From: an uncultured Pseudohongiella sp.
GTDB lineage: Bacteria; Pseudomonadota; Gammaproteobacteria; Pseudomonadales; Pseudohongiellaceae
Assembly (NCBI GenBank): GCA_951812965.1
Contig: OX638341.1
Span: 2,834,438-2,898,437 of the forward strand
DNA: 64,000 nt
Reading direction: 5' to 3'
Below, piece by piece: positions 1 through 64,000 of this stretch. Numbering within the stretch: position 1 is the first letter of the stretch; the number at the start of each line of letters is the position of its first letter. A model generated the notes under the pieces. It worked only from the letters and a program-made list of their open reading frames with translations. It made no database searches and was not told where the DNA came from. The position numbers and the translations under genes are program-made.

Positions 1-723
1 CACCGCATCGATCAGAATCTCGCCGTCGAGTTGCAGCGCGATGCGGAAGGCGCCGTGAACGCTCGGGTGATTCGGGCCGAGATTGAGAAACATGAATTCC
101 GAGTCTTCGGACTTCCGTTTCATGCCCCATTGTTCGGGATTGAACAGCAGCGCGTCCTGTTCGTAACCCGCCTGGTCGTCGTCGAGCGAGTACGGATCCA
201 TTTCCGTCGCCCGGGCCGGATGTTCCTTGCGCAGGGGATGGCCTTCCCAGGTCGGCGGCAAAATCAGCCGGTACAAGTTCGGATGACCTTCGAAATTGAT
301 CGAGAACATGTCCCAGGCTTCGCGCTCGTACCAGTTCGCGGCGGGCCACAGTCCGGTTACGGTCGGAATGTTCAGGTCCGCGTCCATCAGCGGCACCTTG
401 ACGCGGAAGTCGCAATTGCCCGAGAAGGACATCAGGTGGTAGACGACGGTGAATTCGCTCGGCGGCTGCGATTCGCGATGCGTGCGCATGCGCTCGTCGA
501 TGGCGGTCAGATCGAACAGCATCTCGAAACGCGGCCCGGCAGAACCACCCCCGTCACGCAGTTCGCGCAGGAATTCCACCACATCGCCGCGGTCCACCCA
601 GACCGTGGGAATGCCGTCACAGGTGAATTGCTCCGCCAGCATGCGGCCGGCGAATTTCGCCTGCAACTCAGCGGGAATCAAGCTGGTTGCCGAGCTTTGG
701 CTGGTGGCTGTCGCGACTTGCAT
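1..723 (-). CDS. nuoCD: NADH-quinone oxidoreductase subunit C/D fusion (partial, N-terminal part)
   Basis: Peripheral-arm subunit of respiratory complex I, which passes electrons from NADH to quinone at the inner membrane. The frame opens with ATG at 723 and is still open at the window edge, so 241 residues are visible. The first ~195 residues match NuoC (a segment reading [19 protein letters not shown], then [15 protein letters not shown]). The frame runs on without a stop into the NuoD start, [19 protein letters not shown]. This C-D fusion is typical of many Gammaproteobacteria. It lies 43 bp after nuoB in the order A-B-CD. The rest of NuoD lies beyond base 1. Confidence 0.95.
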
Positions 724-766
724 GTCGATTGATGATCCGGTTCTTTCCCTTTATGCGACCTGGGTC

Positions 767-1408
767 TCAGACGCGGTCCGGAGAGCGCAATTCGGTTGCG
801 GCGATCCGCTCGTCATGGCGGAACTCGCGCTGCACTGTCCTCGGTTTTTTCTGGATGATGCCCTGGTCGTTGATGACCCAGCTCAGCGGCCGGCGTTGCT
901 TGCCGACCTGTTCCTGCAACAGGATCAAACCCTGAAGCAAGGCCTCGGGACGCGGCGGGCAGCCGGAAACGTAAACGTCCACGGGCAGAAACTTGTCCAC
1001 TCCCTGCACTACCGAATAAATGTCGTACATGCCGCCGGAATTGGCGCAGGAACCCATGCTGATCACCCACTTGGGTTCGAGCATCTGGTCGTATAGCAAC
1101 CGCACCACCGGCGCCATCTTGCGGAACACGGTGCCGGCGATGACGATCATGTCCGCCTGCCGGGGGGTGCCGCGAATGACCTCAGAGCCGAAACGCGCCA
1201 TGTCGTGGCGGGCGGTCAAGGCGGTAGCCATTTCCACGTAACAGCAGGAAAGACCGAAATTGAATGGCCAGATTGAGTTCTTGCGGCCCCAGGCGATCAT
1301 GTCCTCGAGACTGGCCATAACCACGTTGCGGCGCAGGAATTCGTCGACGCTCGCGCCGCCGGGCTGACCCGATGAAGCCTCGGAAGCCTTCTGCAATTGC
1401 CAGCTCAC
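767..1408 (-). CDS. nuoB: NADH-quinone oxidoreductase subunit B
   Basis: 213-residue subunit carrying iron-sulfur cluster N2, the last electron carrier before quinone in complex I. The expected tandem cysteines are in [14 protein letters not shown]. The other two cluster ligands are in [11 protein letters not shown] and [13 protein letters not shown]. The length is close to family norms, with a slightly long polar N-terminus (about 20 residues) and C-terminus. The start ATG overlaps the nuoA stop by 4 bp (ATGA), which indicates translational coupling. Confidence 0.97.
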
Positions 1409-1833
1409 AATTGGAATTCCTTCTTGTTGGTTACACCGCCCGCACCGCGCAATTCACGCAGTTCGCGCCGCTGGATGCCGGTGCGCCAGTCGAGCGCGCC
1501 GACGCGCCAGAGATAGAACAGCGCCGCGAGCAGAATGACGATGAAAACAACGATCTCAATGAAGCCCGTCCAGCCGGTTTCGCGCACGGATACCGCCCAG
1601 ACGAAAAGGAATACGACTTCGAGATCGAAAATGATGAACAGGATGGCCGGCAGATAGAAATGCACCGCGGTGCGGAATTGCGCCGAACCAACGGAAACGA
1701 TGCCCGACTCGAAAGGCGTATCGGTGTACTTGCGGGAGGCGCTTTGCCCGAGAAAATACGACAGACCGAGCATGATGCCGACCAGCGCCAGCACGGCGGC
1801 GGCGTAAAAGAAAAAAGGGGCCAATTCGCTCAT
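1405..1833 (-). CDS. nuoA: NADH-quinone oxidoreductase subunit A
   Basis: 142-residue membrane subunit of complex I and first gene of the nuo operon. Three hydrophobic helices are visible, near residues 8-28, 62-82 and 92-110. The family motif is present as [20 protein letters not shown] and [24 protein letters not shown] sequence, with the acidic residues facing the quinone-reaction loop. No strong Shine-Dalgarno sequence or promoter was recognised upstream. A solo palindromic repeat sits about 75 bp upstream. Confidence 0.96.
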
Positions 1834-1909
1834 CTGAAGGTCGCCGAAATCGGTCCGGGAATGTACACGGAACGGCCGTTCAAGGCAAGCGCATGTGCGC
1901 CTTCAACAT

Positions 1910-1937
1910 GTAGGGGCGAGGCATGCCTCGCCCCTAC
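1910..1937. repeat. Palindromic element copy 1 (collapsed 28-bp form)
   Basis: Perfect 28-bp palindrome: GTAGGGGCGAGGCA followed by its reverse complement. It matches the outer halves of the two-palindrome unit seen elsewhere, joined with the spacer lost. It is followed by GGTCTCATGAACCTGC, a flank partly shared with copy 3. It lies between the end of the ABC permease gene and the start of nuoA. Confidence 0.92.
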
Positions 1938-1976
1938 GGTCTCATGAACCTGCTTAGCGCGGCAACTGCCCGCGGA

Positions 1977-3227
1977 TCATTCGCTGGTTCCGCGGAATTG
2001 CGGTCGCTGTTCGAGACTGGCGTTGGAAACAGGCTCATCGCGAAACAGACGAGGATAGTAGTATTTCCTCAGTGCCGTGTGGAACTCGCGCACTTGCTGT
2101 TCATAGGCCAGGGTCGCCGCCACATCGGTGCCGGCCAGAGCCTGCAAAGCGCGTTCGGCCAGCGCAGGCGGCGATAGCCAGGCAAGCGAACCGGCAAATC
2201 TGTCCCTGCGGATGCGGCCTTCGCGAAAGGCAAGCGACAATGGTTCGACGGTCTGGTCGCCCACTTGTTGAAAGGCGTAATACCACTTCCACTCGAAAGG
2301 CTGACCGACTTCCGTGTAATCCGCCCATTCCGGGTGACGCGCGATGAACGGTTCCATCGTTGCGTCTTTGGGCAGGTCCCAGGCGTCGTTAACCGCCTCT
2401 CTTTGGGTAAACAGAATTTCGCCGCCATCCGGCAATGGCACAATTGACTCGACCGAAACCTTGATTGCCGCCGGAACGATCACGGCGAACGCCAGCCAGG
2501 CGCCGACCAGCGCGGTCAGGTTAACCGGGCTGCTCCAGCCAAAGCGCTCCATCAGGGCGCAAACTGCCCACCAGAACCCGATATGCGAGACTACGACCAG
2601 GCTCGCCAGGGCCAGGGAAGCAGCGTCGGTTCCGGCAAGCAATCCGCCGGCCCAGAGCGGCCCGATCAGGCAAAGCGCCAGGGCGCTAGAGCGCAAGGCC
2701 GCCCGCGCAAGCCAGGGACTTCCCTGGCGTGCCGCGGTGGCGCAGAGCAATTCATAGCGTCCGGCGGCGCTTTCGGCCGAGCGCAAGTCGTGCAACAGGA
2801 GGATCAGCAATAGCGGGGCGAGCAGATTTGCGACGAAAGCAAAGTCAAGGCGCCCAATCAAGGCAAAATCGGGATTTTCCGCGTCGGTTTCGTAAATCTG
2901 CCCTTCCAGGGCCAGAGCGCGGATATTGTGTTTCCAGGGAGAAGTATCCCGCTGCCCCTGGGCGGCGAAGGCAAAATCCGAAGGCGGGGCGTAAGTCAGA
3001 TGGAAGGTGTAATAGGCCACCTCGCCCCAGTCCTGATACCGGCCCATTTCCACTTCCCGTTCCCGATAATCGGCTGCAATCAAATTGTTCAGTTCCGTAC
3101 GTTGCGAGGAAACTTCCCGCAGGCCGAGGAACACCGACACCACAGCGATGAAAACCGCGATTCCCAGCCAAAGCAATGCAGCACTGTCACGGGAGAGAAA
3201 GCGGATTTCCCGGAGCAAGCCGGTCAT
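1977..3227 (-). CDS. ABC-2 type transporter permease, DUF3526-like (second permease)
   Basis: 416-residue inner-membrane protein. A first transmembrane helix lies at residues 17-36, then a ~100-residue soluble loop, then five more hydrophobic stretches from about residue 125 to 255. The C-terminal tail is soluble and includes LAWLSPPALAERALQALAGTD, a motif shared with the neighbouring permease (FGWLSPVVAVSAGSRALSGTD). This layout is typical of DUF3526-type ABC-2 permeases. Its start overlaps the upstream permease stop by 4 bp. With that permease and the ATPase it probably forms one heterodimeric transporter. The substrate and direction of transport are unknown. Confidence 0.85.
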   Translation of the reverse strand: MTGLLREIRFLSRDSAALLWLGIAVFIAVVSVFLGLREVSSQRTELNNLIAADYREREVEMGRYQDWGEVAYYTFHLTYAPPSDFAFAAQGQRDTSPWKHNIRALALEGQIYETDAENPDFALIGRLDFAFVANLLAPLLLILLLHDLRSAESAAGRYELLCATAARQGSPWLARAALRSSALALCLIGPLWAGGLLAGTDAASLALASLVVVSHIGFWWAVCALMERFGWSSPVNLTALVGAWLAFAVIVPAAIKVSVESIVPLPDGGEILFTQREAVNDAWDLPKDATMEPFIARHPEWADYTEVGQPFEWKWYYAFQQVGDQTVEPLSLAFREGRIRRDRFAGSLAWLSPPALAERALQALAGTDVAATLAYEQQVREFHTALRKYYYPRLFRDEPVSNASLEQRPQFRGTSE

Positions 3228-4663
3228 GGCCGGATCCTTCGGGAAACGAAAATGCCTCCCGCCGTCAGCAACAGGAACCAGGCGGACAGCATGGTCAACG
3301 CGGGAGTGGCGCGAGTCAGTCGCTCGGTGGCTGGCGCGGCCTGGAAGTTGAATTCGTCGAGTACATTCCAGTTCTCGGCCGACATCCGAGTACGCCGTTC
3401 GGACGCGGTGTCGTTGCTGCGATTGATGTCGATGATGTAGTCGAGTTGCTCGACATGAACCCGGTTGAGACCTTGCACGAAATCAAAACGCACTGCTTCG
3501 GCTTCGCGCAGGAACCGATGATGAGTCGCAAGATCGGTACCCGAAAGCGCCCGCGAACCCGCGGAAACCGCCACAACCGGCGAAAGCCAGCCAAATGACT
3601 CGGCAAACCGGGCCTGGCGCGCTTCGAGCGCCATTCGCTCTTCGGCATATCTGTTCATTACTTCGGTCAAATCGGCCTCGTTCACTTCCGCGACGACTCC
3701 GCGAAAGTTGACCGGCAAATCTTCCACGCGTTCGACATCGTATTGCGCCAGCAGATTCGCCTGAAGCTGCATGAATTCGGGAGCGCCGGCATAGTGGCCG
3801 TCTCCGACTTCGCGCAAGTCGGCCTGCATCCGCAAGTCGGCCTCCAGCTTCCCTTCGGCCGGCATGACCGAGCTGGCGGTTTCTACCGCCGAGCGCGGGA
3901 CGATAAGTACGGCGCCGAGCCAGAACAACGCGAGAATGCCGAGACCAAGACCTCGAGACCTGACCAGCGCCGAGACGAGCAGGATCAGGCTGCACCAGAC
4001 CAGTGAATACAGCGCGTAGATCCCGATGAGGCCTGCGCTTGCAAGCAGGCTTTCCCCTCGCGCAACGGCAACCGCCGTCATGACGAAAAGCGGCAGTAGC
4101 AGCACCAGCGTGACGCCGGCCAGGGCGATCCACTTGCCCAGGCAAAGCATGACTCCGGTCACGTTCTGGGCCAGCAGCGGCGCGAGCGTATTCTCTTCAC
4201 GCTCGCGGACTATCAGGCCATGTCCGATCGCGATCAGCAGCAGGGGCACGAACAGTTGATAAACCAGGGCGGCGTTCAGAGCTTCAAAGCTGCCAATATT
4301 GGCGCTGGCTCCGGCATCGGCGAACATCGCGGTGTTCTGCCGGTGGCCTTCCAGGAATATCGATTGTCCGGTTACGGCGTCGACACCGGGGTCTACCACG
4401 GACAGGGGCGGAGGAACTCGAAAAACATAATGCCCGTAGTGCACCATTCGGTGGGGGTGGCGATCGGGCTGGGACAGAAAGGTCTCTTCCGCCAGCGCCT
4501 GCTGTTCAGTGCGTTGCTGATGCTCGGCGCTCATCCTGAGCGCGATCAGAGTACTTGTTGCAGTAAGCAACAGGGCGAACACCAGTAATGCGCTCAAGGC
4601 CAGCCGCGATCTGAGCCAGAGTCTCCACTCTTCTCGTGCGATCGAAAAAACACTGTTCATCAT
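3224..4663 (-). CDS. ABC-2 type transporter permease, DUF3526-like (first permease)
   Basis: 479-residue inner-membrane protein, paralogous in layout to the permease that follows it. The N-terminal helix is at about residues 21-44, then a large soluble loop (to ~120), five or six transmembrane segments between ~130 and 260, a second soluble region, and a final helix near residues 452-472 ending in an arginine-rich tail. The motif FGWLSPVVAVSAGSRALSGTD is near residues 355-375. It overlaps the ATPase gene by 4 bp upstream and the second permease by 4 bp downstream, so the three are almost certainly co-translated. Confidence 0.85.
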   Translation of the reverse strand: MMNSVFSIAREEWRLWLRSRLALSALLVFALLLTATSTLIALRMSAEHQQRTEQQALAEETFLSQPDRHPHRMVHYGHYVFRVPPPLSVVDPGVDAVTGQSIFLEGHRQNTAMFADAGASANIGSFEALNAALVYQLFVPLLLIAIGHGLIVREREENTLAPLLAQNVTGVMLCLGKWIALAGVTLVLLLPLFVMTAVAVARGESLLASAGLIGIYALYSLVWCSLILLVSALVRSRGLGLGILALFWLGAVLIVPRSAVETASSVMPAEGKLEADLRMQADLREVGDGHYAGAPEFMQLQANLLAQYDVERVEDLPVNFRGVVAEVNEADLTEVMNRYAEERMALEARQARFAESFGWLSPVVAVSAGSRALSGTDLATHHRFLREAEAVRFDFVQGLNRVHVEQLDYIIDINRSNDTASERRTRMSAENWNVLDEFNFQAAPATERLTRATPALTMLSAWFLLLTAGGIFVSRRIRP

Positions 4664-5451
4664 GCCGCCGCCCTCCCGGCAAAAGCTTCATGGACTGCCT
4701 CGGTGTCGATGCGGTCAATGCCGGGCGGCCGGTCAAAAGTGCCCACGAGTTCGCCGTTTTGCAGCAGGTCGATGCGGTCGGCTACATGGCAGGCGCCATA
4801 TACGTCATGGGTAACCAGAAGGATGGTTCTTCCGGCGTCGGCAAGATCCCGCACAAGGCGATTGAAATCGTCGATTGCCACCGGGTCTAGGCCCGAAGTC
4901 GGCTCGTCCAGCAACAGGATCGGTGTATCCCGCAGAATGGCGAGGGCAATTGCCACTTTCTGGCGCATTCCCTTGGAATAGGTTTGCATCCGCATGCCGC
5001 GGGCTCCGGATTGCAGCGCGACCCGGTCAAGCACATCGTCGAGCGCGCTCCGGTCCGCGTTTGTCCCGGCAAGCGACAGGAAATAACCCAGATTCTCATA
5101 GGCGTTCAGGTGGCCATACAAGCTTGCCGCCTCGGGCAGATAGGCTATAGTCCGCCGGATAGCGCTGAGATTTTCGCCCACGTCCCTGCCCTGTACCTGC
5201 ACACTACCGCCGGCTGGCGTGAGGAATCCGAGAAAGGTCAGCAAAGTCGTTGACTTGCCGGCGCCGTTTCCGCCGAGCAAGGCGTGAACCTCACCCGGAG
5301 AAATACGGAAAGTGACGTCCTTCAGGACTCGCTGGCCAGAACGAATTACGCTGAGCGACTCCGCCGCGAGAACCGGCGCATCGATGGGGGACGATTCTCG
5401 CGTTGCGTTCGCTTGTGGATCGGATGGCGACGTTTTGTCGGAAACAACCAT
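4660..5451 (-). CDS. ABC transporter ATP-binding protein
   Basis: 263-residue nucleotide-binding subunit powering the two downstream permeases. Walker A is GGNGAGKST (about residue 59), the signature is YSKGMRQKVAIA and Walker B is ILLLDEPTSGLD, with the switch histidine in LLVTHD. The frame is open further upstream, but the start at 5451 is preferred: GGAG sits about 10 bases before it, and the longer form would overlap the receptor gene. The start lies 20 bp after the TonB receptor stop. The fold resembles CcmA/NatA-type ATPases of ABC-2 transporters. Confidence 0.9.
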   Translation of the reverse strand: MVVSDKTSPSDPQANATRESSPIDAPVLAAESLSVIRSGQRVLKDVTFRISPGEVHALLGGNGAGKSTTLLTFLGFLTPAGGSVQVQGRDVGENLSAIRRTIAYLPEAASLYGHLNAYENLGYFLSLAGTNADRSALDDVLDRVALQSGARGMRMQTYSKGMRQKVAIALAILRDTPILLLDEPTSGLDPVAIDDFNRLVRDLADAGRTILLVTHDVYGACHVADRIDLLQNGELVGTFDRPPGIDRIDTEAVHEAFAGRAAA

Positions 5452-5471
5452 GAAAGCGCTCCTCAGGCCGG

Positions 5472-7673
5472 TTAGAACGAATAGGACGCCGTGACCCGGT
5501 AGTAAAGCGGTGCGCCCGGCTCGACCCATACGTCTGCATAGGAGTTGGTGTAGTGCACCTCGTCAAATACGTTGTCCACGTCAAGGCGAATTGCCAAACG
5601 CTCGACGGGTTCGATCTGGGCAAAGAACCGTGCAGTGTTGTAGCCGGGCAAGGTGAAGTCAAAGGCAGTGAACCCGAGACGTTCGTCAGTGTATTGAAAG
5701 CCGGCGCCTACCTGCGCAGGCATGCTTCCCACGTCGAAATTCTGGCTGACTTGCACGCTCGCCTGATGTTCCGGCGAGTTGATGAGTGGATCACCGGCTT
5801 CAATGGTCACGCCCCAGTCCGCTTCGAGACTGGTGGTGGTGAACACGGCGTCGATGTACGCGTAGGAAAACCACAGATTGAAGCCGCTCTCGAAGGCGAG
5901 GTCTGCGTCAATTTCAATCCCGCTGCTGGCTGCCTCGCCTGCATCGTGAGAATACCACCCGAGTGCTACGGCCGCCGGCCGATCGTCGTTCACCAGAATG
6001 TTGCTCTGCTCCACATCGAACAGCGAAAACGCAAGCGAGCCGAAGACCCCTTCAGAAAATTGCGCCACATCCAGCTTCAGTCCGATTTCCGCGGACTCGG
6101 TGAGGTTAGGAGCAAATTGGTTGCCTTGATAGTTTGAACCCGGTTGTTGGCGGAAACCTTCGCCGTAGGAAGCGTAGAGGCTGACACCTTCATTGACCGA
6201 GTAAACCGCGCCAAACTGCGGAGAGACGCGAGTATCCGATGACGTGGCCGTAGTTGCCGGATTCGCGCGAAGGTTGGTCAGATCGTGCTCGAAGTCATCC
6301 CAGCGCAGGCCCAGGCGAATCTGCAACCGATCCGTGAGGTCGATCTGGTCCTGTATGTAGATGCCGAATCCATTCAGGACCTCATTCCGGTTTGTGTTCG
6401 GCCCGGGCACGGGCTGCGGATGCTGACCATAGACTGGATTGAACACGTCCAGCAAAAGATATGCCGCCGGATCGAGCGTGTTGATATCCGTGGTTCCCGG
6501 AAACCAACCGGGGCGGTAACGCAGGATAAAATGACTGATATCGAATCGGTCATGGTCGGCGCCCACGAGCAGTCTGTGACGAAGTGAGCCTGTATTGAAA
6601 TCACCCGCAACTTCAGCGCGGGCTACGAAATAGTCCGACTCGAAGTCTCGACGGCGGAAAAATCGTGACAAGGTTCGGCCGTCCAGGGCATATGTCTGGC
6701 GTCCGACGAAGTTTGTTTCGGATGCGTCGCCTTTAAAAGACGTATCCCTGTACCCGAGACCGGCCAACAGACTCCAGTTATCGGAGAAGTTGTGCTGGGC
6801 TTCGAACTGATGACCGAGCACCCTGGTCTCGATGGGCCCGTCACCGGGCTCGCCAACGAAAGTTTCTCGCGGCGTGAAACCAAAGTCTTCCGAATAGGCA
6901 ACACCTCGATCAAAGGGAATCTCCTGCTCTGTGTATTCCAATTCGTAAGTCACACTGGTTGCATCGGACATGTCCCAGGTGATCGATGGATAAAGGCCTA
7001 TACGCGCTGTCTCAACTGTTTCCCTGAAGCTCTCCGCATCTTCGTGGAATCCCACGATGCGCAGCCCGAACTCTTCGTTGGATCCCGCCGTGGACTGGAA
7101 ATCCCCTTCGAAACGCATCTGATTCCAGCGCCCGTAGGTGGCGCGGAAGTCCCCCGCCGTCACAAATTCCGGTCGTTTGGTAACAAGATTGACCGTGCCA
7201 CCAGGCTCGCCACGTCCAAACAGCGCTGAGCGCGGCCCTTTGAGCACTTCCACAGTCTCGATACCGACCAGGTCCCGTGGACCGGCGAACCCGCGACCTG
7301 CGTTAAAGCCGTTAACCAGAAATCCGCTGGGCAAATTGATGTCCCCCGAGAAGCCACGAACCGAAAAACTGTTCCACAAACCGCCAAAGTTGTTTTGGCG
7401 CGCAACGGATGCCGATAAATCCAGCGCGTGATTGAGGTTTATCGCACCGACTTCGCGAAGCAGGTCTTCGGTAATTGTCTGGTCCGCCGATGGCTTTTCG
7501 AGATCGTCGAAATTTCCCCGATACGCGCGGCGATTGCCTGATACGAAAACTTCCTCCACGATGTCCCCGTCGGCGCCTGTCTGTGTTGTTTGCGCTGCAA
7601 CAGGCAGCGCGAATGGAACTGTGAGTGCGGCAGCGCATGCGAGCGCCACCGGCTTTAATGTGTATTTAGTCAT
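5472..7673 (-). CDS. TonB-dependent outer-membrane receptor (siderophore-receptor type)
   Basis: 733-residue outer-membrane gated channel using TonB energy. Start MTKYTLKP (7673) begins a clear signal peptide ending ...PFALPVAAQ. The plug domain covers about residues 40-170, with ITEDLLREVGAINLNHALDL and the plug hallmarks VEVLKGPRSALFGRGEPGG and TVNLVTKRPEF. The rest is a 22-strand-type barrel with many aromatic/Gly-alternating strands, ending in phenylalanine as expected for BAM insertion. The plug resembles ferric-siderophore receptors, but no Fur box was recognised. It is in operon with a small exported protein upstream and an ABC transporter downstream. Confidence 0.93.
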   Translation of the reverse strand: MTKYTLKPVALACAAALTVPFALPVAAQTTQTGADGDIVEEVFVSGNRRAYRGNFDDLEKPSADQTITEDLLREVGAINLNHALDLSASVARQNNFGGLWNSFSVRGFSGDINLPSGFLVNGFNAGRGFAGPRDLVGIETVEVLKGPRSALFGRGEPGGTVNLVTKRPEFVTAGDFRATYGRWNQMRFEGDFQSTAGSNEEFGLRIVGFHEDAESFRETVETARIGLYPSITWDMSDATSVTYELEYTEQEIPFDRGVAYSEDFGFTPRETFVGEPGDGPIETRVLGHQFEAQHNFSDNWSLLAGLGYRDTSFKGDASETNFVGRQTYALDGRTLSRFFRRRDFESDYFVARAEVAGDFNTGSLRHRLLVGADHDRFDISHFILRYRPGWFPGTTDINTLDPAAYLLLDVFNPVYGQHPQPVPGPNTNRNEVLNGFGIYIQDQIDLTDRLQIRLGLRWDDFEHDLTNLRANPATTATSSDTRVSPQFGAVYSVNEGVSLYASYGEGFRQQPGSNYQGNQFAPNLTESAEIGLKLDVAQFSEGVFGSLAFSLFDVEQSNILVNDDRPAAVALGWYSHDAGEAASSGIEIDADLAFESGFNLWFSYAYIDAVFTTTSLEADWGVTIEAGDPLINSPEHQASVQVSQNFDVGSMPAQVGAGFQYTDERLGFTAFDFTLPGYNTARFFAQIEPVERLAIRLDVDNVFDEVHYTNSYADVWVEPGAPLYYRVTASYSF

Positions 7674-7769
7674 TTGTCTCGATCCAAAAACGTTTGAAAT
7701 ACCGCAAAGACAACAACGCAGCGCGCAAACGCGCAGACGCTCTTGGCGGAGCCAAGCAATCAAGGAGTT

Positions 7770-8084
7770 TTAGATCGAAGGAGGACCTGTAGGCGGAGGT
7801 CGAATCGAGTACAGCCGCTTTAGCGGTGCTTCTTGTCTTGCTGATCGGGGTACAGCAGTGACCAGGGCGACGAACGTTGACGCAGTGAGATTTGCAGTCG
7901 GAACGAGCCTTTCCTGCTCATCCGTCAAGATCGCAAGACAAACAACGTCATTGTGCTCATGGAGAAGTGGGCCAAATTCACTCGCATGTGCAACGGAGTG
8001 AATTTGCCCTGCCAGGAACAGGACAATCCCGAGCTTTCGTATCCAGTTGCGCTGAGCGATTGGCGGCATGGCGCAATTATGCAT
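7770..8084 (-). CDS. Small exported protein, DUF2946-like (tentative)
   Basis: 104-residue protein, first gene of the TonB-receptor operon; 96 bp separate it from the receptor start. A signal peptide is visible (basic RNWIRK, then LGIVLFLAGQIHSVAHA). The mature part holds a His/Cys-bearing stretch, HEHNDVVCLAILTDEQERLVP, and ends in a Pro-rich RPPPTGPP tail. The His-Cys centre and Arg-Pro-Pro tail recall DUF2946-like small proteins often found beside TonB receptors, but one of the usual cysteines is missing, so the assignment is weak. A metal-related periplasmic role is only an inference. An alternative start is at 8069. Confidence 0.6.
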   Translation of the reverse strand: MHNCAMPPIAQRNWIRKLGIVLFLAGQIHSVAHASEFGPLLHEHNDVVCLAILTDEQERLVPTANLTASTFVALVTAVPRSARQEAPLKRLYSIRPPPTGPPSI

Positions 8085-8128
8085 GAATCAGATTCCGATT
8101 CAACACATAGCGCGCCCGCCTTCAGCCT

Positions 8129-8156
8129 GTAGGGGCGAGGCATGCCTCGCCACTAC
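8129..8156. repeat. Palindromic element copy 2 (collapsed form)
   Basis: 28-bp palindrome identical to copy 1 except for one base in the right arm (CCACTAC instead of CCCCTAC). It lies between the apbE stop and the start of the small exported protein gene. Confidence 0.9.
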
Positions 8157-8176
8157 ATGAATCCGAAGGTGGCGTC

Positions 8177-9226
8177 TCACGGTTCTGCGTCATACCGCCT
8201 GAATTCCGCACTGGCGTAGTGGCTCCAACCGCCTGATTCGTCGGGGTAAATCAGAAAAACGGGCTGGCCGGCGCTGTCGGCAAAAGCGCGGGCGGCGTCC
8301 AGGCCCAGCACCATGAGGCCGGTGGCCAGGGCGTCGGCACGGGCGGCGGAAGGGTCGATAACGTAGGCCGCGGCGAGTTCGTGCTGAATCGGCCGGCCGT
8401 TGCGCGGGTCGATCTGATGGGAATAGCGCTCGCCGCCGAGTTCGAAGAAGTTGCGGTAATCGCCGGACCCGGCGACGCCGATATTTTCGCCGCGGTTGCT
8501 GATTGTCGTGAAGATGTCGAATGAGTCGGCATCGGGCGTTTCCAGCGCCGCCAGCCAGCTTTGAAAGCCCGGCTTGCGGCCGCCTATCCTGAGTTCACCG
8601 CCGATTTCGAGGAAGTAATCGTCCAGGCTCCTCGCTTCCAGCAAGTCGGCTATCCGGTCCACCGCGTAGCCTTTGGCGACCGCGCTCAAATCGATGTAGA
8701 CATCGGCCAGCCGGGTTGCGGTAGATGCGGATTCGTCGAGTGCGAACTTGTCCATTCCCGTGCGGGACAGCGCTTGCTCGATCTCATCCCCGCCGGGAAT
8801 TCGCGGGCCTGCGTCTGCTCCGTTGCGCGGCCCGAAGCCCCAGATATTGACCAGGGCGCCCGCTGTCACGTCGAAGGCGCCGCCGGTAAGAGACGAGATT
8901 TCCCGCGACAGGCGCAAGACCTCAAGCAGTTCGTCGGATACGAACAGTGCGGCGCCAACGGGCTGGACGTTCAGGCGGGACAGTTCGGACTCGGCGGCCC
9001 AGGTAGAAAACACACGCCGGTCGAGGCTTTCGAGCAGGGATTCGATCTCGGCAGGAATTTCGGCAGCGTCGCCCTGCCAGGGCGTGACAACCCATTGCGC
9101 CGACCAGGACGTGCCCATGGTACGGCCCGAGGCCTGCTCGATCGTTCCCAAGCCGGCAAACCAGGCAAGCCCGAGCCCGAGCAATACCGCCCAGACACCG
9201 CCGAATGCAATCAGTCGCGGGAACAC
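8177..9226 (-). CDS. apbE: FAD:protein FMN transferase (ApbE)
   Basis: 349-residue enzyme that covalently attaches FMN, taken from FAD, to threonine residues of target flavoproteins, acting at the periplasmic side of the inner membrane. A hydrophobic N-terminal segment (residues 4-26) is a signal anchor or lipoprotein-like leader without an obvious lipobox. ApbE landmarks follow: ASGRTMGTSWS, LTGGAFDVTAGALVNIWGFG, DLSAVAKGYAVDRIADLLE, YFLEIGGELRIGG and YSHQIDPRNGRPI. The start is GTG at 9226 with GGGAG about 8 bases upstream and 19 bp after the GAPDH stop; a longer frame would overlap that gene by over 150 bp. No nqr or rnf genes are in the window to identify its target. Confidence 0.9.
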   Translation of the reverse strand: MFPRLIAFGGVWAVLLGLGLAWFAGLGTIEQASGRTMGTSWSAQWVVTPWQGDAAEIPAEIESLLESLDRRVFSTWAAESELSRLNVQPVGAALFVSDELLEVLRLSREISSLTGGAFDVTAGALVNIWGFGPRNGADAGPRIPGGDEIEQALSRTGMDKFALDESASTATRLADVYIDLSAVAKGYAVDRIADLLEARSLDDYFLEIGGELRIGGRKPGFQSWLAALETPDADSFDIFTTISNRGENIGVAGSGDYRNFFELGGERYSHQIDPRNGRPIQHELAAAYVIDPSAARADALATGLMVLGLDAARAFADSAGQPVFLIYPDESGGWSHYASAEFRRYDAEP

Positions 9227-9245
9227 AAGCAGGCTCCCGTGGCGT

Positions 9246-10823
9246 TCACGCCGAAGCTTTTTCCCGCGGATAATTCCGGTAGAGAATGCCGGCCATCTTG
9301 TACACGGTGCGGACCACCTGGGCGCAATAGCCGAACTCGTTGTCGTACCAGAGATAGAGCACGCAATTCCTGCCGCTGGCGACGGTGGCGATCGCATCGA
9401 CGATGGCCGCTTCCCGGGTGCCGACGAAATCGCTGGAAACGGCGTCTTCGGACTGGGTGAAGCTGATCTGATTCTGCAAATTCGAATGCAGGGCGATCTG
9501 GCGCAGGAACTCGTTCAGTTCCTCCCGGCTCGTTTCCCTGCCGAGGGTCAGGTTCATGATCGCCATGGAAACGTTGGGCACCGGTACGCGAATCGCGTTT
9601 GCGGTCAACTTGCCCTCAAGCTCGGGAATGGCCTTGACCGCAGCCTTGGCCGCGCCGGTCTCGGTCAACACCATGTTCATCGCCGCGCCGCGCCCCCGGC
9701 GGGCGCCCTTGTGATAGTTGTCGATCAGGTTCTGGTCGTTGGTGTAGGCGTGAACCGTCTCGATATGCCCGCGTTCGATGCCGAACTCGTCCTGAACGAC
9801 CTTGAGTACGGGGACCACCGCATTGGTGGTGCAGGAAGCGGCGGTGACGATCTTGTCATCGGCTTCGATGAGATCGTCGTTGATGCCGTAGACGATGTTT
9901 TTCAGATCGCCCTTGCCCGGCGCGGTCAGCAGCACCTTGGTGACGCCTTTCGACCGCAGATGCAATGAAAGCCCCGCCTCGTCGCGCCATTTGCCGGTGT
10001 TGTCGATGACCAGGGCGTTGTCGATGCCGTACCGGGTATAGTCGATCTCGTCCGGCGAGTTGGCGTAGATCACCTTGATGACATTACCGTTGGCGACCAG
10101 GGCGTTGTTTTCCTCGTCGACGCGCAAGGTGCCCTGAAAGGCGCCATGCACCGAATCGGCGGTGAAAAGGTTGGCGCGCTTGACCAGGTCGCCTTCGACT
10201 CCCGGCCGCACGACGATGGCCTTCAGACGCATGTCCTCGCCGGTGCTCGTGCGTTCGAGCAGCAACCTGGCGCACAGCCGGCCGATTCGGCCGAAGCCAT
10301 ACAGCACGACGTCGGTGGAGTGATCCGAAGGGCGCTTGCGTACGCCGTCGAGATAGCGCAGTTCCCTGCGCACGAAAACGTCCGGCGACACGCCGCCGGG
10401 ATTCTTCGCATCGAGTTCCATGAACCGCACGGTGAGCTTGCCGAGATCGATGCGCGCGTGCCACAGATCGAGCTTGGCCATTGCCATCAGGATGGGATGG
10501 GTCTCGAACTCGGACATTTCGTTGTGCTCGACCTGCCGGACGAAACGATGCGACTTCATGATGAAGGTCACCGAGCGGTTGTGCACCGGCCTGCCGTAAA
10601 TAAAGACGCCTACATTGCGCTGGCTGAACAGCCTGCCGATGACGGGAATCATTTCCTGCACCAGCGCCTCGCGCTGTTTCCAGTCGCCGAAATAGTCCTC
10701 GACCCTGGGCCGGGTGGATTTCGCGGACGCCGCGATCTTGCCGCGGGTCTTTGTTCCGGAGCGTTTCGCGGACTTGGTCTCGTTCGCTGTTTCGGTTCCG
10801 GCTGCTGCTTTGGGCTGATCCAC
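9246..10823 (-). CDS. gap: Glyceraldehyde-3-phosphate dehydrogenase, long form
   Basis: 525-residue NAD(P)-dependent dehydrogenase converting glyceraldehyde-3-phosphate to 1,3-bisphosphoglycerate or the reverse. The Rossmann motif YGFGRIGR is at about 175-182 and the catalytic cysteine lies in ASCTTN (Cys331), followed by HAYTNDQ. It is ~190 residues longer than canonical GAPDH. The extra N-terminus begins with a Lys/Ala/Thr-rich stretch (1-40) and continues with a folded-looking domain to ~170. A long paralogue of this kind sits beside mfd in Pseudomonas, and the same neighbours occur here. A promoter is visible just upstream. Confidence 0.92.
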   Translation of the reverse strand: MDQPKAAAGTETANETKSAKRSGTKTRGKIAASAKSTRPRVEDYFGDWKQREALVQEMIPVIGRLFSQRNVGVFIYGRPVHNRSVTFIMKSHRFVRQVEHNEMSEFETHPILMAMAKLDLWHARIDLGKLTVRFMELDAKNPGGVSPDVFVRRELRYLDGVRKRPSDHSTDVVLYGFGRIGRLCARLLLERTSTGEDMRLKAIVVRPGVEGDLVKRANLFTADSVHGAFQGTLRVDEENNALVANGNVIKVIYANSPDEIDYTRYGIDNALVIDNTGKWRDEAGLSLHLRSKGVTKVLLTAPGKGDLKNIVYGINDDLIEADDKIVTAASCTTNAVVPVLKVVQDEFGIERGHIETVHAYTNDQNLIDNYHKGARRGRGAAMNMVLTETGAAKAAVKAIPELEGKLTANAIRVPVPNVSMAIMNLTLGRETSREELNEFLRQIALHSNLQNQISFTQSEDAVSSDFVGTREAAIVDAIATVASGRNCVLYLWYDNEFGYCAQVVRTVYKMAGILYRNYPREKASA

Positions 10824-10858
10824 GAAGGTCTCCGGTCGGCTTGATTTCGGCGCCGCGT

Positions 10859-10887
10859 ATTATCTTTTTTTGCCCGCCGGAATTCAA
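10859..10887 (-). promoter_or_regulatory. Promoter of the gap gene
   Basis: On the minus strand TTGAAT (10887-10882) and GATAAT (10864-10859) are separated by exactly 17 bp, a good sigma-70 match. Transcription would begin around 10852, leaving a ~30-nt leader before the gap start. Confidence 0.55.
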
Positions 10888-10908
10888 TGCGGGGCGGCGC
10901 CGTCGCGC

Positions 10909-12063
10909 TCACGCCGCGGCGGCTGTGGATTTTCTGATTTCTTCCAGACTGGACACATGAACGGTTTCGCTCAGTCGATAGGATAGCTCGCCGGGACAGA
11001 CGATTGTAATTCTGCTCAAGCCAAGTTCTTCCCGCGCCGCCCGCATCGATGGCGTCACTTTCGGCGCGGAAGAATACTTGAATTCAAACGCTTGCATCGT
11101 CTGCCCCCGAGCGACAAGCAGATCGATTTCCGCTTGTGAATGTTTCGCCCAGAAGAAACTCTCTTCCGGGGCGGCATTCAGGATTCGGATCACTTCTTCT
11201 AGGGCAAATCCTTCCCAGGAAGCGCCCAGAGAAGGATGCTGCCCGAGCGCTTCGGAATCTTCGACTCCAAGGAAATAATGCAGCAATCCACTGTCCCGAA
11301 AATACAGTTTGGGAGATTTCACCTGTCTCTTGCCGATATTGGCGAACCAGGGCTGCAGCGAGCGAATCATGAAGGCGCCCGCAAGAATATCGACGTAGCG
11401 GCGCACGGTAGGCTGTGAAACGTCCAGCGAGCGCGCCAGGTCCGACAGGTTCAGCACCTTGCCGTGAAGATGCGACAACATCGTCCAGAGTCTGCGCATT
11501 CGCGCCGGATTGAAGTCGATTCCAAGCGCGGGAATGTCGCGCTCCAGCAAATTCGTGACATAGTGCCTGCGCCAGTTCATGCTATCCAAGTCGTTCGCGG
11601 CCAGATAGGAAAGCGGAAACCCGCCCCGCAGCCACAGGCGCTTCGAATCTTTGACCTCCGCGCTAGTGAAAGGCGTCAATTCGAGATAAGCGATTCGCCC
11701 GGCCAGCGATTCCGAAGTCTGGCGTATCAGTTCGCGGGACGCACTGCCCAGAATCAGGAATTTCTGCTTGAGCGGGCGGCGGTCGAGTAACACGCGAAGG
11801 AGCGGGAAAAGTTCGGGGACGCGCTGAATCTCATCGATAACGACGAGTCCTTCGAGTTCTTCCAGCGCAAGTTTCGGCTCGGACAGCCGATTCAGGTCAT
11901 CCGGGTCTTCGAGGTCGAAATAATGTACTTGCCCTTTGACAGAGTCGGCGATATACGTGCGCGCCAGCGTAGTCTTGCCGCACTGCCTCGGTCCGAGCAG
12001 GCCGACCGCCGGGTGGGTGCGAAACAATTCTTCGATTTGCGCCAGATAGGCTGAACGCTGCAT
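10909..12063 (-). CDS. AAA+ ATPase with DUF4143 C-terminal domain
   Basis: 384-residue cytoplasmic ATPase of the DUF4143 family. Walker A is LLGPRQCGKTTLART (residues 22-36), Walker B is GLVVIDEIQRVPEL, and a sensor-like LILGSASRELIRQ follows. A winged-helix segment is visible near residues 205-230 (LSDLARSLDVSQPTVRRYVD). The C-terminal DUF4143 region carries a PD-(D/E)XK-like pattern: FALEEVIR, then AEIDLLVARG and AFEFKYSS. These proteins are common, scattered and of unknown function. It stands alone between gap and mfd. A perfect-arm palindrome lies 12 bp before its start, and AGGA precedes the ATG. Confidence 0.88.
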   Translation of the reverse strand: MQRSAYLAQIEELFRTHPAVGLLGPRQCGKTTLARTYIADSVKGQVHYFDLEDPDDLNRLSEPKLALEELEGLVVIDEIQRVPELFPLLRVLLDRRPLKQKFLILGSASRELIRQTSESLAGRIAYLELTPFTSAEVKDSKRLWLRGGFPLSYLAANDLDSMNWRRHYVTNLLERDIPALGIDFNPARMRRLWTMLSHLHGKVLNLSDLARSLDVSQPTVRRYVDILAGAFMIRSLQPWFANIGKRQVKSPKLYFRDSGLLHYFLGVEDSEALGQHPSLGASWEGFALEEVIRILNAAPEESFFWAKHSQAEIDLLVARGQTMQAFEFKYSSAPKVTPSMRAAREELGLSRITIVCPGELSYRLSETVHVSSLEEIRKSTAAAA

Positions 12064-12074
12064 TTTTTCCTGGG

Positions 12075-12099
12075 ATATTCAAATTCAGACTTTGAATAT
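12075..12099. promoter_or_regulatory. Palindromic operator-like site upstream of the DUF4143 ATPase
   Basis: ATATTCAAA and TTTGAATAT form perfect 9-bp arms around a 7-bp spacer. The site is AT-rich inside a GC-rich genome and lies 12-36 bp upstream of the ATPase start. A role as binding site for a regulator, possibly the ATPase's own winged helix, is inferred. Confidence 0.55.
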
Positions 12100-12145
12100 T
12101 CCCAGTGATTTGCGCTGTAGTCAACCAAATGTTTGGGTTCAACTT

Positions 12146-12222
12146 GTAGGGGCGAGGCATGCCTCGCCCGTCAGTTGCACGGTTTCGGGGCCATACGCGG
12201 GCGAGGCATGCCTCGCCCCTAC
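12146..12222. repeat. Palindromic element copy 3 (full unit)
   Basis: Two 24-bp palindromic arms, inverted relative to each other, at 12146-12169 and 12199-12222, each containing GGGCGAGGCATGCC, separated by a 29-bp spacer. The right flank continues GGTCTCA and, further on, TTGAACCTGCACATG. It lies between the divergent DUF4143 ATPase gene and mfd. Confidence 0.95.
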
Positions 12223-12318
12223 GGTCTCACACGTATTTGAACCTGCACATGCGGGGCGGCGCCTGGGTTACAATCCGCGGCCCGTCGACGCTGCGGCGAT
12301 CCGGTTTGCTGAGTATCC

Positions 12319-15300
12319 ATGGCTGAAGTCTTCGATCCGCCCTTGCCGGCAGGCGCCGGAAAAGCCAGCTATTGGCCGCTCCGGCAGGATTCCGCCAACA
12401 GCCTGGCCCTGGCCGCGGCGGTGCGGCGCGCCGAAGGGCCCCTGCTCGTGGTGTGCGAGGACTCCGAAGCGGCCGAGCGGCTGTTGCGGGAGTTGCGGTA
12501 CTACCTGTCGCGGCATGAGGAGTTTCCGGTTCTCAGCCTGCCGGATTGGGAAACTCTTCCCTATGAAAATTTCTCGCCGCACCAGGACATCGTTTCCCAG
12601 CGCCTGACGACTTTGTACCGGTTGCCTTCGCTGCGGCAAGGCGTCCTCGTGGTCCCCGTCACCGGGCTGATGCTGCGGCTGCCGCCGCGTCACTACGTAA
12701 CCGTCAACAGCCTCGATCTGCGAATCGGCCAGCGGCTGGCGATCGAGGACTTTCGCGGTCAACTGGTGGCTGCGGGTTACACAGCGGTCAATACCGTTCT
12801 CGACCACGCCGAATTCGCCGTGCGCGGGTCCGTAGTGGACCTGTTTCCCATGGGTAGCCCGGTACCGATCCGGGTCGACCTGTTCGACGAAGAAATCGAA
12901 TCCTTGCGCAGCTTCGACCCGGAAACCCAGCGCACGCGGGAACGGATTCGGGAAATCCGCCTGCTGCCGGGCCGGGAATACCCCCTCGACGAGGCCGCGG
13001 TCAGCGACTTCCGGGGCCGCTTCCGGGAACGATTCGACGTGGATTTCCGGCAATGCCCGATCTATCGCGACGTCAGCGACGGCATCGCCTCCCCCGGCCT
13101 GGAATATTATCTGCCGCTGTTCTTCGACGAATTGCATACCTTGTTCGACTACCTGCCTGAACGGACTCTTGCGGTTCAGGTGGGAGACGTCCATCGGGCC
13201 GGCGAGGAATTCCGCCGCGAGGTAGCAAACCGTCACCATGACCGCAATTTCGACAGCCGCCGGCCCATTCTCGAACCCGATGAAATCTTCCTGCCGGTCA
13301 ACGAAGCGCTCGCCGGTCTCAAGGCGTATCCGCGGATTCGCATGACCGCATCCGCACGGGAGGTATTTCGCCTGCGGCAACTTCCCGACCTGGCGCTGAA
13401 TCCCAGATTGCAGGAACCCATGCAGGCCCTGAACGATTTCATCGCCGCTTGCGATTCGCGCGTGCTGTTCTGTGCGGAAAGCCCGGGCCGCCGGGAAAAC
13501 CTGCAACAGATGCTCGGCCGGATCGATTTGCGGCCGGCGGCGTTCGATCACTGGGAAGAATTCATGGAAGCCGACGCACGAATCGGCATAACCGTGGCGC
13601 CGATCGACCGCGGCCTCTGGCTCGACCGAGAGCGGCTCGTACTCATTACCGAAGAGATGCTGTTCGGCAACCGCGTGGCGCAACGGCGGCGCAGAAGGCC
13701 GTCCGAGCAGCATCCCGATCTCGTCCTGAAAGACCTGTCGGAACTGCATCTCAACGATGCCGTCGTTCATGTCGAACACGGAGTCGGCAGGTATCGCGGC
13801 CTGACCACGATTACCACCGATGGGCAGAACGCTGAATTTCTGACGATCGAATACGCCGGGCAGTCGAAATTGTATGTGCCGGTGACCGACCTGCATCTCG
13901 TCGGCCGCTTCAGCGGCATGAGCCAGGACGAGGCGCCGCTGCACACCCTCGGCACCGAGCAATGGCAGCGCGCGAAACGGAAAGCGGCCGAGAAGATTCG
14001 CGATGTGGCCGCCGAGTTGCTGGAGATTCACGCCCGCCGGGAAGCGGGCAAGGGATTCGCTTATCGCAGCGAGGCGCCCGAATACGATCGCTTCGCGGCC
14101 GGATTCCCGTTCGAAGAAACCGCCGATCAACAAACTGCAATCGACGCGGTCATCGCCGACATGGGTTCCCAAAGACCAATGGACCGGCTGGTTTGCGGCG
14201 ACGTCGGATTCGGCAAGACCGAAGTCGCCATGCGGGCCGCGTTCATCGCCGTAATGAACGGCCGCCAGGCCGCGGTGCTGGTGCCGACGACCTTGCTGGC
14301 GCAGCAGCATTTCGAGAACTTTCGCGACCGTTTCAGTGACTGGCCGTACACGGTGGAAGTCATCTCCCGCTTCAAGACCCAGGCGGAGCAGAAGGAGATA
14401 CTCGAACGCGTGAAATCCGGCGGTATCGACATCCTCATCGGCACCCATAGTCTGCTGACCGCGAAGATAGACTACGACAAGCTCGGCCTGCTCGTCATCG
14501 ACGAAGAACACCGCTTCGGCGTGCGGCAAAAGGACAGGCTGAAATCCCTGCGCGCCAGCGTCGATATTCTCACGCTCACCGCGACGCCGATCCCGCGCAC
14601 GCTGAACATGGCCCTGGCCGGCATGCGCGACCTGTCGCTCATCGTCACGCCGCCGGCAAAGCGCCTTTCCATCCGCACCTTCGTTCGCGAACACGAAGAC
14701 GCCATTGTCAAGGAAGCGATCAGCCGCGAATTGTTGCGCGGCGGCCAGGTCTTCTATCTGCACAACGAAGTGCGCAGCATGGAGCGCGCTTTGCAGCATC
14801 TGGCCGATATCGTGCCCCAGGCACGGCTCGCCATGGCGCACGGACAAATGCCGGAACGCCAACTCGAGAAAGTCATGGCCGACTTCTATCACAAGCGCTA
14901 CAACGTGCTCGTCTGCTCGACCATCATCGAAACCGGCATCGACATTCCCAGCGCCAACACCATCGTCATCCATCGCGCCGACAAGTTCGGCCTCGCCCAG
15001 TTGCACCAGTTGCGCGGCCGCGTCGGCCGTTCGCACCATCAGGCCTATGCCTATCTGCTGACCCCGGAGCGGCGGGCGCTCAAGACCGACGCCCGCAAAC
15101 GCATCGACGCGATCGAGACCGCCACCGAACTCGGGGCGGGTTTTACCCTGGCTTCCCATGACCTGGAAATACGCGGCGCGGGTGAATTGCTCGGAGACGA
15201 ACAAAGCGGCCATATGCAGAAGATCGGCTACACGCTGTGCATGGAAATGCTGATGGACGCGGTGCGGGCGATTCGCGAGGGAAGAATGCCGAGCAGCAGT

Positions 15301-15777
15301 CCCGAACTCGAAGGCGCGGTGGATATCAGTCTGCGCGTGCCGGCGCTGATTCCGGACGATTACCTGCCGGACGTGCACACCCGGCTGATCATGTACAAAC
15401 GCATGGCTTCCTGCCGCGGCAGGGAAGAACTGGACGAATTGCAGGTGGAGATGATCGACCGCTTCGGACTGCTGCCGCCGCCGCTGAAATCGATGTTTCG
15501 CCTGAGCGAGTTGAAATTGCGCGCCCGGGACTTCGGTATCCGCAAGATTGATGCTACTGTTTCCGGCGGACGTATTGAATTCACCGAATCCGCCCGCGTC
15601 GACGCCGCCGCCATCGTGCGACTGATCGAATCGGAACCGGCGAATTTCGCCCTGGGCGGTGAGAACCAGTTGCGTATCAAGGCCGGATTTCGCGATGCCA
15701 CCGACAAGTTCGGCTATATCGACGATCTGCTCGACCGCATCGCTTCAACGGAGCCGCTCGTTGCGCAAACAGCCTGA
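12319..15777 (+). CDS. mfd: Transcription-repair coupling factor
   Basis: 1152-residue ATP-dependent translocase that dislodges RNA polymerase stalled at DNA lesions and recruits UvrA; its length equals the family norm. The N-terminal UvrB-homology module is visible (DWETLPYENFSPHQDIVSQRL), then the RNAP-interaction domain around residue 480 (VHVEHGVGRYRGL). The RecG-like helicase motor follows with CGDVGFGKTEVAMRAAF, VPTTLLAQQH, IDEEHRFGVRQK, TATPIPRTL and QLRGRVGRSHHQAYAYLL. The C-terminal TRCF domain is intact. TACAAT at 12269-12274 may be its -10 element, with no convincing -35. The csiV-like gene overlaps its end. UvrB is also in the window. Confidence 0.98.
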   Translation: MAEVFDPPLPAGAGKASYWPLRQDSANSLALAAAVRRAEGPLLVVCEDSEAAERLLRELRYYLSRHEEFPVLSLPDWETLPYENFSPHQDIVSQRLTTLYRLPSLRQGVLVVPVTGLMLRLPPRHYVTVNSLDLRIGQRLAIEDFRGQLVAAGYTAVNTVLDHAEFAVRGSVVDLFPMGSPVPIRVDLFDEEIESLRSFDPETQRTRERIREIRLLPGREYPLDEAAVSDFRGRFRERFDVDFRQCPIYRDVSDGIASPGLEYYLPLFFDELHTLFDYLPERTLAVQVGDVHRAGEEFRREVANRHHDRNFDSRRPILEPDEIFLPVNEALAGLKAYPRIRMTASAREVFRLRQLPDLALNPRLQEPMQALNDFIAACDSRVLFCAESPGRRENLQQMLGRIDLRPAAFDHWEEFMEADARIGITVAPIDRGLWLDRERLVLITEEMLFGNRVAQRRRRRPSEQHPDLVLKDLSELHLNDAVVHVEHGVGRYRGLTTITTDGQNAEFLTIEYAGQSKLYVPVTDLHLVGRFSGMSQDEAPLHTLGTEQWQRAKRKAAEKIRDVAAELLEIHARREAGKGFAYRSEAPEYDRFAAGFPFEETADQQTAIDAVIADMGSQRPMDRLVCGDVGFGKTEVAMRAAFIAVMNGRQAAVLVPTTLLAQQHFENFRDRFSDWPYTVEVISRFKTQAEQKEILERVKSGGIDILIGTHSLLTAKIDYDKLGLLVIDEEHRFGVRQKDRLKSLRASVDILTLTATPIPRTLNMALAGMRDLSLIVTPPAKRLSIRTFVREHEDAIVKEAISRELLRGGQVFYLHNEVRSMERALQHLADIVPQARLAMAHGQMPERQLEKVMADFYHKRYNVLVCSTIIETGIDIPSANTIVIHRADKFGLAQLHQLRGRVGRSHHQAYAYLLTPERRALKTDARKRIDAIETATELGAGFTLASHDLEIRGAGELLGDEQSGHMQKIGYTLCMEMLMDAVRAIREGRMPSSSPELEGAVDISLRVPALIPDDYLPDVHTRLIMYKRMASCRGREELDELQVEMIDRFGLLPPPLKSMFRLSELKLRARDFGIRKIDATVSGGRIEFTESARVDAAAIVRLIESEPANFALGGENQLRIKAGFRDATDKFGYIDDLLDRIASTEPLVAQTA

Positions 15778-16702
15778 GGCCACAAGAAATCCTCGCATCC
15801 CGACCCACTCCCCCCGCGGGGGAGTCAAATCCGCGCAGCGAATTTGGTGGGGGCGAGTCGTTCGGGCCGCAAGAAGCTGCATTGCCCTGCTCGCCGCTAC
15901 ATTCGTCTGGGGCCATGCCGGCCTCGCCGAAGCACAGGGTTTCCAACGCTGGTTTCAGGTCGAGATGACGATTTTCAGCAATGAATCCGGCGCCGACCGC
16001 GAACGGGAATTCTGGAACGCGGAAAATTCGGACTTGTCTTATCCGCCGGATATGATTCGCCTGGGGCGATTGACCGATCTGCTGTTTCTCGATTGGTCGG
16101 CCTCTGAACCCGATTCCGAGCCGCTTGCGCCGGAACTCGAACGGCTGCGCGGCACGGGCCCCTTTCCCGCCCGCGAAGCAAGCGGTTTCCGTTTTCCCGA
16201 CTTGCAGCGAGATCCGTTCCTGGAGTTGCCGGCCGCCTACAGCGATTTCCGCCAGACCAACCAGGCCATCGAGCAGGCGGGTCAATATCGCGTACTGTAT
16301 GACGCTGTCTGGCGCCAACCGGTAGGAGACGAAGGTACGGAGACGCCGGTTCTTGTTGTCGGCGGCGGCCGTTACGGCGACTTTACGGAATTGCAGGGAT
16401 CGGTAACGCTGTATTTCAACGCAAACCGGGATCGGGTAATTTTCAACGCCGACCTGTGGCTTGTGGAATTCGGCGGCGCGACGAATGGGGGCGAATGGTT
16501 GCTGCCGCCTTTGCCGGAAGAATTTCGGGAAAACGCCGGCATTTCGGCGGCTGCGGCGATCAGCCGCGTTTTTACCATGCGCCAGCAACGCGAATTGCGC
16601 AGCGGCGAATTTCACTATCTCGACCACCCCGCATTGGGAATCGTCGTGCAGATCACTCCTTACGATCGCCCACCGCCGGAACCAACTGAAAATCAGCCCT
16701 GA
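15761..16702 (+). CDS. csiV: CsiV-like exported protein with repeat-derived N-terminus
   Basis: 313-residue exported protein resembling CsiV (peptidoglycan-binding, DUF-level family), placed after mfd as in Pseudomonas. The mature part starts near GFQRWFQVEMTIFSN, with RNADL-like FNADLWLVEFGG and the C-terminal FHYLDHPALGIVVQITPY typical of the family. The only plausible start I find is TTG at 15761, with GGAG eight bases upstream, overlapping mfd by 17 bp. This gives an unusual ~38-residue basic leader before the hydrophobic core IALLAATFVWGHAGLAEA. A 50-bp double-hairpin repeat lies inside that leader and encodes part of it. Confidence 0.72.
   Translation: MRKQPEATRNPRIPTHSPRGGVKSAQRIWWGRVVRAARSCIALLAATFVWGHAGLAEAQGFQRWFQVEMTIFSNESGADREREFWNAENSDLSYPPDMIRLGRLTDLLFLDWSASEPDSEPLAPELERLRGTGPFPAREASGFRFPDLQRDPFLELPAAYSDFRQTNQAIEQAGQYRVLYDAVWRQPVGDEGTETPVLVVGGGRYGDFTELQGSVTLYFNANRDRVIFNADLWLVEFGGATNGGEWLLPPLPEEFRENAGISAAAAISRVFTMRQQRELRSGEFHYLDHPALGIVVQITPYDRPPPEPTENQP
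15804..15853 (+). repeat. 50-bp double-hairpin repeat, copy 1 (intragenic)
   Basis: Contains CTCCCCCCGCGGGGGAG, then a second hairpin AAATCCGC-GCA-GCGAATTT (one mismatch). The ends CCCAC and GTGGG are complementary, so a three-way junction could form. It is 45/50 identical to the copy at 50533-50582 and lies within the inferred 5' coding region of the csiV-like gene. Confidence 0.85.
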
Positions 16703-16973
16703 CGCATGGTAATTGTCTTCGATCCGTCGCCGTCTGGGGGCCAGTCTGCAGCGGACGCTGTGAATACATCCCTGTACGCTTCGAGCTCGGCGTCCTGCCT
16801 CGCACGCCCGCTGCAGACTGGCCCCCAGACGGCGACTCGCGTTGTGCGGGAACCATTTACTTCGTAGGCTTCGGGCTCGACATCTCTGACTCACACGCCC
16901 GCCGCAAATCCCCATCCCGCCAGCGACTCACATCCGGGGAGCGACTAGTTTGTGACCGGTGGGAGGTCTGTTG
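16703..16973. other. Convergent intergenic region (csiV-like / mtnP)
   Basis: 271 bp between two converging genes. It holds a long inverted repeat (16726-16836). I see no credible gene or T-tailed terminator in it. The remainder (16837-16973) shows no recognisable feature. Confidence 0.7.
16726..16836. repeat. Long inverted repeat, 29-bp perfect arms
   Basis: Left arm 16726-16754 starts GTCGCCGTCTGGGGGCCAGT; the right arm 16808-16836 is its exact reverse complement; the loop is 53 bp. A few further bases pair after one mismatch at the inner end. It is unrelated in sequence to the other two repeat families here, and no other copy was noticed in the window. Confidence 0.9.
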
Positions 16974-17717
16974 CTATAGAGATTCTATGTGGGCTTCGAT
17001 GATGCCGATCAGTTCTACGGTGCCGAAGCCGTGTACTCTTTTTATGTCCTTCATTTCGATGATGCCTGTGCCAAGTCCGGCCGCCCAATTGACGGAAAGC
17101 GCGAGGCAGGCATAAGGAATTTCCAGTTCACGGGCAAGTATGGCCTCGGGCATGCTGGTCATGCCTACCATGTCGCAGCCATCCCGGCGCAGGCGCAGGA
17201 TTTCGGCGGCCGTTTCCAGGCGCGGGCCTTGCAGCACGCCGTAGATTCCTCCGAACTTTATCGCTTTTTCCACCCTGGCCGCGGCGTAGCGCAATGCCTC
17301 CCGCAGCGGCCGGTCGTACGGCCAGGTGAAGTCGACGTGCCTGGGCGCTTCGTCCGGCCCGTCGAAAAATGAGTTTTCGCGGCCCCAGGTGTAGTCGATC
17401 AACTGCTCCGGGATTGCCATGGCGCCGGGCGGGAGGTCTTCGCTTATGCCACCAACGGTATTGGTCGCGATGATGCGGTCGACGCCGAGGCTGTTCAGCG
17501 CCCAGATATTGGCCTTGTAGTTGACCTTATGGGCGGGAACGCGGTCGCCGGCGACGTGTCGGGGCAGGAAAGCGATTCTGACTTTCCCGAGGTGGCAGAT
17601 ATCGACCTGCACCGGCCCGCCGTAGGGCGTTCTTATGGCTTCGATGGTTTCCACTTCCAGCGCACGCACCTCGCCGCGCAGGGAGCCCAGTCCCGATCCG
17701 CCGATAACGGCCAGCAT
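16974..17717 (-). CDS. mtnP: S-methyl-5'-thioinosine / methylthioadenosine phosphorylase
   Basis: 247-residue purine nucleoside phosphorylase of the MTAP/MTIP family, cleaving the glycosidic bond of methylthio-nucleosides with phosphate to give 5-methylthioribose-1-phosphate. It shows IGGSGLGSL (phosphate loop), FLPRHVAGDRVPAHKVNYKANIWAL, ATNTVGGI and the base-site motif MVGMTSMPEAILARELEIPYA. The Pseudomonas gene in this position acts on methylthioinosine. An MtaD deaminase that makes that substrate is encoded at 59749-61083, so the MTI-specific role is favoured. It is convergent to the csiV-like gene. Confidence 0.88.
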   Translation of the reverse strand: MLAVIGGSGLGSLRGEVRALEVETIEAIRTPYGGPVQVDICHLGKVRIAFLPRHVAGDRVPAHKVNYKANIWALNSLGVDRIIATNTVGGISEDLPPGAMAIPEQLIDYTWGRENSFFDGPDEAPRHVDFTWPYDRPLREALRYAAARVEKAIKFGGIYGVLQGPRLETAAEILRLRRDGCDMVGMTSMPEAILARELEIPYACLALSVNWAAGLGTGIIEMKDIKRVHGFGTVELIGIIEAHIESL

Positions 17718-17745
17718 TTTCTTCTCCTTGCCTGATCTCTTGAAA

Positions 17746-17822
17746 TGGTGCGCCCGGCAGGACTTGAACCTGCAACCCTCGGCTTAGAAGGCCGATGCTC
17801 TATCCGGTTGAGCTACGGGCGC
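17746..17822 (-). tRNA. tRNA-Arg (anticodon TCT)
   Basis: Full cloverleaf on the minus strand, with acceptor GCGCCCG/CGGGCGC, anticodon loop CTTCTAA and encoded CCA. It is the last of three tandem tRNAs. Confidence 0.97.
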
Positions 17823-17888
17823 ATTGTCGCGAAGTGGAATTGCAACATGAATTGGCCGTGTCGGGCAATTTCACGGCAGACGGAAAAT

Positions 17889-17965
17889 TGGGGTGACCGA
17901 TGGGGCTCGAACCCACGACAACCGGAGTCACAGTCCGGGGCTCTACCAACTGAGCTACGGTCACC
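17889..17965 (-). tRNA. tRNA-His (anticodon GTG)
   Basis: Cloverleaf with anticodon loop CTGTGAC, the extra 5' G (G-1) paired with C73, and encoded CCA. It is the middle gene of the Pro-His-Arg cluster. Confidence 0.97.
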
Positions 17966-17984
17966 ACGAAGAAGGAACGGGACT

Positions 17985-18061
17985 TGGTCGGGGTAGAGAG
18001 ATTTGAACTCCCGACATCTTGCTCCCAAAGCAAGCGCGCTACCAGACTGCGCTATACCCCG
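17985..18061 (-). tRNA. tRNA-Pro (anticodon TGG)
   Basis: Cloverleaf with acceptor CGGGGTA/TACCCCG, anticodon loop TTTGGGA and encoded CCA. It is first in transcription order of the three-tRNA cluster. Confidence 0.97.
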
Positions 18062-18070
18062 ATATAGTAC

Positions 18071-18099
18071 ATTATCGGACCTGCCGTTACGGGCGGGAA
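18071..18099 (-). promoter_or_regulatory. Possible promoter of the Pro-His-Arg tRNA cluster
   Basis: GATAAT (18076-18071, minus) lies about ten bases before the tRNA-Pro 5' end, with a weak TTCCCG 17 bp further upstream. The position fits; the -35 is poor. Confidence 0.35.
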
Positions 18100-18162
18100 T
18101 GATACTTGCCGACCCTGTTCCAGTCAATTGGCGGCTGCCGGAAACGACGGGAGAAATCGAGC

Positions 18163-18972
18163 ATGGGCAAGAAGAAAAAGCACAAATCTCGGGATCGCAT
18201 GGATAACGATGCTTATCTCGCGGAACTCTTCCGCCTGCAAGGGGAACTGGTGAAGTTACAGACCTGGGTCAAGCACAAGGGACTGAAAGTCGTCGTCATT
18301 TTCGAGGGCCGCGACGCCGCGGGCAAAGGCGGTGTCATCAAGCGCATCATCGAGTACCTGAGCCCGAGAATCTGCCGGATAGTGGCCCTGCCCGCGCCTA
18401 CCGGGCGTGAAACCTCGCAATGGTACTTTCAGCGATACGTAGCCCATCTGCCGGCCGCCGGGGAAATGGTGCTGATGGACCGGAGCTGGTACAACCGCGC
18501 GGGCGTCGAACGGGTGATGGGGTTTTGCAGCGAAGCGGAATGCCTGGAATTCCTGTGGGAATGCCCGCGATTCGAGCGGATGCTGGTGCGCAGCGGAATC
18601 GTTCTGGTGAAATACTGGTTTTCGATTTCGGAAGAAGAGCAGGAAAAACGCTTCCTCGCCCGCGTCCACAATCCTCATAAACGCTGGAAACTGTCCCCGA
18701 TAGACCTCGAAGCGCGAGCGCGCTGGGACGATTATTCGCGAGCGAAGGACGAAATGTTCGCGCATTGCGACATCAAGGAGGCGCCCTGGCACGTGGTGAA
18801 CGCCGATGTGAAGGAACACGCGCGGCTCAATTGCATGCGCCACTTGCTGAGCCTGATTCCCTATGAGGATTTGTCCTCGGAGCAGATCGTCCTGCCAGAA
18901 CGCAGGAGCAGCGAAGAGTACCTGCGACCGCCGGTAAGCAGCCAGAAGTTCATTCCGGAGCACTATCCCTGA
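18163..18972 (+). CDS. ppk2: Polyphosphate kinase 2 family protein
   Basis: 269-residue cytoplasmic kinase using polyphosphate to phosphorylate nucleoside diphosphates (or GTP to make polyphosphate). The PPK2 P-loop is VVIFEGRDAAGKGGVIKRI, followed by PTGRETSQWYFQRYVAHLPAAGE and the lid/Walker B region LMDRSWYNRAGVERVMGF. The downstream VKYWFSISEEEQEKRF and WKLSPIDLEAR motifs also match. The start at 18163 (MGKKKKHKS, basic tail) is supported by GGGAG 9 bases upstream. Length fits class I PPK2. It converges on cysS with a 10-bp gap. Confidence 0.93.
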   Translation: MGKKKKHKSRDRMDNDAYLAELFRLQGELVKLQTWVKHKGLKVVVIFEGRDAAGKGGVIKRIIEYLSPRICRIVALPAPTGRETSQWYFQRYVAHLPAAGEMVLMDRSWYNRAGVERVMGFCSEAECLEFLWECPRFERMLVRSGIVLVKYWFSISEEEQEKRFLARVHNPHKRWKLSPIDLEARARWDDYSRAKDEMFAHCDIKEAPWHVVNADVKEHARLNCMRHLLSLIPYEDLSSEQIVLPERRSSEEYLRPPVSSQKFIPEHYP

Positions 18973-18982
18973 CGGCGAGGGA

Positions 18983-20383
18983 TCAGGACTCCGCTTTGAC
19001 CAGGCGCCAGCGCGAGCCGCCGACGCCGTCTTCCACGACTACGTTCATGGCGCTGAGCTGATCCCGGATCCGGTCGGCTTCCTTCCAGTTCTTCTCCTCG
19101 CGAGCCTGTTCCCGAGCTGCGATCAGCGATTCCACCCTTGCGGCGTCAATGTCCTCCGCGCCCGCGCCGCGCAGCCAGGTTTCCGGCTCGGCCTGCAGGA
19201 TGCCGAGCACGCCGCCGAGCTTGACCAGCAGCCGGCCGAGTTGTGCCGCGGCGCGCGTGTCCTCTCCTCCTTTCAGCCGATTGATTTCCCGGGCCAGGTC
19301 GAAAAGGACGCGGAAGGCCACCGGCGTATTGAAATCATCGTCCATGGCGGCGTTGAAGGCGCGCTCGAAACGGCTGTTGACCAGGGCTCTCGCTTTCGTT
19401 GTTTCGAGCCCCTGCAGCGCGGTGTACAGGCGCTTCAGCGCGCTTGCGGATCGGGCCAGCGCCCGCTCCGAATAATTCAGCGGGCTGCGGTAATGACTGG
19501 CAATGAGAAATTGCCGCACGACCTCGGCTTCGTGCCGGGACAATACGTCGCGGACGGTGAAAAAATTGCCGAGAGACTTGGACATTTTCTCATCGTCAAT
19601 CCGCAACGGCCCGTTGTGCATCCACAGATTCGCGAAGGGCTCGCCGGTGGCGGCGACCGATTGGGCGATCTCGTTTTCGTGATGGGGAAAGATCAGGTCG
19701 GAACCGCCGCCGTGAATATCAAAATGCTTGCCCAGGGTGCGGCAGGACATGGCCGAACATTCGATATGCCAGCCGGGCCGCCCGTAACCCCAGGGCGAAT
19801 CCCAGCCGACGCCTTCGTCGGGCGACGATTTCCACAAGGCAAAATCGCGCGGGTCGCGCTTCAGCTCGCCCGGATCGACCCGCGCGCCGCTGAGCAATTC
19901 ATCGAGATTCTTGTTCGACAGCCGCCCGTAATCGGGAAAACGCAGTACCGAAAAATAGACGTCGCCGTTTTCGGCGCGATAGGCGTAGCCTCCTTCCACC
20001 AGGATTTCGATCATGGCGATGATCTCGTCCATGTAGACCGTGGCGCGGGGTTCCTGATCCGGCGGCAATATGCCGAGCGCTCTTTCGTCCTCGTGCATGG
20101 CCTCGATGAAGCGTTCCGTCAGGTTGGAAAACAATTCTCCGTTTTCCTCGGCCCTGGCCAGAATCTTGTCGTCGATGTCGGTGATATTGCGAACATAGGT
20201 GACGTCGAATCCGCGCGAGCGCAGATAGCGCACGATGACGTCGAAAGCCATGAGGCAACGAGCGTGACCGAGGTGGCAATAGTCGTAGGTGGTGATTCCA
20301 CAGACATACATGCGCACCTTGCCAGGCTCGATCGGCCGGAATTCTTCCTTGCGGCCTGAAAATGTGTTGTAGATCGAAAGCAT
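18983..20383 (-). CDS. cysS: Cysteine--tRNA ligase
   Basis: 466-residue class I aminoacyl-tRNA synthetase charging tRNA-Cys. It shows YVCGITTYDYCHLGHARC (zinc ligand and HIGH-like motif), GWHIECSAMS with further zinc ligands, HHENEIAQS and the KMSKSLGNFFTVRD loop. The DALR/anticodon region is at the C-terminus (WKEADRIRDQLSAMNVVVED). The start MLSIYNTFSG at 20383 matches the family N-terminus; the frame is open upstream but would run into glnS. It lies 14 bp after the glnS stop and is probably co-transcribed with it. Confidence 0.97.
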   Translation of the reverse strand: MLSIYNTFSGRKEEFRPIEPGKVRMYVCGITTYDYCHLGHARCLMAFDVIVRYLRSRGFDVTYVRNITDIDDKILARAEENGELFSNLTERFIEAMHEDERALGILPPDQEPRATVYMDEIIAMIEILVEGGYAYRAENGDVYFSVLRFPDYGRLSNKNLDELLSGARVDPGELKRDPRDFALWKSSPDEGVGWDSPWGYGRPGWHIECSAMSCRTLGKHFDIHGGGSDLIFPHHENEIAQSVAATGEPFANLWMHNGPLRIDDEKMSKSLGNFFTVRDVLSRHEAEVVRQFLIASHYRSPLNYSERALARSASALKRLYTALQGLETTKARALVNSRFERAFNAAMDDDFNTPVAFRVLFDLAREINRLKGGEDTRAAAQLGRLLVKLGGVLGILQAEPETWLRGAGAEDIDAARVESLIAAREQAREEKNWKEADRIRDQLSAMNVVVEDGVGGSRWRLVKAES

Positions 20384-20397
20384 TGATGTAGCGCCAG

Positions 20398-22146
<1,749 letters not shown>

Positions 22147-22188
22147 GGCGCCCGGTTGGTGGTTCCATCCGCAGAATAAGTAATGACT

Positions 22189-22217
22189 TTTGTCGGTACG
22201 GGAAAGTGGCTATTATA
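22189..22217. promoter_or_regulatory. Divergent promoter region for glnS-cysS (minus) and ppiB-lpxH (plus)
   Basis: Minus strand: perfect TATAAT at 22217-22212, with only a weak -35. Plus strand: TTGTCG at 22189-22194 and TATTAT at 22211-22216, 16 bp apart. The two -10 elements overlap face to face, so the two transcripts may compete. Confidence 0.4.
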
Positions 22218-22290
22218 GCGGCCTTCCCGAGATCGCTTCATCCACCACCGGGCGCTGTCCGACGACAGTCCCGCAACCAGGGACAATTCC

Positions 22291-22794
22291 GTGATAGCGC
22301 TGCAAACCAACTTTGGAACCATTCGCATAGAACTCGACCACGATAAGGCGCCGGTCTCGGCGCGCAATTTCCAGGACTATGTCGAACAGGGATTCTACGA
22401 CGGCACCCTGTTTCACCGCGTAATCGACGATTTCATGATCCAGGGCGGTGGTTTTACTTCCGGGCTCAGCGGCAAACGCGGCAGCGCACCGATCAACAAC
22501 GAGGCAGACAACGGCCTGAAAAACCTGGCCGGCACGCTTGCCATGGCCAGAACTTCCGATCCGCATTCCGCCACCTCGCAATTTTTTATAAACATCAGCG
22601 ATAACGACTTTCTCAACCACCGTGATCGAACCCCCAACGGCTGGGGTTACGCGGTATTCGGCAAGGTTGTGGAAGGAATGGAAGTAGTCAACAAGATCAA
22701 GGGCTGCGCCACAACCGCCATGGCGGGCCACCGCGACGTGCCGGTCGAGGAAATCGTCATTGAATCGGCCAAAGTCGAATCCGGCGAAGGCTGA
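22291..22794 (+). CDS. ppiB: Peptidyl-prolyl cis-trans isomerase B (cytoplasmic cyclophilin)
   Basis: 167-residue cyclophilin that speeds proline isomerisation during folding. Family landmarks are [40 protein letters not shown] and [18 protein letters not shown]. There is no signal peptide, so it is the cytoplasmic form, unlike the exported cyclophilin at 45755-46315. The start is GTG with AGGGA upstream. The TGA stop is immediately followed by the lpxH ATG. Confidence 0.96.
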
Positions 22795-23562
22795 ATGGCG
22801 GCGCCGGCCGTGAAGGACGCTCCGGTCGTCCTCATTTCCGATCTGCACCTGCAGGAATCACGACCTGATATCACTCGCGCATTCGTCGATTTCATTGCCC
22901 GTATTCCGGCAGCCTGCCGGGAGTTTTTCATCCTCGGAGACTTGTTCGAACTGTGGATCGGCGACGATGCGGTATCGCCGCTGGCGAACGAGGTTGCAAC
23001 TTCTCTGAAATCGCTTGCCGGGCGCGGCGTAAACATATACCTCATGCACGGCAACCGAGATTTCCTCATCGGCGATGAATACGCCGCCCGCTGCGGCGGA
23101 AAGCTCATTTCCGAACCGTTCGAACTCGAAGTTGAAGGCGCAAGCTGGCTCTTGCTGCACGGCGATGCGCTTTGCACCGATGATGCCGCCTACATGGAAT
23201 TTCGCCGCATGGTTAGAAATCCGGCCTGGCAGCGGGAATTTCTCTCCCGGCCGCTCGCCGAACGCCAGGCCTGGGCCGACATGGCCCGGGAGCGGAGCCA
23301 GGCCGCCGCGGTAGACAAACCGGCGGAAATAATGGACGTCAACCACGGCGCCGTGCTCGAACTGATCCGCGCCAGCGGCCATCATCGCATTCTGCACGGA
23401 CACACCCACCGGCCCGCGGTGCACGAACTGCACGATGCCGGACCATCGCCCGCAGAGCCGGCTACGCGCGTCGTCCTCGGCGACTGGGACCGCAACGGCT
23501 GGTACGCCACCATCGACGGCGCCGAGTTCACATTGCAGAATTTCCCCATTCCGGGCTCCTAG
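22795..23562 (+). CDS. lpxH: UDP-2,3-diacylglucosamine diphosphatase
   Basis: 255-residue metallophosphoesterase hydrolysing UDP-2,3-diacylglucosamine to lipid X and UMP in lipid A synthesis, peripheral at the inner membrane. The complete metal-binding set is present: LISDLHL, ILGDLFELWIGDD, LMHGNRDFLIG, LLHGDALC and ILHGHTHRPAVH. It directly abuts ppiB, an arrangement also seen in Pseudomonas. The C-terminus is slightly longer than E. coli LpxH. Confidence 0.96.
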   Translation: MAAPAVKDAPVVLISDLHLQESRPDITRAFVDFIARIPAACREFFILGDLFELWIGDDAVSPLANEVATSLKSLAGRGVNIYLMHGNRDFLIGDEYAARCGGKLISEPFELEVEGASWLLLHGDALCTDDAAYMEFRRMVRNPAWQREFLSRPLAERQAWADMARERSQAAAVDKPAEIMDVNHGAVLELIRASGHHRILHGHTHRPAVHELHDAGPSPAEPATRVVLGDWDRNGWYATIDGAEFTLQNFPIPGS

Positions 23563-23565
23563 TCG

Positions 23566-23594
23566 TTGCGAGCTGTAATCTTTTCGATTACACT
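23566..23594 (+). promoter_or_regulatory. higBA promoter with embedded operator
   Basis: TTGCGA (23566-23571) and TACACT (23589-23594) are 17 bp apart. Between and over the -10 lies a perfect inverted repeat, TGTAATC-ttttc-GATTACA (23574-23592). A HigA-type antitoxin binding there would block RNA polymerase; this is inferred from the geometry and from known autoregulation in the family. Confidence 0.65.
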
Positions 23595-23600
23595 ATCCAA

Positions 23601-23891
23601 ATGATCCGTAGATTTCGCCACAAGGGACTGAAGCGATTTTTCGCCGACCCGCGCTATACCGACAAGCGAGAAATAAATACGGAAACGGAACCGCGGCTTA
23701 TCGTAATTCTCGATGCGCTGGACGTAATTGAAACAGCAGAAGAAATGGATATTGCAGGACTGTATTTCCACAAACTGAAAGGCGCCAGGAAGAACGAATA
23801 CAGCGTTCGTGTTACCGCAAACTGGCGGATTACCTGGAAGATGGAAGGTGAGAACGTAATCGACGTGAACCTGGAGGATTATCACTATTGA
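23601..23891 (+). CDS. higB: HigB-type (RelE superfamily) mRNA-interferase toxin
   Basis: 96-residue basic toxin expected to cleave mRNA at the ribosome. It shows the family opening IRRFRHKGLKRFF, then INTETEPRLIVILDALD, LYFHKLKGARKNEYSVRVTANWRITWKMEG and a C-terminal VDVNLEDYH-like VIDVNLEDYHY. Toxin-before-antitoxin order is characteristic of higBA. The stop overlaps the antitoxin start by 4 bp (TTGA). Confidence 0.92.
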   Translation: MIRRFRHKGLKRFFADPRYTDKREINTETEPRLIVILDALDVIETAEEMDIAGLYFHKLKGARKNEYSVRVTANWRITWKMEGENVIDVNLEDYHY

Positions 23892-24178
23892 ACCGCAAAC
23901 CTTCACACCCGGGAGCGCTGATCCGAAACGTAATCCTGCCCGAAACCGGACTTTCCGTCAGTTCGCTCGCTGAGCGTTGCGGCGTCGCGCGCAACACCAT
24001 GTCAAAAGTCGTAAATGAGCGAGGCGACGTTACTGGAGATCTGGCGATTCGCCTGAGTCGCGTGCTCGGCAGCACGCCCCAGTTCTGGCTGGCAATGCAG
24101 GCGAAACTGAAATTCTGGCAACTGGAGCAAAAGAACGGCCGAATCTACAGCCAGATGAAACGAGTCAGGACGGGCTGA
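23888..24178 (+). CDS. higA: HigA-type antitoxin, HTH-XRE
   Basis: 96-residue DNA-binding antitoxin. It starts NRKPSHPGALIRNVILPETGLSVSSLAERCGVARNTMSKVVNER, an HTH of the HigA/VapI type, followed by TGDLAIRLSRVLGSTPQFWLAMQAKLKFWQ. The start is TTG at 23888, embedded in the higB stop. It should bind HigB and the palindrome upstream of higB. Confidence 0.92.
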   Translation: MNRKPSHPGALIRNVILPETGLSVSSLAERCGVARNTMSKVVNERGDVTGDLAIRLSRVLGSTPQFWLAMQAKLKFWQLEQKNGRIYSQMKRVRTG

Positions 24179-24186
24179 CGAAACGA

Positions 24187-24660
24187 TCAGTAAAGATTGG
24201 TCTTCATCGCGGTGCGCCGGATTGGGGCAATGTAGCGGTCGAAATGGGCTTCGGCCAGGCGCAGCAATTCTTCTTCGATCTGGACGGAAAGCTCCAGCAA
24301 GTCAATATCCGCATATTCCGGCAACCTGCGCACGCCGAAACTGTCGAGCTCGACGATGTCTTCAAGGCCTTTCTTGAGCAGATTGTGCAGCCAGCAATAC
24401 GGCGACTGCCGCGGATTGTAGGGTATGCGCAGGCGGCGCAGGCCGGCCTGCAAGCGATCCGGTGCGCCGATGCTGAAGCGGGCCTTAAGAATCTGGATAT
24501 TCAGGTGTTCGATACGCGCAAGCACGGCGCTTTTGGCGACGCCGTCATAGCTGTTCCAGTGGATGACTTCAATAGCGTAGCGCTTGCAGCCGCGACATAC
24601 GCGATCCCCCAGCGACGTGGTGGAACAGATACCTATACAAGGCGTTTTAACGTCTTTCAT
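24187..24660 (-). CDS. DUF1289 family protein
   Basis: 157-residue protein opening with a DUF1289 motif: MKDVKTPCIGICSTTSLGDRVCRGCKRYAIEVIHW, with four cysteines in a C-x3-C...C-x2-C pattern that suggests a metal or Fe-S site. The longer C-terminal part has no function I recognise (acidic, includes LLRLAEAHFDRYIAP). Start at 24660 is favoured by the motif position; a start at 24699 would add 13 residues. It converges on higA with an 8-bp gap. Confidence 0.82.
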   Translation of the reverse strand: MKDVKTPCIGICSTTSLGDRVCRGCKRYAIEVIHWNSYDGVAKSAVLARIEHLNIQILKARFSIGAPDRLQAGLRRLRIPYNPRQSPYCWLHNLLKKGLEDIVELDSFGVRRLPEYADIDLLELSVQIEEELLRLAEAHFDRYIAPIRRTAMKTNLY

Positions 24661-24714
24661 GGCGGGCCGGAAGGGTTTTGCAAGAGCATTGTACATCATC
24701 GCGGCAGACCTGCC

Positions 24715-24743
24715 TTAACTGGATTTTGGCGCCCGAATACACT
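24715..24743 (+). promoter_or_regulatory. Possible acnB promoter
   Basis: TTAACT (24715-24720) and TACACT (24738-24743) with a 17-bp spacer. This would give a leader of ~160 nt before acnB. Confidence 0.4.
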
Positions 24744-24910
24744 AAAATAGCGGCCGTTTCGGTGGAAACCGGACCCCGCGAAACATTCTGTTCCGCGCCT
24801 CACTTTCGCACCGTTTCAAGCTCGTCCCACTGCGGATCCGCGGCGGCGCGGCCATGACATTGAAGCCATGCGGCTCTGCCCTCGAAACAACTGAAGAGGA
24901 AATCGGTTTG

Positions 24911-27502
24911 TTGCAAGAATATCGAAAGCATGTCGCCGAGCGGGCCGAACTGGGAATCGTTCCCCTGCCCCTGTCCGCCCGTCAGGTCGCCGATCTCGTG
25001 GAACTGTTGAAGAACCCCCCGGCCGGAGAAGAAGAGTTTCTGCTCGACCTGATTTCCAACCGGGTGCCCCCCGGCGTAGATGAAGCGGCCTACGTCAAGG
25101 CAGGCTTTCTTTCGGCGGTAGCCCGCGGTGAAGTGGAATCGCCGTTGATCGATCGCGCCAGAGCGGTGGATCTGCTCGGCACGATGCTTGGCGGTTATAA
25201 CGTATCGACCCTGGTCGAACTGCTGGACGATGCCGAAATGGCATCGGCCGCCGCGGATGAATTGAGCCGAATCCTGCTGATATTCGACGCCTTTCACGAT
25301 GTCGAGGAACGCGCCAATAAAGGCAATGAGCACGCCCGCCGCGTATTGCAAAGCTGGGCCGACGCCGAATGGTTCACTTCGCGCCCGCCATTGCCGGAAA
25401 AGCTCACCTTGATCGTGTTCAAGGTTCCCGGCGAAACCAACACCGACGACCTCTCCCCAGCCCAGGACGCCTGGTCGCGGCCCGATATTCCGCTACACGC
25501 CCTGGCCATGTACAAGAACCCGCGCGAAGGCGTCACCAACGCGTTGGAGCAGATCAACGAACTCGAAAAAAGCGGCCATCCGGTAGTACTGGTCGGCGAT
25601 GTAATGGGCACGGGCTCATCGCGAAAGTCCGCCACCAATTCGGTGCTCTGGCATATCGGCGACGACGTTCCTCATATTCCGAACAAGCGCTCCGGCGGGG
25701 TATGCATCGGCGGCAAGATGGCGCCGATTTTCTTCAACACCATGGAAGACGCCGGCGCCCTGCCCCTCGAATGCGACGTCGACAAGCTCAACACCGGCGA
25801 CGTCATCGACATCGATGCCCATGCGGGCACGATTCACGATCACGCCAGCGGCGAACTGCTGGCGAACTTCGCACTCAAAACCGAAGTGCTGCTCGACGAA
25901 GTCCAGGCCGGCGGCAGGATTCCGCTGATCATCGGACGGGGGCTGACAACTCGCGCCCGCGCGGCGCTCGACTTGCCACCGAGCGATGTTTTCCGCTCGC
26001 CGGTAACCGGCCAGGATACGGACAAGGGTTTTACCCTGGCCCAGAAGATGGTCGGCCAGGCCTGCGGCGTCAAAGGCGTGCGCCCGGGCAGTTATTGCGA
26101 ACCGCATATGACTACCGTCGGCAGCCAGGACACTACCGGCCCGATGACCCGCGACGAATTAAAGGATCTGGCCTGCCTCGGCTTTTCCGCCGATCTGGTG
26201 ATGCAGTCCTTCTGCCACACCGCGGCGTATCCCAAGCCCGTGGATATCGAAACCCAGCATTCTCTGCCGAATTTCTTCCAGACTCGGGGCGGCGTATCCC
26301 TGCGCCCCGGCGACGGCATTATCCATAGCTGGATGAACCGAATGTTGCTGCCGGACACCGTCGGCACCGGCGGCGACTCGCATACCCGCTTTCCCATCGG
26401 CATTTCCTTCCCGGCCGGCTCGGGCCTGGTCGCTTTCGCCGCCGCCACCGGCGTCATGCCGCTGGATATGCCGGAATCCGTGCTGGTACGCTTTTCGGGC
26501 GAAATGCAGCCGGGCATCACCTTGCGCGATCTGGTCAATGCGATTCCCTATGCGGCGCTGCAATCCGGCGACCTGACAGTCGCCAAGAAAGGCAAGAAAA
26601 ACATCTTCTCCGGCCGCGTGCTGGAAATCGAAGGGCTGCCCAAACTGAAAGTGGAACAGGCATTCGAGATTTCCGACGCCTCTGCCGAACGATCCGCCGG
26701 CGGCTGCACGATCCTGCTCGACGAGGAGCCGATCGTCGAATATCTCAAGTCGAACATTACCTTGTTGCGCTGGATGATCGACAACCATTACGGTGACACG
26801 CGCACACTCGAACGGCGCGCGCGACAGATGGAGGAATGGCTGGAGATTCCGGTATTGATGCAGCCCGATCCGGACGCCGAGTACCACAAGGTGCTCGAGA
26901 TCGACCTGAACGAGATCACCGAGCCCTTGCTCGCCTGCCCCAACGACCCCGACGACATCAAGCCGCTATCGGAAGTGGCGGGAACGCAGATCGACGAAGT
27001 ATTCATCGGCTCCTGCATGACCAATATCGGCCATTTCCGCGCCGCCGCCGAGGTATTGCAACAGGTCCAACCGCCATTGCCGACCCGGCTCTGGATCGCG
27101 CCGCCCACCAAGATGGACGAACACCAGTTGATCAGCGAGGGCGTCTACAGCATTTTCGGCGTTTCCGGCGCGCGCACGGAACTGCCGGGCTGCTCGCTGT
27201 GCATGGGCAACCAGGCCCGTGTGGCGCCCAATTCGACAGTTGTCTCGACTTCGACCCGCAACTTCCCCAACCGGCTGGGGCAAGGAGCGAACGTGTTTCT
27301 CGCTTCCTCGGAACTGTCGGCAGTCAGCGCGGCGCTCGGCAAAATTCCTACCATGGAAGAATACATGGCCCACATGAAGCCGATCGACACCATGGCGGAC
27401 AATATCTATCGCTATCTCAACTTCAACGAGATCGAATCGTTCATGGAAGCGGCGGACCGAGCCAAGTCGATTCCCCTGACCAACATCGCCGAAGTGGCCT
27501 AG
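24911..27502 (+). CDS. acnB: Aconitate hydratase B
   Basis: 863-residue [4Fe-4S] enzyme interconverting citrate and isocitrate (and 2-methylcitrate products in many bacteria) in the TCA cycle. The N-terminus LQEYRKHVAERAELG...LVELLKNPPAGEEEFLLDL matches AcnB, so the start is TTG at 24911 (or 24908), with GAGGA 7-10 bases before it, not the ATG at 24854. The HEAT-like domain comes first, then the swivel domain and the catalytic domains. Cluster ligands are in SFCHTAAYP, FIGSCMTNIGHFR and LPGCSLCMGNQ. Length equals E. coli AcnB within two residues. Confidence 0.97.
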   Translation: MQEYRKHVAERAELGIVPLPLSARQVADLVELLKNPPAGEEEFLLDLISNRVPPGVDEAAYVKAGFLSAVARGEVESPLIDRARAVDLLGTMLGGYNVSTLVELLDDAEMASAAADELSRILLIFDAFHDVEERANKGNEHARRVLQSWADAEWFTSRPPLPEKLTLIVFKVPGETNTDDLSPAQDAWSRPDIPLHALAMYKNPREGVTNALEQINELEKSGHPVVLVGDVMGTGSSRKSATNSVLWHIGDDVPHIPNKRSGGVCIGGKMAPIFFNTMEDAGALPLECDVDKLNTGDVIDIDAHAGTIHDHASGELLANFALKTEVLLDEVQAGGRIPLIIGRGLTTRARAALDLPPSDVFRSPVTGQDTDKGFTLAQKMVGQACGVKGVRPGSYCEPHMTTVGSQDTTGPMTRDELKDLACLGFSADLVMQSFCHTAAYPKPVDIETQHSLPNFFQTRGGVSLRPGDGIIHSWMNRMLLPDTVGTGGDSHTRFPIGISFPAGSGLVAFAAATGVMPLDMPESVLVRFSGEMQPGITLRDLVNAIPYAALQSGDLTVAKKGKKNIFSGRVLEIEGLPKLKVEQAFEISDASAERSAGGCTILLDEEPIVEYLKSNITLLRWMIDNHYGDTRTLERRARQMEEWLEIPVLMQPDPDAEYHKVLEIDLNEITEPLLACPNDPDDIKPLSEVAGTQIDEVFIGSCMTNIGHFRAAAEVLQQVQPPLPTRLWIAPPTKMDEHQLISEGVYSIFGVSGARTELPGCSLCMGNQARVAPNSTVVSTSTRNFPNRLGQGANVFLASSELSAVSAALGKIPTMEEYMAHMKPIDTMADNIYRYLNFNEIESFMEAADRAKSIPLTNIAEVA

Positions 27503-27531
27503 GGGTCAATCTGCACGATCCCGGACAATAT

Positions 27532-27611
27532 GTAGGGGCGAGGCATGCGTCGCCCGCCGGGGTCCGAAATCGAATCAGGCAAAATTCGGGCGAGGCATGC
27601 CTCGCCCCTAC
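27532..27611. repeat. Palindromic element copy 4 (full unit)
   Basis: Arms at 27532-27555 (GAGGCATGCGTCGCCC, one base off the palindrome) and 27588-27611, with a 32-bp spacer whose reverse complement resembles the spacers of copies 3, 6 and 9, so it is inverted relative to them. It sits between the converging acnB and pepN genes. Confidence 0.93.
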
Positions 27612-27625
27612 GTTTATCTAAACAC

Positions 27626-30325
27626 CTACGCCTGCTCCAACGCTTTAACTACAATCTCACTGACGTCTCTTGAGGCGCCGTCGCGGTCGCCGATGCGGCT
27701 TAGTTGCTCTCGCATCATTTGCTGGCGTTCGGAGTCGAATTTGCGCCAGCGCGTCAGCGGAGTGATCAGCCGCGCGGCGATTTGCGGATTGATCGCATCG
27801 AGTTGCATCGCCTGTTCGCCGAGAAACTCGTAGCCCGCGCCCGAAGCATCGTGGAAATTGATGTGATTCTGACCGCAGAAGGCGCCGATCACGGCGCGTA
27901 CTTTGTTCGGGTTGCGAATTTCGAAATCCGAGTGGCGCAGCAACTCCCGCACTTGCGCCAGGGCGCCGGGATGCGGCCGGGTCGCCTGCAGGCTGAACCA
28001 TTGGTCGACCACCAGCGGCTCACCGCGCCATTGTTCGTGAAATTGTGCAAGCGCCGCCTGGTACACGCCCTCGCCCGCACGGCTATGCGTCAGCATCTGC
28101 AAGGCGGCGAGCTGGTCGGTCATGTTGTTGGCCTGTTCGAATTGCAGCAGGCACAGATCGAGCCAGTCCTTTTCTCCGGATCGAACGAGCGCCGACAAGG
28201 CCAGATTGCGCAATGATCTGGCAGCGATGGATTCGGCGTCCGCCCGATGGGCGCCGGTGGCGGGGATGCTCTCGAACAGGTCCGCCACCAATTTCCGGTG
28301 TGATTCGGCCAGCCCGTCCAGCAGGAACTCCCTGACCGCGTGGATCGCGTCCACGTCCGCGATGTCGGCCTGTTCTATCAAATAGCTTTCAGCCGGCAGA
28401 CGCAGCAATTCGGCGAACATGGCCCGATCGGTTTCTGCGCCCGCGTCGACCGCCTCGACAAGTATGTTCCGATGCGCCTCGCGTAAGATTTTCGGCAAGA
28501 CCAGTTTCCTGCCGCCGCGAAAATCCTCCTGCAATTCCCGCACGAGCATCAGCGCCAGTTCCTGGCCGGCGTTCCAGCGATTGAATCCGTCGCTGTCGTT
28601 ACTCATCAGGAACAGCAAGTCTTCGGGCGAGTAATCGTATTTCAGCCGCACCGGCGCGCTGAAACCGCGCAGCAGCGAAGCCACGGGCGGCTCGGCCACG
28701 TCTTCGAACACGAAAGTCTCGACCGGCTGAGTGACCGCCAGCACCCTGTCCTTACCCACCGCGGCCGGCTCGCCTTGCAAGCGCAGCGGAATCTCATTGC
28801 CCGTCGGGTCGAGCAGGCCCATGCGCAGGGGAATATGAAACGGAACTTTTATTTCCTGCCCCGGCGTCGGCGGGCAGGACTGGCGCACACGCAATTCGAA
28901 GCGTTGCCGTTCGGCATCGTGAAAACCGTCGATTTCAAGCAGCGGCGTGCCTGACTGGCGGTACCAGTTGCGGAACTGTTTCAGATCGACCCCGCTCGCG
29001 TCTTCCATGGCATTGACGAACTCCTCGATCGTCACCGCCTGACCGTCATGCCGCTTGAAATACAAATCCGTGCCGGCGCGGAAGCGTTCCGGGCCGAGCA
29101 GATTGCTGATCATGCGCACGACTTCGGCGCCTTTCTCGTAAATCGTGACAGTGTAGAAATTGGAAATTTCCATGTAGGAATCGGGTTGCACCGCATGCGC
29201 CATGGGGCCACTGTCCTCGGCGAACTGCACCGAGCGCAGAAAGGCAACGTCCTGCACGCGCTTTACCGAACGCGAATTCATGTCGGCGCTGAATTCGCTG
29301 TCGCGGAACACGGTAAATCCTTCCTTGAGACTCAACTGGAACCAGTCGCGGCAGGTGACGCGGTTGCCCGACCAGTTATGGAAATATTCATGCGCGACCA
29401 CGGCCTCCACGCGCTGGAAGGCCCAGTCGGTCTGGGTGGCGGAATTGGCCAGGATGCAGGAGGTGTTGAAGATGTTCAGACCCTTGTTTTCCATCGCGCC
29501 CATGTTGAAATCGTCAACGGCCACGATCATGAAAATGTCGAGGTCGTATTCGCGCCCGTATTTTTCCTCGTCCCAACACATCGCCTTCTTCAGCGAGACC
29601 ATGGCGTGATCGCATTTATCGAGATCCTTAGGCTCGACGAAGATGCGCAATTGCACTTCGCGGCCCGAGGAAGTCGTGAAACGGTCGTCGAGACTCACCA
29701 GATCTCCCGCCACCAGCGCGAACAGGTAACTCGGCTTGGGGAACGGATCCTCCCAGGTGGTCCAATGCCGCGCCGGATCCTCGCATTCGCCCTCGGCGAT
29801 GCAATTGCCGTTGGACAACAGCACGGGATACTTCTCGCGTTCGGCCCGGATCGTGGTGGTGAATTTCGACATCACGTCGGGGCGGTCCAGGTAATAGGTG
29901 ATGCGGCGAAAGCCTTCCGCCTCGCATTGCGTGCAGAACATCTTGCGCGACTTGTACAAGCCTTCCAGGGCGGTATTGTTCTGCGGCTCGATCCGGGTGC
30001 GGCAATAAACTGTGAACCGGTTGGAGCCGTCTTGAGCCAGCGAACTCAATTTCGGAATGCGCAGGCTTTCTTCTTCGAGTTCGAAATCGGTGGCTTCCAG
30101 CACGCGATCATCGAGCCGCAATTCTTCCAACAACAACTCGCGGCCATGCAATACCAGCATGTCTTCATCGACGCCGTTGAAATCCGGGTTATGCCGAAAC
30201 TGCATCCTGGCCTGAACTACCGCATGAGTTTCGTACAGATCGAAATCGAGCGCCGTGCTTTCGATGGTGAACGGCGGTGGCCGATAGTCATGCAGATACG
30301 TAGTGCGAGCGGTGGCGTCTTTCAT
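27626..30325 (-). CDS. pepN: Aminopeptidase N
   Basis: 899-residue M1-family zinc aminopeptidase that removes N-terminal residues from peptides in the cytoplasm. It has the substrate-recognition motif GAMENKGLN and the zinc site VAHEYFHNWSGNRVTCRDWFQLSLKEG (HEXXH-x18-E), then the long alpha-helical C-terminal domain of gammaproteobacterial PepN. The preferred start is ATG at 30325 (MKDATARTTYLHDYRPP), preceded by AAGGA; a TTG seven codons earlier is possible. Confidence 0.97.
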   Translation of the reverse strand: MKDATARTTYLHDYRPPPFTIESTALDFDLYETHAVVQARMQFRHNPDFNGVDEDMLVLHGRELLLEELRLDDRVLEATDFELEEESLRIPKLSSLAQDGSNRFTVYCRTRIEPQNNTALEGLYKSRKMFCTQCEAEGFRRITYYLDRPDVMSKFTTTIRAEREKYPVLLSNGNCIAEGECEDPARHWTTWEDPFPKPSYLFALVAGDLVSLDDRFTTSSGREVQLRIFVEPKDLDKCDHAMVSLKKAMCWDEEKYGREYDLDIFMIVAVDDFNMGAMENKGLNIFNTSCILANSATQTDWAFQRVEAVVAHEYFHNWSGNRVTCRDWFQLSLKEGFTVFRDSEFSADMNSRSVKRVQDVAFLRSVQFAEDSGPMAHAVQPDSYMEISNFYTVTIYEKGAEVVRMISNLLGPERFRAGTDLYFKRHDGQAVTIEEFVNAMEDASGVDLKQFRNWYRQSGTPLLEIDGFHDAERQRFELRVRQSCPPTPGQEIKVPFHIPLRMGLLDPTGNEIPLRLQGEPAAVGKDRVLAVTQPVETFVFEDVAEPPVASLLRGFSAPVRLKYDYSPEDLLFLMSNDSDGFNRWNAGQELALMLVRELQEDFRGGRKLVLPKILREAHRNILVEAVDAGAETDRAMFAELLRLPAESYLIEQADIADVDAIHAVREFLLDGLAESHRKLVADLFESIPATGAHRADAESIAARSLRNLALSALVRSGEKDWLDLCLLQFEQANNMTDQLAALQMLTHSRAGEGVYQAALAQFHEQWRGEPLVVDQWFSLQATRPHPGALAQVRELLRHSDFEIRNPNKVRAVIGAFCGQNHINFHDASGAGYEFLGEQAMQLDAINPQIAARLITPLTRWRKFDSERQQMMREQLSRIGDRDGASRDVSEIVVKALEQA

Positions 30326-30388
30326 TCGATGCTGAGTCCTTTTCAAAGAAACGGTTTTGCAAGTATTTGCCTTCGAGGGCGTTCGCGA

Positions 30389-31246
30389 TCAGGACGGAAG
30401 TCCCAGTTCGACTTCAAAGCCTGCGAAGCGGCGCAGGTTGATCACTCCCTGGTCGAAGATCAGATACTGGCCCTTGATACCTTGCAGGATGCCGCCGACA
30501 ACCGGATCCTTCTCGAAATTGAGGGAGTTCAGCTTTTCGGGATGCTTGCGCACCGGGTAGCGGATTTCCACCGGCTCAAGACCGTTCAGGACGCTGACGG
30601 CGAAGAAGCCGAATCGCTCGGAGAGATCGTCGATGCCGCTTTTGCATAGCTCGATCAGCCGGTCCTTTTCCGCGAGCAGGTCGAGCGGCTCGGCCGTGCC
30701 TTTCAGCATGTCGCGCCAGTTGGTCTTGTCGGCCACTTCCTGCTTGAACAACACTTCGAGATAACCCGACTGCATGCGGCTGCGAACGCGGATGATCGCC
30801 AGCGCCTGGGTCGCGCCCTGGTCGATCCAGCGCGTCGGCACCTGCACGGAACGGGTGATCCCGACTTTCAGGCCGGAAGAATTCGCCAGGTAGACGATGT
30901 GGTCGCGCATGCACACGCGTTCGCCCCAATCGGGTTCGCGGCAGGTGCCCTGGTCGAAGTGGCATTTTTCCGGATGGATGATGCAGGAATCGCATTGGGC
31001 CAGCTTGCGGAAACAGGGGTAGCAATAGCCCTGGTTGAAACTCTTGTTGGTCTTGCGCCCGCAATGAACGCAGAAGATTCTGCCGGTATGCGCCAGTTGC
31101 ACTGGCTGGCCGAGCAATTCATTGAGTGGAATACGCTCGTCGGAAAGCACCATGCTATAGGCGACCGGGTCTTCCAGGCGTGTTTCCATTTTTCGCAACG
31201 TGCCGCAAGCTGCGCTGCGAAGTGTATTGTCCTCAAGATCGAGCAT
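30389..31246 (-). CDS. DUF2797 family protein
   Basis: 285-residue cytoplasmic protein of the DUF2797 family. The N-terminal half has a cysteine-rich zinc-ribbon-like stretch with about nine cysteines (FCVHCGRKTNKSFNQGYCYP, then QCDSCIIHPEKCH, GTCREP and ERVCMRDH). The second half has VYLANSSGLKVGITRS and RWIDQGATQALAI, reminiscent of GIY-YIG-like folds (inference). The function is unknown. The ATG at 31246 follows the rhomboid stop after one base; longer frames would overlap that gene. Confidence 0.88.
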   Translation of the reverse strand: MLDLEDNTLRSAACGTLRKMETRLEDPVAYSMVLSDERIPLNELLGQPVQLAHTGRIFCVHCGRKTNKSFNQGYCYPCFRKLAQCDSCIIHPEKCHFDQGTCREPDWGERVCMRDHIVYLANSSGLKVGITRSVQVPTRWIDQGATQALAIIRVRSRMQSGYLEVLFKQEVADKTNWRDMLKGTAEPLDLLAEKDRLIELCKSGIDDLSERFGFFAVSVLNGLEPVEIRYPVRKHPEKLNSLNFEKDPVVGGILQGIKGQYLIFDQGVINLRRFAGFEVELGLPS

Positions 31247-31247
31247 G

Positions 31248-32126
31248 TCAGATATCGAGTCCTCCGCCGCCGGCGTTCCTGCCGCGGCGCATTGAAGCCG
31301 CCACAACAATACCGAGGAACAAGCCGGCGAGCAATCCGCCGACATGTGCGGCGGTGGCGATCCAGGACGAGGCGAGCAACTCCATCGCCACCAGCATGAA
31401 GACGAAGACCATGAACATCTGGTCGCTGAGAATCGGCCTGCCGCCGGGGAGCATTTTCTGCATCATCCAGGCGAAACCGAGCAGACCGTAGACCACACCG
31501 GACATGCCGCCGAAATTATTGCCGCCGCCAAGCAGAAATTGCGCCGTGTTGGCCGTAAATGAAGTGAAAACGATTACTGCCGGAAACAGCCAGCGTGGCC
31601 GCCGCGGCTCGAGTTGCCGGCCGAAGTACCACAGCCACAACATGTTGAACACCAGGTGCAACTCGCCGAAATGCAGGAACATCGGCGTCAGCGTACGCAG
31701 CATCAGCACCGGATTGACGATGTCGCCCAGCAATGCGCCGAGGCTTTCCGGGTCGAGCAAGGGATAAAACAGGAAATCCACCCGCCAGGACTGCATGCCG
31801 AGCCGACTGAAAACCGCCACCAGTGCGCAGGCAAGCATAAGCGAAACCGTGACCGGACAACGCAGGGTTTCCCGGAAGGCGGAGTTCAGCAGCCGGCCGG
31901 GCCTGAACAGGGGCTGGCGCGCGGGCGCCGGCGATCGTTGTTCGGGTCCGAGTTCGCTCCATTGCGCCAGCGCTTCGCGCACCATGCGGGACTCCCATTC
32001 GCTGTGTACCCAGATCACCTGGCGGCCCGATTCCTCGATGATGCGGTGCCGGACGCCCTGGCGCGAGAGCGCCTGGCTGAATCCGAGCAGATCGACATCG
32101 GTCGGCAGGCTGGCCGCTTTAATCAT
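31248..32126 (-). CDS. Rhomboid-family intramembrane serine protease (GlpG-like)
   Basis: 292-residue inner-membrane protease. An N-terminal cytoplasmic domain (residues 1-65, with LLGFSQALSRQGVRHRI and QVIWVHSEWESRMVREAL) resembles the GlpG NRho domain. It is followed by about six transmembrane helices. The catalytic serine is in GGMSGVVYGLLGF and the catalytic histidine in ATAAHVGGLLAGLF. The upstream motif HFGELHLVFNMLWLWYFGRQLE carries the HxxxN oxyanion residues. Its ATG overlaps the nadK stop by 8 bp. Confidence 0.93.
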   Translation of the reverse strand: MIKAASLPTDVDLLGFSQALSRQGVRHRIIEESGRQVIWVHSEWESRMVREALAQWSELGPEQRSPAPARQPLFRPGRLLNSAFRETLRCPVTVSLMLACALVAVFSRLGMQSWRVDFLFYPLLDPESLGALLGDIVNPVLMLRTLTPMFLHFGELHLVFNMLWLWYFGRQLEPRRPRWLFPAVIVFTSFTANTAQFLLGGGNNFGGMSGVVYGLLGFAWMMQKMLPGGRPILSDQMFMVFVFMLVAMELLASSWIATAAHVGGLLAGLFLGIVVAASMRRGRNAGGGGLDI

Positions 32127-33003
32127 CGATCTTGGCGAGACGGCTGCCCCAGCCGAGCTTGCTGCGGCAGGCCTGGTAACTGGTGTAGTCGAGGGGATGA
32201 ATGAGCTTGAGAGAACAGGAGTTCTTGCGAACGAATATTTCATCGCCGGCGCGGGCCGTATAGCGCACTTGCCCGTCACAGCTCAATTGCGGCTCGAGTG
32301 CTTCCTTGGCGCCGACGACCAGGCGAATTTCGCTGGCCCCGTCCACTACCAGAGGTCTGCTGCTCAGGGAGTGAGGGTACATGGGCACCAGCACCAGGGC
32401 GTCGAGTTGAGGTTGCATGATCGGCCCACCGGCGGAGAGCGCGTATGCCGTGGAGCCGGTTGGAGTCGCCACAATGAGGCCATCGGATTCCTGGCTGTAA
32501 ACGAACTGCCCGTCAATGAACAACTCGAAAGAGATCATTTGCGCGGCCTTGCCCGGGTGCAGCACGACATCGTTCAGTGCGCGGCCGACTTCCTGGCGGT
32601 TTCCTTCCCTGACCACTTCGGCATGGAGCAGAAACCGGTCCTCGCTGATGTACTTTCCTTCGAGCACCTCGCCGATTCGCTGTTCCAGTTCATCCGGCAG
32701 CACGTCGGTGAGAAACCCGAGCCGGCCGCGATTGACGCCGATTACCGGGACTTCGAAGACATGTTTCGCCACGTGCAGCAGGCTGCCGTCGCCGCCGACG
32801 ACGATGACGAGATCGCAATGACTCGCGATTTGCTCGACCGGCACCGCCCGGACCTGGGGCATTTGCATCATGCCGGCGGTAACTTCGTCGAAAATGATGG
32901 AGCGGCCCTTGCCGTCGAGGAACGCATGCAGCCGCTGCAAGGTTTCCACAGCGCCGTTGTGGCCGGGCCGTCCTATCACGCCGATGCTGGTGAATTCCGC
33001 CAT
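32119..33003 (-). CDS. nadK: NAD kinase
   Basis: 294-residue enzyme phosphorylating NAD+ to NADP+ in the cytoplasm. It shows VIGRPGHNGAVETL, the ATP site VVVGGDGSLLHVAK, NRGRLGFLTDV and SDGLIVATPTGSTAYALSAGGPI, all standard. A TATACT at 33055-33050 on the minus strand may be its -10. It is the first gene of the nadK-rhomboid-DUF2797 unit. Confidence 0.97.
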   Translation of the reverse strand: MAEFTSIGVIGRPGHNGAVETLQRLHAFLDGKGRSIIFDEVTAGMMQMPQVRAVPVEQIASHCDLVIVVGGDGSLLHVAKHVFEVPVIGVNRGRLGFLTDVLPDELEQRIGEVLEGKYISEDRFLLHAEVVREGNRQEVGRALNDVVLHPGKAAQMISFELFIDGQFVYSQESDGLIVATPTGSTAYALSAGGPIMQPQLDALVLVPMYPHSLSSRPLVVDGASEIRLVVGAKEALEPQLSCDGQVRYTARAGDEIFVRKNSCSLKLIHPLDYTSYQACRSKLGWGSRLAKIDD

Positions 33004-33085
33004 GTCGCCAAACCGGGCCGGGCCGCGGGAAAGCCGTAAACGGGCTCGGAGTATAGCACGCGAAAGTACTGCCGATGGCTTGAAA

Positions 33086-34801
33086 TCAGTCGGTAAATCG
33101 CAACTGTAAGGGCTGCGGCAAATAGACGATTTCGCCTGGAATCTGGTAGGCCAGAAAGATCTGGATTTCGATGCCGCGCAGGTTGGCGGCGATCTCGTAG
33201 TTGTCGACGATGTGGAATCGCTCCACCGGCCGCAGGGACTGTTCGAATGTGGCTGATCTGAGTCCGCCCAGGGTTCCGTCCCATAGGGTGAGACCGATTT
33301 CCCGATCGATTTGATGGAACTGTCGGGAGTCCGCGGTAATGAGAATGTGGAATGAACCTGTCAGCCCGACGTGTTCGGGGTCTACCTCAATTTCCGCCAT
33401 CAGGCGCAAGATATCGCCGGACCCTGCGCTTTCGGTATAAGCGAGTTCATCGTTGACCTGACTGGCCAGCGCCAGTCGCGCGGTTGTGGTCCCGGTGACA
33501 AGGCTTTGCCCGCGCATGGCCGGCAGCTCGGGCATTGTTCGGGGCAACCAGGCTTCGATCTGGGGCGCCACGATGTTCAGCGCCGCCGTCGCGTTCGCCC
33601 CCATTTCCTCACGTTCCGGTCGGCCGCAGGGAGAGTTACCGCAAATCAGATCGGGATTCGAGAACATCGGCGTCCTGTTCGGCACGGAGAAATTCGATGG
33701 CGTTGCCATGACCGTGGCGAATTCTTCATCGACTCCGTAGCCGGTGGCGAATTCGAAGGTGCCGCCATAGCCGTCTTCGCGATGCGAATGAGTCAGGCCC
33801 AGGTTGTGCCCGAGTTCATGGGCCAGCACCAGGTCTTCATGGCAATCGATGGCGATCCATGAATAACCGAAGGCCTTCTCGGCAGGGTCGCTGAAGTCAC
33901 CTTGCATGCCGAATCCTCCGATTGGCGCCAGGCCGCACCGGGCGCTGTTTTCGGCGACGTCGAATAGCACCACGAGATCGGCGCCGTAGTTTCGCCGCAT
34001 CTCTGCCACGCCAGCGAAAGCAGCGTGGGTTCCGCTCATCAATTCATTCAGCGTTCGGTGCGCATTCCCGCTTTCAGCATAGGGCACGGGCTGAAAATGC
34101 ACCGGCCGCAAGCGAATTCGCGCCTCGCTGTTATACCAGGCGCTGTTTGCCGCGTTGACGAACCCGTTGATCCGATTTTCGATACTGGCCGGATAAAGCC
34201 CGGCGGCAGCCGGCGTATACAGGGCCATCATGTCGATTGCGGCAATCGAATCGTCGACCGAAGCGGCGTCGGCAGGGTCGGTGCGGCGCAGCGTTTCTAT
34301 GAAATCACTGACTCCGTCACCGTCGCTGTCGCTACGGGTGTCGTGAACCACAGGCGCCGATGAATCGACCCGCAATTCGCCGATCAGCGCCGAGGCGACC
34401 ACGGCCGGGCGACTGTCTTCCGAGGTCGCTACCGTAACCGAAAACGTCCTGCGGCTTCCCGGAGAAAAACCGCCGAGTTCGCAATAAAGAATCTCCTGCC
34501 CTGAAAGGCTTGGCTGCCGGCGGCACTCGCCGGGCGCGGAAACCAGGCTGGTGTTCTCCAGCAGAAAATAGATTTCCAGAGCGATGCCTGACCTCGCGGC
34601 GGCGCCTCCGTTCTCGAGTTCGTAGTTGATCGTGAGATTGCCGCCGATGACCACGCTCGGATCAGCGAAATGCTGGGACAGGCGAAACCCGTTCGCATCG
34701 ACCGCTACCGCGGGACCCATGTCCGGCAGCGGCAGCGTATCCTGCGCCGCGGTCTGCATTCCCGCGGTCACGCATAACAGCAAGATGTAAAATTTGTGCA
34801 T
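33086..34801 (-). CDS. Secreted reprolysin-like zinc metalloprotease
   Basis: 571-residue exported protease. The signal peptide MHKFYILLLCVTAGMQTAAQ is clear. A region of about 130 residues resembling CARDB/DUF11-type beta-sandwich repeats follows (ADPSVVIGGNLTINYELENGG). Next is a calcium-binding thrombospondin type 3-like stretch, DSDGDGVSDFIETLRRTDP (near 155-175), and then the catalytic domain with HELGHNLGLTHSH, the extended zinc motif with a third histidine, and a downstream ATVMATPSNF Met-turn. CGNSPCG could form a disulfide. The C-terminal ~150 residues are a separate beta-rich region. The role is unknown; degradation of extracellular protein is inferred. Confidence 0.88.
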   Translation of the reverse strand: MHKFYILLLCVTAGMQTAAQDTLPLPDMGPAVAVDANGFRLSQHFADPSVVIGGNLTINYELENGGAAARSGIALEIYFLLENTSLVSAPGECRRQPSLSGQEILYCELGGFSPGSRRTFSVTVATSEDSRPAVVASALIGELRVDSSAPVVHDTRSDSDGDGVSDFIETLRRTDPADAASVDDSIAAIDMMALYTPAAAGLYPASIENRINGFVNAANSAWYNSEARIRLRPVHFQPVPYAESGNAHRTLNELMSGTHAAFAGVAEMRRNYGADLVVLFDVAENSARCGLAPIGGFGMQGDFSDPAEKAFGYSWIAIDCHEDLVLAHELGHNLGLTHSHREDGYGGTFEFATGYGVDEEFATVMATPSNFSVPNRTPMFSNPDLICGNSPCGRPEREEMGANATAALNIVAPQIEAWLPRTMPELPAMRGQSLVTGTTTARLALASQVNDELAYTESAGSGDILRLMAEIEVDPEHVGLTGSFHILITADSRQFHQIDREIGLTLWDGTLGGLRSATFEQSLRPVERFHIVDNYEIAANLRGIEIQIFLAYQIPGEIVYLPQPLQLRFTD

Positions 34802-34902
34802 GAATCATGTTCAAACGGGATATTGCGCCGTTTGTGGGAATTTTTGCCAATTATCCTGCTACACTCAAGCCGATTTTTCTTGCGGCAGCGATTAAATTTT
34901 GC

Positions 34903-34926
34903 GGGCGACGCGTGCGTCGCCGTTAC
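34903..34926. repeat. Palindromic element copy 5 (half unit)
   Basis: GGGCGACGCGTGCGTCGCC plus GTTAC corresponds to one 24-bp arm of the full unit, with the A in the centre changed to G and compensating C/G changes that keep the palindrome. It directly precedes the AGGAG ribosome-binding site of the DUF1428 gene. Confidence 0.75.
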
Positions 34927-34939
34927 CAGGAGACTCAAT

Positions 34940-35305
34940 ATGGCATATGTAGACGGTTTCGTTCTTGCGGTTCCGGCCGCCAAACGGGAGGAATTCATTG
35001 AACATGCCGAATTCGTCGACGGACTGATCAAGGAATGCGGCGCCGATCGCATCGTCGAATGCTGGGCCGATGACGTACCCGACGGCGAGGTCACCGACTT
35101 CGCCAGGGCGGTAAAGAAGAAAGACGACGAGATCGTGGTTTTTGCCTGGATAGAATGGCCCGACAAGGCTACGCGCGACGAAGGCATGAAGAAAATGCAG
35201 GAACACGCCGCGGGCGACGAGCGCTGGGATCCGGAAAAATACCCGCCGCCCTTCGACGGCAAGCGGATGGTCTGGGGCGGATTTACACCAGTGGTCGATA
35301 TCTGA
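34940..35305 (+). CDS. DUF1428 family protein (YbaA-like)
   Basis: 121-residue cytoplasmic protein of the DUF1428/YbaA family with a dimeric alpha/beta-barrel-like fold. It shows AYVDGFVLAVPAAKREEFI, then ADRIVECWADDVPDGEVTDF, VFAWIEWPDKATRDEGMKKM and the C-terminal PPFDGKRMVWGGFTPVVDI. No biochemical function is established. AGGAG 7 bases before the ATG fixes the start. It diverges from the metalloprotease gene, with a repeat half-unit in its leader. Confidence 0.9.
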   Translation: MAYVDGFVLAVPAAKREEFIEHAEFVDGLIKECGADRIVECWADDVPDGEVTDFARAVKKKDDEIVVFAWIEWPDKATRDEGMKKMQEHAAGDERWDPEKYPPPFDGKRMVWGGFTPVVDI

Positions 35306-35330
35306 GCGCCGGAGAATTCCGGCTGGTGAC

Positions 35331-35407
35331 TGGTCGGGACGGCGGGATTTGAACCCACGACCACTACACCCCCAGTGTAGTGCGCTACCAGACTGCGCTA
35401 CGCCCCG
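35331..35407 (-). tRNA. tRNA-Pro (anticodon GGG)
   Basis: Cloverleaf on the minus strand with acceptor CGGGGCG/CGTCCCG, anticodon loop CTGGGGG and encoded CCA. It lies downstream of the merR-like gene, with a possible TAGACT -10 at 35422-35417. Confidence 0.96.
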
Positions 35408-35462
35408 AAGCCGGCGAGTCTACCACAAGAATGGCTTGATTTGATTGGGAGCAGCGGCTTTG

Positions 35463-35795
35463 CTACAGCAAGTCGATGACCTGCTCGAGATCCCGGGCCA
35501 GTGCGGCGATTTCGGCGGCGTTGGCCGGTGGATTCTTCGCCTCTTCAGTCAGTTTTCGGCGAGCGCCGTCGATGGTAAATCCCTGATCGTACAACAATGT
35601 CCTGATGCTGCGTACGAGCAGCACGTCCTGCATACGATAATAACGCCGGTTGCCCCGCCGCTTGTCGGGTTGCAGGCCGGGAAACTCCTTTTCCCAGTAA
35701 CGCAGCACATGGGGCTTGACCGCACAAAGCTCGCTGACTTCGCCGATGGCAAAATAGCGTTTCGGGGGGATTGGCGGCAGCGCTGCGCTAGTCAT
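35463..35795 (-). CDS. MerR-family transcriptional regulator (short)
   Basis: 110-residue DNA-binding protein. The winged HTH reads [62 protein letters not shown], followed by a short helix (residues 75-110) for dimerisation and no effector domain. A gene of this kind follows ihfA in many Gammaproteobacteria. It overlaps the end of ihfA by 8 bp. Its target is unknown. Confidence 0.92.
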
Positions 35796-36096
35796 CGGTC
35801 CCGTCGTATCCCTCCACGTTGGATTTCAGTTTTTGTCCCGGCCGAAAAGTCACGACGCGTCGCGCCTCGATGGGAATCTCTTCACCGGTTTTCGGGTTTC
35901 TGCCGGGCCGCTGCTTCTTGTTGCGCAATTCGAAATTGCCGAAGCCGGACAGTTTGACGGGTTGATTGTTTTCCAGGGAAAGGCGAATTTCCTCGAAAAA
36001 AAGTTCCACCACTTCCTTGGCTTCACGCTTGTTCAAACCCAGTTCTTCGAAAAGATGTTCCGCCAAATCTGCCTTGGTCAGCGCCTTGTCGCCCAT
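35788..36096 (-). CDS. ihfA: Integration host factor subunit alpha
   Basis: 102-residue HU-family DNA-bending protein that pairs with IhfB (50923-51231). It starts [21 protein letters not shown], then [48 protein letters not shown], including the intercalating proline arm, and ends in an acidic tail. The start at 36096 matches the family and follows the pheT stop by 13 bp. A site overlapping pheT upstream is normal for its expression in this operon. Confidence 0.97.
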
Positions 36097-36109
36097 GGAT
36101 ATCCCCGGT

Positions 36110-38500
36110 TCAGTTACGCAAATAAGCGTCAAATTTTTCCTGTAGCGCCTTGATAGTACTATCAATTACCTGGTCGATCTCGGCATCTCCAAGAGTGCGC
36201 GAAGGATGTTGCCAGGTCAAGCCCAAGGCAATGCTTTTGCTGCCTTCCGGCACCGGGCCGCCGCGGTACACGTCCAGCACGTTCAACTTGACCAGCAGCG
36301 GACCCGCCGTATCACGGACCACCCGCTCGATATCGCTTGCCCCGATTTCCTCGGCAATCACGATCGCCAGATCCCTGCCGACTTCAGGAAAACGCGAAGG
36401 TTCCTCCGCCACTGGCACTTCCTGCCGGCACAGCGCATCGAGGCGCACTTCGAACAGGAAGGAGGCAGGCAGTTCCATCTCTGTTTGCAGCGCCGGGTGC
36501 AAGGCGCCGACATGCCCGGCTACCTCTCCGTTGAAAAGAACTTGTGCGCATTGGCCGGGATGAAGTCCGGGCCGTTCAGCGGCGATGAAATCAAGTTTTG
36601 GAATCCTGCCACCAAGCCCGAACAGGGACTCAAGATCACCTTTTACATCATAAAAATCAGTTATCTCACTGGAATTACTCCAGTTATCACCATCTCTTTT
36701 TCCTGAAATCAAACCTGCCAACATCGATTCCTGGAGCAATCCGTTCGCTTTTCTGCCGAAGGCCAGACCGGTTTCGAACAGTCGCAAATGCTCCTGCCGG
36801 CGATTCGCGTTATAGCGCAAAGTCTGCACCAGACCCGGCATCAGGCTGCCGCGCATGACTGACATGTCGCGCGAAATCGGATTCTGCAATGGTATCGTGT
36901 CCACGCCTTCTAAGCTGAAGCTGCTGGCCAGCCCCGGTTCGATGAAACTGTAGGTGACGACTTCCTGGTATCCCAGTGCTACAAGGTGGTCACGGACTCG
37001 TTCCAGGCGAATCCGCTGCTCCGGCGCCTGGCCCATTTCCATTCGATTCAGCCCCATGTTCAGGGGCAGTTTGTCGTAGCCGTGGATGCGGGCGAGTTCC
37101 TCGAGCAGGTCGGCTTCGATGGATACATCGTAACGATAGGAAGGAACCTCCAGCGTGACGTCCGCATCGCTTTGTTCGAGTACGGTAAAGCCCAGCCTGG
37201 TCAGAATATCCAGTACTTCCCCGCGAGGTATGTTTACGCCCAGCACGCGATGTATGGAGTCGAATCGCAGTTGCACGCCGCGGGACTCGGGAATTTCACC
37301 CACCGCTTCGGTTACGGGGCCCGCGTCGCCGCCGGCGATATCGAGCAGTAGCTCCGTTGCCCGCGCCATGGCGTGATGCTGCAGCAGGTAATCGACACCT
37401 CGCTCGTAACGATGCGAAGCATCGGTCTGCAGGCCCGCGGCGCGTCCCCTGCCGGCGATGGCGAAGGGTGCGAAGGCGGCGCATTCGAGGAAAACATCGC
37501 TGGATTGCTCGTTTACGGCGGTTTTCATGCCGCCCATGATGCCGGCCATGGCCACCGCTCCGGCGCCATCGGCGATGACCAGCGTGTCGGAACTCATTTC
37601 GAGTTCCTTGCCGTCGAGCAAGGTCAGTTTTTCGCCCGGAACGGCCAGACGCACGTCGATGTATTGCCGCAACTTGCCCAAATCGAAAGCGTGCAGAGGC
37701 TGACCGAGTTCGAGCAGGACAAAATTGGTCACATCGACTACCGGGTCGATGCAACGCATGCCGCCCCGCCGCAATTTTTCCTGCATCCACAAGGGAGTTT
37801 CCGCTTCGAGATCGATTCCGCGGATGATTCTGCCGAGATAACGGGGACATTCCTTGCCGGCGCTGATTCGTACCGGGAATTCGTCCTTTATGGTCGCGGC
37901 GGGCTCCGGTGCGGCCGGCATGGCTACATCGAGCCGCAACATGGCGCCAACATCCCGCGCTATGCCCAGCATTCCCAGGCAGTCGCCCCGATTCGGCGTG
38001 AGGTCGAGTTCGATACAAGCGTCATCGAGCGTGAGATAGTCCCGGAAATCAGTTCCGGCTGGAGCATCCGCAGGCAATTCGAACAATCCTTCGGAAGTCT
38101 CCGCCATGCCGAGTTCTTCGGCCGAACAGAGCATTCCCGCCGACTCGACGCCGCGAATGTCGACGACGCCTACTTCCAGATCGCTTTCGCCCTTGCCTGC
38201 CCGACGAAATCGGGCGCCGGCCCTGGCATAAGGGGCTTTCACGCCGAGCCTCGCATTCGGCGCACCGCAGACTACCTGATGGCGCGAGACGCCGTCATCG
38301 ACCTGACACACATGCAAGGACTCCGCCGCGGGATGGGCGTCGACCGCGACGACTTCAGCCACCACCACACCGGAAAAATCGCCGGCCACAGCGGTACGGC
38401 CCCCTACTTCGAGGCCCGCCATGGTCAGACTGTCCGCGAGTTCGCCGGAGCCGACCGGGGCATTCACCCATTCCCTGAGCCAGGATTCGCTGAAAATCAT
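36110..38500 (-). CDS. pheT: Phenylalanine--tRNA ligase beta subunit
   Basis: 796-residue beta subunit of the alpha2-beta2 enzyme charging tRNA-Phe. Domains in order: the tRNA-binding EMAP-like domain ([24 protein letters not shown], residues 43-150), B3/4 ([10 protein letters not shown]...[33 protein letters not shown]), B5 (~400-470), the catalytic-like core and the FDX-ACB anticodon domain with [20 protein letters not shown]. Full length. It lies 18 bp after pheS. Confidence 0.97.
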
Positions 38501-38518
38501 CGATGCAACCCGTTCGGA

Positions 38519-39926
<1,408 letters not shown>

Positions 39927-39959
39927 TTGCTTTATCCTCGCATTCTTTCAATATGTGCA

Positions 39960-40065
39960 TGCCATCCCTGGCACAACTTGAGTGGTTTCTCCGATTTCCA
40001 GTCTCGACATCCTTGTCGAGCCGTTCAGCCTTCAAAATGCTGTGCATTTTGTCGACTTCGTCGAC
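39960..40065. repeat. Array of four hairpins in the rpmI-rplT spacer
   Basis: Four short inverted repeats follow each other: TGCCA-tccc-TGGCA (39960-39973), CTCGACA-tcct-TGTCGAG (40003-40020), CAAAATGC-tgt-GCATTTTG (40033-40051) and GTCGAC-ttc-GTCGAC (40051-40065). They could be an extragenic repeat or an L20-responsive leader structure; the sequence alone does not decide. Confidence 0.7.
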
Positions 40066-40084
40066 CAGGCTTCACCCTCCAGGC

Positions 40085-40285
40085 CTATTTGTCGCCGAGC
40101 ATGCGTTTGACCGCCTTCACGTCGGCTGGGTCCACGTGGGAAGTGCCACGAAGATTCCGCTTGCGCTTGGTGGTCATCTTGGTAAGGATGTGGCTCCGGT
40201 TTGCGGACTTTCGCTTGTAGCCGGAACCCGTCGCCTTGAATCTCTTGGCGGCGCCGCGCTTTGTCTTCATTTTCACGCTGCTCAC
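40085..40285 (-). CDS. rpmI: 50S ribosomal protein L35
   Basis: Small basic ribosomal protein of up to 66 residues. The core [22 protein letters not shown] and [19 protein letters not shown] are diagnostic. The start is uncertain: GTG at 40285, GTG at 40276 (which would match the usual MPKMKTK length best) or ATG at 40270. It belongs to the infC-rpmI-rplT ribosomal operon. Confidence 0.95.
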
Positions 40286-40392
40286 TGTTTAGGGTCTCAT
40301 GTTCAATGAAAGCGGCCGGGCGATCGTTTCCCGGCCAGGTTGGTTGAAATCTCCGAGCTGACGCCCGCTATTGTACTTTTATTGCACCTTGG

Positions 40393-40929
40393 CTATTGCA
40401 CCTTGGCGCGCTTCTTGGTCGGCGCCAGCACCATGACGATCTGGCGACCTTCCATCTTGGGTTCCTGCTCGACCGTGCCGTACTCGTCAAGGTCCTGGCG
40501 AATGCGTTCGACAAGTCTCTGGCCGATATGCTGGTGCGCCATCTCCCGGCCGCGGAATCGCAGTGAGACCTTGACCTTGTCTCCGTCCGTGAGAAATCTG
40601 ACGAGATTGCGCAGCTTTATGTCGTAGTCTCCCTGCTCGGTCCCGGGCCTGAACTTCACTTCCTTGACATGTACCCGCCGCTGCTTCTTGCGGTTGGCGG
40701 CTTTCTGCTTCTTCAGTTCGAATACGTGTTTGCCGTAGTCCAGAATCTTGCAGACCGGCGGTTCCGCGTCGGGGACGATCAGCACGAGATCGAGCTGGGC
40801 GTCCGAAGCCGCATTGCGCGCGTCGCTTATGGAAACGACTCCGACTTGTTCGCCGTCGGCCCCGATCAACCGCACCTGCGGCGCATCGATCTGTTCGTTT
40901 ATGATCGCCTTTTTGGCACTGCTCCTCAT
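40393..40929 (-). CDS. infC: Translation initiation factor IF-3
   Basis: 178-residue factor that keeps ribosomal subunits apart and proofreads start-codon choice. The N-domain has [28 protein letters not shown] and [29 protein letters not shown], then a lysine-rich linker and a C-domain with [24 protein letters not shown] and [15 protein letters not shown]. The best start is ATG at 40929, 18 bp after the thrS stop, not the rare AUU used by many enterobacterial infC genes. An AGGAG lies just inside this start. Confidence 0.95.
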
Positions 40930-40947
40930 ATTCTCAGCGCTTCAACC

Positions 40948-42894
40948 TCATGTTTCCGTTTGCCGGAGAGCGCCATCGGAGCTTGCACGGCCATACTCGG
41001 CGACATCAGCGCTCAAGTGGCCGCAAAATGCGTCAAGTGTCATTGTGCCCAGATCGTCACCTCCCCTTTTGCGTACCGACACAGTGCCCGACTTTGCCTC
41101 ACGGTCGCCTGCGACCAGCAAGTAAGGCGTCTTCTGTATTGTGTGTTCGCGGATTTTAAAGCCGATCTTCTCGTTTCTCAAGTCTGAAGTAACCCTGAAA
41201 CCCTTGTTTTTCAAGGATTCTTCCACTTTCCGGCAATACTCCGCCTGATTGTCGGTAATGTTCATGACCACGGACTGCACCGGCGCAAGCCAGGTCGGCA
41301 AGGCGCCGCCGTAATGTTCGATCAAAACGCCGATGAAACGCTCGAACGAACCCAGCGCGGCACGATGCAGCATGACCGGTATCCTGCGGCTGTTGTCCTC
41401 GGCCACATACTGGGCGCCCAGCCGCTCGGCGGTAAAGAAATCCACCTGCATGGTGCCGCATTGCTGCAGCCGGCCCATGCAATCACGCAGTGAATACTCG
41501 ATCTTGGGGCCATAAAACGCCCCTTCGCCGGGCACGAGTTCCCAATCCAGGCCGGTGGCGTTCAGGGCCTGGCGCAAGGCGTCTTCGGCCTGGTCCCATA
41601 ACGCATCGGCGCCCACGCGCTTCTCGGGCCGTGTGGAAAGCCGCAACAGCACTTCGTTAAATCCGAAATCCCGGTAGACCTTGAACAGCAATTGCATGAA
41701 ATCCGCCACTTCCGACTGAATCTGCTCTTCGGTACAGAAGATATGACCGTCGTCCTGGACAAAATTGCGCACGCGCATGAGTCCGTGCATGCTGCCGGAA
41801 GGCTCGTAGCGGTGGCAGGAACCGAATTCCGCCAGCCGCATCGGCAAGTCTCGATAACTTTTCAGTCCCTGATTGAACACCTGGACATGGCACGGACAGT
41901 TCATCGGCTTGATCGCGTACTGGCGATTGTCCGATTCCACGGTGAACATCTCTTCCGAGAACTTGGCGGCATGGCCTGACTTCTCCCAAAGGGAAAAATC
42001 CACCAGTTGCGGCGTGTTGATCTCGAGATAGCCGTTTTCGTCCTGTACCTTTTTCATGTAGGACTGAATGACCTGGTAAACGGTCCAGCCTTTTGGATGC
42101 CAGAACACCATGCCGGGCGCTTCTTCCTGGAAATGAAACAGGCCGAGATTTTTGCCGAGTTTGCGATGATCGCGCTTTTCGGCTTCTTCGATGCGTCGCA
42201 GATGGAGCCGCAGTTCCTTTGCGTTCGGCCAGGCGGTGCCATAGATGCGTTGCAGCATTTCCCGGTTCGAATCGCCGCGCCAGTAGGCGCCGGCGACCGA
42301 GGTCAGCTTGAAAGCCTTGAATTTGCCGGTGCTGGGTACATGCGGCCCGCGGCAAAGGTCCATGAACTCGCCCTGGCGGTAAAAGGAAAGCGTTTCGCCC
42401 GCGGGAATGGATTCAATGATTTCGACCTTGTAGTCCTCGCCCATTTCGCGGAACAGTCGCACCGCCTCGTCGCGGTCCAGCATTTTGCGCTCGACGGTCA
42501 AGTCTTCCTTGACGATCTCTGCCATGGTCTTTTCAATGGCTTCGAGGTCTTCGGGAGTAAACGGCCGGCTATAGGCGAAATCGTAAAAAAAACCGCCTTC
42601 GATGACCGGGCCAATGGTGACCTGGGCCTCGGGAAACAGCCGCTGCACGGCCTGGGCCATGAGATGGGCGCAGGAATGGCGCAACACTTCGACACCGTCG
42701 TTGTCGCGCTCGGTAACGATCGCCACGCTGGCGTCCGCCTCGACGACATGGGAAGTATCGACGAGCCTGTCGTCCACGCGACCGGCAAGCGCGGCCCTGG
42801 CCAGGCCCGGGCCGATGGAGTGCGCGATCTCGGCTATGGAGACCGGCTGCTCGTAGTCTCTGGTGCTGCCGTCCGGCAAGGTAACCGTCAGCAT
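40948..42894 (-). CDS. thrS: Threonine--tRNA ligase
   Basis: 648-residue class II synthetase charging tRNA-Thr. An N-terminal TGS domain (1-62) is followed by the editing domain with [17 protein letters not shown] and the zinc-binding catalytic core ([10 protein letters not shown], the motif 2 region [35 protein letters not shown], and [21 protein letters not shown]). The anticodon-binding domain ends the protein. The start [11 protein letters not shown] at 42894 has AAGGAAGAG just upstream. It probably shares a transcript with tRNA-Val. Confidence 0.98.
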
Positions 42895-42916
42895 CTCTCT
42901 TCCTTTCAATCAATTA

Positions 42917-42938
42917 GGGCCGGCTGCTGTGCCGGCCC
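42917..42938. promoter_or_regulatory. Stem-loop between tRNA-Val and thrS
   Basis: GGGCCGGC-tgctgt-GCCGGCCC has perfect 8-bp GC-only arms. On the minus strand it follows tRNA-Val and precedes the thrS ribosome-binding site, without a T-run. It may act as a processing signal, a weak terminator or a leader structure. Confidence 0.55.
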
Positions 42939-42982
42939 ATCAGTTTCAGTTTTCGGAGTTCGCGACCCGAAATTCGCAAAAT

Positions 42983-43059
<77 letters not shown>

Positions 43060-43107
43060 GCATTCCGCCACTCGCACCGAAAAGCCCGGTTTCCGGCAAG
43101 ACCGGCA

Positions 43108-43137
43108 ATTATACGAATTCCCGACCGCCACTGTCGA
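43108..43137 (-). promoter_or_regulatory. Promoter of tRNA-Val (and probably thrS)
   Basis: TCGACA (43137-43132) and a perfect TATAAT (43113-43108) on the minus strand, 18 bp apart, about 50 bp before the tRNA 5' end. Confidence 0.6.
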
Positions 43138-43158
43138 ACCACTGTGCAGGTTCAGCAT

Positions 43159-43237
43159 GTAGGGGCGAGGCATGCCTCGCCCGTGGGTGTTGCGCGATAT
43201 TCGGGCCATTCGCGGGCGAGGCATGCCTCGCCCCTAC
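43159..43237. repeat. Palindromic element copy 6 (full unit)
   Basis: Arms 43159-43182 and 43214-43237 around a 31-bp spacer; both arms contain GGGCGAGGCATGCC perfectly. The left flank TGCAGGTTCAGCAT matches, as a reverse complement, the right-hand flank of copy 3. It ends one base before the uvrB stop codon. Confidence 0.95.
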
Positions 43238-43238
43238 T

Positions 43239-45242
43239 CTAATGGAAGAGTTTCTGTTTCAGTTCGGCGATGCGGTCGCGTGTCATGGCCGCCTGTTCGA
43301 AAGCGAGGCCTTTGGCCTGTTCATACATTTCCTTCTCCAGGCGGGCGATTTCCGTCTTCAGCCGTTGCGGATCCAAATCTCGCGGCGGACGGTAGTCCGG
43401 CGCCTTTTCCGCCACCTTGCGCGAGCGGCCGCCCGCGCCGGAAAAGGCGCCTTCCATGACATCGACTACGGATTTGCGGATACCGGCCGGAGTTATGCCA
43501 TGTTCGCGATTGAATTCGAGTTGCCGTTCCCGCCGGCGACTGGATTCGTCGATAGCCCGCTGCATCGAACCCGTAATCCGGTCGGCATACAGTATGGCCT
43601 TGCCGTTCAGATTGCGCGCCGCGCGGCCCACCGTCTGAATCAGCGAGCGGTCCGAGCGCAGAAAGCCTTCCTTGTCGGCGTCGAGTACCGCTACCAGGGA
43701 AACTTCCGGGATGTCGAGACCTTCGCGCAACAGATTGATGCCTACCAGTACGTCGAATGTGCCAAGGCGCAGATCACGCAGGATTTCCGAGCGCTCGACC
43801 GTGTCAATGTCTGAGTGCAGATAACGCACCCGCACGTCGTGTTCGGCGAGATAATCCGTCAGATCCTCGGCCATACGCTTGGTCAGGACCGTAACCAGCA
43901 CACGCTCCTCGCGTTCGGCCACGAGCCTGATTTCCGAAAGCAGGTCGTCGACCTGGGTGGACGCGGGACGTATTTCGAGTTCCGGGTCGATCAGGCCCGT
44001 GGGCCGAACCACTTGTTGCACGAGTTGCCCTTGCTTGTTCTCTTCGTAAGGCCCGGGTGTGGCCGATACAAAGATGATCTGGGGCGTCAGGGATTCCCAT
44101 TCCTCAAAGCGCAGGGGCCGGTTATCGAGCGCCGAAGGCAATCGGAATCCGTATTCGACCAGGGTTTCCTTGCGCGACCGGTCGCCGCGATACATCGCGC
44201 CGAGTTGAGGAATGGAAACGTGAGACTCATCGGCAACGATCAGGGCGTCGGCAGGCAGATAGTCGTATAGCGTTGGCGGCGGCTGCCCGGCTTCGCGTCC
44301 CGACAGAAAGCGCGAATAGTTCTCGATACCGGTGCAGTAGCCCACTTCCTGAATCATTTCCATGTCGTAGCGCGTTCGCTGTTCGAGCCGTTGGGCTTCC
44401 ACGAGGCGTTTTTCCGTACGTAGAAACTCTAGCCGCTCGGCGAGTTCCTCCCGTATATGGTCGATGGCGCCCATCAGGGTTTCGCGGGGAGTAACGTAAT
44501 GCGATTTTGGAAAAACCGTCAACCGCGGCACTTCGCGGATGACGCGCCCCGTCAGCGGGTCGAAATATGAAAGCCGTTCGATTTCCTCGTCGTAAAGTTC
44601 AATGCGAATCGCGTCGCGCTCGGACTCGGCGGGATAGATGTCGATGACATCGCCCCTGACCCGATAGGTCGCCCGCCGCAATTCCATGTCGTTGCGCGTG
44701 TACTGCAATTCGGCCAGGCGCCGCAACAGGTTGCGCTGGTTGATACTGCCGCCCCGGTTGAGATGGACGACCATCTTCAGCCAGGAATTGGGGTCGCCGA
44801 GGCCGTAGATCGCCGACACGGTCGCCACGACGATGACATCGGGACGTTCAAGCAATGCCTTGGTCGCCGACAGTCGCATCTGCTCGATATGATCGTTGAT
44901 AGACGCGTCTTTCTCGATGTAGAGATCGGCCGACGGAACATAGGCTTCCGGCTGATAGTAATCGTAGTAGGAAACGAAATATTCCACCGCGCTGGCGGGG
45001 AAAAACTCGCGAAATTCACCATAGAGTTGCGCCGCCAGGGTCTTGTTCGGCGCCATCACAAGGGTCGGCCGCTGCACCTGTTCGATAACATTGGCGATAG
45101 TGAAAGTCTTGCCCGAACCGGTAACGCCGAGCAGGGTCTGGGCATGCAGGCCGTCGCGCAGGCCTTCCACCAGGCATTCGATCGCCTCCGGCTGGTCTCC
45201 GGCCGGCATGAAATCGGCCTCCAGCGTAAATCGTCGCTCCAT
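43239..45242 (-). CDS. uvrB: UvrABC excinuclease subunit B
   Basis: 667-residue damage-verification helicase of nucleotide excision repair, which binds UvrA, then UvrC. It has Walker [13 protein letters not shown], the beta-hairpin region [69 protein letters not shown] and QTVGRAARN, and a C-terminal UVR motif ([18 protein letters not shown]). The start [11 protein letters not shown] at 45242 has AAGGG nine bases before it. Mfd, which feeds the same pathway, is also in the window. Confidence 0.98.
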
Positions 45243-45341
45243 GTATTGCCCTTTTTCGGCGCGACGGAATGTCGCTCGCGGTTCGACCGCGTATCTTAAC
45301 AACAATGTGATTTACACGTAGGCTCAGATACCCGTGGGACC

Positions 45342-45420
45342 GTAGGGGCGAGGCATGCCTCGCCCGCGAATCCCCCGAAAATCCTGCCACACCCGCGGGC
45401 GACGCATGCGTCGCCCCTAC
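45342..45420. repeat. Palindromic element copy 7 (full unit)
   Basis: Arms 45342-45365 (GAGGCATGCCTC core) and 45397-45420 (GACGCATGCGTC core), spacer 31 bp. The second arm carries paired C/G changes that preserve its own palindrome. The spacer and the left flank (GGGACC) indicate inverted orientation relative to copies 3, 6 and 9. Confidence 0.94.
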
Positions 45421-45469
45421 CGGTTCGATGGAGATCGTGCCTGGGGATGGCTTGAATGTTTGTCTCGCC

Positions 45470-45570
45470 GTAGGGGCGAGGCTTGCCTCGTTCCAGCCGC
45501 CGAGCACAGCTCGGCGTCGCTCGGGCTGCGCACGAAGCTTTCGCTTCGTAACCGCTTGCCTCGTTCCTAC
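45470..45570. repeat. Palindromic element copy 8 (degenerate, expanded)
   Basis: Begins GTAGGGGCGAGGCTTGCCTC and ends GCTTGCCTCGTTCCTAC, but the middle (45495-45553) is longer than in other copies and contains two unrelated palindromes, GCCGAGCACAGCTCGGC and ACGAAGCTTTCGCTTCGT. Confidence 0.7.
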
Positions 45571-45591
45571 ACGCCGAACCCGTACAATTTA

Positions 45592-45620
45592 TTGACGCTT
45601 TCGGTGAATGTGATTAGTAT
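45592..45620 (+). promoter_or_regulatory. Promoter of tRNA-Asn
   Basis: TTGACG (45592-45597) and TAGTAT (45615-45620), spacer 17 bp, about 40 bp upstream of the tRNA. The downstream cyclophilin gene may be read from it too. Confidence 0.6.
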
Positions 45621-45659
45621 TCGTCGCTCTTGAATCGGCGCTGGCCCGGTTCGCGAAAT

Positions 45660-45735
45660 TGCCCAATAGCTCAATTGGTAGAGTAGGTGACTGTTAATCA
45701 CTTGGTTCCTGGTTCGAGTCCAGGTTGGGCAGCCA
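45660..45735 (+). tRNA. tRNA-Asn (anticodon GTT)
   Basis: Cloverleaf with acceptor TGCCCAA/TTGGGCA, anticodon loop CTGTTAA, discriminator G and encoded CCA. Confidence 0.97.
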
Positions 45736-45754
45736 AATTCCCAGGAGTCAAGAC

Positions 45755-46315
45755 ATGCGATCCGTTCTTTTCACCCTGTTGCTCAGCTTGAGCGCCGCGG
45801 CTTCGGCCCAGGAAAATCCGGTCGTCGTCATGGAAACCAGCATGGGTTCCATCGTCATCGAATTGTGGGAAGACCGGGCGCCGGTAACCGTGGAAAATTT
45901 TCTGCGCTACACCGACAACGACTTTTTCAGCGGCCTGGTCTTTCATCGGGTGATCCCCGGATTCATGATCCAGGGCGGCGGCATGGACGCGGATCTCGTG
46001 CAGAAATCCACCTATGATCCTATCGTCAACGAAGCGCAATCAGACGTGGGCAACGACCGCGGCACCCTCGCCATGGCGCGGACCAACGTGGTCGATAGCG
46101 CAACCAGCCAGTTTTTCATCAACCTGGTCGACAACGAATTCCTCAATCATACCAATGAAACGCCGCAGGGCTTTGGCTATGCGGTCTTCGGTGCGGTGGT
46201 GGAAGGGATGGAAGTCGTCGACGCGATCGCCGCGGTGGAAACCGCGCCGGGCCGGGGCGGGCATCAGAACGTGCCGGTGGAGCCGGTAACCATCGTCTCG
46301 GTCAGCCGACGCTGA
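45755..46315 (+). CDS. ppiA: Periplasmic peptidyl-prolyl cis-trans isomerase (cyclophilin)
   Basis: 186-residue exported cyclophilin. The signal peptide MRSVLFTLLLSLSAAASAQ is followed by the cyclophilin fold: [41 protein letters not shown] and [23 protein letters not shown] lies 9 bases before the ATG. It starts 20 bp after tRNA-Asn and converges on the WbpM-like gene with an 8-bp gap. The symbol is given by location and signal peptide; exact orthology to E. coli PpiA is not proven. Confidence 0.9.
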   Translation: MRSVLFTLLLSLSAAASAQENPVVVMETSMGSIVIELWEDRAPVTVENFLRYTDNDFFSGLVFHRVIPGFMIQGGGMDADLVQKSTYDPIVNEAQSDVGNDRGTLAMARTNVVDSATSQFFINLVDNEFLNHTNETPQGFGYAVFGAVVEGMEVVDAIAAVETAPGRGGHQNVPVEPVTIVSVSRR

Positions 46316-46323
46316 TATTCCGG

Positions 46324-48273
46324 CTATTTGTTGAATAACCGCGTGACGTTTTCCCGCAGCGGCGATGAGCGTTCGTGCTGCATGTTCCAGAGCGGATCGA
46401 TAACCTCCGCCTTCGGGTCGAAACCGTCTACCGCCTCTTTCAGCACGAGTTGAATTTCTTCCAGATCGAACTCTCCACAGGCCCGCTCCAGCCGGACCAG
46501 TAGCGGTTCGAGCCGCTCCCAGGTCAGGGTTTCCTCTTCGGCGCGCAGAATCTTGGGATGTTCGGTGCCGGTTACCGACTCGCCGATCATCAATTCCTCG
46601 CGTAATTTTTCGCCCGCGCGCAGGCCGGTGTATTCAATGCCGATGTCTCCGCGATAGGTATTGCCGTCACGCACGTCGTAACCCATCAGATGAATCATCT
46701 TGCGAGCCAGATCGACGATTCGGATCGGCTCGTGCATGTCAAGTACGAATACATCGCCGCCGGTGGCCATGGATCCTGCCTGAATCACCAGTTGAGCCGC
46801 TTCCTGCACCGTCATGAAATATCGGGTGACTTCCGGGTGAGTCACGGTAACCGGGCCTCCGGCGCTGATCTGTGAACGGAAAAGCGGCACGACCGAACCG
46901 GATGATCCAAGCACATTACCGAATCGCACCATGCTGAATTTCGTTTTGCCTTCTTCCTGGGCCATGGCTTGCAGGACCTGTTCCGCCAGCCGCTTGGTCG
47001 CACCCATGTAATTGGTCGGCCGCACCGCCTTGTCGGTGGAAATCAGCACGAAATTGCTGACGCCGTGCTTGCGCGCCGCCCGCGCCGCGATCAGGGTGCC
47101 GAAGACATTGTTGCTGACGCCTTCGAAAATGTTTTTCTCCACCATCGGCACCTGTTTGTACGCGGCGGCGTGGTAGATCGTCTCGATGCCGAAGGTATCG
47201 ATCAGGTTTTCCAGGTGGCCCTGGTTGCAGACCGAGCCGAGCAAGGCGACGATTTCTCCGGGGGCCGCGCCTTCGATCGTCTTAAGTCGCTTGCGCAACT
47301 CGTTTTCGATCTCGTACAGCCCGAACTCCGAGGAGTCGAGCAATACCAGGCGGGCAGGACCGGCATTGACGATCTGTCTGCAAAGTTCAGAGCCGATCGA
47401 GCCGCCGGCGCCGGTAACGAGGACGAATTTACCGGAGACGCATGCGCCTAGCAGGTGCTCGCTTGGCGGCACGATATCGCGCCCGAGCAGATCCTCGATA
47501 TCGATTTCCCGCACTTCGTGCACTTCCACCTTGCCCGACACCATGTCGAACAGATCCGGCACGGTCTTGACGTGCACCGGCAAATGTTCGAGCCGGTTGA
47601 TGATTTCCTTGCGCTCGGCATGAGTAGCGGAAGGAATCGCCAGCAGGATCTGGCGCACCGACCAGGATTCGATGAGTTCGTAAAGCGATTTCGGGCTGTA
47701 GACACGAATGCCGTGCACCGTGCTGCCGATCATGCGATGGCTGTCGTCGACGAAGGCCACCGGCAGATACTGGTCGCCGTTCTGCAGCGCGACGAGCAAT
47801 TGCATGCCGGAAGAGCCCGCGCCATAGATGATTACCGGTTCCTTCGGCCGAAAGTTCTGGATCAGCGCCTGGGTCATTGTCTTGACCAGAAAACGGCTGC
47901 CACCGGTAAGCAGCAGGGCCAGCATCCAGAATATGGGGAACAGCGAATAGTCGAGCGCCTCGGGCGACAGCGACAGGAAACAAGCCGCGGCGATCAGGCA
48001 GGTCGCGAATGTCACCGCTTTCAGCAACTGGAAGACGAATTGCAGCCCCAGATAGAGAACCAGTGCGCGATACACGCCCATGCGCATGAAAACGAGCAGG
48101 CCGAACGCCACCGCCGCGGCAAGATAAATATAGAAGAGTTGGCTTTGCGCGCTGAAATCGCCGCCGAGCAAGCTGAAGGAAAACGACAGCGCCACAACCA
48201 GCATGACGGCGTCCGCCAGCAGCAGTCCGACCAGCTTCACGGTGCGGGAAAGAGGGAAATTGTACAAATGCAT
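46324..48273 (-). CDS. wbpM: Polysaccharide biosynthesis nucleotide-sugar 4,6-dehydratase (WbpM/CapD-like)
   Basis: 649-residue inner-membrane enzyme. Four or five hydrophobic helices occupy residues 8-150. They are followed by a CoA-binding-like Rossmann domain (VIIYGAGSSGMQLLVAL) and the catalytic SDR domain starting FVLVTGAGGSIGSELCRQI (~285). The active-site region LISTDKAVRPTNYMGATKRLAEQ has Met where ordinary SDRs have Tyr, as in WbpM-type dehydratases. It likely makes a UDP-4-keto-6-deoxy-GlcNAc precursor of a surface glycan. The start at 48273 is 4 bp after the WbpL-like stop. Confidence 0.92.
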   Translation of the reverse strand: MHLYNFPLSRTVKLVGLLLADAVMLVVALSFSFSLLGGDFSAQSQLFYIYLAAAVAFGLLVFMRMGVYRALVLYLGLQFVFQLLKAVTFATCLIAAACFLSLSPEALDYSLFPIFWMLALLLTGGSRFLVKTMTQALIQNFRPKEPVIIYGAGSSGMQLLVALQNGDQYLPVAFVDDSHRMIGSTVHGIRVYSPKSLYELIESWSVRQILLAIPSATHAERKEIINRLEHLPVHVKTVPDLFDMVSGKVEVHEVREIDIEDLLGRDIVPPSEHLLGACVSGKFVLVTGAGGSIGSELCRQIVNAGPARLVLLDSSEFGLYEIENELRKRLKTIEGAAPGEIVALLGSVCNQGHLENLIDTFGIETIYHAAAYKQVPMVEKNIFEGVSNNVFGTLIAARAARKHGVSNFVLISTDKAVRPTNYMGATKRLAEQVLQAMAQEEGKTKFSMVRFGNVLGSSGSVVPLFRSQISAGGPVTVTHPEVTRYFMTVQEAAQLVIQAGSMATGGDVFVLDMHEPIRIVDLARKMIHLMGYDVRDGNTYRGDIGIEYTGLRAGEKLREELMIGESVTGTEHPKILRAEEETLTWERLEPLLVRLERACGEFDLEEIQLVLKEAVDGFDPKAEVIDPLWNMQHERSSPLRENVTRLFNK

Positions 48274-48277
48274 TCGT

Positions 48278-49315
48278 TTATCGACCCCGCTTTGCGGCAG
48301 GAACGCCGGCGGCCGGCACCCCGCTGCCGAGGCGCACGCAAAGTAACACGAGCGGCGCAAGCCCCGCCAATGCCAGCGGCATACCCCATTGTGGCCGTAT
48401 CACCGTCAACCATGCAAGCGGCGCAAGCCAGAAACAGTTTAGCCCCAACACCGCCAGGGTGACCCGGCGGTGGCTGCCGAGTCGTTCGACCGCGTGCTGA
48501 TAGGCATGCGAGCAATGTCCTTCGAACCATCTGTCGCCCCGGAACACCCGGCGCAACAGCGTTACCGTAGCGTCGCTGACAAAAACACCGAGCAGCAGCA
48601 GCCATGTCCAGACCGTCATGCTGCCGTGCAACATGCTCAGCAATGCCAGCACGCCAAGACTGAAGCCGATGAAGTTGCTGCCGGCGTCACCCATGAATAT
48701 TCGCGCCGGCGGCCAGTTCCAGGCAAGAAAGCCCAATGCGGCGGCGCCGAGTCCCGCACTCAGCAATCCGAGCGCCGCGTCATCGGCGTAGACCGCGATC
48801 ATGAAGCCCAACACGTTGACGAATACCAGTTCGCCGGCTGCGAGGCCATCGATGCCGTCCATGAAATTGTACAGATTCAACAGCCAGACCAGGGCCAGCA
48901 CGGCCAGCACGTCGAGCAGCAGGGATTCGCCGAACGTAAAGAAAAGGAAATCAATCGGCGGAACGTTCCCTAGCCAGAAAACCGCCCAGACGGCAGCCGC
49001 GAACTGCGCCGGCAAGCGCCATGACAACGACAGTTTCCATAGATCGTCGAGCAGGCCGACCAGAGCGATCAGCGCACCGCCGGCCAGCGCCAGAAATACG
49101 TGCGATTCGATATCGCCCAGCAAACCGAGCGCACCGGCGTATGCGAGAAACAGCACTGCGATAACGATTCCGCCGCCGACCGGCGTCGCTTCCTCGTGCA
49201 AACTGCGGGAAACCGGAAAATCGAGCAGACCGCCGCGCAAGGCATAACGCCGGATGGCGCCGGTCAGCAGGAAAGACGTGATGAAAAGTCCGGTGAGAAC
49301 TGCCGCTAGGGTCAT
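48278..49315 (-). CDS. wbpL: Undecaprenyl-phosphate glycosyl-1-phosphate transferase (WbpL/WecA-like)
   Basis: 345-residue polytopic inner-membrane enzyme of the MraY/WecA family. About ten hydrophobic helices are visible. The catalytic aspartates are in LVGLLDDLWKL and in YNFMDGIDGLAAGE, with MGDAGSNFIGFSLG and the cytoplasmic histidine loop EGHCSHAYQHAVERLG as in WbpL. It transfers a HexNAc-1-phosphate to undecaprenyl phosphate to begin O-antigen or a related glycan. The start at 49315 is preceded by a TATAAT at 49345-49340. Confidence 0.9.
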   Translation of the reverse strand: MTLAAVLTGLFITSFLLTGAIRRYALRGGLLDFPVSRSLHEEATPVGGGIVIAVLFLAYAGALGLLGDIESHVFLALAGGALIALVGLLDDLWKLSLSWRLPAQFAAAVWAVFWLGNVPPIDFLFFTFGESLLLDVLAVLALVWLLNLYNFMDGIDGLAAGELVFVNVLGFMIAVYADDAALGLLSAGLGAAALGFLAWNWPPARIFMGDAGSNFIGFSLGVLALLSMLHGSMTVWTWLLLLGVFVSDATVTLLRRVFRGDRWFEGHCSHAYQHAVERLGSHRRVTLAVLGLNCFWLAPLAWLTVIRPQWGMPLALAGLAPLVLLCVRLGSGVPAAGVPAAKRGR

Positions 49316-49339
49316 GGCGCGGGTTTGGGAAAAACTGCA

Positions 49340-49345
49340 ATTATA
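49340..49345 (-). promoter_or_regulatory. -10 element of the wbpL-wbpM unit
   Basis: Perfect TATAAT on the minus strand, 24 bp before the wbpL start. The -35 is weak (GCCTGA at 17 bp) and falls inside the adjacent hairpin. Confidence 0.4.
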
Positions 49346-49359
49346 CCCCGGACAGGGTG

Positions 49360-49396
49360 AATTCAGGCACTTCCGAGGCCCGGAAGCGCCTGAATT
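49360..49396. terminator. Long hairpin after comEA
   Basis: AATTCAGGC and GCCTGAATT plus CTTCCG and CGGAAG form a 16-bp stem (one G-T wobble on the minus strand) around the loop AGGCC. It starts 10 bp after the comEA stop. There is no long T-run, so it may be a weak terminator, an RNA-stability element or a regulatory site for wbpL. Confidence 0.45.
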
Positions 49397-49406
49397 TGTT
49401 ACCACT

Positions 49407-49715
49407 CTATTCGCTTTCCAGCGCGATCCGATCGCGATTCCGCTCCAGCGTGCCGGGTCCGATGCCTTTGACTTCCATCAGCTCGTCCACGGTCTTGAAG
49501 GCGCCGAACATCTCGCGATAGGCGACGATTTCCTGGGCCTTGATCAGGCCCACGCCGTCAAGCGCCGCGGCGATTGCCGCGGCATCGGCCGAGTTGATGT
49601 CGATCTGCACGGCCTCCTCTATGCCGGCCGCCGGATCTTCGGCAGCCGAACCCAGGGGAGCGGCGATCAATGAGAACAGAAAAATTGCAATGGTAAACCA
49701 GTTGGTCTTGGTCAT
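49407..49715 (-). CDS. ComEA-family helix-hairpin-helix protein
   Basis: 102-residue exported protein. The signal peptide is WFTIAIFLFSLIAAPLGSAA. The mature part has the ComEA pattern IDINSADAAAIAAALDGVGLIKAQEIVAYREMFGAFKTVDELMEVKGIGPGTLERNRDRI with two helix-hairpin-helix units. This fold binds DNA non-specifically and is used in natural transformation, though short orphan forms are widespread. The start at 49715 has AAGGA upstream. A gene of this kind lies near wbpM-uvrB in Pseudomonas too. Confidence 0.92.
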   Translation of the reverse strand: MTKTNWFTIAIFLFSLIAAPLGSAAEDPAAGIEEAVQIDINSADAAAIAAALDGVGLIKAQEIVAYREMFGAFKTVDELMEVKGIGPGTLERNRDRIALESE

Positions 49716-49737
49716 GATGGTATCCTTATCCGTAGTT

Positions 49738-49763
49738 GAAAAGAGAAACAGCCTTGCGGCTGC
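49738..49763 (-). terminator. Rho-independent terminator of pyrF
   Basis: On the minus strand CAGCC-GCAA-GGCTG (49762-49749, GNRA-type tetraloop) is followed by TTTCTCTTTTC. It starts 9 bp after the pyrF stop. Confidence 0.72.
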
Positions 49764-49771
49764 CAAAAAGA

Positions 49772-50506
49772 CTAGTACGGATTCGGCAAATTGCCTGAAA
49801 CCTCGGACATAAAATCCGCAAGCGCCGCCTGGGGGTCCGTGGCGCCGGTAATCGGTCTGCCGACCACCAGATAATCGGCGCCCGCGGCGATGGCCTCGCC
49901 CGGCCCCATGACTCGCTTCTGGTCGCCGCTCGCATCGCCGGAGCGGCGGATTCCCGGCGTAACGAGCAGAAATCCCCGTGGCATATTCTCGCGCAGCAAG
50001 GCGACTTCCGCCGGCGAGCAGACCACTCCGCCGAGACCCGCGGCATCGCACAGGCGGGCGAGCCGCAAAACCTGGTCCCGGGCGGGGTCGCGTACTCCCA
50101 ACTCCGCCAGATCGTCATCGCTCAGGCTGGTCAGGACCGTTACCCCGATCACATGCGGATGCCAGCAGACAATATCGGAGAGCGCGCCCGCTGCGGCTTC
50201 GAGCATCGCTCTGCCGCCGGATGCGTGTACATTCATCATCCACACGCCCAGCTCAAGCGCGGCGGCGCGTACGGCGCCGGCTACCGTGTTGGGAATATCG
50301 TGAAATTTCAGATCGAGAAATATATCGAAGCCGCGCTGTTGCACTTTCTTCACCAGCGCGGGACCACAGGCGGTGAAAAGTTCCTTGCCGATCTTGACGC
50401 GGCAGTTGTCGGGGTCGAGTCGGTCCAGAAAACCGAGCGTCTCCTTTTCACCGACAAAATCGAGAGCGACGATCAAGCGTTTTGGATCTTTGTCGGCTGG
50501 TTTCAT
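49772..50506 (-). CDS. pyrF: Orotidine-5'-phosphate decarboxylase
   Basis: 244-residue TIM-barrel enzyme making UMP, the last step of de novo pyrimidine synthesis. It has LIVALDF, RVKIGKELFTACGP, the catalytic DLKFHDIPNTVAGAVRAA, and LLVTPGIR, then ADYLVVGRPIT. In E. coli and many relatives the order is lapA-lapB-pyrF; here pyrF follows lapA directly, with only a repeat between them. A terminator follows. Confidence 0.97.
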   Translation of the reverse strand: MKPADKDPKRLIVALDFVGEKETLGFLDRLDPDNCRVKIGKELFTACGPALVKKVQQRGFDIFLDLKFHDIPNTVAGAVRAAALELGVWMMNVHASGGRAMLEAAAGALSDIVCWHPHVIGVTVLTSLSDDDLAELGVRDPARDQVLRLARLCDAAGLGGVVCSPAEVALLRENMPRGFLLVTPGIRRSGDASGDQKRVMGPGEAIAAGADYLVVGRPITGATDPQAALADFMSEVSGNLPNPY

Positions 50507-50532
50507 ATTGGCTGGATTCGGCTACAGGTTTA

Positions 50533-50582
50533 CCCCCACCAAAACCGCTGCGCGGTTTTGACTCCCCCGGAGGGGGAGTGGG
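50533..50582 (-). repeat. 50-bp double-hairpin repeat, copy 2 (intergenic)
   Basis: Read on the minus strand it starts CCCACTCCCCCTCCGGGGGA and continues with a perfect hairpin AAAACCGC-GCA-GCGGTTTT before GGTGGGGG. Compared with copy 1, the second hairpin carries changes that restore pairing. It fills the gap between lapA and pyrF. Confidence 0.88.
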
Positions 50583-50879
50583 CTATTCGCGCGTTTTCAG
50601 TTGGTCGATTTCCTGTCGGGCGGCGGCAAGTTCTCTGGATAATTTCCTGACCCGGCTGTTCCTTCGGAATCCCTGAAACAGTCTCAGTCCAAGCAGGAGC
50701 CCGAGCGCGCCGCCGATGACGAACGCGCCGAGAATCCAGATCGAGACAGCTTGCGGCGGTAGCCGCCAGTCGCCTACTCCGACTGCCACCGGGGTGTCAT
50801 TGTACAAGGCAAAAGCGACCGTGGCGGCGAATACGCAAACCACGAAGAATCCGGCCAACAATCGCTTCAATGTGCGCAT
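50583..50879 (-). CDS. lapA: LapA-domain (DUF1049) membrane protein
   Basis: 98-residue inner-membrane protein. Two transmembrane helices (LLAGFFVVCVFAATVAFALY and VSIWILGAFVIGGALGLLLG) lie either side of a short periplasmic loop, and a basic coiled-coil tail (residues 70-98) follows. It matches LapA, which in E. coli acts with LapB in controlling lipopolysaccharide synthesis. LapB is not encoded next to it here. It lies 43 bp after ihfB. Confidence 0.9.
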   Translation of the reverse strand: MRTLKRLLAGFFVVCVFAATVAFALYNDTPVAVGVGDWRLPPQAVSIWILGAFVIGGALGLLLGLRLFQGFRRNSRVRKLSRELAAARQEIDQLKTRE

Positions 50880-50922
50880 AAGTGACGCGCGAATTTCCTG
50901 CCGGACGCTCCCGGCCCGGCAG

Positions 50923-51231
50923 TCAGGCGCCGGCGGCCTCTTCGGCCAGCATGCCGTCGTTCACCCGTTCGCGCAGTTCCTTGCCGGGTTTGAAATGCGG
51001 TACGTGCTTGCCGGGCAGCGATACCGGAATACCGGTTCGCGGATTTCTGCCCACGCGGGGCAGTCGGTAATGCAGGGAAAAACTGCCGAATCCCCGAATC
51101 TCGATTCGACGGCCTTGCGACAGCACCCACGCCATGTGTTCCACGGTCGCCTTGACCGCGAGTTCCACATCTTTTGACGAGAGCTGGTCCTGCTTTATGG
51201 TAATTCGATCGATCAATTCGGATTTCGTCAT
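50923..51231 (-). CDS. ihfB: Integration host factor subunit beta
   Basis: 102-residue HU-family subunit pairing with IhfA to bend DNA. It starts [33 protein letters not shown], then [48 protein letters not shown], with the intercalating proline arm. The ATG overlaps the rpsA stop by one base (TAATG). The rpsA-ihfB order is conserved. Confidence 0.97.
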
Positions 51232-52916
51232 TACTCCTCGCTACCTTTTTCCATCTGCGCCTTGATCAGGCCACCGATGGTGCCCGGTGAAACGTCGGCC
51301 GCCTCCTGGCTCTTGTGCTGCTTAACCGCATCCCTTTCCTGATCGATCTCGATGGCCTTGATCGACAGGTTCATTGCCCGGTTCTTGCGATCCACTCCGA
51401 CAATCTTGACCTCGACTTCATCACCTTCATTCAGCTCGGTGCGCGCGTCCTTGATTTTTTCGCGCTTGATTTCGGAGGCTTTCAGTATACCTTCCATTTC
51501 CTCGCCAAGCGCGATTATCGCCGCCTTTGCGTCTACCGAAGTCACGGTCCCCTTGACGATGCTGCCCACGGCATGCGCCGTGACAAAACTTGAGAATGGA
51601 TCATCGCTGAGTTGCTTGATTCCCAGAGAGATGCGTTCGCGCTCTGGATCGATGGACAGGATGACGGTTTCGATTTCCTGGCCCTTGCTGAATCGGCGCA
51701 CCGCTTCCTCTCCGGACTCGTCCCAGGAAATGTCCGAAAGGTGGACTAGGCCGTCGATACTGCCTTCCAGTCCGATGAAAATGCCGAAATCTGTAATTGA
51801 CTTGATCGCGCCCGAGATGCTGTCACCCTTGCCGTGCTCCTCGGCAAACCTTTCCCAGGGGTTCTGGTGGCATTGCTTGATCCCGAGCGAGATGCGGCGG
51901 CGTTCTTCGTCGATGTCGAGCACCATGACTTCGACTTCGTCGCCGAGTTGCACGACCTTGGACGGGTGGATATTGCGATTGGTCCAGTCCATCTCGGAAA
52001 CGTGCACCAGGCCCTCGACGCCCTCTTCGAGTTCGGCGAAACAGCCGTAATCGGTCACGTTCGTGACCACGGCATTGACCCTGGTATGCATGGGATAGCG
52101 CTTCTTGATGGCGACCCAGGGGTCTTCGCCCATCTGCTTCAGGCCGAGCGATACGCGGCTGCGCGTGCGGTCGTACTTGAGGATCTTGACCTCGAGTTCG
52201 TCGCCGACGTTGACGATTTCGGAAGGATTCTTGATACGCTTCCAGGACATGTCGGTGATATGCAGCAGGCCGTCGACGCCGCCGAGGTCGACGAACGCGC
52301 CGTATTCGGTAAGATTCTTGACCATGCCCTTGATGAACATGCCCTCTTCCAGCTTCTCCAGCAGGGCTTCGCGTTCTTCCGAACTGACCGATTCGAGCAC
52401 CGCGCGGCGGGAAACCACCACGTTATTGCGCTTGCGGTCCAGCTTGATCAGTTTGAATTCGAGATTCTGGCCTTCCAGGTGCTGGGAATCGCGAATCGGC
52501 CGCACATCGAGCAGCGAACCGGGAAGAAAAGCGCGGATATTGTTCAGATCGACGGTGAAACCGCCCTTGACCTTGCCGTTGATGACGCCCTTGACGGGTT
52601 CGTCCTTCTCATAGGCGGCTTCCAGTGTCAGCCAGGACTCGGCCCGCTTGGCCTTTTCCCGGGAGAGACGGGTCTCGCCGAAACCGTCCTCGACGGTTTC
52701 CAGGGCGACCTTGACTTCATCGCCCACAGACAAACTGAAGGCGCCGTCTTCATCGAGGAATTGGCTGCGTGGAATCACGCCTTCGGACTTCAGCCCGGCA
52801 TTGACTGTAACCCAATCGGTATCGATATCGATGACCGTACCGGTGACGATGGCCCCCGGGGTCATATCGATATTGTGCAAACTTGCTTCGAAAAGCTCCT
52901 TGAAACTCTCAACCAT
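51231..52916 (-). CDS. rpsA: 30S ribosomal protein S1
   Basis: 561-residue mRNA-binding ribosomal protein with six S1 (OB-fold) repeats. Repeats 3-6 are clear from [90 protein letters not shown] and the degenerate last repeat. The start [13 protein letters not shown] at 52916 is the family start. The ~157-bp leader to cmk contains a small hairpin (52984-53001). Known S1 autoregulation acts in such leaders, but that is not shown here. Confidence 0.98.
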
Positions 52917-53073
52917 GAAATGTACCAACCCTTGACGCAGGCATTGGCCGAACGGCGCTGCTCTTGTCAAAGTCTTTGTCAATCCGCACGCCAGTGTGCG
53001 GGCCAGTTTTTGCCTTGTTCCACCGAATTCGCTGCTGGCCGTAATTCCGGAAGAACGCCTGTTTACCCTACCT

Positions 53074-53742
53074 TCAGCCGCCGCGTTTCGCGGCTATAGA
53101 CCGCATGACCAGATCGACGACCTGTTCGATGCTCGACTGTGAGGTGTCGATCTCAATCGCGTCGGACGCCGACCGTAGCGGCGAAATGCTTCGCTGCTCG
53201 TCGCGCCGGTCCCGCGCCTGCAAGTCCCGCAAAAGGTCGGGCAGTCTAGCACCGAGACCCTTATCAATCAACTGCTTATGTCGCCTGTTCGCGCGAACTT
53301 CGACGCTGGCGGTTAGGAAGAACTTTACGGTCGCGTCGGAGAAAACCACGGCGCCCATATCGCGCCCTTCGGCGATGAGTCCGGGTTGGCGGCGAAAATC
53401 CCTTTGCCAGGGCAACAGGGCCTTGCGCACTTCGGGCAAGGCCGCGATGCGACTTGCCAATTCATCCACCAGCCCGGTGCGGATAGCGATGCTCACGTCC
53501 TCTTCCTGCAGCCGGATGCCGCCGTCGGGCAAGAATTCCACCGGAAGTTCCGGCGCCAGCGCCGCCATCGCGGCGCCGTTTCGCGGATCGATCTTGCGCC
53601 GATGGGAGGCGAGCGCGAGCACACGGTACAAGGCGCCGCTGTCGAGCAGGTGATAACCCAGATTTTCCGCCACGCGTCCCGCGATGGTTCCCTTGCCCGT
53701 GGCCGACGGCCCGTCGAAGGTAATGACAGGCGCCTCGCTCAC
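53074..53742 (-). CDS. cmk: Cytidylate kinase
   Basis: 222-residue kinase phosphorylating CMP and dCMP. It has [69 protein letters not shown] and [26 protein letters not shown], including the CMP-binding insert. The start is GTG at 53742, overlapping the aroA stop by four bases (GTGA). The cmk-rpsA-ihfB order downstream of aroA is conserved. Confidence 0.96.
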
Positions 53743-55994
53743 GGATTCTCGTCCGCTTCGGAGATATCGAGTCCGGCTTCGCGCGCCAGTGCGGCGAAGC
53801 CCGGAAACGAGGTCGCGACATTTGCGCAATTGCGAATCGTCAGGGCTTCCCGGCAGCGCAGGCCCGCCACGGCGAAAGCCATGGCGATGCGATGATCGCC
53901 GCGGCTGTCGATCGTCCCGCCGGCGAGGTCGCCGCCGACCACGCGGATTCCGTCGGGCCAGGTCTCGTTTTCGATGCCCAGCACGCTGAGACCTTGCGCC
54001 ATGGCGTCGATGCGGTCGCTTTCCTTGACCCGCAACTCCGCCGCTCCGCGGACGCGGGTTTCACCCCGGGCGCAGGCTGCCGCTATGAGTAGCGCGGGAA
54101 ATTCGTCGATGGCCAGCGCGACCTGCTGTTCGCCTATGTCCACTCCCCGCAGCGGGCGATAGCGCACTTCGAGATCGGCCACGGGTTCGCCGCCGGATTC
54201 CCGCTCATTGCGCAAGCGGATGTCGGCGCCCATCTGCCGCAGGATATCGATTACGCCGGCGCGGGTCGGATTGACGCCGACGTGTTCCAGCACAAGCTTT
54301 GCACCGGGCGATATCGCCGCGGCAACCAGGAAGAACGCCGCCGAGGAGATATCGCCGGGGACTTCGATCGAAGCAGCCGACAGCGTCTGTCCGCCCCGGA
54401 TGCTGATCCTGCCGCGTTCGGGGCCGGATTCCAGTTGCACGCCGAATCCGCGCAACATGCGTTCGGTGTGATCGCGGCACGGGCCCGGCTCGCGCACGCT
54501 CGTGACGCCTTCGGCGTACAGCCCGGCAAGCAGGAGACAAGATTTGACCTGAGCGCTCGCCACGGGCATGTCGTATTCGATGCCTTGCAACCCGCCGGGA
54601 TCGATTGCGGAAGACTGCCCCGCGGCGCCGGCGGCATTGATTCGCAGTGGCGGACGCCCCTCCGGGCCGGAATCGATTTGCGCGCCCATTGCCGACAGGG
54701 GCTTGACGATGCGATTCATCGGGCGGCCCGTAAGAGATTCGTCGCCTTGCAGTTCGCTGGCGAAGTCCTGGCCGGCGAGCACCCCGGCAAGCAAGCGCAT
54801 GCCGGTACCCGAATTACCCATGTATAGGGGTTTGCGCGGCGCCTGCAAACCCTTCGCGCCGGCGCCGTAAATTCTGAGCCGGCCGTTTTCCGGCCCGGCA
54901 ATGGTAACGCCGAGTTCGCGGAAAGCCGCCAGCGTGTTGAGGGCGTCTTCGCCTTCCAGGAAACCGCTCACTGTGGTTACGCCTTCAGCCAGCGAACCGA
55001 GCATCACGGCGCGATGGGAAATCGATTTGTCGCCGGGTACACGGATGCGTCCCTTGACCGTTCCGCCCGGCTGCACCAGGAAGCTTTTTTGAAACCCGGG
55101 GCCGCGCTCCGATTGCGACTCCTGTCCGCTGCCGTAGGTCAGATCGAAGTTTTCCCGCGCCACTCGCGATCTGTACAGTCGATCGCGCAGCGCCTTGCGG
55201 TCATTCCCGGCCAGCGCCCGGCGAATTTGCGTCAGATCCTCCGTCATGGCGTCCAGCGCTTCCGTGGCGGCCGCGGAATTCGCACAGAAAATATCGCTCC
55301 ACAAGTCCGGATCGCTAGCAGCCAGCCGGGTGAAATCGGCGAAACCGCTGGCGGCATAGCGATTCACGTCGGGGCCGGTCTCCCGCCGCGCCAGCAGATC
55401 CGTAGCGGCGAAAGCGAGCAGATGCGGCAGGTGACTGGTCAAGGCAAGGATGCGGTCGTGGCGGGCGGCGCTCATGGCGAGCACGTTGGCGCCGAGCGTG
55501 CGCCACATGTCGTGGACCGCGGCAATCGCCGCGGGATCGGTATCGTCGAGCGGAGTGAGCACGACGTTGCGATCTAGGAACAGATCCGCACTCGAAGCAG
55601 AAAATCCGCTTCGCTCCGAACCTGCCAGCGGATGTCCGGGAACGACTCTCGAACGGAAGCCGGGCGAAAGCTGCGCCAGCGTCCCGGCCATATGACCTTT
55701 CGCGCTGGCCACGTCGGTGACCACGACTTTCGATGATGTACAATTTTCAAGTTCCCGCAGAATTCCCGGCGCCACCAGCGGCGGTGCGGCAATGACTACG
55801 ATATCCGCATTGCAACAAACTTCACTCAGACCACCGGCGTGATCGATCACCTGCTCTTCAAGCGCCGAAAGTACGGCTTTCTTGTCAAGGTCCTCGGCGC
55901 CGATCCACAGACCGGCGTCGGCGCGTTTCAGCGCCCTGGCCAGGGATCCCCCGATCAAGCCCAGCCCGACTATGGCGATTCTGCTCGGTTTCAT
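53739..55994 (-). CDS. tyrA-aroA: Fused prephenate dehydrogenase / EPSP synthase
   Basis: 751-residue bifunctional protein. Residues 1 to ~295 are an NAD(P)-dependent prephenate dehydrogenase of tyrosine synthesis (IVGLGLIGGSLARALK, then GHPLAGSERSGF, VVLTPLDDTDP and LTSHLPHLLAFA). Residues ~308-751 are AroA, making 5-enolpyruvylshikimate-3-phosphate (RVPGDKSISHRAVMLGSLAEG, LYMGNSGTGMRLLAG, DGDESLTGRPM-like LQGDESLTGRPMNR, RVKESDRIDAMAQGL and DHRIAMAFAVAG). The same fusion is known in Pseudomonas. It follows pheA by 35 bp and is translationally coupled to cmk. Confidence 0.95.
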   Translation of the reverse strand: MKPSRIAIVGLGLIGGSLARALKRADAGLWIGAEDLDKKAVLSALEEQVIDHAGGLSEVCCNADIVVIAAPPLVAPGILRELENCTSSKVVVTDVASAKGHMAGTLAQLSPGFRSRVVPGHPLAGSERSGFSASSADLFLDRNVVLTPLDDTDPAAIAAVHDMWRTLGANVLAMSAARHDRILALTSHLPHLLAFAATDLLARRETGPDVNRYAASGFADFTRLAASDPDLWSDIFCANSAAATEALDAMTEDLTQIRRALAGNDRKALRDRLYRSRVARENFDLTYGSGQESQSERGPGFQKSFLVQPGGTVKGRIRVPGDKSISHRAVMLGSLAEGVTTVSGFLEGEDALNTLAAFRELGVTIAGPENGRLRIYGAGAKGLQAPRKPLYMGNSGTGMRLLAGVLAGQDFASELQGDESLTGRPMNRIVKPLSAMGAQIDSGPEGRPPLRINAAGAAGQSSAIDPGGLQGIEYDMPVASAQVKSCLLLAGLYAEGVTSVREPGPCRDHTERMLRGFGVQLESGPERGRISIRGGQTLSAASIEVPGDISSAAFFLVAAAISPGAKLVLEHVGVNPTRAGVIDILRQMGADIRLRNERESGGEPVADLEVRYRPLRGVDIGEQQVALAIDEFPALLIAAACARGETRVRGAAELRVKESDRIDAMAQGLSVLGIENETWPDGIRVVGGDLAGGTIDSRGDHRIAMAFAVAGLRCREALTIRNCANVATSFPGFAALAREAGLDISEADENP

Positions 55995-56029
55995 GCCAGC
56001 GAATTCATAATGAGCGGCTTTGTGCGGCC

Positions 56030-56845
56030 TCAGGCGGCCGGATACGAGCCGAGTATTTTAACCTCGTCCGTGCAGGCGCTTAAGCGGCGAAACAATTCCT
56101 CGACTTTCTCGTCCTGGCAATGGCCCTCGAAATCCATGAAAAAGATGTATTCCCATTTTTCGCCTCGTAACGGCCGGGATTCGAGTCGGCTCAGACTGAT
56201 CTGCAGATTCTCGAAAGGCTCAAGCGCCCGAAACAGCGCACCGGGACGATTTTGTGCGTAGACCAGGATGCTGGTCTTGTCGCGCCCGCTGGGAACGGTC
56301 TGCTCCCGGCCGAGGACGGCAAACCGCGTGCGATTGCCGAGTTGGTCCTGAATGGATTCGGCCAGCGCCCGCAATCCGTAGATCTTGCGCGCCATGTTGC
56401 CTGCGATCGCCGCGACGGCGGGGTTGTCCGCCGCCAATTGCGCCGCTTGACCGTTACTCGCGCATTCGCGCAACGGCAGATCGGGCATATTTGTCCGCAG
56501 CCATTTGCGGCATTGGGCCAGCGATTGCGGATGTGAGGCGATACTGGCGACCGCGGCTTTGTCGACGCCTTCACGGGCAAGCAGATGGTGTTCGATGGGC
56601 ACTATCTGCTCGCCGATGATCTGCACCGGACTTTCGATCAGGCAATCCTGGGTATTGTTTACCGCGCCTTCCGTGGAGTTCTCGATGGGCGTTACGCCGT
56701 ACACCGCCCCGCCCGACTCCACCGCCGCGAACACTTCATCGATGGCGCGGCATTCGAGCAGGTCGCATTCGCCGCCGAACTGCCGCAGCGCCGCTTCCTG
56801 GGAAAATGTTCCCGGCGGTCCCAGGTAGGCGATTTTGCCGGTCAA
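56030..56845 (-). CDS. pheA: Prephenate dehydratase without chorismate mutase domain
   Basis: 271-residue enzyme converting prephenate to phenylpyruvate in phenylalanine synthesis. The PDT domain covers residues 1-185 ([54 protein letters not shown] and the catalytic [10 protein letters not shown]). The regulatory ACT domain follows ([43 protein letters not shown]). The ~90-residue N-terminal chorismate mutase usual in gammaproteobacterial P-proteins is absent: the start is TTG at 56845 embedded in the gyrA stop, leaving no room for it. serC and hisC, usual neighbours, are also absent. Confidence 0.93.
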
Positions 56846-59451
56846 TGGGTCTGATCCGGCTGACGCGGCTCGGGCGGTTCCTCGCCGCTGTCCATGACGT
56901 CTTCCGATTCGTCGATCTGTTCGAGCCCCACCAGTTTTTCCCCTTCCTTGAGGTTTATGAGCGTCACGCCCTGGGTCGATCTGCCCATGGTGCGAACTTC
57001 TACGGCCCTTGTGCGCACCAGCGTGCCCTTGTCGGAGATGAGCATGATCTCGTTGTTCTCGGTAACCTGCACAGCGCCGACCACGGGCCCGTTGCGCTCG
57101 CTCGTGAGCATACCGATCACGCCATTGATGCCACGGCCCTTCGCCTCAAACTGGCTGGTTTCCGTACGCTTGCCGTAACCGTTCTCGCTCACGGTCAGAA
57201 TCTGCTTGTCGTCGTCCGGGATGATCAGAGAAATCATTTCCGCGCCTGCCTGCATGCGAATTCCGCGCACGCCTCTGGCCTGGCGACCCATGACTCTCAC
57301 CCTGGATTCATTGAATCGCACGGTCTTGCCGCTGCTGCTCACGAGCATGATGTCCCGCTCGCCGTCGGTAATCGCGGTGCCGATCAGGGTGTCGTCATCG
57401 CGCAGCTCGATTGCGCGCAATCCTACGCTGCGCGGCCTGGCGAACTCGGACAAGGCGGTCTTTTTCACGATCCCCCTGCGGGTCGCCATGAAGACGAAAT
57501 GGTTTTCGTCAAATTCCTTGACCGACAGCATCGCCGTGATGCGTTCGCCTTCGTCCAGGGACGGAATGATGTTGATGATGGGCTTGCCGCGGGAAGTGCG
57601 TGACGCGGGCGGAATCTGGTAAACCTTGAGCTGGTACACCTTGCCCGCGTTGCTGAAACACAGCAGCGTATCGTGGGTATTGGCAATCAGCATCCTGGTG
57701 ACGAAGTCTTCGCCCTTGACGGTGGCCGCCGCCTTGCCCATGCCGCCCCGGCGCTGGGCGCTATAGTCCGCGACAGGCTGCGTCTTGGTATAGCCGAGAT
57801 GGGAGATGGTGACCACGCGATCTTCGGGCGTGATCAGGTCTTCCATGGTCAGATCGAGCTGGCTGCCGACGATTTCCGTGCGGCGCGCGTCGCCGTAGTC
57901 CTGGCGAACCTGTTCGATTTCTTCGCGCACGACTTCGAGCAGGCGTTCGGGAGTGTCCAGGATTTCAATGTATTCCGAGATCTTGCCGAGCAGTTCCTTG
58001 TAGTCCTTCACCAGCTTCTCGTGTTCGAGACCGGTGAGCCGGTGCAGGCGCAGGTCGAGAATTGCCTGGGCCTGATCCGGTGATAGGCGGTATACCGGAT
58101 TGTTTGCACTCTCCTGCAATCCGTACATAGGATCGAGGCCGTCGGGACGGCAGGCGTCGGCGTCGGCGCCGACTCCGCTGAGCATTTCCACGACCTCGGC
58201 GGAAACCCAGGTCTGCGCGAGCAGTTTTTCCTTCGCCTCGGCAGGCGTCGGCGAAGTCTTGATGAGTTCGATGACCGCGTCGATGTTGCCGAGCGCCACG
58301 GCCAGGCCTTCCAGCAGATGGCCGCGCTCCCGCGCCTTGCGCAGCAGATAGATGGTGCGGCGGGAGACGACCTCGCGCCGGTGGCGCAAGAAAGCCTCAA
58401 GCGTGCCTTTCAGATTTAGCAGCTTGGGCTGGCCGTCGACGAGGGCGACCATGTTGATGCCGAATCCCGACTGCAACTGGGTCTGGGAGTACAGATTGTT
58501 CAGTACGACTTCGCCCATTTCGTTCTTGCGCAATTCGATGACGATGCGCAGGCCGTCCTTGTCGGACTCGTCCCGCAATTCGGTAATGCCTTCGAGTTTC
58601 TTTTCCTTGACGAGTTCGGCGATGCGTTCGATCAGCCTTGCCTTGTTGACCTGGTAGGGGATTTCGGTGACGACAATGGTTTCCTTGCCGCTGTTGTCGT
58701 CCCGCAGTATTTCGGCGCGGGCGCGCACGTAGATAACGCCGCGGCCGGTGCGATAGGCCTGCACGATTCCGGCCCTGCCGTTGATTAGGCCCGCGGTGGG
58801 AAAATCCGGCCCGCTGATGTGTTCCATCAGACCGTCGACGTCGAGTTCCGGGTTTTCCAGCAGTGCGATAGCGCCATTGACGACTTCTTCCAGATTGTGC
58901 GGCGGAATATTGGTCGCCATGCCCACGGCGATGCCGGACGAGCCATTGACCAGCAGATTGGGAATGCGCGTCGGCAGAACATCGGGAACTTGTTCGGTAT
59001 CGTCGTAGTTGGGCGAGAAATCGACGGTTTCCTTGTCGAGATCGGCGAGCAGTTCCTGGGTGATGCGCGCCATGCGGATCTCGGTGTAGCGCATGGCCGC
59101 AGCCAGATCGCCGTCGACCGAACCGAAATTGCCCTGGCCGTCGATCAGCGGATAACGCAGGGAAAAATCCTGGGCCATACGGACTACGGTGTCATAAACC
59201 GCGCTATCTCCGTGGGGGTGGTACTTGCCGATCACGTCGCCGACGACGCGGGCGGACTTCTTGTAAGGTTTATCGTGGTCGTTGGACAATACGCGCATCG
59301 CGAACAGGACGCGCCGATGCACCGGTTTCAGGCCGTCGCGCGCGTCGGGCAGCGCACGGCCCACGATCACGCTCATGGCGTATGCGAGATAGGACTCTCG
59401 CATTTCGGTTTCTAGCGCAACAGGAGAAACCTGCGGATCGGATTCCGGCAT
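56842..59451 (-). CDS. gyrA: DNA gyrase subunit A
   Basis: 869-residue subunit that cuts and rejoins DNA during negative supercoiling. It has the catalytic tyrosine region [14 protein letters not shown] and the quinolone-resistance-determining stretch [20 protein letters not shown], which carries the wild-type Ser and Asp residues. The C-terminal DNA-wrapping beta-pinwheel repeats include the GyrA-box [11 protein letters not shown] (variant of QRRGGKG) and end in an acidic tail. A TATAAA at 59484-59479 may be its -10. The stop overlaps the pheA start. Confidence 0.98.
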
Positions 59452-59585
59452 TGGATGGAGGTATCTTGAACTGCTTTATTTATAGACTAATCGGCGGATT
59501 TCGCGGCCGCTGAACGCGTCCGGGAAAGGCGCGCATTCTAGCATGCAACAGCCGCCGACTTCCAGCGGCTTTACAGGTTCCGCAT

Positions 59586-59664
59586 GTAGGGGCGAGGCAT
59601 GCCTTGCCCTTGGGTTTTGCGCGGAATCTGAGCCATCCGCGGGCGAGGCATGCCTAGCCCCTAC
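59586..59664. repeat. Palindromic element copy 9 (full unit, decayed arms)
   Basis: Arms 59586-59609 (GAGGCATGCCTTG, one change) and 59641-59664 (GCATGCCTAG, one change), spacer 31 bp resembling that of copy 6. The left flank is CAGGTTCCGCAT. It sits between the divergent gyrA and mtaD genes. Confidence 0.93.
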
Positions 59665-59716
59665 GATCTCGAACATAGCTGGATTTGCACGACCTGGGTC
59701 GCGACCGCGGATACGC

Positions 59717-59722
59717 TATAAT
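59717..59722 (+). promoter_or_regulatory. -10 element of the mtaD operon
   Basis: Perfect TATAAT 32 bp before the mtaD start. No good -35 is seen at 16-18 bp. The region upstream is element copy 9. Confidence 0.45.
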
Positions 59723-59748
59723 CGCGGCCCGCTTTGGAGATTTCCACC

Positions 59749-61083
59749 TTGAATTCGGCACGGCCTGAACAAGTCGATCTGCTGGTGCAGGCGCGATGGA
59801 TCGTACCCGTAGTTCCCCGCGGCGAAGTGCTGCGCGAACACGCGCTGGCGGTGCGCGGGGGCCGGATCGCGGGGCTGGCGCCGGCGGCGGAGGCTGCCGC
59901 GGTCTGGCAGGCCGATGAAGTGCTCGATCTGGAAAATCATGTGTTGATCCCGGGCCTGATCAACAGTCATGGGCATTCGCCCATGAGCCTTTTGCGCGGC
60001 GTGGCCGACGACCTGCCCTTGCAGCAATGGCTGGAAGAGCATATCTGGCCGCTGGAGAATCGCCTGATCGGCCCGGAATTCGTCCGCTCGGGCGCAAAAC
60101 TGGCCATGGCCGAAATGATCCGCGGCGGCACGACCGGTTTTGCCGACATGTATTTTTTCCCCGATGTGGTCGCCGAATGCGTGATCGACGCCGGCATGCG
60201 CGCCCAGCTTTGCGGCCCCATACTGGATTTTCCCTCGATCTGGGCCGACGGACCCGAAGAATATCTGGACAAGGCGCGGGAATTGTGCGAACGCTTCCGC
60301 GAACATCCGCGAATTCACATCGCTTACGGCCCCCATGCGCCATACACCGTGTCGGACGCGCAATTGCGCGCGGCCGCGGAACAGGCCGAAGTACTCGGCG
60401 CACCGGTTCACATACATGTCCATGAGACGGCGGCGGAAGTCGAAGATGCGGTGCGCGAGAACGGGCGGCGGCCGCTCGCCCGGCTCGAGGAACTCGGGCT
60501 GATCGGACCTCGCTTCCAATGCGTGCACGCCACGCAACTGGTCGATGAGGAAATTGCCATGCTCGCCGCGGCGGGCGCATCGGTTATTCACTGCCCGGAA
60601 TCCAACATGAAACTCGCCAGCGGCGCCTGCCGCGTAGCCGATCTGCTCGACGCGGGCGTCAACGTGGCGCTTGGCGCCGACGGCGCGGCCAGCAACAACG
60701 ATCTCGACATGATCGGCGAAATGCGCAGCGCCGCCCTGCTCGGCAAACTCGTGGCGAACGACGCCGCCGCCCTGCCGGCGCCGGCGGTGCTGGAAATGGC
60801 CACGATCAATGGCGCCCGGGCGCTGGGAATCGATCGTGACACCGGTAGCCTGGAAACGGGAAAATACGCCGACCTGGCCGCGGTCGATCTCGGACGGCTT
60901 AACACCAGCCCGCTGTACGACGTCTGCTCTCACCTGGTTTACGCGGCGCAATCGTCCCAGGTCAGCCATGCCTGGTGCGCCGGACGGCCCTTGCTGGCGG
61001 ACGGCCGACTGCTCACTCTCGACGAGGGAGCGATATTGGAGTCCGCGGCGCATTGGCGGAAACAGGTGCGGAGCGAGGCCTGA
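59749..61083 (+). CDS. mtaD: 5-methylthioadenosine / S-adenosylhomocysteine deaminase
   Basis: 444-residue amidohydrolase deaminating methylthioadenosine to methylthioinosine (and related adenosyl compounds). The metal site is complete: LIPGLINSHGHSPMSLLRG (HxH), PVHIHVHETAAEV, QCVHATQLVDEEI and LGADGAASNNDLDM. It ends with GSLETGKYADLAAVDL, standard for the family. The start is TTG at 59749, with GGAG nine bases before it; a TTG at 59734 is less likely. mtnA, the gene often found beside it, is absent. It leads the mtaD-ubiG-mupP-yciK operon. Confidence 0.93.
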   Translation: MNSARPEQVDLLVQARWIVPVVPRGEVLREHALAVRGGRIAGLAPAAEAAAVWQADEVLDLENHVLIPGLINSHGHSPMSLLRGVADDLPLQQWLEEHIWPLENRLIGPEFVRSGAKLAMAEMIRGGTTGFADMYFFPDVVAECVIDAGMRAQLCGPILDFPSIWADGPEEYLDKARELCERFREHPRIHIAYGPHAPYTVSDAQLRAAAEQAEVLGAPVHIHVHETAAEVEDAVRENGRRPLARLEELGLIGPRFQCVHATQLVDEEIAMLAAAGASVIHCPESNMKLASGACRVADLLDAGVNVALGADGAASNNDLDMIGEMRSAALLGKLVANDAAALPAPAVLEMATINGARALGIDRDTGSLETGKYADLAAVDLGRLNTSPLYDVCSHLVYAAQSSQVSHAWCAGRPLLADGRLLTLDEGAILESAAHWRKQVRSEA

Positions 61084-61088
61084 ATCCG

Positions 61089-61802
61089 ATGGAAAACCTC
61101 GATCAACAGGAGATCCGCAAATTTGAGGCGCTGGCCAGCCGCTGGTGGGATCCGAACAGCGAATTCAGACCCTTGCACGAAATCAATCCCTTGCGTATGG
61201 GATATATCGCCCGCATGGTCAATCCGGCCGGGAAGAAAGTAGTCGATGTGGGCTGCGGCGGCGGCATTCTCACCGAAGCCATGCGCCGGCATGGCGCCGA
61301 GGTCACCGGCATCGACATGGCCGAAGCCGCGCTTGCCGTCGCCAGGCTGCACTTGCAGGAAAGCGGACTTGAGATCGATTACCGGAAATGCACCGCGGAA
61401 AGACTCGCCGCCGAAAAGCCGGGTGAATTCGACTTGCTGACCTGCCTGGAAATGCTCGAACACGTGCCCGATCCGGGCTCTGTGGTCGAGGCCTGCCGGC
61501 AGTTGCTCAAACCCGGCGGACTGGCGGTTTTCTCTACCATCAACCGCAACCCGAAATCATGGCTGTTCGCTATCGTCGGCGCAGAGTATATATTGCGCCT
61601 GTTGCCGCGAGGCACGCACGAATACGCAAAACTGATCAAGCCGTCGGAACTCGCCAACTGGTGCCGCACCGCGGGTCTCGAACTTCAAGCGCAGATCGGC
61701 ATGGGCTACAACCCCCTTACCAGGCGGTATTTTCTGCAGAAGAATCTGGATGTGAACTACATCGCCTGCTACCGCAAGCCCGGGGAACCGGAAATCGAAT
61801 GA
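61089..61802 (+). CDS. ubiG: Ubiquinone biosynthesis O-methyltransferase
   Basis: 237-residue SAM-dependent methyltransferase doing both O-methylation steps of ubiquinone synthesis. It shows FEALASRWWDPNSEFRPLHEINPLRMGYI, the SAM motif VVDVGCGGGILTEAMRRHGAEVTGID, LLTCLEMLEHVPDP and the C-terminal GMGYNPLTRRYFLQKNLDVNYIA. The start is 5 bp after the mtaD stop. Length equals the family norm. Confidence 0.97.
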   Translation: MENLDQQEIRKFEALASRWWDPNSEFRPLHEINPLRMGYIARMVNPAGKKVVDVGCGGGILTEAMRRHGAEVTGIDMAEAALAVARLHLQESGLEIDYRKCTAERLAAEKPGEFDLLTCLEMLEHVPDPGSVVEACRQLLKPGGLAVFSTINRNPKSWLFAIVGAEYILRLLPRGTHEYAKLIKPSELANWCRTAGLELQAQIGMGYNPLTRRYFLQKNLDVNYIACYRKPGEPEIE

Positions 61803-62479
61803 TGAAAACCGCAATCGCATGCGTGCTGTTCGATCTCGACGGCACCCTGATCGATACCGCGCCCGATTTCGTGGTCGTGATGGAAAATCTGTTACGGGAA
61901 TACGGAGCGGCAGAGATATCCGAGTCCCGCGTGCGCCAGACAGTTTCAGACGGCGCCCGGGCACTGGTGAAAACGGGCTTTTCAATGGAAGAATCCGATC
62001 CCGGGTTCGGCGAGCGGCGGCAACGTCTGCTGGACCTCTACGGAGAACAACTCCAGACTACCCGGTCGGCCCTGTACCCCGGTATGGACGGCTTGCTCGC
62101 CGGGCTCGAAACGGCAGAAATTCCCTGGGGTATCGTTACTAACAAGCCCGAACAGTACGCCGTTCCCCTGCTGCGGAAGCTCAGGCTGCTTGAGCGCTGC
62201 GGCGCCTTGATCTGCCCGGACCATGTCAGTGCGGCCAAACCCGACCCTGAATCCATATTGCTGGCTTGCGGCAGGCTCGGCGCCGACCCGGAACGCACCG
62301 TTTACATCGGTGACCATTTGCGCGACATGCAGGCGGCAAAAAACGCCGATGTGATCGCGGTGGCAGCGGCCTGGGGTTACCTGTCCGCGGACTGTCGGGT
62401 CGAGGAATGGCCCGCCGATTTCATCCTGCGGGAAGCGCGGCAGACCGAAAGCCTGCTGAACACGCTCCAGTTCGCCTGA
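61799..62479 (+). CDS. mupP: N-acetylmuramic acid 6-phosphate phosphatase (HAD family)
   Basis: 226-residue HAD-superfamily phosphatase. Motif I is VLFDLDGTLIDTAPD, motif II lies in WGIVTNKPEQYA, motif III is the lysine of SAAKPDPESIL and motif IV is YIGDHLRDMQAAKNAD. It looks like a phosphoglycolate-phosphatase-type protein, but its place between ubiG and yciK matches MupP of Pseudomonas, which acts in peptidoglycan recycling toward UDP-MurNAc. The start overlaps the ubiG stop by 4 bp (ATGA). Confidence 0.88.
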   Translation: MMKTAIACVLFDLDGTLIDTAPDFVVVMENLLREYGAAEISESRVRQTVSDGARALVKTGFSMEESDPGFGERRQRLLDLYGEQLQTTRSALYPGMDGLLAGLETAEIPWGIVTNKPEQYAVPLLRKLRLLERCGALICPDHVSAAKPDPESILLACGRLGADPERTVYIGDHLRDMQAAKNADVIAVAAAWGYLSADCRVEEWPADFILREARQTESLLNTLQFA

Positions 62480-63240
62480 TGTTTGAATATTCTCCACCGG
62501 CCGACCTGCTCGCGGACCGCACCTTCCTCGTGACCGGCGCCGGCGGTGGCATCGGCCGCGCCTGCTCGCTGAATCTGCTCGCCCATGGCGCGTCCGTCGT
62601 CATGTTGAGCCGCGACCAGGGCAAACTGGAAAGCCTGTACGATGAGGCCGAACAGTCCTGGCCGGGGCGCAGTTTCATTCAGCCGGTGGATCTCGGCCGC
62701 GCCGGCGCCGAAGATTTCGGCGTCATTGCCGCAAGCCTGGAAAAGCAATTTCCGGCGCTCGACGGACTGGTGCACAACGCAGCCGTGCTCGGACCGCGTT
62801 CGCCGATCGAATTTTATCCAGAACAGCAATGGCGGGAAGTGATGCAGGTCAACGTCAACGCGGCCTTTCTGCTCACACGCAGCCTGTTGCCCCTGCTGGC
62901 GAAGTCGGCGGATGCGCGCGTCCTGTTCACCGCTTCCTCGGTCGGCCGCGAGGGACGCGCCTGGTGGGGCGCTTACGCGGTGTCGAAGTTCGCCGTGGAA
63001 GGGTTGATGCAGACTTTGGCGGCGGAAGTCGGCACGACGACTTCCATCCGGGTCAACAGCCTCAATCCCGGCGGCACGCGAACCGCGATGCGCGCCGCGG
63101 CCTACCCCGGCGAAAACCCGGACACGATGCCGACGCCGGAATCGCTCATGCCGGTATATCTCTATCTGCTCGGACCGGAAGGACGAAACCTGCACGGCCA
63201 AGCGTTGAACGTGCGCGATTTCGATCCCGCGACTATCTAG
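62479..63240 (+). CDS. yciK: YciK-like short-chain dehydrogenase/reductase
   Basis: 253-residue oxidoreductase. It has the cofactor motif LVTGAGGGIGRACSLNLL, the LVHNAAVLGPRSPIEFY (NNAG-like) region, LFTASSVGREGRAWWGAYAVSKFAVEG with the catalytic Ser-Tyr-Lys set, and RVNSLNPGGTRTAMRAAAYP. Its substrate is unknown. The start shares one base with the mupP stop (TGATG). It converges on rluB with an 8-bp overlap of coding ends. Confidence 0.92.
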   Translation: MFEYSPPADLLADRTFLVTGAGGGIGRACSLNLLAHGASVVMLSRDQGKLESLYDEAEQSWPGRSFIQPVDLGRAGAEDFGVIAASLEKQFPALDGLVHNAAVLGPRSPIEFYPEQQWREVMQVNVNAAFLLTRSLLPLLAKSADARVLFTASSVGREGRAWWGAYAVSKFAVEGLMQTLAAEVGTTTSIRVNSLNPGGTRTAMRAAAYPGENPDTMPTPESLMPVYLYLLGPEGRNLHGQALNVRDFDPATI

Positions 63241-63973
63241 AACCGCGTCCGTATTTTCTCAATTCGTCGATTTCCGCCGGCTTGAGTTCGTGAAACTTTC
63301 CGGCGGATATCGCGCTCGGAATAAATACGGGGCCGAAGCGTACCCGTTTCAGACGGCTGACCTGAACACCCTGGGACTGCCAGATTTTCCGCACTTCGCG
63401 ATTGCGGCCGTCCATCAGCACCACGTGGTACCACTGGTTCGCGCCTTCGCCGCCGAAACGGCGGATATCGCTGAAGCGGCAGAGATTGCCGTCAATGAGA
63501 ATCCCTTCGCGCATCTGCCGCAACATCGCGTCGGTCACGTTGCCAAGCACGCGCACGGCGTATTCCCGGTCTATGCCGCTCGCCGGATGCATGAGCCGGT
63601 TCGCCAGTTCGCCGTCGTTGGTGAACAACAACAATCCGCTCGTATTCAGGTCCAGTCTGCCTACCGCAACCCACCGACTGTTGCGCAAGGGAGGCAGGCG
63701 GTCGAACACCGTGGGCCGACCTTCGGGGTCGGAACGGGTGCAAACTTCATGGTCCGGTTTGTTGTACAGCAAGACGCGGCAACGCGGTTTTTTCTTTCGT
63801 TCGCCGCCGAATTTCTTGCCGTCAACGGTAATTCGGTCTTCCGGCTCGACCCGGTCGCCGATGACCGCGATACGGCCGTTGACATGCACCCGGCCGGCCT
63901 TGATCCATTCCTCAAGTTGTCGGCGCGAGCCGAGGCCGGAGCGGGCCAGAACTTTCTGCAATTTCTCGCTCAT
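63233..63973 (-). CDS. rluB: 23S rRNA pseudouridine synthase RluB-type
   Basis: 246-residue RsuA/RluB-family enzyme making pseudouridine in 23S rRNA. The N-terminal S4 RNA-binding domain (MSEKLQKVLARSGLGSRRQLEEWIKAGRVHVNG) is followed by the catalytic domain with the conserved aspartate in VGRLDLNTSGLLLFTNDGELANRLMHP and the family motif MDGRNREVRKIWQSQG. It lacks the long basic C-terminal tail of some RluB proteins. RluE or RsuA identity is less likely given the length and the S4 domain. Confidence 0.92.
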   Translation of the reverse strand: MSEKLQKVLARSGLGSRRQLEEWIKAGRVHVNGRIAVIGDRVEPEDRITVDGKKFGGERKKKPRCRVLLYNKPDHEVCTRSDPEGRPTVFDRLPPLRNSRWVAVGRLDLNTSGLLLFTNDGELANRLMHPASGIDREYAVRVLGNVTDAMLRQMREGILIDGNLCRFSDIRRFGGEGANQWYHVVLMDGRNREVRKIWQSQGVQVSRLKRVRFGPVFIPSAISAGKFHELKPAEIDELRKYGRGSR

Positions 63974-64000
63974 GATTATTGTTTATCCTGTCATTCTGCG

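What the first reader, a model, noticed from the sequence alone, without database searches (positions are those of the whole stretch)
1910..59664. Nine copies of a palindromic intergenic element (core GTAGGGGCGAGGCATGCC)
Full units of 77-80 bp (12146, 27532, 43159, 45342, 59586) consist of two 24-bp palindromic arms in inverted orientation around a 29-32-bp spacer. Two collapsed 28-bp units (1910, 8129), one half unit (34903) and one expanded unit (45470) complete the set. All nine are intergenic in 64 kb, a high density. Arms show paired changes that keep the palindrome (GAGGC/GCCTC to GACGC/GCGTC), suggesting selection on the hairpin or on recognition by an enzyme. The layout resembles REP/BIME or MITE families mobilised in trans. 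No mobilising gene lies in the window.
Basis: seen in the sequence. Interest (0 to 1): 0.72.

Follow-up and report, generated by a model that had tools for sequence, protein, structure and literature searches.

The report
REP hairpin repeats with their transposase
The nine small hairpin repeats in this stretch belong to a family of several hundred copies scattered through one bacterium's genome and nearly absent from its close relatives, and a matching enzyme gene of a known kind, found elsewhere in the genome and surrounded by the same repeats, is the likely agent that copies them.

Summary
In detail: nine intergenic units, sixteen GTAG-footed arms. They are GTAG-tagged REP elements, mostly head-to-head dimers (REPINs/BIMEs). 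The arm is GTAG plus a perfect 20-nt palindrome in two forms. The genome holds hundreds of copies (461 exact 13-mers, control 0); 60 other genomes of its genus hold 0 to 27 by a looser pattern. A mobiliser exists: one REP-associated tyrosine transposase (RAYT/TnpAREP) gene 2 Mb away, flanked by the same REPs and carrying one in frame between its HUH and tyrosine motifs. Its modelled fold best matches 4ER8, a REP transposase bound to a REP hairpin. No relative of it was found in the 60 congeners. In sister genome G022 seven of eight compared units are absent. All this fits TnpAREP subclass 2.4 of Quentin et al. 2018, including double-foot REPs (the 28-bp units) and REPs inside the transposase gene: a new member of a known kind. 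Extras: 58 of 75 related RAYT genes carry a REP in the same linker, usually like the flanking ones where these are seen; and two related RAYT genes differ by one REPIN exactly at a CT dinucleotide, the cleavage site reported for the E. coli enzyme. No activity was measured.

The parts
1910..1937 (.). Double-foot REP (GTAG-palindrome-CTAC, 28 bp)
   Evidence: folds, z -6.4; at a rearrangement border relative to G022
8129..8156 (.). Double-foot REP, one mismatch on each strand
   Evidence: absent at the aligned place in G022
12146..12222 (.). REPIN: head-to-head REP dimer, 29-nt spacer
   Evidence: absent with the neighbouring gene in G022
27532..27611 (.). REPIN, 32-nt spacer, 29 bp after the aconitase B stop
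   Evidence: G022 has a REP-like unit without the GTAG foot at the same 3' end, right flank not anchored
34903..34926 (-). Single degenerate REP (foot GTAA, GACGC form), just upstream of the likely ATG at 34940
   Evidence: not compared with G022
43159..43237 (.). REPIN, 31-nt spacer, next to the 3' end of uvrB
   Evidence: in G022 the two flanks lie about 7.5 kb apart with another repeat beside the left one, and no pattern match lies on that contig
45342..45420 (.). REPIN with one GAGGC and one GACGC arm
   Evidence: absent in G022, other repeat there
45470..45570 (.). Expanded unit: degenerate REP arms around extra hairpins
   Evidence: absent in G022
59586..59664 (.). REPIN, 31-nt spacer, upstream of gyrA
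   Evidence: a different repeat lies at this place in G022

Best explanation
The units are REPs and REPINs: non-autonomous miniature mobile elements copied in trans by the one RAYT (TnpAREP) gene found in this genome at G000:C1:793526-794173 (L051:1066-1716). Proposed working: when the DNA is single-stranded, each GTAG-footed 20-nt palindrome folds. The HUH/tyrosine enzyme recognises foot and hairpin, cleaves next to it at or near a CT dinucleotide, and the excised or copied dimer is joined into another single-stranded site; tolerated sites are mostly intergenic. Double-foot units are dimers that lost their centre. Shown here by sequence: family, copy number, structure, the RAYT gene with the same REPs around and inside it, near-restriction to this species, sites lacking the unit. 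Inferred from the family: cleavage, strand transfer and the copying route; no activity was measured.
For: Copy number: 461 exact 13-mers, control 0; 578 strand matches to a looser 24-mer against 27, 23, 9 and 2 in four congeners and 0 in 56. Anatomy: 45 clusters in 464 kb: 19 head-to-head dimers with gaps of 29-34 nt, 15 singles, 4 double-foot, 3 tail-to-tail, 4 groups. Spacers are shared between distant units: 108 of 231 pairs exceed the best shuffled pair. RAYT: Pfam Y1_Tnp 27.5 bits, cut-off 23; closest NCBIfam model is REP_Tyr_transpos, E 6e-16, though below its cut-off; both HUH histidines and the tyrosine invariant in 35 aligned sequences, own included; best PDB match 4ER8 by sequence profile and by fold. 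Same REPs upstream, downstream and inside the gene. RAYT found in 1 of 61 genus genomes, the one with hundreds of REPs. CT is the commonest dinucleotide before GTAG, 16 of 72. L054 and L055 differ by a REPIN exactly at CT.
Against: The RAYT scored below the NCBIfam cut-off (58.6 against 80) and was missed at E 0.001, probably because its linker is enlarged. G021, G022 and G443 hold 9-27 REPs but no RAYT was found, so these copies arrived or persisted without one, or the gene was lost or missed. 17 of 24 congeners searched carry some other Y1 transposase, which shows that such a gene alone does not bring these REPs, but also that other Y1 enzymes occur in the genus. 56 of 72 arms are not preceded by CT. 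The REPIN spacers beside the RAYT differ from the common spacer type, so those copies are not the obvious source. Intergenic DNA has diverged too far from G022 for exact junctions in the window. At 27532 G022 also has a REP-like unit. The stretch with the pair of REPs inside the RAYT gene folds only modestly better than shuffles (z -2.2, 7 of 200 as good).
Confidence: 0.93

Rival explanations
1. An IS-derived MITE whose terminal inverted repeats are served by an ordinary DDE transposase.
For: Units of 77-80 bp with inverted ends look like short MITEs.
Against: Each end is itself a full GTAG-tagged palindrome; singles, double-foot units and tail-to-tail pairs exist; the RAYT carries the same arms. 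No search for other transposases was made.
Confidence: 0.03
2. Host-serving hairpins (terminators, mRNA stabilisers, gyrase or nucleoid sites) kept at each place by selection, with no mobility.
For: 41 of 45 clusters intergenic by crude gene calls; 21 of 37 distances to neighbouring 3' ends are 63 nt or less; arms far more alike than spacers (96% against 70% in related pairs).
Against: Nearly absent from 60 congeners; shared spacers show copying of whole dimers; no clear excess between convergent genes: 6 of 41, against 14% of intergenic length. A secondary host role remains possible.
Confidence: 0.04
3. Relic population: the RAYT is inactive, its gene damaged by the REP inside it, and the copies now only decay.
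For: The linker is enlarged by REP-derived sequence and modelled with low confidence; related units are on average 70% alike in their spacers.
Against: The frame is intact, the core is modelled at high confidence, 58 of 75 relatives also carry a REP in this linker, and 56 of 89 arms are exact.
Confidence: 0.2

Closest known systems
TnpAREP/RAYT subclass 2.4 and its REPs (Quentin et al. 2018, PMC6006769; abstract passages, other passages and section 13 seen)
   Different: Arm sequence and host are its own; the protein was not placed on their tree. The single intact internal REP has a degenerate inverted partner.
GTAG-tagged REP superfamily (Di Nocera et al. 2013, PMC3733652; abstract and sections 5, 15, 16 read)
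   Same: GTAG foot, stem, head-to-head dimers, mostly intergenic, RAYT genes flanked by the repeats.
   Different: Not compared with their 24 consensus families, which are in a figure that is not held.
REPINs (PMC3116915; search listing and start of abstract only; authors Bertels and Rainey recalled)
   Same: Inverted REP doublets spread as a unit (recalled).
   Different: Different RAYT group and host (recalled).
E. coli TnpAREP REPtron (structure 4ER8; Corneloup et al. 2021, PMC8266576; abstract, introduction, section 29 read)
   Same: Fold, HUH/Y, GTAG, reported cleavage at CT.
   Different: E. coli REPs have a bulged stem; these are perfect palindromes.

Membership tests
GTAG-tagged REP / BIME / REPIN | GTAG at the foot of a palindrome of about 20-40 nt | tested here: met
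   56 of 89 sampled arms are exact GTAG + 20-nt palindrome in one of two forms
GTAG-tagged REP / BIME / REPIN | High copy number, spread through the genome, mostly intergenic | tested here: met
GTAG-tagged REP / BIME / REPIN | Inverted dimers with short regular spacing, and tandem groups | tested here: met
   19 head-to-head dimers, gaps 29-34 nt; 4 groups of 3-8 arms
RAYT / TnpAREP | Y1 HUH transposase with catalytic tyrosine | tested here: met
   below the NCBIfam cut-off
RAYT / TnpAREP | Gene flanked by inverted cognate REPs | tested here: met
RAYT / TnpAREP | Presence correlates with abundance of cognate REPs | tested here: met
   the gene was found in 1 of 61 genus genomes, the one with hundreds of REPs; four without it hold 2-27, 56 hold none by that pattern
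TnpAREP subclass 2.4 | In-frame REP within the gene between HuH and Y; double-foot REPs | tested here: met
   description
TnpAREP subclass 2.4 | Placement in the published tree or subclass profile | not tested
   profiles not held
RAYT / TnpAREP | Cleavage and strand transfer of cognate single-stranded REP | not testable with these tools
   needs purified protein
IS-derived MITE | Parent IS with the same terminal repeats | not tested
   only Y1 transposases were searched

The most novel reading that the evidence does not exclude
The REP inside the RAYT gene is a kept working part and not a harmless passenger: a cognate hairpin carried in the enzyme's own reading frame, serving as operator or mRNA brake on its expression, or tying enzyme and substrate together as both change. 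In line with this, 58 of 75 related genes have a REP in the same linker against 6 of 75 elsewhere in the core; internal and flanking REPs match in 18 of the 22 genes where both were seen, against 2.4 expected; and among four related cyanobacterial genes one has changes on both sides of the internal stem, altering the protein, with its flanking REP showing the same changes. Against it: L054 has an intact gene without a linker REP, and 17 of 75 genes showed none.
Probability: 0.25. Interest if true: 0.62.

Novelty: new member of a known kind. Interest (0 to 1): 0.36.

Why it matters
It gives a clear natural case of a REP population of several hundred copies in one species, with one RAYT gene found, among many congeners in which the gene was not found and the REPs are few or absent; that is a good setting for asking how such populations start. 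The L054/L055 pair shows the boundaries of one REPIN at a CT dinucleotide, and the regular presence of a cognate REP inside the transposase gene makes a testable question about self-regulation or enzyme-substrate linkage.

Tried and rejected
Y1 transposase search at E 0.001 found nothing and at first suggested that the genome had no mobiliser; a looser search found it. A second HUH protein (L052) was set aside: the one REP found on that 3-kb locus lies about 1.1 kb from its frame. Rfam: the six matches at gathering score are tRNAs. The reversed-linker control (17 of 75) is unsuitable, since a reversed palindrome stays a palindrome; the linker/rest-of-core contrast was used instead. In that call the linker ran to the tyrosine motif in the few genes whose WQ motif was not matched, and the palindrome definition allows one mismatch in long stems. 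The correlation of REP distance with RAYT distance is weak: r 0.15, 20 of 2000 permutations as high. No clear excess of units between convergent genes. Exact empty-site junctions in the window failed because intergenic DNA is too diverged from G022.
Full report
WHAT IS THERE. The window holds nine intergenic units built from one 24-nt arm: GTAG followed by the perfect 20-nt palindrome GGGCGAGGCATGCCTCGCCC. The core 18-mer gives 18 strand matches at up to 3 mismatches; 100 shuffles give 0.10 on average. A 24-nt scan at up to 4 mismatches finds 16 GTAG-footed arms: five head-to-head dimers, two double-foot units (two arms each), one single arm at 34903 and one expanded unit at 45470-45570. Seven of the nine were folded as single-stranded DNA; they fold 5 to 11 standard deviations better than shuffles.

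GENOME-WIDE. The window is part of a single 3,425,201-base contig. The 13-mer GTAGGGGCGAGGC occurs 461 times, its reversed control never. The 24-mer at up to 3 mismatches gives 899 strand matches, control 0; one unit can match on both strands there. In a sample of 464 kb (the window plus 20 stretches of 20 kb, one chosen for the RAYT) there are 89 arms at up to 4 mismatches, reversed control 0; 56 are exact, 43 of the GAGGC form and 13 of the GACGC form. They form 45 clusters: 19 head-to-head dimers (gaps 29-34 nt), 15 singles, 4 double-foot, 3 tail-to-tail, 4 groups. By crude gene calls that cover 82% of the sequence 41 are intergenic and 4 lie inside frames. Two of these labels are wrong: 34903 is probably intergenic, and the tail-to-tail pair at L099 13821-13918 lies inside the RAYT gene, which the caller missed; the total stays at 41. 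Twenty-one of 37 distances to a neighbouring 3' end are 63 nt or less. Between convergent genes lie 6 of 41, no clear excess over 14% of intergenic length.

WHAT IS COPIED. Spacers of distant units are related: 108 of 231 pairs exceed the best shuffled pair. Leaving out the three pairs within the RAYT locus, 169 of 228 pairs have spacer identity of 0.6 or more; in these the spacers are 70% and the arms 96% identical on average. So whole dimers were copied, and arms are held far more tightly than spacers. At the paired variable position 62 of 89 arms are G/C, 18 C/G, 9 neither; 9 of 22 head-to-head pairs carry one arm of each form. The palindrome that is kept is therefore the local REP hairpin. 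The two forms look like two subfamilies copied many times.

THE MOBILISER. A Y1 transposase search at E 0.001 missed it; at E 10 it appears at G000:C1:793961-794128. The gene, L051:1066-1716, encodes 216 residues: Pfam Y1_Tnp 27.5 bits with cut-off 23, NCBIfam REP_Tyr_transpos E 6e-16 but 58.6 bits against a cut-off of 80. REPs of both subfamilies lie upstream (L051 641, 722, 781, 862, 922) and downstream (1753, 1834), and one perfect REP lies in frame inside the gene at 1435-1458, after the HUH motif and before the tyrosine motif, with a degenerate inverted partner near 1361-1388. That inner stretch as a whole folds only modestly better than shuffles (z -2.2). In 35 aligned sequences, own included, H84, H86 and Y197 are invariant; that Y197 is the catalytic tyrosine follows from the family and was not tested. 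The AlphaFold model has mean pLDDT 80.5, with residues 124-141, where the REP-coded peptide begins, below 50. The best PDB match is 4ER8, a REP transposase bound to a REP hairpin, by profile (E 1.7e-7) and by fold (E 6.7e-6, TM 0.49 by query length).

DISTRIBUTION. Of 61 genomes sampled from the genus, own included, a relative of this RAYT was found only here (E 1e-3), and only five have any match to GTAGGGGNNNNGCATGCNNNNCCC: 578 here, 27 in G021, 23 in G022, 9 in G443, 2 in G018. By the exact 13-mer, in 38 genomes (own, 24 congeners and 13 others of the order), six others have matches: G021 15, G022 13, G008 2, G009, G033 and G036 one each. Other Y1 transposases are common in the genus: 17 of 24 congeners have one at E 1e-3. 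In 398 genomes of the phylum 9 have a relative of this RAYT at E 1e-10, own included.

SITES IN RELATIVES. In 21 of 22 congener loci the gap between uvrB and tRNA-Asn is 163-277 nt shorter than in the window, in one 19 nt shorter; a crude check for GGGCGA/TCGCCC was positive in 2 of the 22, and those two were not looked at further. In G022, the nearest by UvrB (91%), units are absent at 1910 (a rearrangement border), 8129, 12146 (with a gene), 43159 (flanks 7.5 kb apart), 45342, 45470 and 59586; other repeats occupy 43159, 45342 and 59586. None of the 23 pattern matches of G022 lies in the syntenic stretches read. At 27532 G022 has a REP-like unit without the GTAG foot. 34903 was not compared. 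So seven of eight units are absent. Divergence prevents exact junctions.

A SHARP JUNCTION IN A RELATIVE. Two RAYT genes of one genus (L054 of G141, L055 of G117; 479 of 510 aligned bases identical) differ by one REPIN in the linker. L055 reads ...TTTCTTCT|GTAGGGG...TTGCCCCT|ACGTGC..., L054 reads ...TTTCTTCT|ACGTGC.... CT stands at both boundaries, so the cut can be placed before or after it. Corneloup et al. 2021 report CT as the cleavage dinucleotide of E. coli TnpAREP (introduction read). Whether L054 is an unoccupied site or a precise excision cannot be told from one pair. In this genome CT is the commonest dinucleotide before GTAG, 16 of 72, followed by AT 13 and CC 12.

REPS INSIDE RAYT GENES. 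Of 80 named RAYT loci, 75 have an intact frame by my motif search; 58 of these 75 carry a GTAG-type palindrome between the HUH motif and the WQ motif (or the tyrosine motif where WQ was not matched), 6 of 75 elsewhere in the core. With a stricter definition (perfect stem of 8 or more) 52 of 73 genes, own included, have one; in the 22 that also have a detectable flanking REP, internal and flanking arms agree within 1 of 14 bases in 18, against a mean of 2.4 and maximum of 8 in 1000 shuffled pairings. Cyanobacterial genes L153, L170 and L217 share one internal stem; L176 has changes on both sides of that stem, which alter the protein, and its flanking REP has the same changes. The REP arm of this genome, in one of its two forms, recurs in RAYT loci titled Nitrospinota (L139), Gemmatimonadetes (L140), Dehalococcoidia (L172, flank only) and Tectomicrobia (L192).

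COMPARISON WITH WHAT IS KNOWN. Di Nocera et al. 2013 (abstract and sections 5, 15, 16) define GTAG-tagged REPs in 24 families. Quentin et al. 2018 (passages and section 13; [quoted passage not shown] These features are met here, so the finding is a new member of a known kind. I did not place the protein in their tree. Nunvar et al. 2010 (abstract and two passages) report that RAYTs and flanking REPs apparently coevolve. Literature searches made.

LIMITS. No activity was measured. Gene calls in the sample are crude. Relatives are one genome per species, many incomplete, so absence of a RAYT in G021, G022 or G443 is not certain. Other transposase families of this genome were not surveyed.

Noticed in passing
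window 16726-16836, and L113, L107, L135, L137, L138, L219-L238: A second, genus-wide repeat of about 112 bp with dozens of matches in G022 and G447. Outer ends and centre are conserved, but the inner part of the inverted arms (nt 8-25) is 95% complementary within a copy and only 53% identical between copies. This is from 22 of 27 copies examined: 3 gave no arms, 2 fell below the 20-of-34 arm match that I required, so the 95% is biased upwards. Very variable yet mostly paired arms: unexplained, and perhaps more surprising than the REPs.
   Followed up: partly
window 15804-15853 and 50533-50582; L065 in the uvrB to tRNA-Asn gap: A third repeat, CCCACTCCCCC...GGGGGAGTCAAA, in two inverted copies in the window, with related sequence in G022 where the window has a REPIN.
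   Followed up: no
window 10909-12222: A gene with AAA_14 and DUF4143 domains and the REPIN beside it are both missing in G022, where the flanks adjoin.
   Followed up: partly
G000:C1:305199-305526, 636126-637459, 845629-846222: Tandem REP arrays with mostly regular steps (76, 131 and 106 bp), like BIME expansions.
   Followed up: no
L155, L170, L176, L205, L217 linkers: RAYT linkers also hold short in-frame tandem peptide repeats (for example DDIKGG in L217, GLHSS in L205) beside the REP, so the linker tolerates repeat expansion.
   Followed up: no
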